From assembly GCA_015179025.1 (NCBI GenBank), contig WHUX01000067.1, positions 207,035 through 271,034 on the forward strand: DNA of 64,000 bases, written 5' to 3'. Every line of letters begins with the position of its first letter. The first letter of the stretch is position 1. The position numbers and the translations under genes were made by a program. The stretch comes from Terfezia claveryi. Lineage: Eukaryota; Ascomycota; Pezizomycetes; Pezizales; Pezizaceae. Shown here piece after piece: positions 1-64,000 of the stretch. The notes beneath the pieces were generated by a model, which saw nothing but the letters and a program-made list of their open reading frames with translations, was not told where the DNA came from and did no database searches.

Positions 1-960
1 CAATTACCTATCCCGAGGAGACAATTTCAACACAAATGCCCTCGCGTACAACCACCAACAATTGTATACGCCATATTGATATTTAATACAGAATTCGTCA
101 CGGGTAAAAGCATCTGGGGTCTTATCAAAGTCGTATGGGTCTTTACAGATATACAATTTTAGCGGACATCTTTACAAAACCGCTACAGTATATGGTTTGC
201 ATGTACAAGGTACTGTTTACCTTTTTGATTTCTCTTCATCTTCATTTTGATTATTATACACCCTTCGATACTGTATTCCCATTATCTGTCTTCTTTTTTA
301 TATACTTCTATTATATTCCCGACTTCTTAGAGACTTCTGCAAACACTTCTATTATACCTGACTTCTCAAAAACTTCTACAAACACTTCTATTATGCCTGA
401 CTTCTAAAAAACTTCTGCATTTGAATTTTTTCTCACAAAACAGAGTATAGATCCGCCTACTTGAGCCTGTTCTGGTTTGTGGGGAGGTGTTATTGCAATA
501 ATTAGCTATTTTACTACTTTAATTTTTCTTTTTTCTTTCATGGTTTTTTGTTTGCAGGGGGGTGTTATTCTATAATCAGCCTATTGTATTTTTTCCATTG
601 TTCTCTATCGTGGTACAGACTGTCATAGACCGTTTTGTGATATAAAATAATCACGCTGGTAGTGTTGGGGGGGAGGTGAAAGGACCCCGTTTGGGGGGGC
701 TTGTGCCAACCAGACTAGTGAAAGGACATGCAACACTACCCGATGTGGGCGTTTACACAGTTTAGGTAGTTGAGACTTAGACTAGCGGATCCGTAAGGTT
801 AAAGCCTTCGGATCCACCTCTTCTGTTGGAGAGTGTAACCGCTAGGACAAAACGTGATCACTGGGTGCTAGGTTTGCCCAAACACCGATAGTATATTGTA
901 CGCTCACATCTTCTTCTTCTTCTTCTTGATGATAGAATAATAAGATTAGACGTCAGGCCT
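1..960 (+). mobile_element. Degenerate 3' end of a Copia-type LTR retrotransposon
   Basis: Read in one frame, about 84-180 gives RHIDI-stop-YRIRHG followed by LADIFTKPLQ. This is the C-terminal RNase H signature of Ty1/Copia polyproteins (KHIDIRYHFIR ... ADIFTKPL). The frame has in-frame stops (for example TAA near 97), so it is a relic. Downstream is A+T-rich sequence with G-runs near 557 and 668 that could be a polypurine tract and LTR remnant. No LTR edge could be fixed and no 5' part lies in the window. The end coordinate is a guess. Confidence 0.6.
909..927. repeat. Short CTT trinucleotide microsatellite
   Basis: About six CTT units in a row between 909 and 927, just upstream of the possible small gene at 1035-1544. 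Confidence 0.8.
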
Positions 961-1034
961 TCCTGAAGGGACACAAACCTAGTTCATTTCTGTAAAGGTG
1001 AGTGCTTTACGGTTACTCGCATGCTGTGGCAAAG

Positions 1035-1544
1035 GAGAGGATTATGAGACTGACTTAGGGAGAGCAGAAGTCATCAGCACTCGAGATTCAATGTACTTTC
1101 AACGTAAGTTGTCATCTTCCTCAAGGGATTTTCTAGCTAAAGGTATATTCAGGCTTTGCAAGGTTCGCTGCCACCATCACTGGGACTACAGTAATCACTT
1201 CAGCTACAGTCGCCACCGGAATTGTAGCACACTTGGTGGACAACTATATCGGCAGGAACCATATTGTCAATAGTCTCGGTCAAAAGATAGAGAGTCTCGG
1301 TCAAAAGATAGAGAGGCTCGATCAAAAGATAGGGGGGCTTGATCGAAAGGTAGAGGGGCTCGAAGGAAAGCTTTGGGCTACAAAAATATCAATTCTTAGT
1401 GAACTCCAAGAGGCAATGTTTTGTACAATGAAAGGCATCGATGGAGATAAAGCTCCATTACGTGAATATGTCAAACGAGTTAAGGAATGTAAGGAGAAGA
1501 ATTACCAGGGTCCAGACTACATCAAAGGTGAAAAGCAGGAGTAA
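1035..1544 (+). CDS. Possible small gene: membrane segment plus heptad coiled coil
   Basis: I do not recognise this gene. The frame 1137-1544 (stop TAA at 1542) reads an uncharged stretch rich in T, V, A and I (about residues 7-33, FAATITGTTVITSATVATG), which could cross a membrane. It is followed by five heptads of the form LGQKIES / LDQKIGG / LEGKLWA. The heptads come from 21-bp tandem DNA repeats at about 1272-1370. The C-terminus is lysine/glutamate rich. A consensus donor (GTAAGT at 1104) and a TAG acceptor at 1134-1136 would make a 33-nt intron, which is short. Another donor-like GTGAGT sits at 998. Upstream exons and the start codon are unresolved. It could be a real gene or a chance open frame created by the repeat. 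Confidence 0.35.
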
Positions 1545-2379
1545 AGCGGTCTCAGTAAGTCATACCTCGCGACCATCAAGTGGGCATATTTCCGAATGCG
1601 AAGTCAAGATCGGACATTGGCGTGGCGTACGGACAGAGCCAACAAAGTAATGAACTGGCGGGCATATAAAACGAGCAAAGCGAGGGGAGTAAGAGGAGGA
1701 GTCTGTTTAGGACGAGCAGATAAGTGAATAGTTGGCGGAGATGTAGGAGCAGAGCGACGGAAGGGTTGTGGGAGAGTCACGTGCTGAGGGATGAAAGTTA
1801 TTTTTTTTGTAATCAGTCCGGTTTGGGAATCGCATATGCAATGCCTATGCACCGCATTTTATACCAGCCATGTAGCGATTTGTTTTGCATTTACTATTTC
1901 TCGCCTCAACCCTGAGTAGCTTCTTTGGGGCCAGAATTATTGGGTAAACCCCAGACCCCCAAAGCCAGGAGATAGATGCCTTTTTCCATCCCTTACTAGA
2001 TGCCCTCTAGAATATCCCTGCCCCAAAGTGTATCCATTAGGAGACGTTTGACTGCGGCTAAAAAGAAGAAAGGTCCCTTGGGAATCTTGATTCATAGAAC
2101 TACACTCAAACCTTGCTATACCGAACCTCGCTATAGCGGATCCCTTGGTGTACCGGACGGCTCAAGCCAAAATTCGCCAGTTCTAGCAATTATTTAGGTG
2201 ATGCGTCTACTTGCTATACCGGATACCGTACCGTATGGGCTGGGAAGGGTTACAGGGATTGTTACAGGGATTATCACAGGTAAATATAATTGCTATAACG
2301 GAATGGTAACAATAGTTATAGCAATAATAGAAAAGAGTACAAAATAGTTTCCAAACCGTCCCAGTACTAATCCTTCAAT
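1545..2379. other. Non-coding stretch with pogo/Fot-like terminal motifs
   Basis: No convincing gene. Around 2105-2220 there are repeated motifs of the type CTTGCTATACCGAACC, CTCGCTATAGCGGATC and CTTGCTATACCGGAT. They resemble the ends of pogo/Fot-type DNA transposons as I remember them. No transposase is visible, so this is at most a decayed short element. Confidence 0.3.
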
Positions 2380-4110
2380 ATGTCGCTTATAGTAGACCGT
2401 GCCATGGCCTACCACCATCCGGTCGTGGAAACAGAGCCCCAAACCAACCGGACTACCCCAAACCTTCATAAGTCATGTCCGCATAGCTACCGCGGATCTT
2501 GTCCTACACAAATCCTATTGAAAATTCGGAAGCGCTTCAAGGGTGTATACAACAAATCCAAAATGTCGGAAGCTATGATGCCAATTTCTGTGGATGCCTT
2601 GCACTACCGTACCCTCTTATTTGAACTGCGTAAACCAGTGATAATACCTGCTGACAAGTTTAATGAGATATGGCCGGCCATTTATCGACTCAGTATATGC
2701 AACACTTCGAGGAGAGGTGCTTCAATGTAATGGCACATTACGAGTTCAGAAGTACGAGTGTCGGCTTCGCAAATCATCAAAATCGAGTACTGCAAAAGTC
2801 GATACAGAGGGCAAAATTATTAAACGGCGACATAGTAGTATTCGGGATAAGCATCTGTGTCATGTTCAAATCAAAGTCTCAAAGCCTGTTGATGGCACAG
2901 CAGTTACTATTGAGCGACTTGATGCTTCGCATACGCATACTCATGATATTGAGGAGAGCGCATTAAAAAACCCAGTATATAACAAGGGTGGTACCTTAAA
3001 TCTGAAGCAATCAAAAATTACTCCGCTGCTCAGATTTACCATAATGTCCATAGTGCTGGTACACATGAGGGCTCAGAACAGCTAGAGTAGCTTGGTGGCT
3101 CTTCTTTGAAACGGTTGGTATTATTAGATTCCTTCATTAAAATAGCTAGCTAATGGAGTATAGGCAGGATATTCCGAATTTAAAGCGGGGAGTAGAGTCA
3201 ACAGACCTACGGGCACTACCACATGGCAAGCAGTTTCAGGATGATGTTCTTCAAGCATGTAGCCTCTTAGCAGAACAAGGATTGCTATTTGAAGAGCTTC
3301 AAATAGTAGATAGTAAGAAGGAGCAGAGATGGGGCTTGGTTTTTGCACATCCTACAAGGCTATTGACACTTCAATGACGTGGCTGGTTTACATAATTTGA
3401 TGTAATACATAAGCTCAATCGGTGGAGTCACAATATGTTCTCATTTCTTGTTCGCAATGAACATAATGTGTGGATTCCAACTGCACATTTAGTTGTGGAG
3501 CGATCGCGCGAGAGAATGGGGAGATTATTGCAGAAGGATCAAGATATATAAAGCAGTGGTGTAGTGGTATGTTCAAATTTTAGTTATATTTTGATCCAAG
3601 ATGAACCCACCATATGAACCCACCCTATAATGAACCTAGCTTAAGTGAATTTCTACATATATAGGTAAATGGCAACCACGATATATTATGACTGACGATT
3701 CAGCAATTGAACAACGTGCTGTACGCCTTGAATTTCCCGGTCTCAATACGGGTGAGCAGGAGATCACACATCTTCTCTGTTCTGTCTACCCTAATCGAAC
3801 TCTTCTACGGCGATTTGGTTTTGATACCAATAAACCCATATATCAACCGCTCAAGCATGCTATGTACTGCTTCACTGAGATTAAAAACTGTGAACTATAC
3901 AAGCAGGCTATTGCAGCTGCCATTGATGAAAATACTACTAAATATGTACAAACATATTGGCTTCAAACAGCCTCCAAATGGGCTATGTATGCTCGGCAAC
4001 ATAGTCCCTTTTTACTTCAAGTTACTACTACAAATGCTTGTGAGGCATGGCATAGAAAGCTGGCACCAGCTGTTTCCCTACTCAAAAATTCAATCCAAGT
4101 TTCACATTAA
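2380..4110 (+). pseudogene. Broken Mutator-like (MULE) transposase
   Basis: Several frames together read as a fungal MULE transposase. 2380-3085 carries a FAR1/FLYWCH-like DNA-binding part (CRLRKSSKSS ... KRRHSSIRDKHLCHVQIKV). 3153-3377 holds a piece of the middle. 3688-4110 carries the MULE catalytic core, with YIMTDDSAIEQRAV, a THLLCSVYPNRTLLRR stretch and ARQHSPFLLQVTTTNACEAWHRKL. That last block (transfer of a conserved N-A-C-E-A-W-H motif) is typical of the family. The parts lie in different frames with intervening stops (for example after 3375), and no C-terminal zinc knuckle is seen, so the gene is inactive. Terminal inverted repeats were not located. Assignment to MULE is from motif recognition. 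Confidence 0.75.
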
Positions 4111-5714
4111 TCATCTCAGTCCTTAACGTCGGGGAATGTCGGTCCTGTAGCCGGATAGCCGGAATGGAAGAAAATAAACAGATATGTGGTAGAGCCTGCA
4201 AGCCAGACTATAGAGCCTGAACATTTGTCCATACACAGAAGCTGCTTTAGTTACACGGGGTTCTTCGGCAATGAGCTAGTCTGTCTCCATTTATTAGTTT
4301 TTTTTATATTCAAATCCCTAATGCTTTAATCCCCCCAGCGATTTTCCTAATCTGGTTGCAAAGTTTTCATCTCCCCGTCATCTGTCAGCATACCGGACTT
4401 GGGCTAATTATATATCCCCGCATGCAGGCTGTCTTCATGTGTGGGTGGATCCGATCCCAGACATTATTTAGAGTCTAACAACACTTGATTAGGCCTAAGA
4501 CAAAGTTATTCATGTTTCCAAGACAGGGGTATTTAGATATCTGTTTCTCGTTACCCTATACTCAGACTAGTCCACCTTCTGCCCCACATTCGAACCCATG
4601 TCAACAAACCGTTACGCTCCCGTCTGGGGTTTGATCTAGTGCATTGGGGCCGCTGTTAAGCGGCCGCATCTGTAGGTACGGACTCTGTATGAATCACGTT
4701 GCAAATACATAAAAAGGAAGGAAATCACAATTATTTGGGAATATTTTACAAGGTTATTTTGGGGTAGGTGAATAACTTACAAAGAAAGGAGAAACAGGGC
4801 AATGGTTTTTCATATATATCGAAGTATGGAAGTTGCGAAAGGTCACAAGGATGTGTACCTGATTTAGGTATTTTCTGCATGTACAAGGCAAAGAAGAAGG
4901 GGGATCGTCCACCAGCGGAGGTGAAAAAACACCAATTCAACTTCCTTACGGGCGTTCTTTATGTTCCAGGAATTTGGGGCGGTCAGCGCTTCTCTGCGCA
5001 TGAGTACGACCTTGAGCCAACATCCAGAATCCAACTCTAATATACCACTACTTATCTCACATGGACATGAGACTTGGTTACTCAAAACAAACAACTTCAT
5101 CGCGCTCCATGGTCTCTATGTGCCAACCAGACTAGGTCTCTATGGGGTTGTACTTAGTGGTTAGCAGGCCCTTTCGGGAAATCGTCCAGATGGGGTTGGC
5201 ACCGCCGACCTGCCAGGGCAGCGAATCCTATTCGAGTTTTTGTTGTATGGAATTTGACTTGGGCTTGATATTAAGGACTCCCGTGTGCCAAAAAATTCCC
5301 CTCATACAAAGCTAGCGTGTCCGACTGAGCCGTCAGTTGTATCTGCGGGGCAATTCATTCAGGACTACCTACGGAGTACACGTTACCAGTTAGGAGTACA
5401 TACATATTATCTGTTGACAGATGGAATTTCGGGGGCAACTCCGAAGGCACTGGACCTATTTTCTCTGCTGGATATCGCGGGGACTGGGTGAGGTATGTGG
5501 GGTGTGCTGAGCTCTTGTGTCATAGCACCAAAGAGCTTACTTCCGAGGGAGCACGTTAAAGTTCCACTCAAATCGGTCACTACATCACCCGGAACCACAA
5601 GCTCATACACTGTAGTACAACTGCAACTGCCAAACCCTGCAAGGCTTACTCTCCATGTTTTAACCAAATCTAGAGCGGGGATTGTTGCGGAAAGGTCTGT
5701 CCGGAGAATGTCTG
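4111..5714. other. Gene-poor interval upstream of the GH3 gene
   Basis: I see no gene with recognisable similarity or a consistent splice structure. Short open frames of 60-110 codons on both strands (for example 4768-5040 and 5407-5736) overlap each other and look like chance. A short phrase GTGCCAACCAGACTAG at about 5119 also occurs near 704 in the Copia debris, so part of the interval is probably old transposon sequence. Confidence 0.5.
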
Positions 5715-5720
5715 CTATAA
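5715..5720 (+). promoter_or_regulatory. TATA-like box of the GH3 gene
   Basis: TATAAA lies 64 bp before the ATG at 5784, inside CTGCTATAAAGGTC. The spacing suits a short 5' leader. It is the only clear TATA motif in the proximal upstream sequence. Confidence 0.5.
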
Positions 5721-5783
5721 AGGTCTGAGCTTCCAACTCTTTCTAGGGGCCTTCATCAATCCTGACTTACACAAACAGCAGCC

Positions 5784-8561
5784 ATGTACGGCAAGTCATT
5801 CACACTTCTTGTGTTGGCGCTTTCTATGGCCACCGCGAGCCCAGTTGAGTTCGTGGAGCGCCACAGCGAGGATCCATTCCACAGCCCTCCATACTATCCT
5901 GCACCAAATGGTGGATGGGCTTCTACATGGGCAGCTTCTTATAAGAAGGCTCATAAGCTCGTTGAGCAGATGACCCTCGCTGAGAAGGTTAATGTCACTA
6001 CTGCGGTAGGATGGATGATGGGACGATGTGTTGGGAACACTGGCCCCGTCGAACGTCTCGATTTCCCATCTCTTTGTGCTCAGGTATCCCACATGATATA
6101 TCCACATTAAAAGAAAAATCAATATTCACGTTTATCCAGGATGGACCTTTGGGTATTCGATTCAATGATCACAACACCGCCTTCCCGGCCGGTATCACCA
6201 CCGGTGCTACTTGGGACAGGGATCTCATGTACGAGCGTGGTAAGGGAATGGGTGCTGAAGCTAAAGGCAAAGGCATCCACATTCTCCTCGGGCCTGCTGT
6301 TGGACCACTTGGAAGACAGCCCTGCGGTGGGAGAATCTGGGAAGGCTTCTCGGCCGATTCATTTTTGCTTTCTGAAGCCAGCTACTATTCCGTTAAGGTA
6401 GAATTTATCCTCATGCTCTGCAATATACAGGCTAATATATTGGCTTTAGGGTATCCAAGATGCAGGAACTCAAGCCACGATTAAGCACTATATTGCAAAT
6501 GAACAGGAGCACTTTCGGGGCGATAGCGGAAGTAATGACACCATTTCTTCCGATATTGATGATCGTACTATGCACGAAGTCTATTTACCACCATTCGCTG
6601 CTGCTGTCAGGGCTGGTGTTGCATCAGTCATGTGCTCTTACAACACTGTATGTTTTTCTAGGTACCCCATATTATTTCACCATGCTAATTCAGAGCTTCA
6701 GATCAATGCATCTTATGCCTGTGAGAACAGCAAGCTCCTTAATGGTATTCTGAAGGATGAGCTTGGATTCCAAGGCTACGTCATGTCGGATTGGCTCGCT
6801 CAGCGTTCTGGTGTGGGCTCTGCTTTGGCTGGTCTGGACATGGTACAACCAGGAGACGGTAATCTATGGGCCGATGGAAATTCACTCTGGGGACCCGAAC
6901 TGTCACGCAGTATTCTGAACAGTAGTATTCCAGTTGGCCGATTGAATGATGCAGTAACCCGTATCGTGGCCGCATGGTACCAGCTTGGTCAAGATAAGGA
7001 TTTCCCTCACGTCTCATTCTCATCATGGACATTTAACGACACCGATGTTGGATTCCGTGGTGCGAATATGGGAAGGGTTATGCTTGTCAATGAGCACATG
7101 GATGTCCGTGCTGATCATGGCGCCATTGCGGACACTGTCGCCCGAGATGCCATTACCCTCCTTAAGAACGAAAACAACGTTCTTCCTCTCAGTAAGAGTG
7201 ATATTATCAGGGTGTTTGGGCAAGGGGCTGGAAACAACCCGGAGGGGCCTAACGCTTGCCCTAACCGTGGGTGTAACATCGGTGTCTTGACACAAGGATG
7301 GGGCTCTGGTACTAGCGAGCTCCCTGAGGACCTCGTCGCCCCCATTGACGCTATTAAGGAGATTGCCCGTGATGTTGAGTGGTATAAGTACGACAATGTC
7401 ACTGCTCAAGTGAAGAAGATGGCCTCTGCACGCAATGCCAAGTGTATTGTTTCTATCACTGCCGATTCTGGTGAAATCTTCCTCATTGTTGAGGGTAACG
7501 TGGGTGACAGAAACGACCTCAAGGCATGGCACAACGGTGCTGCTTTGGTAAAGGCTGTTGCTGATTCCTGCAAGAACACCATTGTTTTAATCCACTCTGT
7601 TGGTCCTATACATATGGAAGAATGGATCAACCACAAGAACGTAAAGGCTGTCATCCTGGCTTACCTCCCTGGTCAAGGAACTGGGTACCCGCTTACCGAT
7701 GTTCTGTTCGGCAAGGTCTCTCCGTCCGGACATCTTCCATACACCATTGGTAAGAGGGAGGAGGATTGGGGTGATGTGGGTATTGTTACTGAGGGGAAGG
7801 GTGTCATTCGTGATCATTTCAAGGAAGGGCTCTATGTCGACTACAAGTGGTTTGACAAGCAGGGCATTACTCCCCGCTTCGAGTTTGGTTTCGGTCTTTC
7901 CTACACTAAATTCCAGTTCAGTGATCTAGAAATCGAGGCTGTTAGGCCTCCTACGGAGATGCCAGCCCCACCACCAGCCCGTGGCTGTACTCCTGTGTAC
8001 GATACCTCCATTCCTCCCGCTTCTGAGGTCGCTTGGCCTAAGAGCATCACTACCAGGATCCCCAAGTACATCTACCCATATCTGGACAATGCCACTGACG
8101 CCCAGCCTGGCGAATATGAGTACCCAGTTGGTTACCAGACCGATCCCCAGCCAGCTCCTATTGCTGGTGGTGCTGAGGGTGGAAACCCCGCTTTGTACGA
8201 TTGCATGTTCAGGGTCAGGGTCACTGTCAAGAACACTGGCAAGATGACTGGTAAGGCTGTCCCTCAGCTTTACCTTGAGTTTCCCAAGGGGATTGTCTTT
8301 GACACGCCTATCCGTCAACTTAAGGGCTTTGACAAGATTCAGCTTAGGCCTGGTGAGAAGAAGGTTGTTACTATGGAGTTGCTCAGAAAGGATATCTCCG
8401 TTTGGGATGTGGTTAGGCAGCAGTGGATCCTACCACAGGGTGGAAGGAATGGGTACACGGTTCATATTGGATATTCTTCTAGGAAACTGGTCCTTAAGAA
8501 GGAGACTCCTAAGGGAGTGAAGAAGTGGGGGCAAAGTGGTGAGTTGGGATATAAGGGATAG
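5784..8561 (+). CDS. Secreted glycoside hydrolase family 3 beta-glucosidase
   Basis: Four exons: 5784-6083, 6140-6397, 6450-6647 and 6702-8561 (all junctions phase 0), giving 871 residues, the usual length for fungal GH3 beta-glucosidases. These enzymes release glucose from cellobiose and other beta-glucosides in cellulose breakdown. The protein opens with a signal peptide (MYGKSFTLLVLALSMATASP). The GH3 N-terminal domain follows, with DGPLGIRF at the start of exon 2, GPAVGPLGRQP and KHYIANEQEHFR. The catalytic nucleophile is Asp282 in GYVMSDW (codon 6789-6791). The second GH3 domain contains a GSGTSELPEDLVAP stretch, and the C-terminus is a fibronectin III-like domain (about 745-850). Intron 3 ends at the second of two CAG sites (6699-6701), because the first leads to a stop. 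The frame is intact and GC-rich compared with its flanks. Confidence 0.95.
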
Positions 8562-9033
8562 CCTACCTATGAAAAGGGAACTACGTGCAAGAAGTTCGGC
8601 TCGCTTTTTAGCCAGTGCTTGTAAACTTAAAGTACCTATAGCTTTGTAATTTAGGAGGTGGATATTTATCGCTAGATGTCTTTAGTAATTAGTGAAAATG
8701 ATAAAACGTTGGAGGGCTATAGGCTACATTCATTCTTCTTTTTACAAAGTGTGCCAACCATGATGTGACATTAGGGTAATTTAGGTATGCACCTTTGGAT
8801 GAAGAGCAAACGTCGTCCACAATTGCTGTATATGGAACAGCTCAAATCACCCCATTACTAATCTACTTCTTGGATAGCGCCAAGCTTTCAGAGTTGCCTA
8901 GTATATTTAGTTAGGCCCAAGCTTTTTGAGTTGATAGCTATATTTATCCATTTCCAGCAGCTGAGCGGAACTACGGTGGATATAAAATTAGTTGAAATAT
9001 CCAAAATCCTTTAATCCAACTTGAGATACAAAT
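8562..9033. other. Intergenic gap between GH3 and CHY zinc-finger genes
   Basis: No gene seen. The phrase CCAAGCTTT recurs near 8880 and 8919 (GCCAAGCTTTCAGAGTTG / CCCAAGCTTTTTGAGTTG), a small imperfect duplication. The gap presumably holds the GH3 3' UTR and the promoter of the next gene. Confidence 0.6.
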
Positions 9034-9846
9034 ATGTGGTAAGTTTCTGAATTTATCGAGAATTGGTCAGGCGGCGTCGACTGACGGAAAGTAGCAAGCA
9101 TATCTTGAACGCACAGGTGTCTATACGGTCGCCTTGTTGTTAGTGGTCTCCCTGATATACCCTTTTCTTTCTTTTTTTTTTTTTTTTTTTTTTCAATTTA
9201 AAGATGTTTTTCGGTCAGGGTGGGGGGGGAGGGGGTTGCATATATACCTTATCTCTCGTGCTTTTGAAGTTTGGGCTGCAAATTTGGTTGATGCAGGAGA
9301 GAGAGAGGGGGGGTGGTGAGAGGAGCTTGCAGTTCTCCTATCCCAGGTTATCCTCCTTACGAACATGCTGCTATCCCCTTCAACTCACCCTCCGCACCCT
9401 TCCTCCAAAAAAATATACCGTTCCCCACGTTAACCCCCCCAATCACCCCCCCCCCCACACAGGCAAAAAATGGTTCGACTGCGCGCAATGCCACGCCGAA
9501 TCTGAGAAGCACGTCCTCCTCCAACGCACCGAAATGACCTTCGCCTGCAAGAAATGCAAGAAATGCTTCCGCAAAGAAACTCAAGACTGGGATGAAAGTG
9601 ATGAGTACTGCCCGCACTGTGATAACCATTTCGTCATTGATGCGAAGGAGCCCAAGGCGATGCTGCAGGTGGAAGGAGAGGATGTTAGGGTGGATGCTAG
9701 GTATGTTTCTGAATGTGTGTGGGGTGGAGGGAGCGGAACGGCTAATGTGGATGGGCAGGATGCTTAAGGATGACCGGGTTAAGGGACAAGATCAAATCGC
9801 GTCGATATTCGATATTGGTGATGATATCGCGGATAAGTTGGTTTAG
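9034..9846 (+). CDS. CHY-type zinc-finger protein with a 5-nt first exon
   Basis: Exons 9034-9038, 9095-9138, 9463-9700 and 9759-9846 give 124 residues. The first exon is only ATGTG: Met plus two bases of Cys2. Intron 1 has a consensus GTAAGT donor and a CTGAC branch site. The joined N-terminus reads MCKHILNAQVSIRSPCC, which is the expected CHY opening and makes this start far better than any ATG in the later exons. Zinc ligands are visible as Cys2, His4, Cys16/17, Cys23, Cys26-His27, His33, then CxxC pairs at Cys45/48 and Cys66/69. CHY domains bind three zinc ions and occur in yeast Hot13 and in RCHY1-like proteins. This short stand-alone form has no RING domain and its cellular role is not shown by the sequence. 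Intron 2 (9139-9462) is rich in T, G and C homopolymers. Confidence 0.9.
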
Positions 9847-10078
9847 AGGGGGTTTCGGGTGACGAGCGGTTGGGTGGAGCGTAATTGGCGTTTATTTCAG
9901 AATGTTGGGGTACTTCTATTGTTCTTAGCCTGCCAGAGATAACTGGTTGCATTTTTATCAACTATTGAAACACATTGTAAGATTACAATCTAAGTGAGAT
10001 TTTTGGTTGGTCATCAAATTTCCCTTTATTTCTTGATTTCATGCTTCAGACGACCCCAGTCTCCTCATTTGTTATAAT
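9847..10078. other. 3'-3' gap between convergent genes
   Basis: Short interval holding the terminators of the CHY gene and of Pre6. No gene seen. Confidence 0.6.
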
Positions 10079-11229
10079 CTAAGATGACGATTCTCCATGC
10101 TGGGGTAAGAGACCGGCAGCACCTGTCGGCCCACGAGTCTTCTTCTTGGCAGCCTCCTCTTGTTTCTCCTTCTCAATGTCTTTCACGTAGTTTTCAATCT
10201 CCTCTACGGGCATCATCTAAAATGAAATTCCATGTTAGCATATTCACAGGGAAGTTGAAGCTCTTAGGAACTATGTACCTCTATTGACTTTCCAGGAGCC
10301 ATTATAGCAATCTCAATGTTCTTTGCTCCCGTCTGCACGACCTCCAATAAACTCTTGACTGTCAACTTTATAGTCTCTTCCCTGTCCATATCGTCCTTAT
10401 AGTTCCTCTCCAAGAACTCCCTCACAGTCTTGCTCGACCTCCCAATAGCATTCGCCTTCCTAAACGACATATCAGCCCTCATGGTCCTACCATAGTAACA
10501 ACTCCAGTACTTACCATGCAGAGAAAATACCCGAGGGCTCTGTTTGATACAACCTGGGTGTAGTATCCTTCGGGTCGAATCCAATCACCAATGTTGAGAT
10601 ACCAAACGGTCTGACTCCTCCCGACTGGGTATACCTCTGCTGTACTCCCGCAATGTACTTGGTAATATACTCGATTGTGACTGGGTCTTCGACGGTGAGA
10701 CGGTGGGATTGAGCTTCTATACGGGCTTTATCGATAAGGATACGGGCGTCGGCGTTAAGCCCTGCGAAGGCAAGACAGACGTGGTTGTCGACCAAACCGA
10801 TCTTGGAGGGGGTGATTCGGGTGTCTTGGAGCTTCATGGCGGAACGCTTTTCGCAGCCGAGAACAACGATGGATTTGCCCTTCACACCGACGGCACAGGT
10901 ACCTGAGTATGATGTATTAGAATGATATGTGAGCAGGTAGCTTGGTAGGGTTCTGAGTAGATGCCTGAAGGATGGGAAGTGTACGAATCGTGAAGTGAGG
11001 AGGGAATGTACCTCGTTTGACGGCTTCTTGGGCATATTCGACTTGGAAGACATGTCCGTCAGGACTATACAAGTAAATTCAGTACAATACCCAGTTAATG
11101 AAAGCTCTCCAAGAGCAATGTACCTGAAGACTAGATGACATCCACCAAACCGTCAGCAATCCACAGTTTTCCAAAATTCGTAATTTCGTCTTAAAACATA
11201 CCGCTCAATGCTCTATCGTAGCTCCCCAT
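10079..11229 (-). CDS. PRE6: 20S proteasome subunit alpha-4 (Pre6/PSMA7)
   Basis: Six exons read on the minus strand: 11229-11202, 11130-11124 (7 nt), 11064-11012, 10902-10515, 10459-10279 and 10216-10079, giving 264 residues. The N-terminus [16 protein letters not shown] is the alpha-type proteasome signature. Its V-F-S is supplied by the 7-nt exon TCTTCAG, flanked by AG and GT, and it fits only if that exon is used. Then come [13 protein letters not shown], the KLQD and [18 protein letters not shown] stretches, [23 protein letters not shown] and WKANAIGR, matching human PSMA7 and yeast Pre6 closely. The C-terminal tail is Lys/Glu rich ([14 protein letters not shown]). The subunit sits in the outer ring of the 20S core and helps gate substrate entry. 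It is divergent from the dehydrogenase gene with a 331-bp shared upstream region. Confidence 0.96.
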
Positions 11230-11560
11230 TGGTTTTAACTGTCTAGTATCGATTTCCGGGGTATATATACGCCGTGCCGCGGGTGTTGTGAACTGTCGTT
11301 GTAGCTTTCGTTGTAGCTTTCGGCAGCTAAACCTCCCCCACCATGTCCCACTTTCTGTACGTAAGCAGACACATTTCTTACATAATTATAAATACATGAC
11401 TTAGCACAGAAGGATATCAACCCCGCCATCTCGTGTGCCAGCCACCAAAAAAAAAGATGTTCCAAGCTCAATTGAGCTCTGCACTCGTTTTTTCCTTGAT
11501 ATACCCCATATTTGTAAACTGTCCACAGCTGCCGGTCAGTCATTTTTATTTCGTTTCATC
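11230..11560. promoter_or_regulatory. Divergent promoter region of PRE6 and the D-2-HG dehydrogenase gene
   Basis: 331 bp between the two start codons, so it must carry both promoters. It contains a TATA-like GTATATATACG at 11260-11270, close to the PRE6 start, and a long A-run near 11448. I looked for the proteasome element GGTGGCAAA; the best hit is only GGTGGCTGG on the minus strand near 11444, which is weak. Confidence 0.6.
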
Positions 11561-13372
11561 ATGAGTTTTTTGCGGATACGGACAGCGGCAGCAAGAGCTA
11601 TAGCTCGCCCATTGCCTGGAGGAGCTTCACGACAGCTTCCCTGGAGATTGGGTTATTCCCTTTCCCAACAATGCAGATATCAGACGACTGGGGCGCACAG
11701 TGCCTCCACGACTAAGCTTAAGGCCCCAGAAAGGACACTCAAATTCACCACTGATTCGTATGTATCTAGGGCTAATTGCCTCTCTAGCTCTGGGTTCTCA
11801 ATTCCACCTACTAACAGTCATTCATTGCAGCTACCCCAACCTCAAACGCGATCCAAAATTCGCCCAGATCACAGAAGATGACATTGCCCACTTCAAATCC
11901 ATCCTTCCCCTCCCCTCGTCCATCCTCACCACCACCGGCGCCCACGCAAATGCCACCCCCGATGACCTCGAGCCCTTCAACACTGACTGGATGCGCAAAT
12001 ACCGCGGCCACACCACTCTAGTTCTCAAACCCCGTACCACCACCGAAGTCTCCCAAATCCTGTCCTACTGCAACTCCCGCTCACTGGCCATTGTCCCCCA
12101 GGGAGGCAACACCGGTCTCGTCGGTGGCTCAATCCCCGTCTTTGACGAAATTATCATCAGCATGAACAACTTCAACCAAATCCGCAGCTTTGACCCCGTT
12201 TCCGGGATCCTCGTCTGTGACGCTGGAGTCGTTCTCGAAGTTGCAGACCAGTACCTTCGGGAGCAGGGGCACATCTTCCCCCTTGACCTCGGAGCCAAGG
12301 GGTCTTGTCATGTTGGAGGAAATGTAGCCACCAATGCTGGAGGCCTCCGTCTCCTCCGGTACGGCTCCCTCCATGGGACTGTCCTCGGTGTCGAAGCCGT
12401 CCTTCCAGACGGCCGCATCGTTAATGACCTCAGCACCCTCCGAAAGAACAACACCGGCTACGACCTAAAGCAGCTCTTCATTGGCTCCGAAGGCACAATC
12501 GGCCTCATCACCGCCATCTCCATTCAGTGTCCACAAAAACCCACCGCCCAGAACGTTGTTTTCTTCGGCCTCCAATCCTTCGACCACGTCCGTCAGGCAT
12601 TCGTCAAGACTAAACAACAACTCTCTGAAATCCTCTCTGCGTTCGAGCTCATGGATGGGAATTCCCAGGACCTAGTAGCAAAAGTAACCGGGAAGAAACA
12701 CCCCCTAGAGAGTAAATGCCCCTTCTACGTACTCATCGAGACCTCGGGCTCCAACAACGACCACGACGCAGCCAAGCTTGATGCGCTCCTTGAAGACCTA
12801 ATGACCTCAGAAATTATCTCCGATGGAACCAAAGCCAGCAACGACACAGAGTTTAAAGGCCTTTGGAGTTGGAGAGAGGGAGTCCCAGAATGTCTCGGCC
12901 ACTGGGGAGGAGTATATAAATACGATGTCTCAATCCCCCTCACTGAATTCTACGATCTAGTAACTGCCACAAGGAAGCGCTGTATAGAAACTGGAATCCT
13001 GGGAGATGGGCCAGAGCACCTAGTAGTGGATGTTGTTGGGTATGGACACGTGGGGGATAGCAATCTACATCTAAATGTGCCCGTGAGGGCATATGATAAG
13101 AAAGTTGAGCAGGTGCTAGAGCCATTTATATACGAGTGGATACAAGAGAGGAGTGGTTCTATTAGCGCAGAACATGGTTTGGGATTGGCGAAGAAGGCAT
13201 ACGTGGGGTATTCAAGGGAACCGGCAATCTTAAAGTTGATGAGGGATATCAAGAAGCAATATGACCCGGTCAGTTACCCTGAATGAAGTCTTATGTCGCA
13301 GAGCATAAACTAACCAATGCCCGATAATTATAGAATGGGATCATGAACCCATATAAATACGTCGAGGAATAA
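11561..13372 (+). CDS. D2HGDH: Mitochondrial D-2-hydroxyglutarate dehydrogenase (FAD-linked)
   Basis: Three exons: 11561-11757, 11831-13268 and 13334-13372, giving 557 residues. The enzyme oxidises D-2-hydroxyglutarate (yeast Dld2/Dld3 also use D-lactate) using FAD. The first 45 or so residues are rich in Arg, Ala and Ser and lack acids (MSFLRIRTAAARAIARPL), a mitochondrial targeting peptide. The FAD-binding PCMH domain carries PQGGNTGLVGGSIPVFDEI, LDLGAKGSCHVGGNVATNAGG and GSLHGTVLG. The FAD-oxidase C-terminal domain carries YVLIETSGSNNDHD, the metal-binding GYGHVGDSNLHLNV and SAEHGLGLAKK. The last exon supplies NGIMNPYKYVEE; without it the protein would end abnormally. Close match to human D2HGDH throughout, no damage seen. 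Confidence 0.95.
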
Positions 13373-13848
13373 GTAAAAATTTAGATATCTCCAATGCTAC
13401 AGAGTACGTCTCAGGGGTACCTCGAATTCACAATGAAAAGAATGCCGATTCATACTACAGTATTAATTAGTAGTACTATCGTCTTTATATGTACGGTGTA
13501 AACTATTAATCTTAGAAAAAGAAAAATTCATTTCCACACCATCTAACTTTCCATATAGTTTCTCCCATGAATTAACCCCTGTGGTCAAGACACGAATGCA
13601 CCCAAACGTTATTACTCCTTTATCCAGTAGCAGCTTGCAACAGTGATAAGAATACATTACCATCCTGGTGGTATCACTCTCAAATTCATGACATACACCA
13701 ACAAATCCATGCAAGAAACAAGAAACATTATGTCGAAATGAAAATAAAAAAAGAACATTAGAACTAGTAAGGTAGCTACAGGTTGGATATGGGAATGAAA
13801 ATTATAAATTAATTGCATTATGTCCTCAGCCAGTGCAATGACCACCAC
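13373..13848. other. 3'-3' gap between dehydrogenase and phosphatase genes
   Basis: A+T-rich, no gene recognised. Minus-strand frames at 13463-13714 and 13657-13848 lack similarity to anything I know and are probably chance or 3' UTR. Confidence 0.55.
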
Positions 13849-16800
13849 CTACTGCAACGCCTTGACCGCAGCGGGTAGGCTTTTCTGCGATAGAAGTCTC
13901 GCTGCTTCTTCTCTCTGATAACCACAGACACTTATTAGGAAGTCAACCCTTCATATAAATATCAGCAAACAATTCTATAATAGCAGTTATCTGGTGGGGC
14001 ATATACTTCGCTTCATAGATCATCTCTCGCTTCACCTGCCTATACTCTTCGACACACCGTTCCCACACTTGTGCCTTCCGCGCCTTGCTCACAGTCTTTA
14101 ACTTGATCAAGAATGTACCACTAAGTGGCCGGTGGTCCGACGCATGAACTTCATGCCGTCGATACTCCAACTGCTTGATTCGCCCAATGCCCCTAAACAG
14201 TAACCTATCACACCAAGCAGGAGATCGCTTCTTCTCACTGGTATCATAGGTATCCGTGCCTACATCGTATTTATAAGTAGGGGGAAAGCGAATCGGCATC
14301 TCGTGGAACACCCGCAACCGAAACCCAGGATTCCGCTTCCGCTCGACTAGGAGCTGATCTCGTTCCAGAAGAGCATCAATTTGGTTGTGCTGCACCTTGT
14401 GAATGATGGAGTCTCTATGACCGTCTATACGGTAGTTAAGGTCCCCGTTTAGAATGCAAATTTCATGATCGAGAATCATAGAACCGTCCCCACCGCCTAC
14501 AAACATGTCAGACCTTGCCGCTCGGTCTGTTTCAACTGGCAGACTATTGGATTCAAGAATGGCGGCAATATCATTATTACGGGAAATGGTGTGTGATTGT
14601 CCGGCAGCTAAATGGCAATTGATGAAACATAACGAGCTGTCATCGAGGAGAAACCGTATTATGAGACCCCCCTGTGTGAAACACGTAAGTATTTGGCGAA
14701 AAGCATTCTATACTGGGTAAAAGTACCTTATTTCCGTGCAGCCCTCCTAAGCCACGCTTCACAGTGGACGCAGCGAGATTCCGTATATTGGTTCTCTCTG
14801 ACTGTTTTATAAAGATGCAAGTGAAAAGTCCAACTAAATTGGCTGAATGCAGTAACATATATGGCTCGCCTCGGGGCATGTAGGTCTCTATTGACTTCGT
14901 GAGTTGCTTTTGCCACAGCCGGTATTGATGGCTCATTCGCTCCTGGGTAGCCTGTGCCCTTTTTTTCTTTCCACCTTTCAACAATGACTTCGCAGTGAGC
15001 TTTTTATCCTCAAGGTCAACCAGTTCCTGGAATCCAAAGATGATAATTTCCGGAGAGTCGATGCTTGAAAGAACATTCTCTAGGAATGATGCATCATCAG
15101 TTCTAGTAAGTAAATCTTGCGGCTTGGATGCGCCCGCATTCCAAGTACACACGAGTGCCTTGATCTCTCGGAAATGACAAAACTCAGCGTCGTGCTTCAC
15201 CATCTTGGCCTCAAGCCAGTCCTCTTCTAACATACCGTCCCATACCTTTATTATGTTGTCCGTGCCCACGGATATTACCTGTAGCCTATCAACCTTCCAT
15301 ATGCTGGTTCTATCCCCTATCACTTCTGCAACTGGGGTATCGTGGGCCTGCCAGTCCTTGATAGCACGCCATGGTTTCGTTCGCACATCATATACGTACA
15401 CCATTCCAGTCTTGAAGCCTGTCCATAAGTAGTCCCCAACCCCGCACATCGAGTTGATCTTATACAAACTGACGTTCACGACATCGACGCATTGCAGTGT
15501 ACTTCGGGAATATATCGACACTTTTCCATCACTGTGGCCGAAAAAAACCTTGTCAGGCTCGCTATTAACTAATGTAGCACAAGTAATATCCCCCGTGGCT
15601 TTCGATGGAGCCAGTGGCCTGCTGAGAACATCCGACCTACCATCTTGGGTCGGAGAGTAGACATGAACGCTTTTTCCGGCGCCGATCCAGAGTTGTGAGC
15701 CCACAACTAAGGAATAGGTGTGTTTGTTGTTAACTCGGAAAGTGGTGGGAGAGTTTCGAAGATTGGGAATACCGTCAGGGCCTGGTGCCCATACTTGAAG
15801 CTTTCCGCCTTCATCTAGTGTCCACAACTCATATCCACAGCGGTGAATCCTGACAATCTCTTTTTTGGTGTGAGCACTTGCTCGGCTTTCTATCACCCTC
15901 TGTGTAGCTATATCCACCTCCAGTAACTCCCCATTACTTGTCCCAAGCCATAGGACTGTCCCTTCATCTAGAACATCCACAGAAGGCTTAAAGGCTACTG
16001 CAGTTATTTTCGTCGTCTCTCCATGACTCAAGCTCATAATACATTCACCTGTACTAACATTCCAGACCCTTGTGGAGCCAGAAACTGTGCAAACATACTG
16101 CCCACTGACAGCAAATAGTCGGACATCAGTCTTACAGTGAATTTCATGTGGCCCACTTCGAAAAATTGGTCTTCGGCGATTTGCTTGTGACACATCAGGG
16201 TACTCGCTTAGTCTATCCTGGTCCTGTTCGGGTTCATCCGAATCGTCCGCATATAATACCTCCGGTGTATTCAGATCGTAGGCAGTAGTAATAGGCTCAA
16301 TTGCAAGTGATACTTTATGGCGATTCTGCTGCAACGATGGACTGGAAATCTTCATGTTATGAGATCGCTGTGGAGGTGGCATGAAGCCAACATGTGGTGT
16401 ATTCTCAAATGCAACAGGAGTTGGTGTAATCGTGCCTCGCGGTGGAGAAGCACTTCGCCCACGAAGACTATTCTTCCGAACATGTAGTGAGAACAATCCA
16501 CCTTTAGGCCGGGGTGGCAGCGTTGGCCTAAGCTCAGAACTGTCGATGGACGCCCTGGTCACGATAGGAATGCTAGATTCTGCTCGAGATGCCTCAAATC
16601 GTGAAAGCCCAGATGATGTAGCTATTGAAGACCTTGCTGCCTTAGGTGGAAGGGGTGGCGGTGGAGGTGGTGGAGGTGGGGGCGGCGGCTTAGCAGTCAT
16701 GACAGTAGAAGTTACAATCGAGCCACGTTTAGCAGCATTCCGCTTCGCAAAGAACTGAGGCAATTCGTCTGCGCTGCCATGACTCTTCTCCGGGCTAGAT

Positions 16801-17835
16801 GGTGGTGTACTAAAAGGTGAAACTTTTTCATCCGGGGCCGGATTTACTCCCAGGCTATCTGTCTTCTTCACGGGTACTGGTGGTTGCTTTTTCCCACTGG
16901 TACGATACTTTTCTGGCCTTGTCGGCACAGGCGGAGGGACTGATGGTAACTCTGACGACCGCAAAGTGTTTTGTTCGGAGCAGTATTCCTGTAGCATTGG
17001 CATTGCTGGACTGACTGGAGCACTGCGAGCAGTTGGTGCGTGTATGTTTGGCTCACTCACTAGTTCTGTATTTTCGGAGGGGTGTGAATTCACGATTGAT
17101 ATAGCCTGCCTAGAGGGCCGAGTAGACGTCGGTATTGGTAGGGGATTTCTGGAACTAGAATCCCGCGTTGGAGATGTAGGTCTACTAGTTCTGGAAGGAG
17201 GCACTGGGGGCGGCGTTTTTGATTTCGTAATCCCAGTGTGATGGGTTGTTATAGGCGGCGCAGGTGAACTGGGAGAGTCGACCTTGAAAGCTGGAGTGAT
17301 TCGAGGAGCAACCATAGACTGCGGGCGCTGCCTTGGGGGGGGCGAGATGCTGGCGTATGTGGCACGAGGTGTGGTGTAGATGATTGGCTATCTTGTTCCC
17401 AGTTGTTCATCCTACTTCCAGAGTTGTAAGCTCTGTCCCGCCCTGTTAATTCATGTGTTGGCCGTTCATGACTTGGTTCCCGCGGTAATTCCAGAGAACC
17501 TCTTCCTCCAGGACGTCTCCGCGAGGATTCACCAAATGGATCTTGAACTTCTTGGTCTCGGGCATGATTCCCTCCTACTCCATGATGTTGCTGCTGTGGC
17601 TGAAGTTGTTTTGCTGACTGCCTTCCCTTTGAAACATCCCAGTCTGTTGAGGGCAGGGCTGGTGTTGAGGAGGGAGAAATCATCTGCTCGAACTGCGACC
17701 GCAGGGACGATACAGTTTTCTGTCGTCGATCAAGAGACCAAAATTAGCAGCCATAATGTGCCACACCCCCCGGCTCGAGGTGGATAGGAAGGGTTGAAGG
17801 AAGCTTGCCACTTGGGATTCTTCGTCCTCCGCCAT
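13849..17835 (-). CDS. Inositol polyphosphate 5-phosphatase with beta-propeller domain
   Basis: Preferred model, minus strand: 17835-17812, 17719-17579, 17387-14727, 14671-14007, 13912-13849; phases agree and give 1184 residues. The N-terminal third is low-complexity Ser/Pro-rich sequence with a 12-proline tract (codons near 16650-16690). Then a WD40-like propeller (about residues 470-770, e.g. VSGQYVCTVSGSTRVWNV). The C-terminal IPPc phosphatase domain has VCTWNAGASKP, FGFQELVDLEDK, GNKGGLIIRF across an intron, INCHLAAGQ, LNGDLNYRID, PAWCDRLLF and ASDHRPLSG, so the catalytic Asn/Glu/His/Asp set looks present. Such enzymes remove the 5-phosphate from PI(4,5)P2 or soluble inositol phosphates. 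The two 5'-most introns are less certain: an alternative without the 191-nt intron 17388-17578 would need a frameshift in the C8 tract at 17335-17342. The last intron is supported by EEAARLLSQKSLPAAVKALQ in frame. Confidence 0.85.
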
Positions 17836-18360
17836 GACTCCAACCAGACTAGCCATGACTGTCTGCCTGAGCAGTCGGACCGGTAATAAAGTCTCTCAGT
17901 TTATGGGACGTAGATTGTGTCGATAGGGTAAATTGCTGGTATGTGAGAACAAAACACCTAGAGCCCCCGAACCTCGAATACCTCCGGAGACTTTGGTATT
18001 CAAGGAAAGCTTGCAGTCGTGAGAGATGTCGGTGTGATGTCTTCATTCAGTGCTGATGCCGTTAGGGCCAAGAGGCCCTGTAAATCTAAGGAGGAGCAGT
18101 ACTATAGAGTTCTTGTTACGTTCCTCCAATAAAAAAAGAATATGGCTATGCAGGTACCTATGGAGCGTACCTACATGAAGATGGGCAGGGGCTTTCCATA
18201 CAGGCGATGATGGCTTTTGGACAGCCGAAGCTATGTAGTACTAATAGTATCCCGTTGCTACGATAAATGCAATACCGATTTTGGGCCCTTCACGTGTATT
18301 GTAGGCATAGCTTATGTTGCATAACAAATTGCACGTGATTTTGAACTGTAGCTTGGCAAC
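17836..18360. other. Upstream region of the phosphatase gene and edge of the repeat island
   Basis: Holds the promoter of the minus-strand phosphatase gene. No other gene seen. Base composition changes sharply from mixed to extremely A+T-rich at about 18360. Confidence 0.55.
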
Positions 18361-19193
18361 TGCAAGTAATATATATATGCCTTTGGTTTTTTATTATTTT
18401 TTCCAATCTCTATAGAATTTATTCTTTTCAATAATTCCTATATACTTGTCTATAATTTTTAGCTTTCTCAACTATACTATTACCTTAAAGTTAGTGTTTT
18501 TAGCTTTTATAACTATATATATAAGCTTAAGTTATTTTAATTTTAATATATTAGAATTATAAAAAAATTTTATAGTTAAGAAAAACTATTTAGACTCCTT
18601 AAAGAATTAAATAAAATTATCAAAATCAAATAAAATATATATTTTTATTGTTTATACTATTACTTTTTATTCTATATTACTCTATTACTATAACTTTTAT
18701 TTTCTAACTATTTTACTAATTTATAATTAATATTTTTAATTTATATAGCTATATTTATAGGCTTAAATTATAATAATATATTAGTACTAAATTTTAACTA
18801 GTACTTTTTTCTTTTCTACTTTTATTATAGTTAGTATTAAAGTAGATAAATAGGTAATAGTATAATATAAAGATAGTATAGGAACTAGTAGAGAATTTAC
18901 TAAGAGCTAAAGTTACAAAAGAATAAAGATAATAAGTAGATAAGTATAAGTACAGTATAAGTTATTTGATTAACTATCTAAAGAAGTGGGTAAATACTAG
19001 CCTTAAATATATGACTATAAAGTATAAATAAAATATATAATAATCTAATTTAAAGAGGAAGTAATAAAGAGAAATCTATAAGTAGAAAGGTTATATATAT
19101 ATAATATTCAAGTAAGATAATATAGAAAATAACAAATATAGATATATAAATATATAAGTATAATAATATAGAGTAAGCTATATATAAGATATG
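18361..19193. other. Extremely A+T-rich, RIP-like sequence
   Basis: Nearly all A and T with almost no CpA left, the pattern left by repeat-induced point mutation. It borders a recognisable mutated Ty3 element, so it is probably transposon sequence too decayed to name. Confidence 0.6.
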
Positions 19194-20811
19194 TATTATA
19201 GGCAAGCTGTAACTATGGAAATATTTTAGGGAGTAGATAGATAGTTGTAGAGTAGAGTATAATTGCAGCTATAACTTAGGTATATTATAGACTCAATAAG
19301 AGTAAAGTTATATGAGACTTAGAATACTACTTGTATCTTATTGTATTAACTATATAAAAGTAATGAGTTATATAGAAGTATAGATATGATAATGAGTAAT
19401 CAGATCAAGATAGTACTTCCTATAATAGCTCAGTAGTACTAATATTAGATAGTTGCCTAACTAGGAAGCCATTTCTTAATTAGGAATACTACAGTCTGAT
19501 ATACATTGATTAAGTAGCCTGAACTGCAATGTATTACAGTTAGGCTGATATACAGGAGCTGAACTTGAATATAACTAATAATGATATATAAATAATAAAA
19601 CATAAAAATATAATGGAAACATATTAAAGAGAGTACATGTATAAAATATAATATCAAAGGTTATACACTTCTATTACCCAATTCTTTTAATGCCATTCCT
19701 TAGATGCACTACTATATCTATATAGATAATCAAGCTAAGACAGTTAGCTATAGTAGGGTATTAGTTATCCTAGTAGAGGGTAGGTATCTAACTTGAGCCA
19801 TAATATTACTCCCTATTTCAAGGCAGTTGTTCTTAGCTAAATATAAGTCCTTCTAATTCTAGAGAAGACAAGTATTAGTAACAACTTAGGTAACTATAAT
19901 AGCTAGGTTCTAACCTTTTAGCTAGATACCTCTATCCTATTTAAGGGTACCATAAAACTAGTATGCCTATATATATATGCCATAGGCATTAAAAATAAAA
20001 CCTCTTACCAAAAAACCTACAGAGAAAAGGTGATGAGTAGAAGGGTAAAAGGTACTATGTCTTTATCTAGTATATATTTTGATATGAGTCCTAGCCTCAG
20101 ATATCCTTTTTATCTCATAGCTTATTAGAGAACTTTTCTTAATACTTCTTGAGCTCTTCTGAATAGTTATTTAACTTATTAAAGGTTTTTCATATATCTT
20201 CAAACTATATATATCTTTCCCAACATACCTTATACTTAACCACTTCTCTATTTCGGTAAGAGTCTACTATAGATTCAACTTTGAAGATATCTAGTTTATT
20301 TTTATCTATATTTTGTAGCTTATTTTTTTATTTAAATAGCTTAAGGAGGGTACTATGAATAATATTTTACTATTGTATGCCTTGTGGAACTTCGAGCCTA
20401 TATGTATATGAACCAATAGCTTCAATGACCTTGTAGGGTCCTATTCACTTGCTGGTAAGGGAATAGTTGTTCCTAGTTCTTATTTATAGGTTTTGGTAGT
20501 TAACCAATACTCAATTATCGATAGTAAACCTATTTGCCTTTTTGAGGTATATAGTATTTCTTTTGTGATTGATTTGCTTGAGAGTATCATAAATTTAGTT
20601 GTGTACAGTTATCATTCAGTCTAGCTATTCTTCTGTAGTAGGAGAGGAGAATTTGTAGTTATTTGAAAGGTGGATGATATGAGGGTTGAAGCTATATAAA
20701 CTTCAGTAAGAAGAGTATTTATGAGTAGAGTAGGTGGCAGTATTATAGGCAAACTCAGCTAAGAGTAGCCATCGTTTCTAATAGGCTTATCTATTGTAAC
20801 AGTAGATATAG
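19194..20811 (-). mobile_element. RIP-damaged Ty3-A copy: LTR and 3' pol fragment, inverted
   Basis: 19194-19805 is an LTR of the Ty3-A family (see 26605-27208) in reverse orientation and heavily mutated: the family's LTR start, TGTTAAGGCTCAGG, appears reversed as CTTGAGCCATAATA at the right edge. Next to it is the reversed polypurine tract (TTACTCCC). 19806-20811 matches, in reverse, the region between the Ty3-A chromodomain and integrase (for example the sequence around 20700-20800 mirrors 50780-50850). It stops at 20811, where a Ty3-B LTR begins. Confidence 0.75.
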
Positions 20812-21351
20812 TGTAATAGAGAATATTGTTTCATTACTTATATAATTAATTATATACTTTTGTATTTCCTATATTACTACTATATTATATAACTAAGCCT
20901 TTAAGTCAAAGGACTAGCCTTTTACTACTTCCTACTACTTTATAAGTATCCATACTATATGGAATTTACTATAAGAAATTTCATGGAACTTACTATATAA
21001 GCACACCTTTATTATGGCTGCATGACTATTATTTTAGGCCATGTGACTCATTACTATAGCTATATGACCTCCTTTGTACAATGCACCACTTTCTAATGTG
21101 CCATCTTTTATTGTATTTATTTTCTTAGTTATTAGATCTTAAAGAAGTATAAATAGGCTATTGGATTCCCTCTAGAATCTACAGAAAAACAGAATCAAGC
21201 ACAAAATAGAGCAAGCAAGCTTATATATCGATCAGATTAAGATTATATAGCTTAGATAGCATGAATTCATATAAGATAGATTACACTAGTTAATTACTAT
21301 TCTCTAGTGAAACATTCTATATAGTAATCTCCCTACCCTTCTGAGGTTCTA
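20812..21351 (+). mobile_element. Left part of a Ty3-B LTR split by transposon T2
   Basis: Begins TGTAATAGAG and follows the Ty3-B LTR (38044-38722) base by base with many C-to-T changes, up to GAGGTTCTA at 21351. The LTR resumes at 57051 with TACCTCAATAG. The two pieces share the dinucleotide TA (21350-21351 and 57051-57052), the target duplication of T2. The remaining 96 bp of the LTR are exactly accounted for at 57051-57146. Confidence 0.85.
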
Positions 21352-21600
21352 TATCAGCTAAAAAAATTCTCCATCATGACGCAGCAACTAGTTTTGTTCT
21401 ACTTGGTATACCACCAAATTCCTGCTGCCTCTCATGCACCCTGTTCATACTACAAAATTTCTGCTCCCACTCATGCACCCCATGCGCATCCTCAAAATAT
21501 ATGCTCTATACCTTGAACACTACCAAATTCCTACTGCCTCTCATATACCCTATATGTACCCTCAAACTTCAGCAGAAAAAATAAACAAATCTGTATCCGG
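21352..21600. repeat. Left terminus and subterminal repeats of T2
   Basis: After the terminal TATCAGCTAAAA, imperfect units containing ACCAAATTCCT(G/A)CTGCCTCTCAT and ACCCT/ACCCC recur at about 21410, 21465 and 21525 with a spacing of roughly 55 bp. Equivalent but GC-rich repeats sit at the ends of T1 and T3. Confidence 0.6.
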
Positions 21601-22102
21601 ACGCATCAACTACTTTTATACCATCCCACTGCTGTATTACAATTTTCTGCTTACCTCTATACGCCCCCACACATGCTCTCCTAATATTGGCCTGGTACCT
21701 GTTTTATATCCGACACTTCATGTTCTTTGTAGCTCTTCTCTCAACTGGTCACAAGTTTATTATTTCCTAATTATAAATCATATTCTATGTCTCTAAGTCT
21801 ATTCTATTATTTACCAACCAACTTTCCCTCGGCTCTACTAGTATCAAATGCGCAATCCCTTCTATTTGTGATATCTTAACTATAACCCCTTTCCTACTCA
21901 TCGGCAATCCAACGCGAACCATCCCTTCTGTGCCCTACACAGCATTCAACCCAATACATTGAAGCAGATTCACATGTACCAACCGGTGCACCATTCCTGC
22001 TATAGTTATTACTTTGAACAATGCATTGATTCGTCCTAGTATTCGACCATTCAGCATCCCTACTGGTGCCTCATCCAATGCATGCTGTCTCCTTACCCAT
22101 AT

Positions 22103-24690
22103 CTAATTGTATCTTTCCTTCCTGTGAAATTTTTCGGTGCATCTAGCATTGTGCAAAATGAACCCTTCTCCACTGAATTTTGGTACTGGAATTTGAAGCA
22201 CCCTATATGAATGAATTTCCTGAACTAATAGCTCGGTAGGGTCGGAATCCATGCTTCTAACTTCCTGCCTTAAAAACACTTGCGTTGTCAGTACCAGATC
22301 TGGCAAGCCAGTTACACGCTCCAGATCCTCGAGGCTGGATATTAATCCCAACTCAATTTTCCCCTACAACTTTAAGTAGACCTGTTTTCCGACACCTAGT
22401 GTTACATCTCCGTTTTGCCTAACCTGGTTCCATAGATTAAGTGTCAAGTCCTTCATAGCAAAAGTATGATCCCTCGTGTAGGTAGTAACTATCTGTGGTA
22501 TTGCATTAACCCTATTATTTCAATGGTAAGCATCCTTAAGGCCTTTATGCATAGCTTCACTGATATTCGTGGAATATTGAGCTAGAGCCCCAAACTTCGG
22601 AATCTGTTCGGCATAATGGGAGATTAAATGGATTTTTGGGAAATTGAAGTATGCCCCTTCTTGTAAAATCTGATTCACCAATTCCCGATGGTACAAGGTA
22701 TTTTCTTGATGCATCCTAATCTTTTCCAATGCCCTGAGGTCTTCAACCAATGATCCCGCTTGTTCTTTCAACAAATCCTTATGTGCTTCTGCAGCAGCCT
22801 TTCTTATTTTCTTATCAGGACGGAACCTAGAAAACACAGCTTTAGTTTCATGAAACACATGCAAATATTCTTGTAAATAAGAAACTGTCTTATCCATATG
22901 ACTAGGATACTGAGTCATAAGATAAAAGTCAGTGATGCTACGTACGCAGCGAATTGCTTGGTTGAACTCCTGTACCTGACCTCCGGTGGGCCGTGGTTGG
23001 TTGGCCTTCTGATGCAATGCTGCGGTAAATGTTCCAAGAATGACTTTACCAAAGTTCTGCATTTCCTTTCCCGACCATTGTGAAACAACTCGGTATCTCT
23101 TGGTCGGAACTGAAAATCCGGAGTAGAGAGGCAACCGATACCAGACATAGTCAAATGCATTAATCCGCTCATAGTATTCTAGAAAACCTTGAATCCAATC
23201 CATTAAATGATTTAACACTCCTAGGAGGATATTGTGCAAAACATCTGCTCAAATGAGCTTAGGCGGATTTATATTTGGGACTGACCACAAGGCATTTTTG
23301 ATGTTTTTAACGCCGTTTGCTTTCAAACTGACAGCGTCGGAATCATTGTACCCTGTGGTATAATTTTGATGTAAGTGAGCTGGATAACCACTTCCTGAAT
23401 ACTCACCAAGCTTCTTGGTCGGAATTGTGCAAGAAGGGTAGCAGTTGTTTGCAATACCATAGATTGTAGTATTTTCCATATAGTCAGCGAGCCAACAAAA
23501 GAGCTTAGGAAAGCATAAGTGTACATTCTCATCAGCACAAACCATGTTGTAGCCTTTCTGACATCTCACGTCAGATAGCTGTTTTAGCAAATGCGCCAAA
23601 ACATTATATTTGATTTGCAATGCCTGAATTTCCTGCGTTTCTACTGAATACCCAGGTATTTTGTTGATTTATTTCGGGCCAATCGGTAGTAGTGCAATTG
23701 GTATCCAGGCATGCATCGTATGTGTATTGCATATGGAGCTTCCGATATTGCCTATACTCATATAAACAGGCCATAACTTTTTGTCTCCAGAGAAATTCGT
23801 TAGGTGAGTTTCATCTGATGCTAGTAAAATCGAAACAAGTGTTCTGCCTTCAGGTAGCAAAGCCTATCCGTTTCAGTTAGTTGGATATACAACGTAGTAT
23901 ACACAAATTGCTCACCTAAGTGTCTTCCCACCACTGTGTAGTATGGATCTCACTATATACCCTGTTCCCTTCATTGTCGTATTCTTGCCACGGGCCCTAG
24001 GCCATCTCGCTGGCATAAACCTTTTGGCATAGAAGGTACTTCACTGCTGCAATAATATTCCGATAATAAAAGGCCACCCCTTGAGTAATGGGTAGTTCAC
24101 TGTTCCTGAGTACCAGGAAGGTTCATTTGCTGCTACGTCAATAAGCTTATACATTGTATATGCTGACCGAAATTGAATCTCGTGTGTTGGATTGAGGCCT
24201 TTTAAGAGGTTATCCTTGAAAAACTGGTCGATCTTTGACTGTGAGGTCTTTGTAGAATTGAAGAAGTATGCCAGTCGATAATCAATTGAGGTGCGGAATG
24301 GAGCAAACAAATTGAAGTTTCGGTCTTCCTCCAGAAATACATGTGGACATATTGGGTTGCCTGCACGTGGATAGGTGATTGCATCAATATGCTAACTTCC
24401 TTTATTGGATTTTGGTTCAATACAAAAAGTTCGAGCCTCCCTATCAGATCCCTCGCTATGGCATAAATCAGAGTAGTAATCAATATCAGCAGATATAATA
24501 TCTGTAAAATTGACTTCATCTATATCATAATCTAAATTAGTAGTATCTCTGGTATTGGAGAACCAATGCTTTCGAGACGGTGGCAGTGGCCCATTAAGAT
24601 CCTTCACATTTTTTTCGGGATGAACCTTCTCTAAATGATTTGTATATGCTCCAGCTGAAGTATAGAATCATGAGCACCATTGGCATAGGG
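22103..24690 (-). pseudogene. CMC/Plavaka-like transposase of T2, damaged
   Basis: Read on the minus strand. The N-terminus near 24690 has a C2H2 finger (CQWC ... YTNHLEKVH). Then come a middle part (24310-24041), LTNFSGDKKLWPVYMSIGNI (about 23800), MVCADENVHLCFPKLFCWLADYMENT (about 23540-23450), and the long block 23239-22520 with MHNILLGVLNHLMDWIQGFL, RCVRSITDFYLMTQYPSHM and FPKIHLISHYAEQIPKFGAL. The C-terminal piece is 22351-22103. The same blocks in the same order occur in T1. This is the pattern of Plavaka transposases (CACTA/CMC superfamily) known mainly from fungi. Stops (for example in CQWCS-stop and after IGPK) and frame changes show it is not functional. I could not assign the DDE residues with certainty. 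Confidence 0.75.
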
Positions 24691-26599
24691 TTTTGTATCT
24701 GTTCATTTTGAAATGTCACGGAGGTTGTAAAATGTTGTAAGAGACAGATTTGTGGTGTAATATTTTTATTAACAGAATCTCAGGGAATAAGCTTCATAAG
24801 TACCAAGGCTCCGATTGCACTGAATAAAGGATCCTATCTGACGTGATGCATTGGATTTTGCCAAGATCGACTGCGTATGATACTCTTGGCCCCACCCCCC
24901 TTCCTAATCTTCTCTCTACTTACTTTCTTCCTTCTACCCACACCAAATACACAACCTTCGCATCCTTCCTTACTTCCCTCTACCATGGAGACTACCCTCT
25001 ACCTCTGGAGTCGGGAGAGCTCTTACCTTCATCTTGTTGCATCTAAATTCAATGCCGCAATCAGCCAACTGAAGCCACTGCGATCACGCTGGCAAGAACA
25101 ACAAGATAAGGCTGGAGTGCTTCCTATCCTTGGTTAAGGTCCTATCTATGACCCTCACTTCAACCATGCCACTTCTTTGCCGAGTTCAGGGCTGCCCAAG
25201 GCAATACTTCACTAGATACAAGTTCCGACTTCACTGGTTGGAACACTCTCATAGTTTATTATGTTTGCTCTCCCCCTTTAATAAAACTACAATTTCCAAC
25301 CTGAACAAAAGAATCACTTCCTGCATGAACCTTGATATTGACTCTTCCATCGCCCAAATCATTAATCCTTTCCTCCCTCATCCTTCCTCTCTAACTACGT
25401 TTCTGTAGACATTCGCAATAGGCATGCCGTTGTCTTAGCCGTTGTCTTATCTGCTGCCTCTGATTTGACTTTGCAGATTGAGAAGAAGCTAGATTTGGAG
25501 GAGCTATTGGAGTTAGGGGACGCATTGGGGTCAGCGGAGGCACGGGAGGGGTTGGAAATAAGACTGCGAGTGGCATATTTTCTTGGTTCTCTAATTCATT
25601 GCTAGTTATAGATAATCCGACTCTAAACGTTACTTTGCTCACTTACCATGTGGTGATGGTGACGTGGGTGGTACTTCCATATCCTCCTCCATATCCTTAA
25701 CATCGGTAGTTAATTCCGATACACTTTGGAGAGGAGCTATCCGCTTATGCCGGCTTCGTGTTCTATATAATGTCTTCATTGGGTCTTCATTAATACTAAG
25801 AAAATATTAGCTAGGACTAAGACTCTCACTCCAATTATGGGAGGGCTCTCGCTCCAATTATGGGAGAGCTCTCACTCCAATGGGAGGTCTCTCACTCCAA
25901 TGGGAGGACTCTCACTCTAATGGGAGGGCTCTCACTCCAAAGGGGTCTCCTAAGGGGGGCTCTCAACTAAAAGGGGGCTTTCTCAACCAAAGGGGGGCTT
26001 TCTCAACCAAAGGGGAGCTTTCTCAACCAAAGGGGGGCTTTCTCAACCAAAGGGGGTTTCTTTGCTAAGCTAAGTAGGACATACCTATTAGTACTATCTT
26101 TTGGAGATAGCTCTAATGGTGGAAACATCAGTTTCTGGTGAGGTTGACGTGAAGGCATAATGATAGTAGTAGCAGAATAGCTAATAGTCAATAATAGCAA
26201 TTAATGTATTGCAGATGTTGAGGAGAATAGGTTTATATGTATTAAAAGATTTGGAGGGGGGAGCAAATCAAACCTGTGTCAGTGCTATGGTCTCAATAGT
26301 CTCATACCTAATTGGGAAGGAATTGATGTGAGTAGCATGTACCGCTAGGTATTACAAAGATCTACAAGACAACAGCATATTTGCAGTGCACTTAGAATCC
26401 AACTTAAGTGGTCGGATGACTTCTGCAACAGGGGCTTGATACAGTGGCTCTAAATGAATTATTAATATTTGGTAGTAGTGCTATTACATACATATGCAAT
26501 ATTCTAGGTCTTTCTGACTTAGGAAATTTACTAGAAGGGGTACAAGCTGCTTTCTAAATAGGCTTAGATTTGGGATTGCACTACTAAATAACTTGAGTC
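24691..26599. other. T2 region between transposase and Ty3-A insertion
   Basis: No gene I can name. A plus-strand frame at 25130-25408 has a C2H2-like spacing (CRVQGC, 12 residues, HWLEHSH). A minus-strand frame 25642-25391 is proline-rich and is preceded by an open stretch ending in a donor-like CATG/GTAAGT near 25645. Either could be a decayed third cargo gene or the divergent start of something lost. The right half is dominated by the minisatellite at 25828-26052. Confidence 0.4.
25828..26052. repeat. Two-phase minisatellite
   Basis: About 19-25-bp units of the type CTCTCACTCCAATGGGAGG (25828-25940) grade into 21-bp units of the type CTTTCTCAACCAAAGGGG (about 25965-26052). The change of unit within one array suggests one block evolved from the other. 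Confidence 0.85.
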
Positions 26600-26604
26600 T
26601 AGCA

Positions 26605-27208
26605 TGTTAAGGCTCAGGTAAGAGACCTACCTCCTCGAGGGCTAATTCCAAGACTCTACTATAATGCTAACTGATATGGCCTGATCAACCATGCAGATAA
26701 GGTAGTGCAGATAAAGAGATTGGCATATTAAAGTGTGTAGCCTCTGACATCAGATCTCATGCATGTATTTCTCTTCTCGTATCCATCATGTTCTATTTGT
26801 TATGTCATTCATGTATTGTTATTGGATGTATTCAAGTTATCTCCTATATGTCAGCCTGACTGCAAAGCATTGTAGTTCGGGCTGCCTAATCAATGTATGT
26901 CAGACTGCAATATTCCTAATTGGGAAGTGTCTTCCTAATCAGGTAACAACCTAATGTCAGTACTACTAAGCTGTTATAGGAAGCATCGTCCAGATCTGAT
27001 TATTCATTATCAGATCTAGGCTTCTATATAACCCACCGCTTTTACATAGTTAATAAAATAAGACCCAAGCGGTGATCTAAGTCTCATATAGCTTTACTCT
27101 TATCGAGTCCACTCTATACCCGAGTTGTTACTGCGTTTATACTTGTACTTAATACTGATAACCCTTTTTGCTGACTTGTATATTCGTAGTTACAGCCCAC
27201 CTGTAACA
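26605..27208 (+). repeat. Left LTR of Ty3-A
   Basis: 604 bp, TGTTAAGG...CTGTAACA, preceded by TSD TAGCA. The sequence after it (TTACACTGCTTG) would be the primer-binding site; I could not match it to a tRNA end by eye. Confidence 0.93.
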
Positions 27209-27266
27209 TTACACTGCTTGTCTATACACCTCTATAGACACCAACACCCTACAATCCCCTACAACT

Positions 27267-29024
27267 ATGTCAATGTTGAGAGGATTACTTGGTGAAGCCT
27301 CTGATGAGCCTATGGCTGACACCGACAATGATAGTGTTGTCTAAGTACAGCAACGAGCTGAACAATTCATCGAGCAATACTATGCTCCCTCTTCTCAGAT
27401 TCTACAATTTCAGGAACACTGGGGCACCCCCCGTCAACAAATAGGACTCGGATTAATATTCTCCTCCTCTCCTGAACCTATCATATGATTAGTTGCCCTA
27501 TCAGTAGCTCCATCTAATAATTCAGGACCCTCCATTAAGGGCAAGCGACCAGCAGCTCGCCACCAGACTCCCGTTGATCCTGAATACGCCGCCATAAAGG
27601 CACAAGTTCAGCGTTTAGAGGCAGAAAAGCAAGCTGCACTCGCATAAGTACAACAGCTACAACAGACACAGACAGCACATACCGAGTTCATTCAGCGAAG
27701 TGCAGCAGATATCCAGAATACAGCTAATACTGCTGCCAATAAACATGCACAATTATCGAACGATACGCAAAGTGCACTCACACAAATCCAGAATCTTATT
27801 ATTTCGGAACAAACAAACCAGACAAAAGAATTCCAGACAATCCACCACAACCTCCGATATCTCAAGGGACAAGCCGACTTCTACAATGATCAATACCAAC
27901 AATGGTTTGCTAGTATTGAAGGACAAATTAGTAGTATGAAAGGACAATTCACTAACTTTCAAGACCGACTTGAAAGGGTAGAACATTGGGTACAGGCTCC
28001 TCAGCCTATACACCCTCCAGCAAATACAGTACAAAGACTCGAGCAAGCAGCAGGAGGTATACCACCACCTCCTCCACTACCAGTCAGACAAAGATGACCC
28101 AGAGATTCCACTCCTCCACTTCCACCTCCAGTAGGACTTGGAATCTTTGAAGATAAGCAGATAGCAGGCAAAGCACTACCGCTGAATAAATTCAAGGGAG
28201 ACCGAACGCATCTCGAAGGCTGAATCCTTCAAATGGATGATTATTTTCTTATTATCCTCACTCGAAATGAAGACTAGAAGCTGGCATATGTTAGGTTGTC
28301 AATGGATAGAAAGGCATTAGATTGGTGGAAGGCTAACCGGATTAAGTATCACACTTGGAAGGAAGTTAAGGAAGCCATGGAACTATATTATGGGGATCAC
28401 TACCAGGCAGACCGAGCATACCATGACTTAGCAGGACTAAAAAAAACTGGTTCTGTTTTAGACTACCTAATGGAGGTAGATAGGCTTAACAACTATGCCA
28501 AATTATCTGAGATGCAAGTCATTAATATTATCATCTCCAACCTCCCCCATGACCTCTGCAAATCAATGGCCCATTATAAAAACCTCCGCACCTTTCCTCA
28601 CCAATGGAGACAAAAACTCATCGAAATGGATATCATCAATACTGAGTTCCAGAGTCGTAGCCACTGTACTGCTCCATCTCAACCAGCATCAAAGAAACGA
28701 ACATTTGACGATCGAGTACAGTTTCCAGGAAGAAACTCTACTACAACTACTACTGGCTCATCAAGAATAGAACGCCTCCCAAGCCCCATCTTTAATAAAT
28801 GACAAAAAGAAGGGAGGTGCACTAACTGTGGAAGAAGCACTCATAAATATTATAAGTGTAGAAGCCAAAGAACTACTAAAACCGCCCCTCTATTTAATGC
28901 CTCTACTACTCGTACTACTAGTCAGGCACTAGTACCTGCCAATAAGAAAGTACGAACAGATAAGGGACAATTAAGGATTACAGAGCTGGGCTCTGAAGAA
29001 GAAGAACAGTCGGGAAACAAGTAA
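27267..29024 (+). pseudogene. Ty3-A gag
   Basis: One frame from ATG 27267 to TAA 29022, broken by several stops (TAA near 27342, TGA near 27486, TAA near 27645, TGA near 28095). It reads a coiled-coil-like N-terminal half and a proline-rich stretch (GGIPPPPPLP). A capsid part follows, with KALDWWKANR, KEAMELYYGDHYQADRAYHDLAGL and GSVLDYLMEVDRL. Near the C-terminus is a CCHC zinc knuckle CTNCGRSTHKYYKC (about 28819-28860). These are the features of a Ty3/gypsy Gag that binds its RNA. It cannot be translated in full as it stands. Confidence 0.85.
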
Positions 29025-29976
29025 GGAGTACATCACCTACCGTTGGACGTACTCCCAGACACTCTCCTCTTTTGACGGTCCGAATTCTTATCACTGGGGA
29101 AGAAGTTGAAGCAGTAGTAGACTGTAGAGCTAGTGCTCCAGTTGTTAGGAAAAGATTGGCAGTTAAGTTGGGAATTTGGAAGAGAGCTAGGGAAGTTAGG
29201 GTTAGGCAGAGAGATGGATCTCGAATTTCTGGAAGGAAATATATGGTTAATACTAGGTTTGATATATTAGATTCCTCTTCTCATTTTTTGGGTAACTTCA
29301 AGATGGATGCCGAAGTTTTGGATATTGGGAAGAAGGATGTTATTTTGGGTTTATCTTAGTTAACAGAAAATGGATTTTCGGTAGATACTCAGGACAGGTG
29401 CCTGAGACAGGTCTCTACAGGTTTGATTATTCCGTATTCTGTTAGATGGATTCCTACTGTTTCCATTCTGGAAGTTGAAGAGCCACTAGAGGATGGCGAG
29501 ATTGTGCTTATTATTGATGCAAGCCAACGATACTCTCGTTACGCACATTGCTTTACTGTAGAACAGGCAGCTAGACTCCCTGAACATAAGCCGTGGGACC
29601 ATGAAATCCCCCTCCAAGACCCAACTGCAAAGATACCATTCGGGGCTATCTATAAGACCACATGGGAGGAAGACAAAGCACTCCAGAAGTACCTTGATGA
29701 GAACCTTCCTACTACCAAAGTCCGACGTTCACGCTCCTCCGCTGGTGCTCCTATCCTATTTGTTTGAAAGAAAGATGGATCCTTAAGGCTATGTGTTAAT
29801 TACCGAGCCCTCAACTGCCTTACAGTACCAAACAAATACCCACTCCCTCTTATCTCAGAGTTACTTGATAGAACTCATAGAGGTAAATGGTTCACTCAAT
29901 TGGACCTTAGGAATAGGTATAACCTCATCAGGATTGCATCAGGAGACGAATGGAAGACAGCATTCAGGACAAAGAA

Positions 29977-30290
29977 CATCAGCAAGAAAAAATTGGCGTC
30001 CTGACGCCCTGCAGAGGCGTCCTGACGCCACCCCTTTTCCCCTGCCGCTCGTGGCGCCTGGGGCGCCCTGTAACTCCTCTTTCAGACCTCTTGCCTCCCG
30101 GAGCGTCTGGGGCACTCTGAATGTACTATGCCCCTCTCATCCGCTCCAGGGCGCTTAGGGCACTCCTTTGTGACGTCTTGCCTCTCAAGGCGCCCAGGGC
30201 GTCTTGTACGTGACTTTCCCACCTTCTGCCTCTCAGGGCACTCAGGGCATCCCTTTCCGACCTCCTGTCTCTCACCATACCCTCTGAATA
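29977..30290. repeat. Left terminus and subterminal repeats of T1
   Basis: The terminal CATCAGCAAG is followed by two copies of the palindrome-like GGCGTCCTGACGCC (29994-30007 and 30015-30028). Then come about five units near 48 bp (30050-30290), each with GGCGCC(T/C)(G/A)GGGCG(C/T)C and ending CTCTTGCCTCTC-like. Open frames across this block are by-products of its composition. Confidence 0.75.
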
Positions 30291-30506
30291 CCTTTTCCGC
30301 CAACCTCCTCTCTCCCTTCCCTAATGCTAATGCGTTTCCCCCCTCATGTCTTGTTGCAGCCCCTAAGTGTCCCCTCGCGACCCCTCGCGACCCCGTATGT
30401 ACAACACTGCACGCTTTCCACACTGGACCTCTACAGTCTTCACTTCGATGTTGTATTGTTACTCTTCAATTCTTCTTTGCCTAGCTAGATACAGGGCCCA
30501 TCGATC

Positions 30507-33500
30507 TTATTCTCCGTACAGGTCATTCCACGTATTATAATCAATCCTATTGTTTACTAGCCACAAATTTCCTTCCTTCAACCCTATCAGATGTGCCATC
30601 CCTTCAATATCAGCAATGCGCAATATATTCAATCCCTTTCCATTCTCCTGCCCCTCCATACAAACCATTCCTTCATCCCCCCCTGGCCTGCTTGAACCTT
30701 GTACTCGAAGTAATGATACAAGTGCCACTTTATGGACCCTGTTGATATTATCCTGCACACTGAAGAGCCCTTCCAGTTTGCCAACAACTTTCCCATCAAG
30801 GTCACCCCTTGCATCGCCTGAGCGCCCCCTCCGCCGCACCCACACCCAATCCGCCCTCGGTTGACCTCTCTTGCGAAACGGTTGTCCTGCTGTCCACCGG
30901 ACATTGTGCGTCTGTCTACCTTCGCCCTGGAATTGTGGTACGTCGACTGTTAGCTGTGCATAATAGTGCACAGGGTAACGTGCAACCTCTTCCAGATTCA
31001 CACAGTACGAGCTACCAATGTTCAGCCTCAGGTATTCATAAAAGTGCTCCGGAAGCTGCGTGATACCTAGCCTTGTCGCAAGCGTCTGCATAGGAGTTCC
31101 TTCTGGACTATCCGAAGCTTGTTTACCTCCTAATATAGGGCCCCCGGCTTTCCCTGCCTCTTTTGCCGTCTTCCCAACGTCTTTGGCAGACCCTCTCCTG
31201 ATTACACCAAGAATTTCGCTACTGAACTTATACTCCTGACTCCATACCTCCATATTCAATTCCCTTATTCGCAATACCTGTTCAACCGTGATGACATCAA
31301 GTATTTGCTCGGCTGCATTCACACAGTTAGATCTTCGATAGGCATCTTTCAGCGGCTTGTGTAGAGCTTCCGTAATCTTGGTGGAATACTGAGGGAGGCT
31401 CCCGAAATCTGTGATCTGTGTACTATAGTGGGATAGCATATGCATCTTCGGAAAATTGAAACCGGCGTTGCTCAGGACATCCTGAATCACCTGCTGTCTA
31501 TCCTGTCGTTCTTCGATTGCTATTTTCTTCTGTTTTGTGGCACTAAGCTTGAAATATTCCTCCAGTTTTGCTTGACGTGCCTCAAGTTGATCCACTGCAA
31601 GCTCCCTCGAAGCCTCCTTTGCGTCCTGGTGATCCTTTTTGGTAGCCCGAAACTCACTGAAGACATGTAAGTTATCATGGAATTTCCGGAGGTATTGATT
31701 CATATAACATATCGTCTGGGGTGTGTGACTCTGGTATTGTGCCATCAGGCAGAAATCCGTGATATATCGCACACAACGAATTGCGATTTTGCTATCTGCT
31801 TTCGCGCCTGCTGAGAGACTTGGGGCAGCTGTTATTGGATCATGCAGCGCTGCTGTGAAGCAAGCCAAAATCACATGATTAAATCCCCGTATTTCGGTCC
31901 CACTCCACATCGTAATCTGCCGATATCTCTTCTGCAGTGGTCGATACCCTGGATATGGTGGGGTCTGTTCCCAAATCCTATCGAATACCTCTAAGCGTTC
32001 GTGTTTGCTCAGAAACTGCTCTATCCAGCCCATCAGATGCTTGAGAATCCCAAGAAGAATATTGTGAAGTATATCATCGCGAACTATGTATGGTGGCTCT
32101 ATACCTAGAACTCGCATCTGTACCCAGAGCGCGTTTTCAAAGGGCTTTATTCCAGCATCATCTAAACTACCCATATGTTAGCCATGTTTAATCATATCCA
32201 TGTTCATCAGCTACATACCTTTTTAGATCCCCTGCTCGATACAGATTCTCATAGTCCACGTGATTATGCATGGCGAGTGCTTTCTTTGGGAGAATTCCAA
32301 GTTCCTGTGGACTTGTAATACACACGGGGCAGCGATTGATTTTAATACCATGGATATTGACATTTTCCATATGGTCGGCAAGCCAGGTAGAGAGAATTGG
32401 CATGCACTTTCTAACCTTGCCGTCTCTACAGAGGATGTTAGTCCCACCTACCTACGAAAGTTGTTAATACGGACCCTCATGACCCCATCCAGGATTGCTT
32501 GCCTACTTTGAATATTTTTGTTAAGGGCAACAGGATACGTGAGACAATCTGGTGTTGTACTCTTAGTGCATCATATTCCTGGTCTTTTGTCGTGAAACCT
32601 GTGACCTTGTTCCTCTTGGGGCCGATTGGGAAAAGGCCCATCAGGATCTACGCTTGGGCTGTTGGCCGATTTCGAATTTCCGCGCGAATATTGCCAATAC
32701 TCATGAACAAGGGCCATAATTTCTTGTCCCCAGAGAAATTCGTAAGGCAAGTTTGATCGGATGTTAGCAGTATAGGTACGAGGGATGAGCCAATTGGCAG
32801 CGTCTTCTACAGTCTCATTAGTATCTGTATTTATATTCACTGGATAGGTTCTATACTTACGTCCTCCACCACCAATCGCTGGAATTCATTTCGGTATATA
32901 CACAGTTACCTTCATCATCAAATTTGTGAATTGGCGAGAAAACCAGATGTTTGGCAAAGGCACGCTGTTGAAGTAGATATCGCAATGTATCCTCGAGGTC
33001 CCTGTAATAGAATGCACAGCCCTTTTGGAGGTGAAAGTCGACTGTTCCTTTCTACCAGTTGGGCTGATCAATCAACTCACGCATCTTATTTCTCCACGTA
33101 AAACCGGACCGAAAATGGACTCCATCACCCTCGGAAAGACCTGGCGGTAGCAGATTTTCCTTGAAAAAATGATCAATATTTGTTAATGAGGTCTTGCTTT
33201 CATGGAAGAATCTGGCAAGCTTGTATTCATGCGCATTCTGGAAAGGCGATATCGGATTAAATTGAAGCCGTTGCAGATCGTTCAAAGGTATTGTCGCAAT
33301 AATCTTTCCAACTTCATACTCTGCTGGCAGACATTGTGTAACTAGCATAGACTTCTGCCGGACTACTTGAACAACACAATGCGGATCTAAAAACAGATTT
33401 CGAACGTCAGTGTCCTGTTGTTCCTCAGATATTTTATAGACTCATACCATCCACTACTTCCACACCAGCGGTCCTCAATTCCAAAGCCCCCGAACACTGA

Positions 33501-33778
33501 TCGGGGGGCGTACTCAACACCGCCCCAGTTTCCCGGTGTCGCTTTGTGGGTTTGGTCGGAATCTCTTTGGAGATTGGAGAAATAGAGCGTGTTCGTTTCC
33601 GCAAGGTTGGCATTCTCACGGATACCGAGGAGTTTGTATAGAGATGTCGATGTTCTTCCTGGTCCTCGACAGGATTGTGACGATCTGTGGCTGAAGCCGA
33701 CTCCGAATGTTTGGCTCGCAAATGTCTCCCATACTGCCCAGCTTTTTGGAATTGAAAGTCACAAGACCTACAACGCAT
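30507..33778 (-). pseudogene. CMC/Plavaka-like transposase of T1
   Basis: Minus strand. The start at 33778 gives a C2H2 finger (MRCRSCDFQF ... GRHLRAKH) followed by a basic linker. Further exons: 33348-33052 (LARFFHESKTSL ... GFTWRNKMRELI), about 33050-32880 ending MNSSDWWW, about 32800-32480 (LTNFSGDKKLWPLFMSIGNI), and 32403-32188 (LADHMENVNIHGI). The long exon is 32174-30507 (555 codons: DDILHNILLGILKHLMGWIE, RCVRYITDFCLMAQYQSHT, FPKMHMLSHYSTQITDFGSL). The family moves DNA by cut and paste, and the finger probably contacts the ends. A TAG at 32650-32648 replaces a Trp codon that T2 retains (HAWIPIALLPIGPK in T2), and further stops follow, so this copy looks inactive. Exon edges between the blocks are approximate. 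Confidence 0.78.
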
Positions 33779-34709
33779 TCTGGATGTTAGTTTCCCTGGC
33801 CACGCGACTCAATAGTAGGCAGCACTTACGGTTACTCCGATAAGTAAATTATGTAGGCTCTGGACTAGGCTTTGGCGTATTCATGGTGTCTAGTCTGGTT
33901 CACGTCGCGATAGAGTTGGCGCGGAAGGAGGTCGGTTGGCACTAGGTTATTGTCATTATCAGGCTATCCCATATCTAGTTAGGTGGTCATGACTGGTCGG
34001 TCACCATGTATACTAGTCCTGCAACCATGCTTGAGGCTACTGCCACCAGCCTCTGGGGATCCACCTGCCTAAACCGGATGGTTTCCCCCTGTACACTAAG
34101 TTGAATTGGACTGGCTAGTCTTGATAAAGATAGACAAGAATGACCCCTCCAGCACGAACAAAGATATTACCGGATAAAGATGATGCACACAAAGAAATGC
34201 TTCAACATGTCTCCACCCAATACAAGATACTCTTTGTAATTGATGCCTATATAGTATTTTGCATTAAAACATGTTCCTACACTGACTGGCCACATCCCAA
34301 TTGGACGGCCTATAGATCTTTGATGTCCGCAACCAGATCATAGCAAACCGAAAATATTGAATAGTGACAGTTTGTTACAGCCTGCATCATAAGCATAGTT
34401 ATTACCTGACAAACAAAGAGTCTAGGGTATAATACAGGTACAGACGAGCACATCTGCCCTTCCCTCCTCCAAACCACCCCACAGCACCTCAGAATAGAGG
34501 ATTGATATTTCTCGCAGTACACGGAAGGTAGGACCAGGACCGTATAGAAAAGTATCAGGAGTTGACATCAGGACGGCTAATTCATACAAGCTTGATTAAG
34601 GTATTGATCAAGTAGTTGTTAGCGGTGATCATACCAGTTTAGGTATGGATGCAGAGACACTCAGAGTACCTTACTGGCATGCGTAATATTAACATAGCTC
34701 CTTAGGAAC
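33779..34709. other. T1 divergent intergenic region between transposase and gene A
   Basis: About 930 bp between the transposase start (-) and gene A start (+), so it should contain both promoters. No gene seen. A direct partial repeat of CTCTGGACTAGG / CTAGTCTGG type occurs near 33850-33900. Confidence 0.5.
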
Positions 34710-36817
34710 ATGCCTCCGAAGAAACGGAAGGTAGGGAATGTCAGCGATGGGGGTGGCGATGGTTCGGGAGACGATGATCATGGCACCAAACAGTTTGCCG
34801 ATAAACTTGGGTTCAATGACCCCGGTATCCCAAAGACCCTTTACCAGATATGGCGCTCATGCATGCAGCGCGCGATGGCCGATTTTGCTATATTCGGACC
34901 TGGCGAGTCAGGTCGAACCAGATTCGCCGAGTTGTGTGAATGGGGTGCTGCACATCCTGCAATGGCTCTGAAGGGGCAGATGAACTACCAGCACCAGGAG
35001 TACCGCAGTACGGTGAATCAATTAATGCAGGATGTAGCAAAGAAGGCTCGCAAGTCACGCCAAGCTATGTGGGAGACCATAGCAGAAGCGCGAGCCTCAT
35101 ACGAGGAGGATTATCCGGGGATTGTAATTGAACCCATTGGTCGACTACCAGATATGGGGCGACCTAACGCAGGACCTGCATACATGCCAGCGAACCAAGG
35201 AAATAAGAAGGCAATAGCAACGTCTTCCGCAGAGCGACAAAGAGCTGCTGCTCGAGCAGCAAGACCTATAGCTAGCCCGCTACCACCTACCACCGTACCA
35301 GCACCAGCCCCCCCCACACCAGCACGAGCCCCCCCCAAACCAGCACGAGCCCCCCCCGTACCAGCGCGAGCACCAGGACGAGCGGGAGTGCCGGGATAGG
35401 CCGTCTAGCTCCTCCCAGACCCCCCCCCCGTTAGATCACATGTACCCATGCCATCCACTCCCGGAAGCTTCCCAGATGCGCCTAGAGTCCCGCTTGCAGG
35501 GGCACCACCAGGGGTTGCTGGTGGTCCTTTAGTACCGTCATTGTGCTATCAACCTCCTCTGGCAGGCTGGGCACCAGCTGTGGGAGGCCCTCCAAATACA
35601 GTGCGAGTACACATTATCAAGCCGGAAATGCATGGTCCAGACCCTCTATATGGGGGCTGGATATTCAGTTCCGCGACCATCTCTTCTACAGTGGTACTAG
35701 GTTTGCATAGCATGGCGGGTATAGTGGCAGCTGTTACCCCATTCATTCCACCACGATGGGTTATCCGACATATCTATGGGATGGACGTCGCCGGACGATT
35801 TGTGCCGATTTCCATGGATTATATAGTCGGTGGCATGCTTATGGCTCATGGAGGGCCCAACATGATGGATTTCCAGATTGAACTGGACCCCATTGGCCAG
35901 GTAAATACCTAAGCACGGTCTCCGAGGCACGGAATCCTCCGGTTGTAGCCCCCAGAAATACATCAGACACCAAAGGTGCTGCAAAGCCAACCGTAACAAA
36001 GGGTAAAACAACGGTTGCGGCTGCCAAGGATCAACTATCTACAAAAGGGAAATCTACGAAAGGTACGCCGGCCAGTCTGGTGCCGTCAGCTAAGCACACA
36101 CCAATTGGTAGGGCTCCTGGAGTAACTAAGCCTGCCAAGGGTCCCAAGGAGACTACGACTGGTAAGGGGACAACGAATGCCAAGACGGGAACGACTGCCA
36201 GGGGTATCCCAGTAGCGAAGGCTACCCCAGCCGCTAAGGGTACATTTCCCAAGGTCATAATTCCAAAGCGGAAACAATGACCTACCCAATCTCCAAACGA
36301 CCTCAAGTCACCAAGTAAGTTGATCTGAACATGAATTGAGGCCGATGCTAACAAATTTCTATAGGCAGGGAGGATGCCCGAGATCCTCGTCCAGCGAGGG
36401 AGGTGGCGGATTGTTTAAGGTTTCGGAGTCTCGCGCCACAATTTTGGCAAGTGGGTGGTTCAGGTGTTCCACGCGTGCCACAGACCGCACGGGAACCTCT
36501 TTTGAGTAAGAGAAGACGTGTGATGGCTGGTAAGTCCGGATTGAAGCTAGTCGAGGAATTACACTAACATGTCACTAGGCTGTCGATCTACGGCCGACAT
36601 ACAGGAGCAGGCGGGGGTTCGTGGGGGTCGTCTGGGTAGGGAAGTTGCAGGCGATGAGGATGAGGGTGACGATGAGGATGAGGGTAAAGATGAGGGTGAG
36701 GATGCTCAGGGTGAGAATAATGAGGATGAGGGAGATGTGGATGAGAGGGGGGATGTGGATGAGTGGGGGGATGTGGATGAGGGGGATGTGGATGAGAGGG
36801 ATTTGGATGAGGGTTAG
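34710..36817 (+). pseudogene. Cargo gene A of T1: unknown protein with shared ~100-residue domain
   Basis: Starts MPPKKRKVGN, a basic NLS-like opening. A helical region follows (IWRSCMQRAMADFAIFG ... LMQDVAKKARKSRQAMWETI), then an Ala/Pro linker of PARAPP units (about 35270-35390). The domain at about 35605-35895 (VRVHIIKPEMHG ... IPPRWVIRHIYGMDVAG ... DFQIELDP) also occurs in gene A of T2. A Lys/Thr-rich tail follows, then two exons joined by clean introns (36315-36364, 36530-36578), and a repetitive Asp/Glu tail ending at 36817. Damage: two TAG codons (35397-35399 and 35409-35411), both one C-to-T step from CAG; a one-base shift near 35890; and TGA at 36278. I do not know this family. The basic start and acid end suggest a nuclear or nucleic-acid role, which is inference only. 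Confidence 0.6.
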
Positions 36818-37015
36818 CTGGTTGAGAGGGATGTGGATGAGGGTGAGCTGGTTGAGGGTGATGTGGGCGAGGATGAGGGGGATGTGGACGGGGATGATGT
36901 GGACGAGGGTAATGTGGATGTGGATGAGGGTGATGTGGATGTGGGTGATGTGGAAGAGGGTGATGCGGATGAGGGGGATGAGGATGAGGGTGATGAGGAT
37001 GAGGATTGTGATGAT
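36650..37015 (+). repeat. Purine-rich minisatellite encoding an acidic tail
   Basis: Imperfect units of GATGAGGGTGATGTG and GATGTGGATGAG type. The gene A frame uses it up to 36817 to code Asp/Glu/Gly runs; the array continues past the stop for about 200 bp. Confidence 0.85.
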
Positions 37016-38043
37016 GGGGGTCTCATAATTCTCATTTGAGAGCGAAGAATCCAGTGATGTGATGGAATTTATTCTGATATTTTTTGTGCATGTTGTTATT
37101 TGGGAGGGATTTGCGGGAGGAATGTAAGACATAAGACTCTGTAGGTACGGATAGATTGGCTGAATGCGGAATAATATAGGAATTGCTGGTACGCAAAGCA
37201 AATCGTACTGCAGAGCGCAACAAGGATAATAAAAGGTCTCTTTCGCGTCCCTAGACAAACTTCACCAGTTCTCCTCCTACCTATTCCAAGTACAAACCTG
37301 CTTTCGTGGTCCAAAATCTGTCTCCCCAACATTCACAGGGAACATACTTCCGTGGTACCAAACCTCGTTCCGAAGGTACCCCAAGAAGATAGAAATGCCT
37401 CATCCAAAGAAAGGTAAGGGAAAACAGAAGGCTGTGCCGAATCTTAAACATCCTGCTTCAACACATGACCTGCGAAAGGAGACAACGACAACAGACGGAG
37501 ATAATACGGGTCCGGGTGCATCCTCAAAGTTCAGCGCTGTGATTAAGTTTTCTTCTGGACCATCAGCAGTGCATCACACATCTAGAGAAACCCCGCCCGC
37601 AACACTGTCTGTTAGCGACCGCGAACCATCACCAGATGCACCAGCAAAGACACCAATGACACCAATGACACCCAGGAAACGAGTGGGAGGCTCGCTAACA
37701 AGGATACATATGGAAGCGGGTAAATCGAGTAAGCGTTTGGAAAGCAATCTCTCACAGTATGGAATAGGATCGCAAAAGTCTCGTACCACACCAAGAACAC
37801 CGGAAATAATTTGCACACCAAGTGTATTTACTTATCCAGTCCGAGTAAATTTATAAATTGCTGATTGGTTATTAGGGTGCTCGAAGGGAGGGATCCGCTG
37901 GCATGCCAGATGAATCCCCGATCGCGAGTTTGTTTTCAAGATGGAATGGTGTATCATCACCAATTGCATCCCTGGAATCACCGATGAGAAGAACTGGTGC
38001 GATGGAGGATGTTGTTGGTACCCCTTCCAAGACCAAGGTGGTG

Positions 38044-38722
38044 TGTAATGGAGAACGTTATCTCATTGCTTATATAATTGATTATATACTTTTGTATTTC
38101 CTATATTACTACTATGTTATGTAACTAAGCTCTAGGTTGAAGGACTAGCCTTCGACCACCTCCTATTGCTTTATAAGCGTCCATAATACGCGGAATTTGC
38201 CATGGGAAGTTCCATGGCACTTGCCATATGAAGACACCCTCATTATGGCCGCGTGACCTCTGTTTAAGGCGTGTGACTCATTACTATGGCCACATGACCA
38301 TCGTTTATGGCGTGTGACTCATTACTATGGCCACATGACCCCTTTTGTACAGCACATCACTTTCTGGTGTGCCACCCTTTATTGTATTTATTTCCTTAGT
38401 CATCAGATCTCAGAGGAGTATAAATAGGCCGCTGGATTCCCTCTGGAATTAAAAAGAAAGACAAGAAGCAACCAAGCAAGCCTTCAGAGCAAGCAAGCCT
38501 ATATTCCGATCAGATCAAGATCATATAGCTTAGATAGCACAAATCATATAAGATAGATTATACCAGTTAATTACTGTTCCCTTTGGGAACGTCCCACATA
38601 GTAATCTCCCTACCCTTCTGAGGTCTTACCTCAGCAGAACCGAAATACACAAACGTCCGTGCCTACGGATATAGATTGTATAAACGGTACCGAATGAATA
38701 CTGTCTAGTACCATTCATTACA
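38044..38722 (+). repeat. 5' LTR of Ty3-B
   Basis: 679 bp. It contains a TATA box TATAAATA at 38419-38426, the likely U3 promoter. It also has two copies of a roughly 41-bp unit with GTGTGACTCATTACTATGGC (about 38270-38340). Confidence 0.95.
38419..38426 (+). promoter_or_regulatory. TATA box in the Ty3-B 5' LTR
   Basis: TATAAATA within GAGGAGTATAAATAGGCC, conserved in the 3' LTR at 46699-46706 and in the mutated LTRs at 20812 and 59086. Confidence 0.6.
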
Positions 38723-39007
38723 TTTTTTTTAACTCACTTACCTAATCTTTACTCTTAAATCCAAGGCCTAATCAACCTTTGGATACCTTTATTACACTCA
38801 CGCAAGTGTATACAATTCGATACCTAAGTGCACATATAAAATCGATATCGTTATTCAACTAGCTAGCCAACAAAATATCCAACAAACGAGACATCAGACT
38901 CTCAACTGCAGTATATCAACAAAAGACTTAGAAGCAAGCTAAGCAGAGCTCTAACGGGCAGTGGTATCCCACATTTAACAATCCCACTCTCGTTCACAAC
39001 ACTTTTC

Positions 39008-39736
39008 CTAATAAGATCGACAACTCATCTTGCACTCTTGGCAACCACCATTACATCTGTACCTATAAATCCAGTACACCATTGAAAAACCGGCCCCCCA
39101 GGTCCCAGGAATAATTGGTCTAAACAACCAAGCGTTACAATCCCAAGGCTCAAATCTCGCTGCCTCCACTGCAGCCATTTCCTCCAGAAAAGAATTACCT
39201 CCATCAGAACCTTCCTTAGGCCCAGACATCTCTACCAATACCTCTGCGCCCCCAACGTCTACCTCAACACACCAATCAGAAAACGTGACACTCTTGCCGG
39301 AAGAACTAGAACTAGATTCTAGACCAGTAGACGAAGAAAAACCAGGACCATAAGAAATATCAGGATCCTGACATCCAGCCTCACCAGCCTCGTGAGCCAC
39401 CAAGCCAACAGAACCGTCAGTCGAACGGAGATCATAAGGATCATCAGCCACCACACCATCAGCACAGAAAGGTGCCAAAGAAGAAAAGTAACTCGACGAT
39501 CGTATCGCATAACCAGCTGCATTTGGTTGCGGACAGACGACGAAATCAGACATAATGGCGTCTGAACTTAGTAAGAAGACTAAGAGGTCGAGACGGTTAA
39601 CTATGTTACCCGAAGATATTAAGAAATTAGTAGAAGAAACTCCCAGAAAAACCAGATTTATAATTCCTAACACAGAAGAGGAAATAAATCTGCCTATCGA
39701 TATAGAAATAGGAGAACCAGGTGGAGCAGAAACCAA
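39008..39736 (-). CDS. Antisense open frame in the Ty3-B leader
   Basis: 242 codons on the minus strand across the untranslated leader and the first 180 bp of gag (including SSSSSSGKSVTFSDWCVEVDVGG). Pieces of the same frame remain open in other Ty3-B copies (58871-59090 on the inverted copy; 60219-60554 and 60576-60815) although those copies are RIP-damaged. No recognised domain, mostly Ser/Gly/Asp/Val. It may be an antisense gene as described for a few Ty3 elements, or only a by-product of composition. Confidence 0.3.
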   Translation of the reverse strand: MVSAPPGSPISISIGRFISSSVLGIINLVFLGVSSTNFLISSGNIVNRLDLLVFLLSSDAIMSDFVVCPQPNAAGYAIRSSSYFSSLAPFCADGVVADDPYDLRSTDGSVGLVAHEAGEAGCQDPDISYGPGFSSSTGLESSSSSSGKSVTFSDWCVEVDVGGAEVLVEMSGPKEGSDGGNSFLEEMAAVEAARFEPWDCNAWLFRPIIPGTWGAGFSMVYWIYRYRCNGGCQECKMSCRSY

Positions 39737-40843
39737 ACTATACTTTAGTATAGCTTTACCTCTCGCACCAGAAGAATTTTGGAATAGACATCTTCCAACA
39801 ATTGAGGAGATTTTGAAATATACTCACTCAATGGGACATGCCCAACAGTATCATCCTGATGATACTCGACTCTTAATGGAAGCCGTAGCAAAACACTACT
39901 TATGGCTAACACCTTACCCATTCAAAGAAGAAGACTTAGAAATGAATGCATTTTTAAGTAAAGAATTAAGGAAACCTGTTGTTCCACTTTTAAGGAAACC
40001 GAATTGGGTAATAAATAACTGGGAAGAAATAATGGCATTTATGATGAGTGGCACTCATCTAGAAGAATCAGCATATACCGCGGAGGATTTTTTCAATCCT
40101 AGCAAAGAACTTCCAGGAGCGTTCCTGAGAACACCAAAAGATCAATCGAAAGGCAAAGGTCAAGCACCTGAGACACCAGAAAGGAGGACTGGGTTAGCCA
40201 AAGAACCAGATGACAAAGACCAACCACCAGAAGATATAGAATTACCAGAAGACGATGATGATCTAGATATAGGACTAGACCAACAGCAGCAGAAAATACA
40301 AGGAGGAGGACGAGACCCCGATGATAGCGGAGATGATAGCTCGGACTCTGATAAGGCATCGTCAGTTGCAAGTCAAACTCTTAAAAGGAAACCCAAACGA
40401 GGAAAATCAGTTGAACACCAGCAATGGGAATCTACAACAGGAATGGTTACAACGGGTAACCATAAGCAACGAATGCTTTAAAAGGAATAAAGATTGATAT
40501 GCCAGAAAAATTAAGAGGAGAAGACAAAAAATGGCAAGACTCACAATATTTTGACTCTTGGGCCACAGCAATGCAACGTTGGTTTGTTCTCAAAAGAATA
40601 GATTTAGAAGGCACTTCAGCTCTGGAAATTGTTGGATTCAGAATGGAAGGGAGCGCGCTCACTACTTATAATCAATTCCTAAGAGAAAAAGGAAAGAATG
40701 CGACATTCTTTGGATTCATACTAGCGCTAAGGGATTTTCTGATACCCTCTACTAGTAAGGACATTTGTGGAAACGATGGAGACAGCCACACCATACAAGG
40801 ACGGACGTCACATGGGAATCAAACAGTTTGCCAACTGGCTTAC
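39555..40843 (+). pseudogene. Ty3-B gag, first part
   Basis: 39555-40481 (308 codons) starts MASELSKKTKRSRRLTMLPE and ends just after a Gln/Asp-rich stretch. A further capsid piece lies at 40499-40846 in another frame (WATAMQRWFVLKRIDLEGTS). From about 40767 the frame of the long pol reading continues capsid (EVKRRKFLNHLPPYMSATLI). So gag is now spread over three frames; small shifts near 40481 and 40800 explain it. The same N-terminus is present in the mutated copies at 58013 and 60682. Confidence 0.75.
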
Positions 40844-43800
40844 TGAAATGCAAATCAAATTGATTGACAAGGATGGCAAACAATCAATATCGCAGGAAGT
40901 AAAAAGAAGAAAGTTTCTTAATCACCTGCCGCCATACATGTCAGCTACATTAATTCCTTTAATTAAAGAAGAATGGTCATATGATCAGCTCGTACATCAA
41001 GCAGAGTTATATGAAGCTTCCAAGAAGGATATTGCCCCACCATCCACAACAAATACATCCCAACGACAACACCCTCGGAATGAAAATCGAAGTCACGGTC
41101 CACGCAGGGACCAGAATCAACGACAAAAAACAGGATTTAATCCTAGCAGTAATCCCAACACCAAACCCAACACAGAGAATTGGAAGGACTCAGATTGGGA
41201 CACCATCACAAAAAAATTGGATCAGAAGACGAAGATGCAATTAATTAAAGACAAGAAATGTCTATGGTGTTGGAATCCTGGACACTCCTACAAGGACTGT
41301 AGGAAACGAAAAAATAAGGTACCCATGCATACAGCCGCACAAGATTTAGCTATGCCGATAGCCACCAAGGATAAAAACAACAAGGATAAAATCAAGGAAC
41401 GAACCTTGTCAAGACAGGTACCAGATTTTAGCAAGGTATTCGTTAAAGCTAACGAACACCCCACACTAGCTTTAATTGATCTCCAAACGAAGGGAGGAGA
41501 CTTAATCAATTCTCAATTTGTACACCTATACAAAATACCAACTAGAAGTATCGAGAAGAAATCATTAAGTACTGCAATTAAAGGCTCAAAAGGAACGATA
41601 GACAAAGCTTGTACTATCAAACTTGATTGGATAGGTTATGTAGAAGAACGAATGTTCTATGTAGCTCATTTGACTGGATGGGACATGATACTAGGAGAAC
41701 CTGCTCTCAGCAAAGTGCGAGCAATAATTCCTGCCCATCAGGAACCAGTTACTATCCAACCGGAAAACATTCCACGATTCCAGCTAAGTATATGGAAGGG
41801 ATCTAGAACCATGGCGAATGGTATAAGATCAGCGTATACACAGGTCAGCTGTAAATCAGTCACAGATTATAGTGAACCGGATAATTGGGAAAATATTAGT
41901 GACGCAGACGAAACCGATTCAGAAAGAGAACTCGTGATAGCTGTTTCTATGGTACAGAAACAATTCAACCCTGTAACGGAGTTTCCCTTATTATTTTCCA
42001 AGACAATTCCATGGGAATTACCACCACTAAGAAAAATTAATCACTCTATCAAACCAAAAGCAGGAGCTACTTGGATACCAAAATGGCGACCCTCAAGACA
42101 TCGATTTAGACAACAAATCCATGACAAATTAGTTGAAGAAGAAGCATCAGGTCGTATATATAGAGTAGAAAGTGACACAAATGCTGTAGTCATGTTCACT
42201 ATTCCTAAACGAGATAAACCGGAAGAAGCCCGACATGTCAATGACTGTCGAGACTGCAATTTAGCCGTCAAACCGGATCACACCCCATTGCCAGATATTA
42301 ATGAAGCAATTGAACTAGTAGCGGAGAATCCCATTTGGACTAAGGTCGACTTAGCCGATGGATTTTTTAATATCAGGAACGATGAAGAATCTGAGCAACA
42401 TTCTACCTTTTTATGTCACATGGGATATTACAGAAGTAGAGTTATGCAACAAGGGGATCGTAACGCACCTGCTACCATGGTTCGCGTTATGCATGAAATT
42501 TTTAAGGACATGGTCTATAAAAATTTAATCATCTATATTGATGATATTATTATATTCTCTAAAACGTATGAAGAACATGTAGAATTATTGAAGAAAGTAC
42601 TTCAACGTCTACAGGATGAGAAATTTTATCTCAAAGAAAGCAAATGCCAGTTCTTTACTCCAAGATTGGAAATCTTAGGACACGTTTTGATATTAGATGG
42701 ATTAGACGTAGACCCGAAGAAGAGGACTACTATATTAACATTTCCAACTCCTACAAGGAAAAAGGATCTTAGAGGATTCCTTGGAATCATTAATTATCTC
42801 AGCAGATTTATTCCTGACTTGGCATCGTATGCAAGCACCCTGTCAGAACTGCAAGGAGAAACAAAGAAATGGGAATGGACAGATACTCATAACGCAGCGT
42901 TTGAAAAACTCAAGGAACTCATGAATTCCCCACATGTTTTAAAACCCTGGAATAATGAATCTACTGAACCCAAATATTTAGTCTGTGATGCTAGTGATGT
43001 AGGACTAGGATCTTGGATAGGTCAAGGACCGTTAACGCACATCAGACCATCATGCTTCCACTCTAGAAAATTTAATCCAGCACAACTCAATTATCCTACC
43101 TTTCAAAAGGAATTATTAGCGATTATTGACTCATTAAAATTTTTTGAAGCACCATTAAGAGGTCACAAGTTCACTATCCTTACCGACCACAAACCGTTAG
43201 TAACCTTCCATACTCAAACGCCTGCAAGTCAAAAATTGAGGTGATGGCAAGATTACCTAATGGAATTTGATACAGACATACAGCATACCGCAGGAAAGGA
43301 AAATTTGATAGCAGACGCCCTATCAAGAAAGCATAAATACTTGGACACTCCCACTACCGAGGACGATTATATTTCCAACTGCATTGATCCTCCTAACCAC
43401 ACCTACAACCGCAACATCTCTACCAACGCTTTAAGAACTTTCCACTCACCAGAAACCTCTACTCAGAACAATATGGTTTCTCGCGGAGCTATCAATTTCA
43501 AGCATGTCGACTGCGACTTCAACAAATGCCGTGGAAGAGCCGAAGAACTTGGACACCATATCTTCTGTCCATACTTCGAGGGCATACAGGATGAAGAAAG
43601 CGAATATGACATGATGAAGGAAGAAGAGTCCTCAGACGACGAGACTCTATCTACTATACCAGAAGAAGTTTTCAGCGGGTATGATCGTGTACCCAATATA
43701 AACAAGAACAAACCCTTAACAGTTCTTGGACTAAGATATAGGCCTCCATCTTCTGAAAACGCACAACAAAATACCCTCGCTCCTGAAGAAGCGAAAGAAA

Positions 43801-46135
43801 TTGCTATCGACGTGGCTCATAGCAATTGGCAACAACACAAAAGGATGCACTGGTCCTTTTGCCATGATTTTTACTGTCCAGTTCATGGCAGCTCCCACGC
43901 CATGAACAACCGCATGTTCACCGTCAAACATGTGCAATTTGCAACCACCACGGACATGGCAGTCTGAACTGTGACCTGACAGCCTCAGTTCTTAAGAAGG
44001 AGAAGGAATTCCTTATGACTTGTATTGCGCATATCTAGCCGCAAATGAGCCTAAAAGGAACTAGCACCAGTACAACAAACGCCAGCTTATCCACCTCCAC
44101 CAGCTCTCAGCTGTGAAGAAGCTATCCAGGAAATCGGAGAATGGGCAAAAAGATGGATTGCCAACAAGCCGACACAGCCCACTCTCTAACCCAGCATTCA
44201 GTTCAGTAACTTTACCGAACAGATACCAACCGACAAATGGAATAGGAGATCATGAATACTCCTGTCCCCCACAACAACCATGGAATGCACCTCAACAACT
44301 AGCTGCAACCGCTAGCAGCAGTAACGCAATTCCAATCAACACCGCCGCCGTCACCACTCGTTCTAAAAAGCGAGTAGCCATTGATGAAGATCTACCCTCT
44401 TTTATTCAAGATACCAAGACCTCCAGACAGCGTTGTGATTTCTGTAAGTTCTCAGGATATAATGCTTCTACATGTAAGGAGAAGAAACCCACCATCAATG
44501 ACTTCAACACAAGGATCGAACCAACCCTCAACAAGCTCATTGAAGAGAAACACATCAGCGACGGATGGGTAGACGACAAGGACTACTTCATCACATACTG
44601 GCTTGACCAAGGAACAGGTATGAAAGCCGCATATCAATCATGCATGAGAGTATGTCCTATCTGGAAGAACTATTATGATACCTTTGTGAATCGTAAGGAT
44701 CATAGAAGAAAAGACGGATTTTTGTATGTCAAGAACTGACAAGGACAATGGAGACTAGTCTTGCCCTCTACCTTTAACATCGAAGGTAAGAACTATCTCG
44801 AATTGGTTATTAAAGATGCACATGAAGCAACCGCTCATGGTGGCTTTGAAAAAATGATGAAATATCTTACTGACCGATATGATTACCAGTCCTTTGCAGA
44901 ACCAACTAAGGACTATATCAGAAGTTGTGATACTTGTCAACGGACAAAGTATTCCAACAAGGCGCCACTTGGACTCGTAACCCTATTACATGTACCAAGT
45001 AGGCTATGGACTGACATATCGATGGATTTTCTTAAAGTAGCACCTGTGTTTACTAAGTGTTTAATTTTGTACCCGAATATTCCTGTTGAAGAAGATCATG
45101 TAGTTTGTATTTCACGACTTTGGACGATTGTCGATAGACAATCAGGATTCAAGTTTCTTATTCCTGTCTCAGATAATTTCACAGCAGAACAATGTACTGC
45201 TACCTTTGATACTCATGTAGTCCCGACTATGGATACCCTTTTTTATTGTTTTTGACCGTGATACTCTTTTTATGTCAACGCACTTTCAAGATTGGGCTAG
45301 GAATAAAGGAATCAAGTTGGAACCGTCCACCGCATATCATCCACATGCAGACGGACAATCGGAAATTGTGAACAAAGAAATTCTACAAGTAGCAAGAGCC
45401 TGTAAAATCGAAGGATTTGATTGGCTACAGAAATACCAGAGATACAGTTGAAACTTAACTCTAGGTATAATACCGCTAGACAGAATAGTCCCTTTTCCAC
45501 ACTATTTGGATTTAATGCACATCTTGGCATATCGATACTTCCATACCCCATTAATGCATATGTACCAGCGAATGAACGTCATGAGGTAACATCTAAAAAC
45601 CTATATGACGCCAAGAAGACTCAAGCATCTCAAGCGAACAAACGACTACCCAATATAGCCAAATTTTCAGTCGACAACAAGTTATGCTTTCCTCAGAAAA
45701 CATCAACCTATCGAATGTCTCACTCAAGCTCAAACCAAAATGGCTAGGCCCATTTCCCATTATTTCTAGTAATCGGAAACGTAATAACTATAGCCTAGAC
45801 CTATCCAGTCAACCTGACCTCCACCTCATATATAATACTTTTCATATTAGCAAACTCAAACCATACTACAAAAACGATCCCACCAGTTCCCTCACAGACA
45901 ATCTCAGGAACCAGACCAATTCAAGACGATCGTTATGAAGTTGAAAAGGTATTAGAATTCAGAACAGCTCTCGAACTGGAGAAAGACAATATAAGGTCAG
46001 ATGGCTAGGATACACTCCTAAATATGATTCCTGGGTAAACGCCAAGGATATCACCACCGAAATTCTTCAAGACTTCTGGACGACTGGAAGCATGGAAGAT
46101 ACATTCAAGAGACGTCGAAGGACTAAAGGAAAATA
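40767..46135 (+). pseudogene. Ty3-B gag-pol with extra zinc knuckles and chromodomain
   Basis: 40767-43244 is open for 825 codons: end of capsid, CCHC knuckle CLWCWNPGHSYKDC (about 41260), protease region, reverse transcriptase with IYIDDIIIFS (YxDD intact) and RNase H. A TGA at 43242 (one step from CGA, in LRRW) ends it. An unusual segment of about 1.4 kb follows, with cysteine-rich parts (see findings). The integrase zinc finger is at 44761-45255 (HEATAH ... CDTCQRTK) with the start of the catalytic core, then more integrase in shifted frames to 45938. A C-terminal chromodomain (QYKVRWLGYTPKYDSWV) lies near 45990-46040. Several shifts and stops make it non-autonomous now. Confidence 0.82.
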
Positions 46136-46324
46136 AGGACCACGAACCAGAGATGAGACCCGAGCTCTTATCCAACAAGAACGAGATAGAATCATGAGTC
46201 AAGGAAACACTAAGGATATTCATGTTAATGCTAATGTATTAACAATGCATCAAATCTTAGGACGTATGGAAACCAATATGGCAGAGGAAGGAAGTAAGGA
46301 TAGGAAATCCTTCTATGTGGGAAG

Positions 46325-47002
46325 TGTAATGGAGAACGTTATCTCATTGCTTATATAATTGATTATATACTTTTTATTTCCTATATTACTACTATGTTAT
46401 GTAACTAAGCTCTCGGTTGAAGGACTAGCCTTCGACCACCTCCTATTGCTTTATAAGCGTCCATAATACGCAGAATTTGCCATGGGAAGTTCCATGGCAC
46501 TTGCCATATGAAGACACCCTCATTATGGCCGCGTGACCTCTATTTAAGGCGTGTGACTCATTACTATGGCCACATGACCATCGTTTATGGCGTGTGACTT
46601 ATTACTATGGCCACATGACCTCTTTTGTACAGCGTACCACTTTCTAGTGTGCCACCCTTTATTGTATTTATTTCCTTAGTCATCAGATCTCAGAGGAGTA
46701 TAAATAGGCCACTGGATTACCTCTGGAATCAAAAAGAAAGACAAGAAGCAACCAAGCAAGCCTTCAGAGCAAGCAAGCCTATATTCCAATCAGATCAAGA
46801 TCATATAGCTTAGATAGCACAAATCATATAAGATAGATTACACCAGTTAATTACTGTTCCCTTCGGGAACGTCCCACATAGTAATCTCCCTACCCTTCTG
46901 AGGTCTTACCTCAGCAGAACTGAAATACACAAACGTCCGTGCCTACGGATATAGATTGTATAAACGGTACCGAATGAATACTGTCTAGTACCATTCATTA
47001 CA
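46325..47002 (+). repeat. 3' LTR of Ty3-B
   Basis: 678 bp, TGTAATGG...CATTACA, followed by TSD TGGTG. TATAAATA at 46699-46706. Confidence 0.95.
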
Positions 47003-48224
47003 TGGTGAAAGGTACCCCAAGCCAAAAGCAAAACCGATCAATCACGCAGTTCACAGGGTTTCTGCGAGATATGACAGAATCAGCCGGCAACAGAATAGAG
47101 CACATTACGCTGTTTGAGGAGCCATTCCCAGACCCTCAGCGTATGGAAGACATGCTCGATAAAGTCTGGCGAGAAACGGAAGTAGAATATCAGAAGGATC
47201 ATTCTCGGGTCAACAAGATTGATTCATATGTAAGTGACAGTATCGTATTTGTCTTTGAGTAGACACTGACGGAGAGTGGGTCATAGCTTCGGAGTGTGCA
47301 ATCGCGGACACGATCACACCTGGTATCGGAGGCAAAGAAGAACATTGCATTCTTGTATCAATTTGACCGGAATACATCGAAGCAATATATCCAGGACCAC
47401 ATCGGTCGGTTGTTAAAGCGAGATCAATTCACATGTGCTGAGAGTCTTCGCAAGGTATATGGAATAATCTGCTAGAGAACTTTCAGGGGCTGACTTGACA
47501 CGATACTCTAGAGTTGTGGTTATCGGTTTCGGGCGCAAGAAGCAATTGACCTTATCCATTATCAGTATTTCAATGGCAAGAAGAAACTCGGCAATATCGA
47601 CCCAAGTTTCATTATGCATATAAATAGTCCCTTCATCTGTTTTATCTTCACTGCCCTATACCATGCGCTTAGCGGCTGGGAAAGTGGGGAATGTGCAATT
47701 ACGTTTGAGTTTAGTTATGTCAATTGCAGTGGTATGTGATAGTCCGGCAGTAGACTAATCCGGATTGCTAACGTGTGGCAGATGTCTATAAAAGGCTGCT
47801 GAGTCAATGGCGTCAATACCCAACAAGCGTACAAGAAATGATTGTGAAGGTGACACAGTCCGAGATAGTAAAGAAGGGACAACAGAGTGGGAAAAAGGTT
47901 AGGTGGCAGTAGGATGCGGCATATGAGGTGGATGATGAGGAGGTAGCAGAGTTTGCGAGAAAACTTTCAGCAGATCTGAGGGAAGCGAGTGTTAGTTTGA
48001 CTCAAGGAGGAAGGTATCAGGAGGACCCTGGCAGTACGATGGAGGAGGAGATTTGGGGTAGCGAGGGGCCAACATATATAGAGGAGGAAGAGGATGACAG
48101 TGGAGAAGGAGAGAAGAATATTAGGGATGAAATAACGTCTGTAGAAGAGGACGAAGGGGAAAGTATGCAGTGTGCACAGAGGAGTACAAGGGGAATCGGG
48201 GGCTGGGAAGAAGAAGATGATTAG

Positions 48225-48699
48225 GGATGTGCTTAACCGACTTCTCGGGCAAGTAAGGCAAGGATATTGGAACAGGGTGGATATGTTGTTTTTATGACTT
48301 GGTTGTTTGTGTCTGGCTTTGGCAGGTTTCTGTAGCAACAGCTGGAGGACTTTAATGGATACTTAGATTCAGGGGAGATGTTTAGGGAAGGGGTTTGTTT
48401 AGGTTTTATATTCGTAAGAGTGTATAGCATTTGGGGTCAACAGAGGGGATGATGGGATATTGGTATTGGGATGTTAGATTAATACAAGAGGATCGTTCAG
48501 AGGGCAGCATAGGGACAATAAGAGATTGGGAACATACGGAAAGTGGGGGCCGGAATGAATTTGAATATACATTGCAAGAAGTGGATCTGGAATATAACGT
48601 GAAAGAGCCTGGAACTGCGGGCGGCCAGAATGTGGAATACTATCCGTGGACAGGGAAAGCGAAAGATCATTTAGAACTCCAAGAATCCAGAACTGGATC
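48225..48699. other. T1 sequence downstream of gene B
   Basis: Probably the 3' UTR and spacer of gene B. The small frame at 48431-48703 has no recognised similarity. Confidence 0.45.
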
Positions 48700-49138
48700 C
48701 TAATCTAAACGTATGGCGCCGGACGCCAGGGGATCCAACAGCATGGCGCCGGAACGCCAGGGATCCAACACCAGGGCGCCGGGACGCCAGGATCCAACGC
48801 CATGGCGCCGGGACGCTAGGGATCCAACACCATGGCGCCGGGACGACATGGTACAACAGGATTGCGTCCAGACGCCATGGGTCCAACGGTATGGCGTCCG
48901 GACGTCATATGTCTGAATGTTAGCATCAGGACGCCATAGGTCTGGATGATGCAGTCCGGAGACACCGGATGTATACGGCTGGCGTCGAGAGACAGAGCGG
49001 GCGTCCGGACGTCAAGGGTCCGGACGATGGCACCTGGGAGCCAGGGATCGAGACCATGGCTTTCTAGATTGTCAGTTTGCCAATTGAGGCACCTGCGGCG
49101 CTAGAGACACAAATGACAAACTAGATTCTTTCTTGATG
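48700..49138. repeat. Right subterminal repeats and terminus of T1
   Basis: About ten units of 25-30 bp built on GGCGCCGGGACGCCAGGGAT and, nearer the end, GGCGTCCGGACGTCA (48713-49010). Each unit has a short palindrome (GGCGCC, GGCGTCCGGACGTC). They match in type the GGCGTCCTGACGCC motifs at the left end. The last 25 bp carry CTAGTTTGTC-like sequence (reverse strand) shared with T3. Confidence 0.8.
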
Positions 49139-51780
49139 AAGGGACTATTCGAATATACCGTGATGCCATTTGGGTTGACTAATGCCCCCGCTACATTTCA
49201 AGAGATGATGGATATGATCTTCAAGGATATAGAAGAATGTATCTGGTACTTGGATGACATACTTATCTATAGAGGTGAGACAGAGGAAGAACATCAACAA
49301 ATAGTCGAAAAAGTTCTTCAGCAATGCATCCAACATGGGTTAGCTGTTAACCTCATGAAGTCCAAATTCCATGTTCAGGAGACCTTATTCCTTGGTCATA
49401 TTATCAATGGTCAACACGTCCAAATGGACCCCTCCAAGCTCGAAACCATGTCCAAGTGGCCTATTTCCACTAAGAAGAAAGAGGTTCAAGCATTCCTAGG
49501 CTTTGCTAATTACTACCGACGATTCATTGCCAACTATAGTGCAAAAGCACACCCCTTAATCGACTTGACAAAGGATGTTCCTTTCAGTTGGGGACACGAA
49601 CAACAGCAAGCCTTTGATGACCTCCGAGAACGATTCCTCACTGCCCCCATCCTTACACAGTTTGACAGACAACTTGACACAATTATAGAGACTGATGCTA
49701 GTAACCAAACTATTGCTGGTATCCTCTCTCAATACCATGTTACCAATGGAGGAAAGCAGCTTCACCCCGTTGAATACCATGTCAAAACCCTTTCCGCAGC
49801 TCAATGCAACTGGCCTATCCACGATAAAGAGTTGTTTGCAATCGTAGATTGCTTCTGGAAGTGGTGAGATTGGTTGGTTGGCGTTCCAGTGAACGTCTAT
49901 ACAGACCACCAAGGGTTACAATATTTCAATACCAAGCAGAAGCTCAACTCTCGTCAAGCTACCTGGTACCTCCGCATGTCCGAGTTCATCTACAATATTT
50001 ACTACAGACTCGGTTCGAAGATGGGTAAACCTGATGGCCTGTCTAGACATTCAGGGGAAGAGAAATCAGGCATGGATGCTAGATTTTTTGAAGATGAACA
50101 ACTAATGGTACTAGGGGAAGAGGATAAAGAGGAAGCCAAAGATGTTGAAATGGAAGGAATAGATGTGGCCGGATGGCAGAAGAAGGATGGACTATGGGTG
50201 GTACCCTCCAAGTTTAAGTTGGAAGTGCTAAGACAGCACCATGATAGTCAAGTGGCAGGACATTGGGGAAGATATCGTACTCAAGAGCTAGTATCAAGGA
50301 ACTTTACGTGGGATAAGTGGCAGGAAGATATAGCGAACTATATGGCAGGATATATAAAGTGTCAGAAAGCAAAGGCAGATAGGCATAGCAGGCAAACAAA
50401 GTTGGTACCAATGCCAACTGGAGAACGACTATTTGAGGAAATAGCTATGGACTTCGTTGGTGAGCTACTAGAGTCAGAAGGTTTTAATGCAATACTCGTT
50501 ATTACAGACCGGTTTACAAAAGTACAACACTATATTCCGGCAAAGACTACATGGACAGCATCCGATGTTGCTGATACCTATATTAATAAGATATGGAGAC
50601 TTTATAGCCTTTCCAGATACATTACCTCTAACCGCGGTCTGCAATTCGCCTCTAGATTCCTCAAGGAGCTCAACCAAAAGCTCAACATAACCCTCCGCCT
50701 CTCCACTGCCTATCACCCCCAGACCGATAGACTTGCTGAACGAGCAGTCCAAACACTTAAGCAGTACCTCCGCATCTACTGTCACGATAGGCAAGCTTAT
50801 TGGAAATGATGGCTACCTTTAGCCGAGTTTGCCTATAATACTGCCACCCACTCCACCCATAAGTACTCCCCTTACCGAAGTTTGTACGGCTTCGACCCTC
50901 GCACCATTCACCTTTCAGACAACTATGAATTCTCCTCCCCCGCCGCGGAAGAATGGCTAGACCGAATGATAACTGTGTACAACCAAATTCATGATACTCT
51001 TAAGCAAATCAACCACAAAAGAAGTGCTATACACTTCGAGAAGGCACGCAGGTTTGCTATCGATGATTGGGTATTGGTTGACCGCCGGAACCTACAGATA
51101 CGAGCTGGGAACAACCGTTCCTTCACCAGCAAGTGGATAGGGCCCTACAAGGTCATTGAAGCTATTGGTTCACATGCATACAGGCTCGAAGTTCCACAAG
51201 GTACACGATGGCACAATGTTGTTCATGTCACCCTCCTGAAGCCATTCAGACAATGGGATGAGCCACAGGATATGGATGAAGATGAATCGGATATCTTTGA
51301 AGTTGAATCCATCGTGGACTCCCATAAGAATAGAGGAATAGTCAAGTATAGGGTGCGTTGGGTAGGATATACGGAGTTTGAAGATACTTGGGAAACCTTT
51401 GACAAGTTAGATAACTGCCTAGAAGAGCTCAAGAAGTATCAAGAGAAGTTCCCCAATAAGCCGCGTGATGAAAGAGATGTCTGAGGTTCAGACCTACGTC
51501 GAGTTACTTTCTGGATGAAGACATGGTACCTTTTACTCTCATACTCGTCGCCTTTTTCCTGTGGGTTTTTTGGCAAGAGGTTTGGTTTTTAATGGCCATG
51601 GCATGCATGTGTAGGCATACCAGTCTTGTGGTACCCCATACCGTGGGGAGAGAGGTATCTTACTAAGAATGGTATTATATCTGCCACCGCAGTTACTTGA
51701 GCTATTACTAATACTTGTCTTCTCCAGGGTCGGAAAGACTTGTGTTCAGCTGAGGACAGCTGCCTTGTAACGGGGAGTAA

Positions 51781-52384
51781 TGTTAAGGCTCAGGTAAGAG
51801 ACCTACCTCCTCAAGGGCTAATTCCAAGACTCTACTACAACGCTAACTGATATGGCCTGATCAACCATGCAGATAGGGTAGTGCGGATAAAGAGATTGGC
51901 GTATTGAAGTGTGTAGCCTCTGACATCAGATCTTATGCATGTATTTCTCTTCTTGTATCCATCATGTTCTATTTGTTATGTCATTCATGTATCGTTATTG
52001 GATGTATTCAAGTTATCTCCTGTATGTCAGCCTGACTGCAAAGCGTTATAGTTCGGGCTGCCTAATCAATGTATGTCAGACTGCAATGTTCCTAATTGGG
52101 AAGTGCCTTCCTAATCAGGTAACAACCTGACATCAGTACTACTAAGCTGTTATAGGAAGCATCATCCAGATCTGATTATTCGTTATCAGATCTGGGCTTC
52201 TATATAACCCACCGCTTTTACATAGTTAATAAAATAAGACCCAAGCAGTGTTCTAAGTCTCATCTAGCTTTACTCTTATCGAGTTCGCTCTATACCCGAG
52301 TTGTTACTGCATTTATACTTGTACTTAATACTGATAACCCTTTTTGCTGACTTGTATATTCGTAGTTATAGCCCGCCTGTAATA
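51781..52384 (+). repeat. Right LTR of Ty3-A
   Basis: 604 bp, begins TGTTAAGG after the purine run GGGGAGTAA. It ends CTGTAATA (CA changed to TA) just before TSD TAGCA. Confidence 0.93.
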
Positions 52385-52629
52385 TAGCACCTTTGTAAAT
52401 GACTTGCAAAAGCCCTCCAACCTCGTAAGTTGGAATCTGTGTATATTACATACTTTCTATTGTGCCGTGGTTATTTGTATTTTGCTGTTGTGCACTCTAC
52501 TTCTGTTTACCATATGCTACCTAATACGGTAGTATCACAACATCCACACACAACAGAAAGTATGTAGTACACTCAGATTCCAACTTACAAGGTTGGAGGG
52601 CTTTTGAAAGTCGTTACACAAGTGCTAGA
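52385..52629. repeat. Foldback/MITE with about 80-bp inverted arms, entered by Ty3-A
   Basis: The arm 52390-52470 (core AAAGCCCTCCAACCTCGTAA) is the reverse complement of 52545-52629 (core TTACAAGGTTGGAGGGCTTT) with about 75 bp between them. The outer end of the right arm is GTGCTAGA. The matching TCTAGCA of the left arm lies at 26598-26604, on the far side of Ty3-A. So Ty3-A inserted a few bases inside the end of this hairpin, using TAGCA as its target. Confidence 0.7.
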
Positions 52630-52840
52630 TATTAACACAAAGGTTATAGTCTTATGCAGGTCATAGTCTTATGCAGGCCATAGATGGCTATGTAGATTGC
52701 CAACCGCTTGAAGCAAACATGTCCAATAATTAACATAAAGGTCATGGCCTTATGCAGGCTATACAGAACTGGAGTGACTGGCCATGTTGATTGTAGACCA
52801 AGCAAATATGGCCTACTCTTATGTCCAACTTCATAGAGTC

Positions 52841-52848
52841 TATAAATA
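52841..52848 (+). promoter_or_regulatory. TATA box upstream of T2 gene A
   Basis: TATAAATA, about 200 bp before the first ATG at 53045. A consensus donor GTAAGT follows at about 52981, suggesting a 5'-UTR intron. Confidence 0.4.
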
Positions 52849-53044
52849 CCCCTATAAATCCGTGAAACAATTATTCTTATTAACTATTCACAATACTTCC
52901 CGCGATCACAACTTGTATACCTTCCCGCCATCACCACTTCCTATTTCGTTAACACCTAATTAACTAACAACATAAATAACGTAAGTACCTTTTAAAGCAT
53001 AGTTTCTAATGGGGGTATCTAAAATTCCAACGTAGTTCGTCTAA

Positions 53045-54250
53045 ATGCCATCTGCAGTGTAAGAAGTTAGCCAGGCAAAAGCACTATTGGAGTAGGGGGA
53101 GCATGACCCCCGGTACTCCCAATGGAGGAACGGAGTTAAGGGGTGGGCACGGACTAATGAGATAACGGGGAAAAGGCAGGCTGGTAATGCACTCTGGCAT
53201 TAATTCAAAACCTATGCCTAGCAGGAGACTGGGCTGCCTGCATCCAGAATTGCCCTAATCTAAAATAGGGCAGCGGCCATCAAAAGAGCAGCTGAGACTG
53301 CTCTCGATAAGATTTTGCAAGACGTGCTCAAAAAGGCCAGAGATACAGAGCGGGGGCACGCATTAGCCCAAGTAGCAAACCTGGCTGCTAATACTCCAGA
53401 TGTCCAGTTTGGGGGGGCCGACGCAACTGGTCGAAATGTAGAGGACAATGGTCAGAAGGGCTTCTGAAAGCCTGTAAGACTATTCCTCATCGATCCAGCC
53501 CGAGGCAATGAGGTACAGGATAATATTAGTAGGGAGTATAAATGGGATGAAGCTCCGAGCAACTGTATTGTTATTTTGAGATCGGCATCTCTTTTAGAGA
53601 TTGTGGATAAGATCCAAGAAAGAATCCCAGCAGGAAGAAAGGTGTGGGCTATCTATGGGGCACTAGAGAACCCAAGCCCAGGCAACACAATCCCTCCTGC
53701 CACACGTCTGCAAACCGACGAAAAGGTACAAGCCTTTTTAGAGCTAACCTCGTCAAAACCTGTTTAGGTACAAGTTATCCTTTATAGGGATCCAGCTTTG
53801 GTGCCTCCGGTTGCGGAAAGTCCACCGGCAGATGATGGTGCATAATTCAAGGCTGACTTCCTTGATCCAGCAGAGGAGTATATAGACCCTGCAGAGAATT
53901 CCGACTCTTTGAGTCGAAATCTTACTGGCTTTGCAAAGCGTACATTCCCTCGCACGTAGGAGGGATTCGAAGTGCGGAAGCTAAAGATCAGGATGTGGAT
54001 TAAGAGACAAAAGAGAGCTTTGCGTGCAATGAAGAGAAAGGAGCAGAAAAAGTACCCAGCTGAGGAGATCTACAATTCCAACTCTGAGGGGTGGAATATC
54101 CAGCAGGGACTGGATCCCCAACCAGAGAATAGCAGGGAAATGGTGCTAGCCAGGGGTCCGACCGCTGCCGGAATGACAGCTATGCGAGCTATGCTGGAAG
54201 TGGATCCTGCAGCTCCCCTAGCGGATAGGAATACTCGCAGGGCGAGGTGA
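53045..54250 (+). pseudogene. Cargo gene A of T2, damaged
   Basis: Begins near ATG 53045 and contains in-frame stops in its first 250 bp. From about 53267 it reads [25 protein letters not shown], matching the LMQDVAKKARKS region of T1 gene A. The shared domain follows at about 53475-53790 ([12 protein letters not shown] ... [20 protein letters not shown] ... VQVILYRDP). It lines up with the T1 domain by position and pattern (hydrophobic strand, P-x-x-x-V-x-x-I-Y-G, closing strand). The tail is basic (RMWIKRQKRALRAMKRKEQKK) and ends DRNTRRAR at 54250. Stops include those at 53464-53470, 53766 and 53842. Function unknown. Confidence 0.55.
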
Positions 54251-54356
54251 CAGGCGGCACATAATAAAGGAGTAAGGGTAGCCAATGAGGCATGGAGGGC
54301 TTTGGGATAAGGTTGGTATGTGGAGGCAGGCACAGAGGTCTGTGCCAGGGTCTGTT

Positions 54357-54460
54357 CATTGGGATTTTTTTTTGGGTAGTTGTTGGGATTTTTTTTTGGG
54401 TGGTCGTTGGGATTTTTTTGGGAGGTGGTTGTCAGGATTTTTTTGGGGGGTGGATTTAGT
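54357..54460. repeat. GGGATTTTTTTTTGGG short tandem repeat
   Basis: Four imperfect units of about 26-32 bp (TTGGGATTTTTTTTTGGGTAG type) between T2 genes A and B. Confidence 0.85.
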
Positions 54461-54548
54461 TAGCAATTTGAGATTTTAATAAAGGCATTGAACGCTGTGT
54501 GTTGGAATTTTACCCTTCCAAACCTTCTATACGAGTCTTTCCTCAACA

Positions 54549-56031
54549 ATGGTTCGAAAATCATCCTCTCAATAAGCCCCTCTGCTAGCAGAGCAGGCAA
54601 GCCGTAAACACAAGGCCTCCCAAGCAATAGCTCCTGGTATTGGACCATGGCCAAGAATTGAAACTGGGGTTGTATACAGGAATGAAATCTTGTTCAATGA
54701 AGAGGAATGTGGATTGTAATATTTTGGCTATATTGTAAGCTAATTCTAACGTAGGATAACGGAAATGAATCTTCATCTGATCCCCGTCCGATTCAGATGA
54801 GGAAATACTCATTGACGCTGCTATGCTTGCACCAGGCATTGGAAAAGGCATGCGAGCATTTTCGGCGATTCTCAGTATTTTGCAATCCTTTGCCAGTACT
54901 GCAAAAAAGATTGTGACAAAATACATATTATACAGGTAACCACTGTTAACACTCGGGGAAATACTCCTGCTGATACAGCATGCTTGGTCCAAGGCCCAAA
55001 CGGAGCCATGCTATGTGGAACGAGTAAAGGAGGTGGATACCTTTGTATAGTACCGCATCCGTTTTGCTGCGTCGACTTGCTAATTGGAAACAGCTCAAAG
55101 CTGTACAATCCCGAACAAGATCACATCTTATATTTGAATGTCGAGCCAGCATCACGAGGGTGTATGATATTGGCCGGTTACCAAAGGAAAGCATGAAGAC
55201 CCAGGTTGAGTACTTGCTAAATAGAGATCGATTCATCTGTAGGCAAAGCAGTCGTAGTGTAAGTTGATGGAGTTGCAGATCCCAGTACGAGTAGCCTTAT
55301 AGTCCAAGATCCAACGCTAATAGTCGGAAAGGAACTTAAGGGTCGCTTCTGCACCGAGGAGATTATTGCGATTATATATCAGCGGTATTTCCAAGACTCA
55401 AAAATGCAGGGGAATAGGGACCCAGATTTCCTAAATAAGGTAAATGGTGTCTTCATATACTTTGTGGCATCAGCCATACGTCATAGTTTGAAGGTATGGA
55501 GGAAGGGCGAGATTGCTCCGGTGATGCAGGAGGTTAAATATGAGACTGCCTGGTGTAAGTTGTGCATGACCTATAATGAGGGGTGAAAGTACTCACTGTG
55601 TTGGAAAATGACTAATATGAAATAGGCACATATGAGAGACTCAAGAATTATGGGAGATACATCCAAAAGTAATACAGGAGCTTATTGTGAATAACATTAA
55701 GGCTGACCTGGTACATCGAATTGCAGCTCAAGTAAGGATTTTGGAACGAGAACCCATTGACGCACCACAGGTCGAAGATGAAGCCAAATATGAGGCAGAA
55801 TTGAGAAAGGAGCTAGAGCACTCGTACGACAAATTGAATGTGCCAGCACACAAACGCCATCGTGAAGGGAGCCAATTAAGGAATTCTTCCATAGAGTTGG
55901 CAGAGCCATTGGACCCGATTGTTGATGATGAACTAGAGGAGAGTGGAGATATAGACGAAGAGGGTAGAGATTTGGACAGTGGGAGCGGGGATTTGGACAT
56001 TAATTTGATGGAGCGGATACGGAGTAACTGA
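54549..56031 (+). pseudogene. Cargo gene B of T2, damaged
   Basis: Starts MVRKSSSQ followed by TAA (one step from CAA). The core matches T1 gene B: LKAVQSRTRSHLIFECRASITRV and VEYLLNRDRFICRQ (55085-55260) against LRSVQSRTRSHLVSEAKKN and GRLLKRDQFTC. Then RYFQDSKMQGNRDPDFLNKV, YFVASAIRHSLKVWRKGEIA (55384-55530) against the T1 stretch HYQYFNGKKKLGNIDPSF ... ALYHALSGWESGE. After an intron, YERLKNYGRYI, a one-base shift near 55665, then VIQELIVNNIKADLVHRI, and an acidic C-terminus ending at 56031. Order, introns and acid tail are as in T1. Assigned as DUF6532-like by recollection of the family pattern only. Confidence 0.6.
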
Positions 56032-57050
56032 ACACGTCGGATAGGGACTAGAAGTGAATATAGTAGGGGGAGGAAGGGTTTTCCTAGATCAGTTCCCAGT
56101 TAGTTCTGTCTCCATATGGTAATTGGTTTTGTTTTTCTTGTCGGTCGGTATTAGTTCTTTTTCTCTTGTCGCTTGCTTGTTTCTCTCTGTGTTTCACTCC
56201 ACATGTTTTTCTCTACATGTTTCTCTCACTGTGCTTTTTATTACTAGTAATTTGTGGCTGGGACGTGGATATAATCGGGTGAGAGGGGGGAGGACGTAGC
56301 GCGTTGGATTTCATTTGGTGGTAGTTTGTAGGTGTGGCTATGAGGTTCAGAATGTGTTTTTTAGTCATGGAAAATAGAAGTCAAACAAAGAAAACCTCGT
56401 GTTTGTGCCAAGAATGAGTGATCGATTTAGAACGAAGATAAATTAAATCACAAGTATCAGAAGAGCAATTGTTAGGAAGGGGAACTTAGAAACGCGATAT
56501 GTCGCATTAAAAACTTCAGAAGGAGAATTGTAGGAAGGGAAACTTAGGAACGTGATGTGTCGGATTGAAAACATCACAAAGACAATAGGGAGAAGTTCAA
56601 GCCAGGAAGACGCGGGATAGGAGGTGTAACTTTAAGGAGCGGATTGTGTGCATATCGAGTTGGGACGGTGAGATATATGAGTGACAACAGGAAAAGGAGG
56701 AGAATAGGTTGGGTGAATGTAGGAGAATGCAAAGGGTGAACGCATGCTTGCAAAGTCAAGAGACAGAGGTAGGAGTAGAAGAGAAGTGAGGCTGAAGCGG
56801 AATGAGGGGAACGCAAAACATTGGATTGGAAACTTAGCAAAGCGGATAACACTGAGATATTATGGGAAAGAGGTATGCATAGATACCGTGGTAGAAACAG
56901 TGTAAAGGTAACATGGTAGTTTAGGGAGTTGGAAGCACCAGAGGTACGCCAGGAAGGAACACGGAATACTAGTGTATTACAAGGCTTAGTTCTGCAATAG
57001 AGCACTAGGTGCACCTGGTGCACCTGGTGCAAATAAACTCGTTGCTGATG
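56032..57050. repeat. T2 right end: spacer, 60-bp duplication and palindromic terminus
   Basis: 56457-56517 and 56518-56577 are an imperfect tandem duplication of about 60 bp (AGGAAGGG(G)AACTTAG(A/G)AACG core). 57006-57031 holds GGTGCACCTGGTGCACCTGG palindromic units next to the terminus TTGCTGATG. No gene supported in this kilobase. Confidence 0.65.
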
Positions 57051-57146
57051 TACCTCAATAGAACTGAAATATACAAACATCTATGACTATAGATATAGAT
57101 TATATAAATAGTATTGAATAAATACTATCTAGTACTATTTATTACA
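57051..57146 (+). mobile_element. Right part of the Ty3-B LTR split by T2
   Basis: 96 bp from TACCTCAATAG to ATTACA, corresponding exactly to 38627-38722 of the intact LTR. Continues the piece 20812-21351. Confidence 0.85.
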
Positions 57147-58245
57147 TTTTTTTTAACTTATTTACTTAATCTTTACCTTTAAATCTAAGGCCTAATTAAC
57201 TTTTAGATATTTTTTTTACACTTATACAAGTGTATACTATTCGACATATATGTGCACATATAAAATTGATATTATTATTCAATTAGCTAGCCAATAAAAT
57301 CCAATAATGGGATATCAGACTCTCAACTATAGTATATTAATAAAAGACTTAGAAGTAAGCTAAGTAGAGCTCTAACAGGCTATAGTATCTTACATTAAAC
57401 AATCCCACCCTCATTCATAATAGTTTTTCTAATAAGATTGACAAATTATCTTGCACTTTTGGCAACTGCTATTATATCTGTACTTGTAGTACTAGTATAT
57501 TATAGAAAAACTAGCCTTCTAAGTCCCAGGAAAAATTGGTCAAAACAACTAAGTATTACTATCCTAAAGCTCAAATCTTGCTGTTTCCACTATAGCCATT
57601 TTCTCTAGAAAAGAATTATCTCTATTAGAACCTTCCTTAGGCTCAAATATCTCTACCAATACCTCTACACTCTTAACATCTACCTTAATACACTAATCAA
57701 AAAAAGTGATACTCTTGCTAGAAGAACTAGAATAAGATTCTAAACTAGTAGATGAAGAAAAACTAGGACCATAAGAAACATTAGGATCTTGACATTCAGC
57801 CTCACCAACCAAGTAAACTACTGAGCTAATAGAACTATCAGTTAAACAGAGATCATAAGGATCATTAGCTACTATACCATCAGTATGATAGTAAGGTGCT
57901 AAAGAAGAAAAGTAACTTAATAATTATATTATATAACTAGCTATATTTGATTGTAGATAGATAATGAAATCTTACATTAATAGTATCTGAACTTAATAAG
58001 AAGACTAAAAGATTGAGGCAGTTAATTATATTATCTAAAGATATTAAGAAATTAGTACAACAAACTCCTAAAAAGACCAAATTTATAGTTCCTAATATGG
58101 AAGGGGAAATAAATTTGCCTATAGATATAGAAATAGGAAAACTAGGTGGAGTAGGAACCAAACTATATTTTAGTATAGTATTGCCTCTCCTACTAGAAGA
58201 ATTTTGGGATAGATATCTTCTAACAATTGAGGAGATTTCTCAGGA
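57147..58245 (+). mobile_element. Outer Ty3-B copy: leader and gag start
   Basis: Follows the split LTR directly, as the leader does at 38723. It carries a mutated leader and the gag N-terminus (about 58013-58240, DIKKLVQQTPKKTKF). It stops in gag at a junction with an inverted copy. Confidence 0.8.
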
Positions 58246-59085
58246 GCACTAATTAAAAAAATTCTCTATAGTATATACTAATTCTTCTAGATGAGTACCA
58301 CTCATCATGAATACCATTATTTCTTCCCAGTTATTTATTACCCAATTTGGTTTCCTTAAAAAAGGAACAATAGGTTTCTTTAATTCTTTACTTAAAAATG
58401 CATTCATTTCTAAGTCTTTTTCTTAGAATAGGTATGGTGTTAGCCATAAATAGTGTTTTACTACAGCTTCCATTAAAAGTCGAGTATTATCAAAATGATA
58501 CTATTGAGTATATCTTATTAAGTGAGTATATTTTAAAATCTCCTTAATTGTTGGAAGATATATATCCCAAAATTCTTCTAATGTAAGAGGCAATGCTATA
58601 CTAAAATATAGTTTGGTTTCTACTCCACCTAGTTTTCCTATTTCTATATCCATAGATAGATTTATTTCCCCTTCCATGTTAGGAACTACAAATCTAGTCT
58701 TTCTGAGAGTTTTTTGTACTAATTTTTAATATCTTTGAGTAACATAGTTAACCACCTTGGCCTCTTAGTCTTCTTACTAAGTTTAGATGCCATTAATGTC
58801 TGATTTCATTATCTGCCTGCAACCAAATACAGCTAGTTATGTAATATGATCATCGAGTTACATTTCTTCTTTGGCACCTTACTGTACTGATAGTGTGGTA
58901 GCTGATGATCCTCATAATCTCTATTCGACTGATAGTTCTATTGGCTCAATGGCTCACTCAGTTGATAAGGCTAGATATCAGGATCCTAATATTTCTTATA
59001 GTCCTGGTTTTTCTTCGTCTACTAGTTTAAAATCTAGTTCTAGTTCTTCTAGCAAGAGTATCACTTTTTCTGATTGGTGTGTTGA
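58246..59085 (-). mobile_element. Inverted Ty3-B gag-leader fragment
   Basis: Reads as the reverse complement of Ty3-B from gag (about 40130) back to the leader (about 39270). With the preceding segment it forms a large imperfect palindrome centred near 58245. Confidence 0.78.
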
Positions 59086-61568
59086 TGTAATGGAGAATAT
59101 TGTTTCATTGCTTATATAATTAATTATATACTTTTGAATTTCCTATATTACTACTATATTATGTAACTAAGCCTCTCAGTTGAAGGACTAGCCTTCTACC
59201 ACCTCCTACTGCTTTATAAGTATCTATAGCATACGGAATTTGCTATGGGAAGTACTATGGTACTTGCTATATGAACATACCCTTATTATGACTACATGAC
59301 CTTTGTTTAAGGCATATGACTCATTACTATAGCCACATAACTATTGTTTAAGGCATGTGACTTATTACTATGGCCACATGACCATTATTTAAGGCATGTG
59401 ACTCATTACTATAGCCATATAACCTCTTTTGTATAGCGTACTACCTTTTGGTATGCCACCTTTTATTGTATTTATTTCCTTAGTCATCAGATCTAAGAGG
59501 AGTATAAATAGGCCACTGGATTCCCTCTGGAATCCAACAAGTAATAAAAAGCACACAAGCAAGTACAAAGAGTAAACAAGCCTATATTTTGATCAGATCA
59601 AGATCATATAGCTTAGATAGCATAAATCATATAAAATAGATTACACTAGTTAATTACTGTTCCCTCTGGGAATATCCCACATAGTAATCTCCCTACTCTT
59701 CTGAGGTCTTACCTCAGTAGAACCGAAATACACAAATGTCCATGCCTACGGATATAGATTGTATAAATGGTACTGAATGAATATTGTCTAGTACTATTTA
59801 TTACATTTTTTTAACTTACTTACCTAATCTTTACTCTTAAATCCAAGGCCTGATCAACTTTCGGAGACCTTATTACACTTATATAAGTGTATACAATTCG
59901 ACACATAAGTGCATATATAAAAAATTAATATCTTTATTCAACTAGCTAGCCAATAAAATCTAATAACAAGATATTAGACTCTCAACTGTAGTACAACAAC
60001 AAAAGACTTAGAAGCAAGTTAAGCAGAGCTCTAACGGGCTATGGTATCCCATATTAAACAATCCTACCTTTACAACACTTTTTCTAATAAAATCGACAAC
60101 TCATCTTGCACTCCTGGCAACTGCCATTATATTTGTACCTGTAAATTTAGTACACTATTGAAAAACCAGCCCCCCAGGTCTCAGGAATAATTTGTCTATA
60201 CAACCAAGTATTACAATCCTAAGGCTCAAATCTCACTGCCTCCACTACAGCTATTTCCTCCAGAAAAGAATTACCTCTATTAAAACCTTCTTTAGGCCCA
60301 GACATCTCTACCAATACCTCTATGCCCCCAACGTTTACCTTAATACACCAATCAAAAAAAGTGACACTCTTACTAAAAGAACTAGAACTAGATTCTAAAC
60401 CAGTAGATAAAGAAAAACCAGGACCATAAGAAACATCAGGATCCTGATATCCAGCCTCACCAACTGAGTGAGCCACTAAGCTAATAGAACCATCAGTTGA
60501 ATGGAGATTATAAGGATCATCAGCTACCACACCATCAGCATAGAAAAGTACCAAAGAAGAAAAGTAACTCGATGATTATATCATATAACCAGCTGCATTT
60601 GGTTGTAGACAGAGGACGAAATCAGACATAATAACATCTGAACTTAATAATAAGAAGACTAAGAGGTCGAGACAGTTAACTATGTTACTCAAAGATATTA
60701 AGAAATTAGTAGAAGAAACTCCTAAAAAAACCAGATTTATAGTTTCTAATATGGAAGGGGAAATAAATCTGCTTATGGATATAGAAATAGGAGAACTAGG
60801 TGAAGCAGGAACCAAACTATATTTTAGTATGGCATTACTTCTCGTACCAGAAGAATTTTGGGACAGACATCTTCTAATGATTGAGAAGATTTTGAAATAT
60901 ACTTACTCAATAGGACATGCCCAATAGTATCATCCTGAAAATACTCAACTTTTAATGGAAGCTATAGTAAAACACTATTTATGGCTAACACCTTACCCAT
61001 TCAAAGAAAAGGACTTAATATGAATATATTTTTAAGTAAGAAATTAAAGAAACCTATTGTTCCACTTTTAAGGAAACCGAATTGGGTAATAAATAACTGA
61101 GAAGAAATAATAGTATTTATGATGAGTGGCACTTATCTAGAAGAATTAGTATATACTGAGAAGAATTTTTTTAATCCTAGTAAAGAACTTCCAGGAGTAT
61201 TCCTGAGAACACCAAAAGATCAATTGAAAGGTAAAGGTTAAGTACCTGAGATACCAGAAAGGAGGACTAGGTCAGCTAAGGAACCAGACAATAAATACCA
61301 ACCACTAGAAGACATAGAATTACTGGAAGATGATGATGATCTAGATATAGGACTAGACCAACAGAAGCAGAAAAGGTAAGGAGGAGGACGAGACCGATGA
61401 TAGTGGAGATGATAGCTTGGACTCTGATAAGGTATTATTAGTTGCAAGTCAAACTCTAAAAAGAAAACCAAAACAAGGAAAATCAGTTGAATACTAGCAA
61501 TAGGAATCTACAATAGGAATAGTTATAATAGGTAACCATAAAGCAATGAATACTAAAGAATAAAGATT
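59086..61568 (+). mobile_element. Third Ty3-B copy: LTR 59086-59805 and truncated gag
   Basis: The LTR is 720 bp because it has three, not two, copies of the GTGACTCATTACTATGGCC unit. The leader and gag follow (gag from about 60640), with many stops from C-to-T and G-to-A change. Similarity ends at about 61568, shortly after the position equal to the end of the first gag frame (40490). Confidence 0.85.
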
Positions 61569-62780
61569 AGTGTGCACCACGGGGCAAGTCGGTCCGAGTT
61601 TCTGGCCCTTATAACTCATTCGGCTATCGACTCGCCTCGGTCTCTGCCTACTGCAACTCACCTCAGACCACTTCGCCGATTAATCGGTGATCTACAGATT
61701 ACTCGCCAAGATCCCTTACTAACCTCATTCATTCTTGTGCATTTGCCAAGTCCAGGGTTTTCCATTCTTTCCCCTATTCGTCCATGCATACGGTTTGTCA
61801 TGAATTGCCCATCTTGTCATGGATTGCCACTCTTGTCACGGATTGCCAGTCTTGTCACGGATTGCCAGTCTTGTCACAGATCACTTGTTTCATCTTCCAG
61901 CATAGCACCGATCCCACCAAACCCCGTTCCTGTCCCTTTGTATGGTTTTTGCCAATGTCACCATTCTTAGTCACAGATTGCTTCTGCTGTCATGATTTCT
62001 AGAACCATTCTTTCAAATTTCTCTCTCACGTTCTCTATGCTCTGTTTGTGCTGCCATATGTCTATACATTCTATATCAAACGTCCTACCTACTCGTCTCC
62101 ATGTTATCCTTTTCCTTGCACCCAAATTTCTCACGTTTGCTTCTAATCCCTAAACCCTCCATCCGCCCTATCTTAATAATAATTCATACATAAATGCTCT
62201 CAAGATTCCTACGTCCACCCAAGAAGTGCCCACAGTTCTACATCGTGAATTATTCCCATTCTCCCCAAACTCAATTTACATCCCGTAGTAAGTAATCAAT
62301 AACTAAAATAAAAAAAATAAAAAAGAGTATCAACCACGGATTCATCATGAGAACTAATCCACCCTAGTATCGCTCGTCATAATAATCACAATTCAACCAA
62401 AAAAACAACACATTAAGGAAACCCACGCACAAAAAGAAACCCACCCATACAAGGGAAGCTAATAGGAAAAAGCAAAACTCAGGTACAAAGGATAAAGGAA
62501 AAAAACAATGAACAAAGAATAATTGACCATACTTACCTCGGTTTGCGCCCCCTCAAGTATGCAGGCTCACACTTTGTAATTCCTATGCTGAGTGGGCCAT
62601 AACTTTTTCTGGAGCCTCATTGCCATTGAAAGCGTCAGGTTGACGGATGGAGAGGCAGGGCGCTTAGTCCCACAATGTGGGGTGCAGGGTGTGGGGGTCC
62701 CTCTTTCCTCTCTGAATAGGCTGCCTTGAAATATGCCAATTCCTCCCACTGACTACACACTGAAATTGTTGAATAGGCTA
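61569..62780. other. Gene-poor spacer between Ty3-B remnant and T3
   Basis: No gene recognised. Contains the short tandem repeat at 61804-61879; the rest is mixed-composition sequence with A-rich patches near 62300-62520. Confidence 0.5.
61804..61879. repeat. 19-bp tandem repeat, four units
   Basis: Units ATTGCCAGTCTTGTCACGG with small changes, four in a row. Confidence 0.9.
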
Positions 62781-64000
62781 CATCAGGAAAAAAAATAGTT
62801 TGTCTCCCATGCGTTAGACGCCACTGATGCCACCGGAGACATTCTGCCAGTTGGGGATGCCGCCCTCCGGATATCGCGTCTGGGACGCACCACTGTCTCC
62901 GGGAGACACCGGAGGCATTCTGCTACTTGGGGATGACCTCCTCTAGATGTCCCGTCCGGGAGACACCACTGTCTCTCAGTGTCTCTGAGTGTCCCTGAGA
63001 GACACCACCGTCTCTGAGTGTCTCCGAGAGACACCACTGTCTCCGGGAGACAGACCGGAGACATTCTGCTACTTGGGCATGACCTCTCTAGATGTCCCGT
63101 CCGGGAGACACCACTGTCTCTGAGTGTCTCTGAGTGTCCCCGAGAGACACCACCGTCTCTGAGTGTCTCCGAGAGACACCACTGTCTCCAGGAGGCAGAC
63201 CGGAGACATTCTGCCACTTGGGGACGACCTCCTCCGGATGTCGCGTCCGGGAGACACCACTGTCTCTGAGTGTCTCCGAGAGACACCACCGTCTCTGAGT
63301 GTCTCCGAGAGACACCACTGTCTCCGGGAGACAGACCGGAGACATTCTGCCACTTGGGGACGACCTCCTCCGGATGTCGCGTCCGGGAGACACCACTGTC
63401 TCTGAGTGTCTCCGAGAGACACCACCGTCTCTGAGTGTCTCCGAGAGACACCACTGTCTCCGGGAGACAGACCGGAGACATTCTGCTACTTGGGCATGAC
63501 CTCTCTAGATGTCCCGTCCGGGAGACACCACTGTCTCTGAGTGTCTCTGAGTGTCCCCGAGAGACACCACCGTCTCTGAGTGTCTCCGAGAGACACCACT
63601 GTCTCCAGGAGGCAGACCGGAGACATTCTGCCACTTGGGGACGACCTCCTCCGGATGTCGCGTCTGGGAGACACCACTGTCTCTAAGTGTCTCCGAGAGA
63701 CACCACCGTCTCTGAGTGTCTCCGAGAGACACCACTGTCTCCGGGAGACAGACCGGAGACATTCTGCCACTTGGGGACGACCTCCTCCGGATGTCGCGTC
63801 CGGGAGACACCACTGTCTCTGAGTGTCTCCGAGAGACACCACCGTCTCTGAGTGTCTCCGAGAGACACCACTGTCTCCGGGAGACAGACCGGAGACATTC
63901 TGCTACTTGGGCATGACCTCTCTAGATGTCCCGTCCGGGAGACACCACTGTCTCTGAGTGTCTCTGAGTGTCCCCGAGAGACACCACCGTCTCTGAGTGT
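62781..64000. mobile_element. Terminus of a third T-family transposon (T3), runs off the window
   Basis: Begins CATCAGGAAAAAAAATAG at 62781 after TA, then TTTGTCTCCC. The block TAGTTTGTC at the same distance from the end is shared with the right end of T1. A long block of GC-rich repeats follows, as in T1. No transposase or cargo gene is inside the window. Confidence 0.65.
62885..64000. repeat. Higher-order satellite, 417-bp period made of three ~139-bp units
   Basis: Units of 136-147 bp start GACCGGAGACATTCTGC and recur near 63053, 63198, 63335, 63471, 63616 and 63753. Every third unit carries the variant CATGACCTCTCTAGATG, so the array repeats at 417 bp. Inside each unit the motif GAGACACCACTGTCTC is a near-palindrome repeated several times. 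417 is divisible by three, so long open frames run on both strands; I do not regard them as genes. Confidence 0.9.

Follow-up and report, generated by a model that had tools for sequence, protein, structure and literature searches.

Two PlavakaB-type DNA transposons, T1 (21352–57050) and T2 (29977–49138), were found in the window, i. e. the whole 64,000-nucleotide stretch analyzed here, which belongs to contig C634 (G000:C634) of the 72.6-Mb assembly of the desert truffle Terfezia claveryi (Pezizaceae). They are diverged members of one large PlavakaB family, whose standard genes are a transposase and two further genes, A and B. Based on their kept order, the correlated distances of the proteins and the constraint on A, both A and B are almost certainly core genes of the element and not captured host genes. 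The two seem to have been passed on along with the transposase and hence probably assist the elements in moving or in evading silencing. Through gene B, which encodes it, the DUF6532 domain can be assigned to the core gene set of the Plavaka transposons of this truffle. Should this hold elsewhere, the annotation of DUF6532 genes in fungal genomes should change. Moreover, the question of what the extra genes of Plavaka elements do becomes testable, as A is available in open copies that are identical to each other and a candidate binding site has been delimited.

Nested insertions and element boundaries

The window harbors a nest of insertions that comprises, outermost first, an LTR element, T1, the Gypsy-type element Y, T2 and the LTR element X. 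The host of the T1 insertion is a copy of an LTR element, with a left flank similar to an LTR and a right flank similar to the sequence from 38627 onward. T1 consists of a left part (21352–26604) with the TIR and the transposase and a right part (52385–57050) with genes A and B and the right TIR, both of which are 95 % identical to the relative in C112 and are bordered by the 2-bp target duplication TA. Its left end reads TATCAGCTA, where C112 has CATCAGCAA, and its right end is TTGCTGATG (57042–57050). The T1 transposase is separated from T1 gene A by Y (26605–52384; 5-bp duplication TAGCA), which itself contains T2. The latter inserted into the reverse-transcriptase frame of Y, and if one copy of its 2-bp target duplication AA is kept, the flanks of Y continue as RT-like KKGLFEY, as judged by eye. 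In T2, a left part (29977–38043; TIR CATCAGCAA, transposase, gene A and the probable 5’ part of gene B) is 97 % identical to C434, as is a right part (47003–49138; the stretch of gene B that encodes DUF6532, followed by subterminal repeats and the end CTTGATG) over 47004–48504. The ends of T2 are thus CATCAGCAAG...CTTGATG, of which the right one was set by eye, the C434 stretch being too short for a comparison at this position. Finally, X (38044–47002; 5-bp duplication TGGTG) cuts T2 gene B into its probable N-terminal part and its DUF6532 part. All junctions are exact against the two insertion-free relatives, C112 for T1 and C434 for T2.

The bare 9-mer CATCAGCAA was rejected as a motif proving the ends, given that it has two matches and that two or more were reached in 15 of 100 shuffles, i. 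e. it is not rarer than expected by chance. The element ends therefore rest on the flank breaks between near-identical copies together with the target duplications. Counting these duplications twice, T1 and T2 have net sizes of 9919 and 10203 bp, respectively, which reproduces the 9.9 and 10.2 kb of the earlier note. The common layout that it had described, with the transposase on the minus strand and genes A and B on the plus strand, is likewise seen in both reconstructed elements. Outside of T1, a tandem array with a spacing of about 135–145 bp occupies 62832–64000 and continues past the end of the window.

Further relatives with clear ends allow the family to be compared with known elements. 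The copies in C723 and C46 share 99.8 % identity across 9.9 kb within differing flanks, with the ends CATCAGGAACGA...TCGTTCCTGATG and the TSDs TT and TA, respectively. Both ends are also present in C112 (9906 bp, TSD TA), C202 (11454 bp, TG), C385 (8312 bp, TA) and C231 (10648 bp), the last of which lacks a matching duplication. Consequently, a 2-bp TSD is found in seven of the eight elements with both ends, including T1 and T2, with C231 as the exception. The termini CATCA..TGATG occur in C723, C46, C112, C202, C231 and C385 and at both ends of T2, while T1 has the expected right end and TATCA on the left. PlavakaB elements have been described as having a PF18759 transposase, CATCA..TGATG termini, 2–3 bp TSDs and, in some copies, TET/JBP (Kojima 2025, PMC12730594). 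The first three recur in the T1/T2 family, and TET/JBP is indicated for some of its copies. In contrast, neither DUF6532 nor an A-like protein is named in the accessible part of that paper. The earlier note knew of no described Plavaka-like element with this gene pair, and none was found in the accessible text of the open-licence literature either. As far as the available text goes, multigene repeats of a different kind, bordered by a Plavaka transposase, have been reported from a protist, where they occur with tyrosine recombinases (PMC11244446), and DUF6532 has been listed with Plavaka and KDZ among the additional domains of two Ganoderma genomes, with no function stated in the part at hand.

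Transposase, gene A and gene B

Both transposases contain PF18759. In the decayed T1 gene (21935–24667, minus strand, limits approximate), it matches at 23252–23668 (3.5e-12) and 23672–23863 (3e-19), and the Plavaka match includes two stops. The T2 gene (30507–33808, minus strand) is made up of several exons with PF18759 in 32191–32451 (9e-11) and 32860–33051 (3.9e-12); its C-terminal exon is open, and the corresponding ORF of 556 aa has at least 82 matches genome-wide.

Gene A of T1 (53042–54280, plus strand, start and end approximate) is decayed as well, with a conserved core at 53045–53737 that is 90 % identical to the intact A of C112 over 231 aa and contains six stops, i. e. T1 has decayed by mutation. 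An intact T1-type A of 421 aa is found in C794. Since T1-type A is open at seven further places (C19, C61, C357, C376, C794, C30 and C446) with 97–98 % identity to the A of C112, this lineage looks recently active. T2 gene A (34707–36280, plus strand; 35 % identity to the A of C723, E 3e-19) encodes a helical N terminus (34710–35339), a segment at about 35481–35909 that appears beta-grasp-like by eye and a basic segment. Its first exon is open, and its first segment shows 59–96 % identity to C231, C171 and C434. It is followed by an acidic, repeat-rich stretch of 15/21-bp units (36551–37039, plus strand), which is probably the acidic tail of A and has an acidic counterpart at the matching place in C723. 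The array of 15/21-bp units that encodes the Asp/Glu/Gly-rich stretch of T2 spans 36644–37034. Identical open copies of A are present in C723, C46, C277 and C512. In C202 (L025), C295 (L014) and C418 (L024), gene A is doubled in tandem, with the two C202 copies being about 52 % identical.

The A protein combines helices at the N terminus with a candidate ubiquitin/PB1-like fold towards the C terminus. Against the Tri-helical family PF24465, the models P0031 (29.0 bits) and P0086 (27.7 bits) exceed the cut-off of 27 bits, while P0030 (25.9), C794 (20.7) and C723 (12.4) stay below it; the T2 A exon gave no PF24465 match, and of three matches in the T. claveryi genome none lies above the cut-off. 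A profile comparison of T1-type and T2-type A (hhalign) was weak, with a probability of 45 % and an E value of 2e-4 over 94 columns. T1-type A also retrieves the A of C385-type elements with 29 % identity over 230 aa. Because the profile match coincides with the same position, strand and layout in both elements, we accept T1 A and T2 A as homologous, which is the weakest link in the chain.

Gene B is DUF6532-encoding in both elements. T1 gene B (54755–56031, plus strand, limits approximate) has an acidic tail and matches PF20149 at 55338–55568 (28.7 bits), or with 31.4 bits for the exon 55263–55583. In T2, the gene interrupted by X is composed of a probable basic N-terminal part (37233–37986, plus strand, limits approximate), whose ORF 37233–37856 has 38–94 % protein identity to C231, C171 and C434, and of the DUF6532 domain with acidic tail (47008–48224, plus strand), in which PF20149 covers 47083–47700 with 65.6 bits (35.4 bits for one exon). 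All of these scores pass the curated cut-off of 24 bits. A structure model of B reached a pLDDT of 51. At least five protein homologues of B were found in a search limited by shared words. The named protein relatives in this analysis belong to Terfezia boudieri, Terfezia claveryi and Tirmania nivea. When the PDB was searched by sequence with the A and B profiles, no match was convincing (lowest E values 0.46 and 0.11), and one weak match in NCBIfam carries no weight.

Gene order, co-divergence and selection

For a genome-wide view, the best 150 of 235 DUF6532 candidates were scored, whose 149 matches fall into at least 143 loci. For A, the best 150 of 214 candidates (T1-type query) and the best 106 of 169 (C723-type query) gave 256 matches at a minimum of 205 loci, with 150 of at least 151 matches to the T1-type query being listed. 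For the transposase, the best 123 of 598 Plavaka and the best 78 of 573 T2 transposase candidates were scored, and 209 matches lie at 184 loci or more. Since the matches listed are incomplete, all counts are lower bounds and an absent partner is no evidence of absence. Among the matches listed, 68 A loci have both neighbors within 12 kb, and 63 of these follow the order transposase (minus), A (plus), B (plus). A DUF6532 match within 12 kb accompanies 101 A loci, and in 97 cases it lies downstream of A in the same orientation. Seen from the 143 listed DUF6532 loci, 60 combine an upstream A with a transposase that is divergent and no more than 12 kb away, 33 have A only, 12 the transposase only and 38 neither, so that A and/or the divergent transposase is in place at 105. 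In 1000 shuffles of the contig labels, A came to lie upstream at 6.5 loci on average and at 18 at most, as opposed to the 93 observed. Of eight unpaired DUF6532 loci drawn at random, six were rechecked as 4-kb slices, and four of them remained without match, including C98 with a scored transposase 12.4 kb away; the draw was made from 53 of 63 unpaired loci and omitted C301, C443, C526, C536 and C551 as well as two loci of C561 and three of the contig that holds the window.

Upon inspection of 20 loci, A was in place in 12 (C434, C171, C231, C58, C295, C723, C46, C243, C143, C418, C202 and C112), nine of which also have B, with the exception of C58, C243 and C143. Among the other loci, C262, C363, C438 and C63 end within 3.3–5.5 kb, C120 is interrupted, with its A and DUF6532 further on, and at C211, C773 and C238, A and B were not in place at the inspected locus. 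In C723, C46, C112, C202, C231 and C385, A and B are enclosed by the element ends. The proposal of the earlier note that A and B serve the element is supported: they lie beside a Plavaka transposase inside such ends, and a concentration in stable host loci, which would have spoken against it, was not what the listed DUF6532 and A loci displayed.

Protein distances are correlated between transposase, A and B, as would be predicted for genes moving jointly. For transposase and A, the correlation is 0.92 over 12 elements and 0.90 over the ten remaining without C434 and C295, while it amounts to 0.98 for transposase and B and to 0.97 for A and B (seven elements each). In this set, C58 is represented by its first tandem copy of A, while C295, C202 and C418 enter with the second, so that C58 matches them less well. 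A shows weaker conservation than the transposase (0.32 against 0.51 for T2 vs. C723), and it is under constraint in all six comparisons, with pN/pS of 0.21–0.39. Its dN/dS is 0.20 for T2 vs. C434 and 0.27–0.28 for C202 vs. C418 (both tandem copies), and three saturated pairs have pN/pS of 0.34–0.39. For B, a pN/pS of 0.26 (T2 vs. C231) and dN/dS of 0.50 (T1 vs. C112) and 0.72 (C202 vs. C295, with few changes) were obtained, along with pN/pS of 0.56 and 0.37 for two saturated C112–C319 pairs, the former at 32 % identity and probably misaligned. Hence, constraint is clear for A and less so for B.

These data bear on two other views of the gene pair. A and B could be host genes captured as passengers with no role, in keeping with the lack of a known function for A and DUF6532 and with the 38 of 143 listed DUF6532 loci that have no scored partner within 12 kb. 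Yet, order and strand are constant across the sampled clades, transposase, A and B diverge in a correlated manner, purifying selection acts on A and open copies recur; we thus reject this reading, which appears very improbable. A and B might also be a single gene that, at least in some family members, is spliced into an A–B fusion, as they are neighbors on the same strand and are joined in the annotated Terfezia models P0044, P0048 and P0058. However, neighboring genes can be merged by gene callers, A is closed by a separate stop in both C794 and C385, and Terfezia boudieri has separately annotated models for A (P0003) and B (P0017), which makes a fusion rather improbable.

Subterminal palindromes and possible roles of A and B

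Of 14 left ends, 13 have a palindrome of 12 bp that begins 19–20 bases from the tip and deviates from GCGTCCNGACGC by no more than two mismatches. These are not 13 independent events, because the pattern was defined after viewing the ends and T2/C434 as well as T1/C112 are close kin. In the exception, C723, it is absent at 19–20 and one is present at 40. Per-end shuffles put the chance of a palindrome at the left-end position at 0.05–1.75 %. T1 carries the palindrome-like site CCATCATGACGC (21371–21382; offset 19, two mismatches to the motif), and T2 has GCGTCCTGACGC on the left (29996–30028; offsets 19 and 40) and a cluster of 11 related palindromes on the right, many of them about 30 bp apart (48716–49027). 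Within the 800 terminal bases, the counts of T2 (16, five left and 11 right; shuffles mean 1.3, max. 5), C723 (12, five left and seven right; mean 2.6, max. 6) and C385 (8; mean 1.0, max. 5) are above every shuffle. This does not apply to C112 (3; max. 3), T1 (2; max. 2), C231 (3; max. 4) and C202 (2; max. 4). The internal regions, which cover 7.5–10.7 kb per element, contain three palindromes in T2 (9.4 kb), six in C723, 12 in C385, four each in C112 and C231, two in T1 and three in C202. Another motif, GGTGCACC, exceeds all shuffles in C112 only.

The recurrent palindrome near the left tip suggests a TnpA-like role of A and/or B in subterminal binding. According to the text available, CACTA elements need two proteins, the transposase TNPD and TNPA for the subterminal repeats (PMC2613891), and Plavaka and CACTA belong to the same broad clade (PMC12730594). 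By analogy, the transposase would recognize and cut the conserved CATCAGSAA ends. The helical-bundle protein A could oligomerize via its candidate PB1/ubiquitin-like domain and form a complex with the DUF6532 protein B and its acidic C-terminal stretch at the palindromes GCGTCCNGACGC, and this complex may then join the element ends and govern excision. In the simplest reading, the job of TNPA would be done by A, B or both. The parallels to CACTA (En/Spm) lie in a related transposase clade (PMC12730594), short conserved ends, subterminal repeats and a further fast-evolving protein, as far as portrayed for CACTA in the accessible text (PMC2613891); CACTA-like repeats at both ends are seen in T2 and C723 but are weak in C112, C202, C231 and T1. 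In contrast to CACTA, the termini of the present family are CATCA, the TSD has 2 instead of 3 bp, A and B are opposite in strand to the transposase, and there are two extra proteins instead of one. A sequence link of A or B to TnpA gave no match in the libraries searched. That A and B act like the second protein of CACTA is therefore a tentative proposal with a little less than an even chance, whereas element genes combined with a TnpA-like complex at the palindromes form the best explanation as a whole, which we regard as slightly favored.

Alternatively, the transposase alone could suffice for transposition, and A and B might mainly counteract silencing, analogous to VANC of the VANDAL elements, which are Mutator-like and not Plavaka. 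They would then bind the noncoding ends, where they would take away or prevent DNA methylation or heterochromatin, occasionally aided by the enzyme TET/JBP. VANCs, too, are element-encoded accessory proteins, and they bind element-specific noncoding repeats, as stated in the accessible part of PMC10398659. In addition, A outpaces the transposase in divergence, and differences between older copies are mostly transitions at CpG (25–26 % of sites for T1 vs. C112) and CpA (10–12 %), with an unpolarized ts:tv of 13–14:1, which is the pattern that DNA methylation or RIP would leave. Matches to TET/JBP moreover occur between transposase and A in C31, C481 and C319 as well as, below the family cut-off, in C774. 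On the other hand, the palindrome recurring close to the tip fits a role in end synapsis equally well, TET matches number just 18 (eight above the cut-off) against at least 205 A loci, and the very young pair C723/C46 lacks a transition bias (seven transitions, six transversions). A mainly anti-silencing function is thus possible, though we consider it doubtful.

The TnpA-like and the anti-silencing function may in fact be one, given that each palindrome GCGTCCNGACGC contains two CpGs, that older copies differ by CpG and CpA transitions and that TET/JBP lies between transposase and A. Methylation of these CpGs could gate the joining of the ends or the excision step, which would explain the addition of a TET/JBP gene in some copies. 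In the boldest version, which we deem unlikely, A and B would constitute a new PlavakaB control module, i. e. a PB1-oligomerizing complex that binds only unmethylated CpG palindromes and licenses transposition, with an element-borne TET/JBP demethylating the sites in some copies; in that case, DUF6532 would for the most part represent a family of transposon proteins.

TET/JBP-bearing KDZ and Plavaka elements, reportedly described by Iyer et al. in 2014, resemble the present family as fungal elements with epigenetic cargo; here, in contrast, A and B accompany the transposase as a rule and TET matches are few. TET/JBP matches between a Plavaka transposase and A, on the strand of A, were located at C31:127365–137310, C481:428–10246, C319:11517–25300 (L042, L043) and C774:60913–68559, all of which are apparent four-gene elements in an ascomycete. 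The accessible part of PMC12730594 reports TET-positive Plavaka from two species of Agaricales only, while the truffle family indicates element-borne TET/JBP in ascomycete Plavaka. C319 has a left end with palindrome, followed by Tet_JBP (37.1 bits), A and B in this order, and a right end was not found within the 14 kb examined. Near C774, DUF6532 is absent among the matches listed. The window contains no TET match, and T1 and T2 are not TET-positive. Transitions at CpG and CpA make up most of the differences between T1 or T2 and their relatives as well as between the two LTRs of X and those of Y, each compared within its element, which points to decay through methylation or to RIP.
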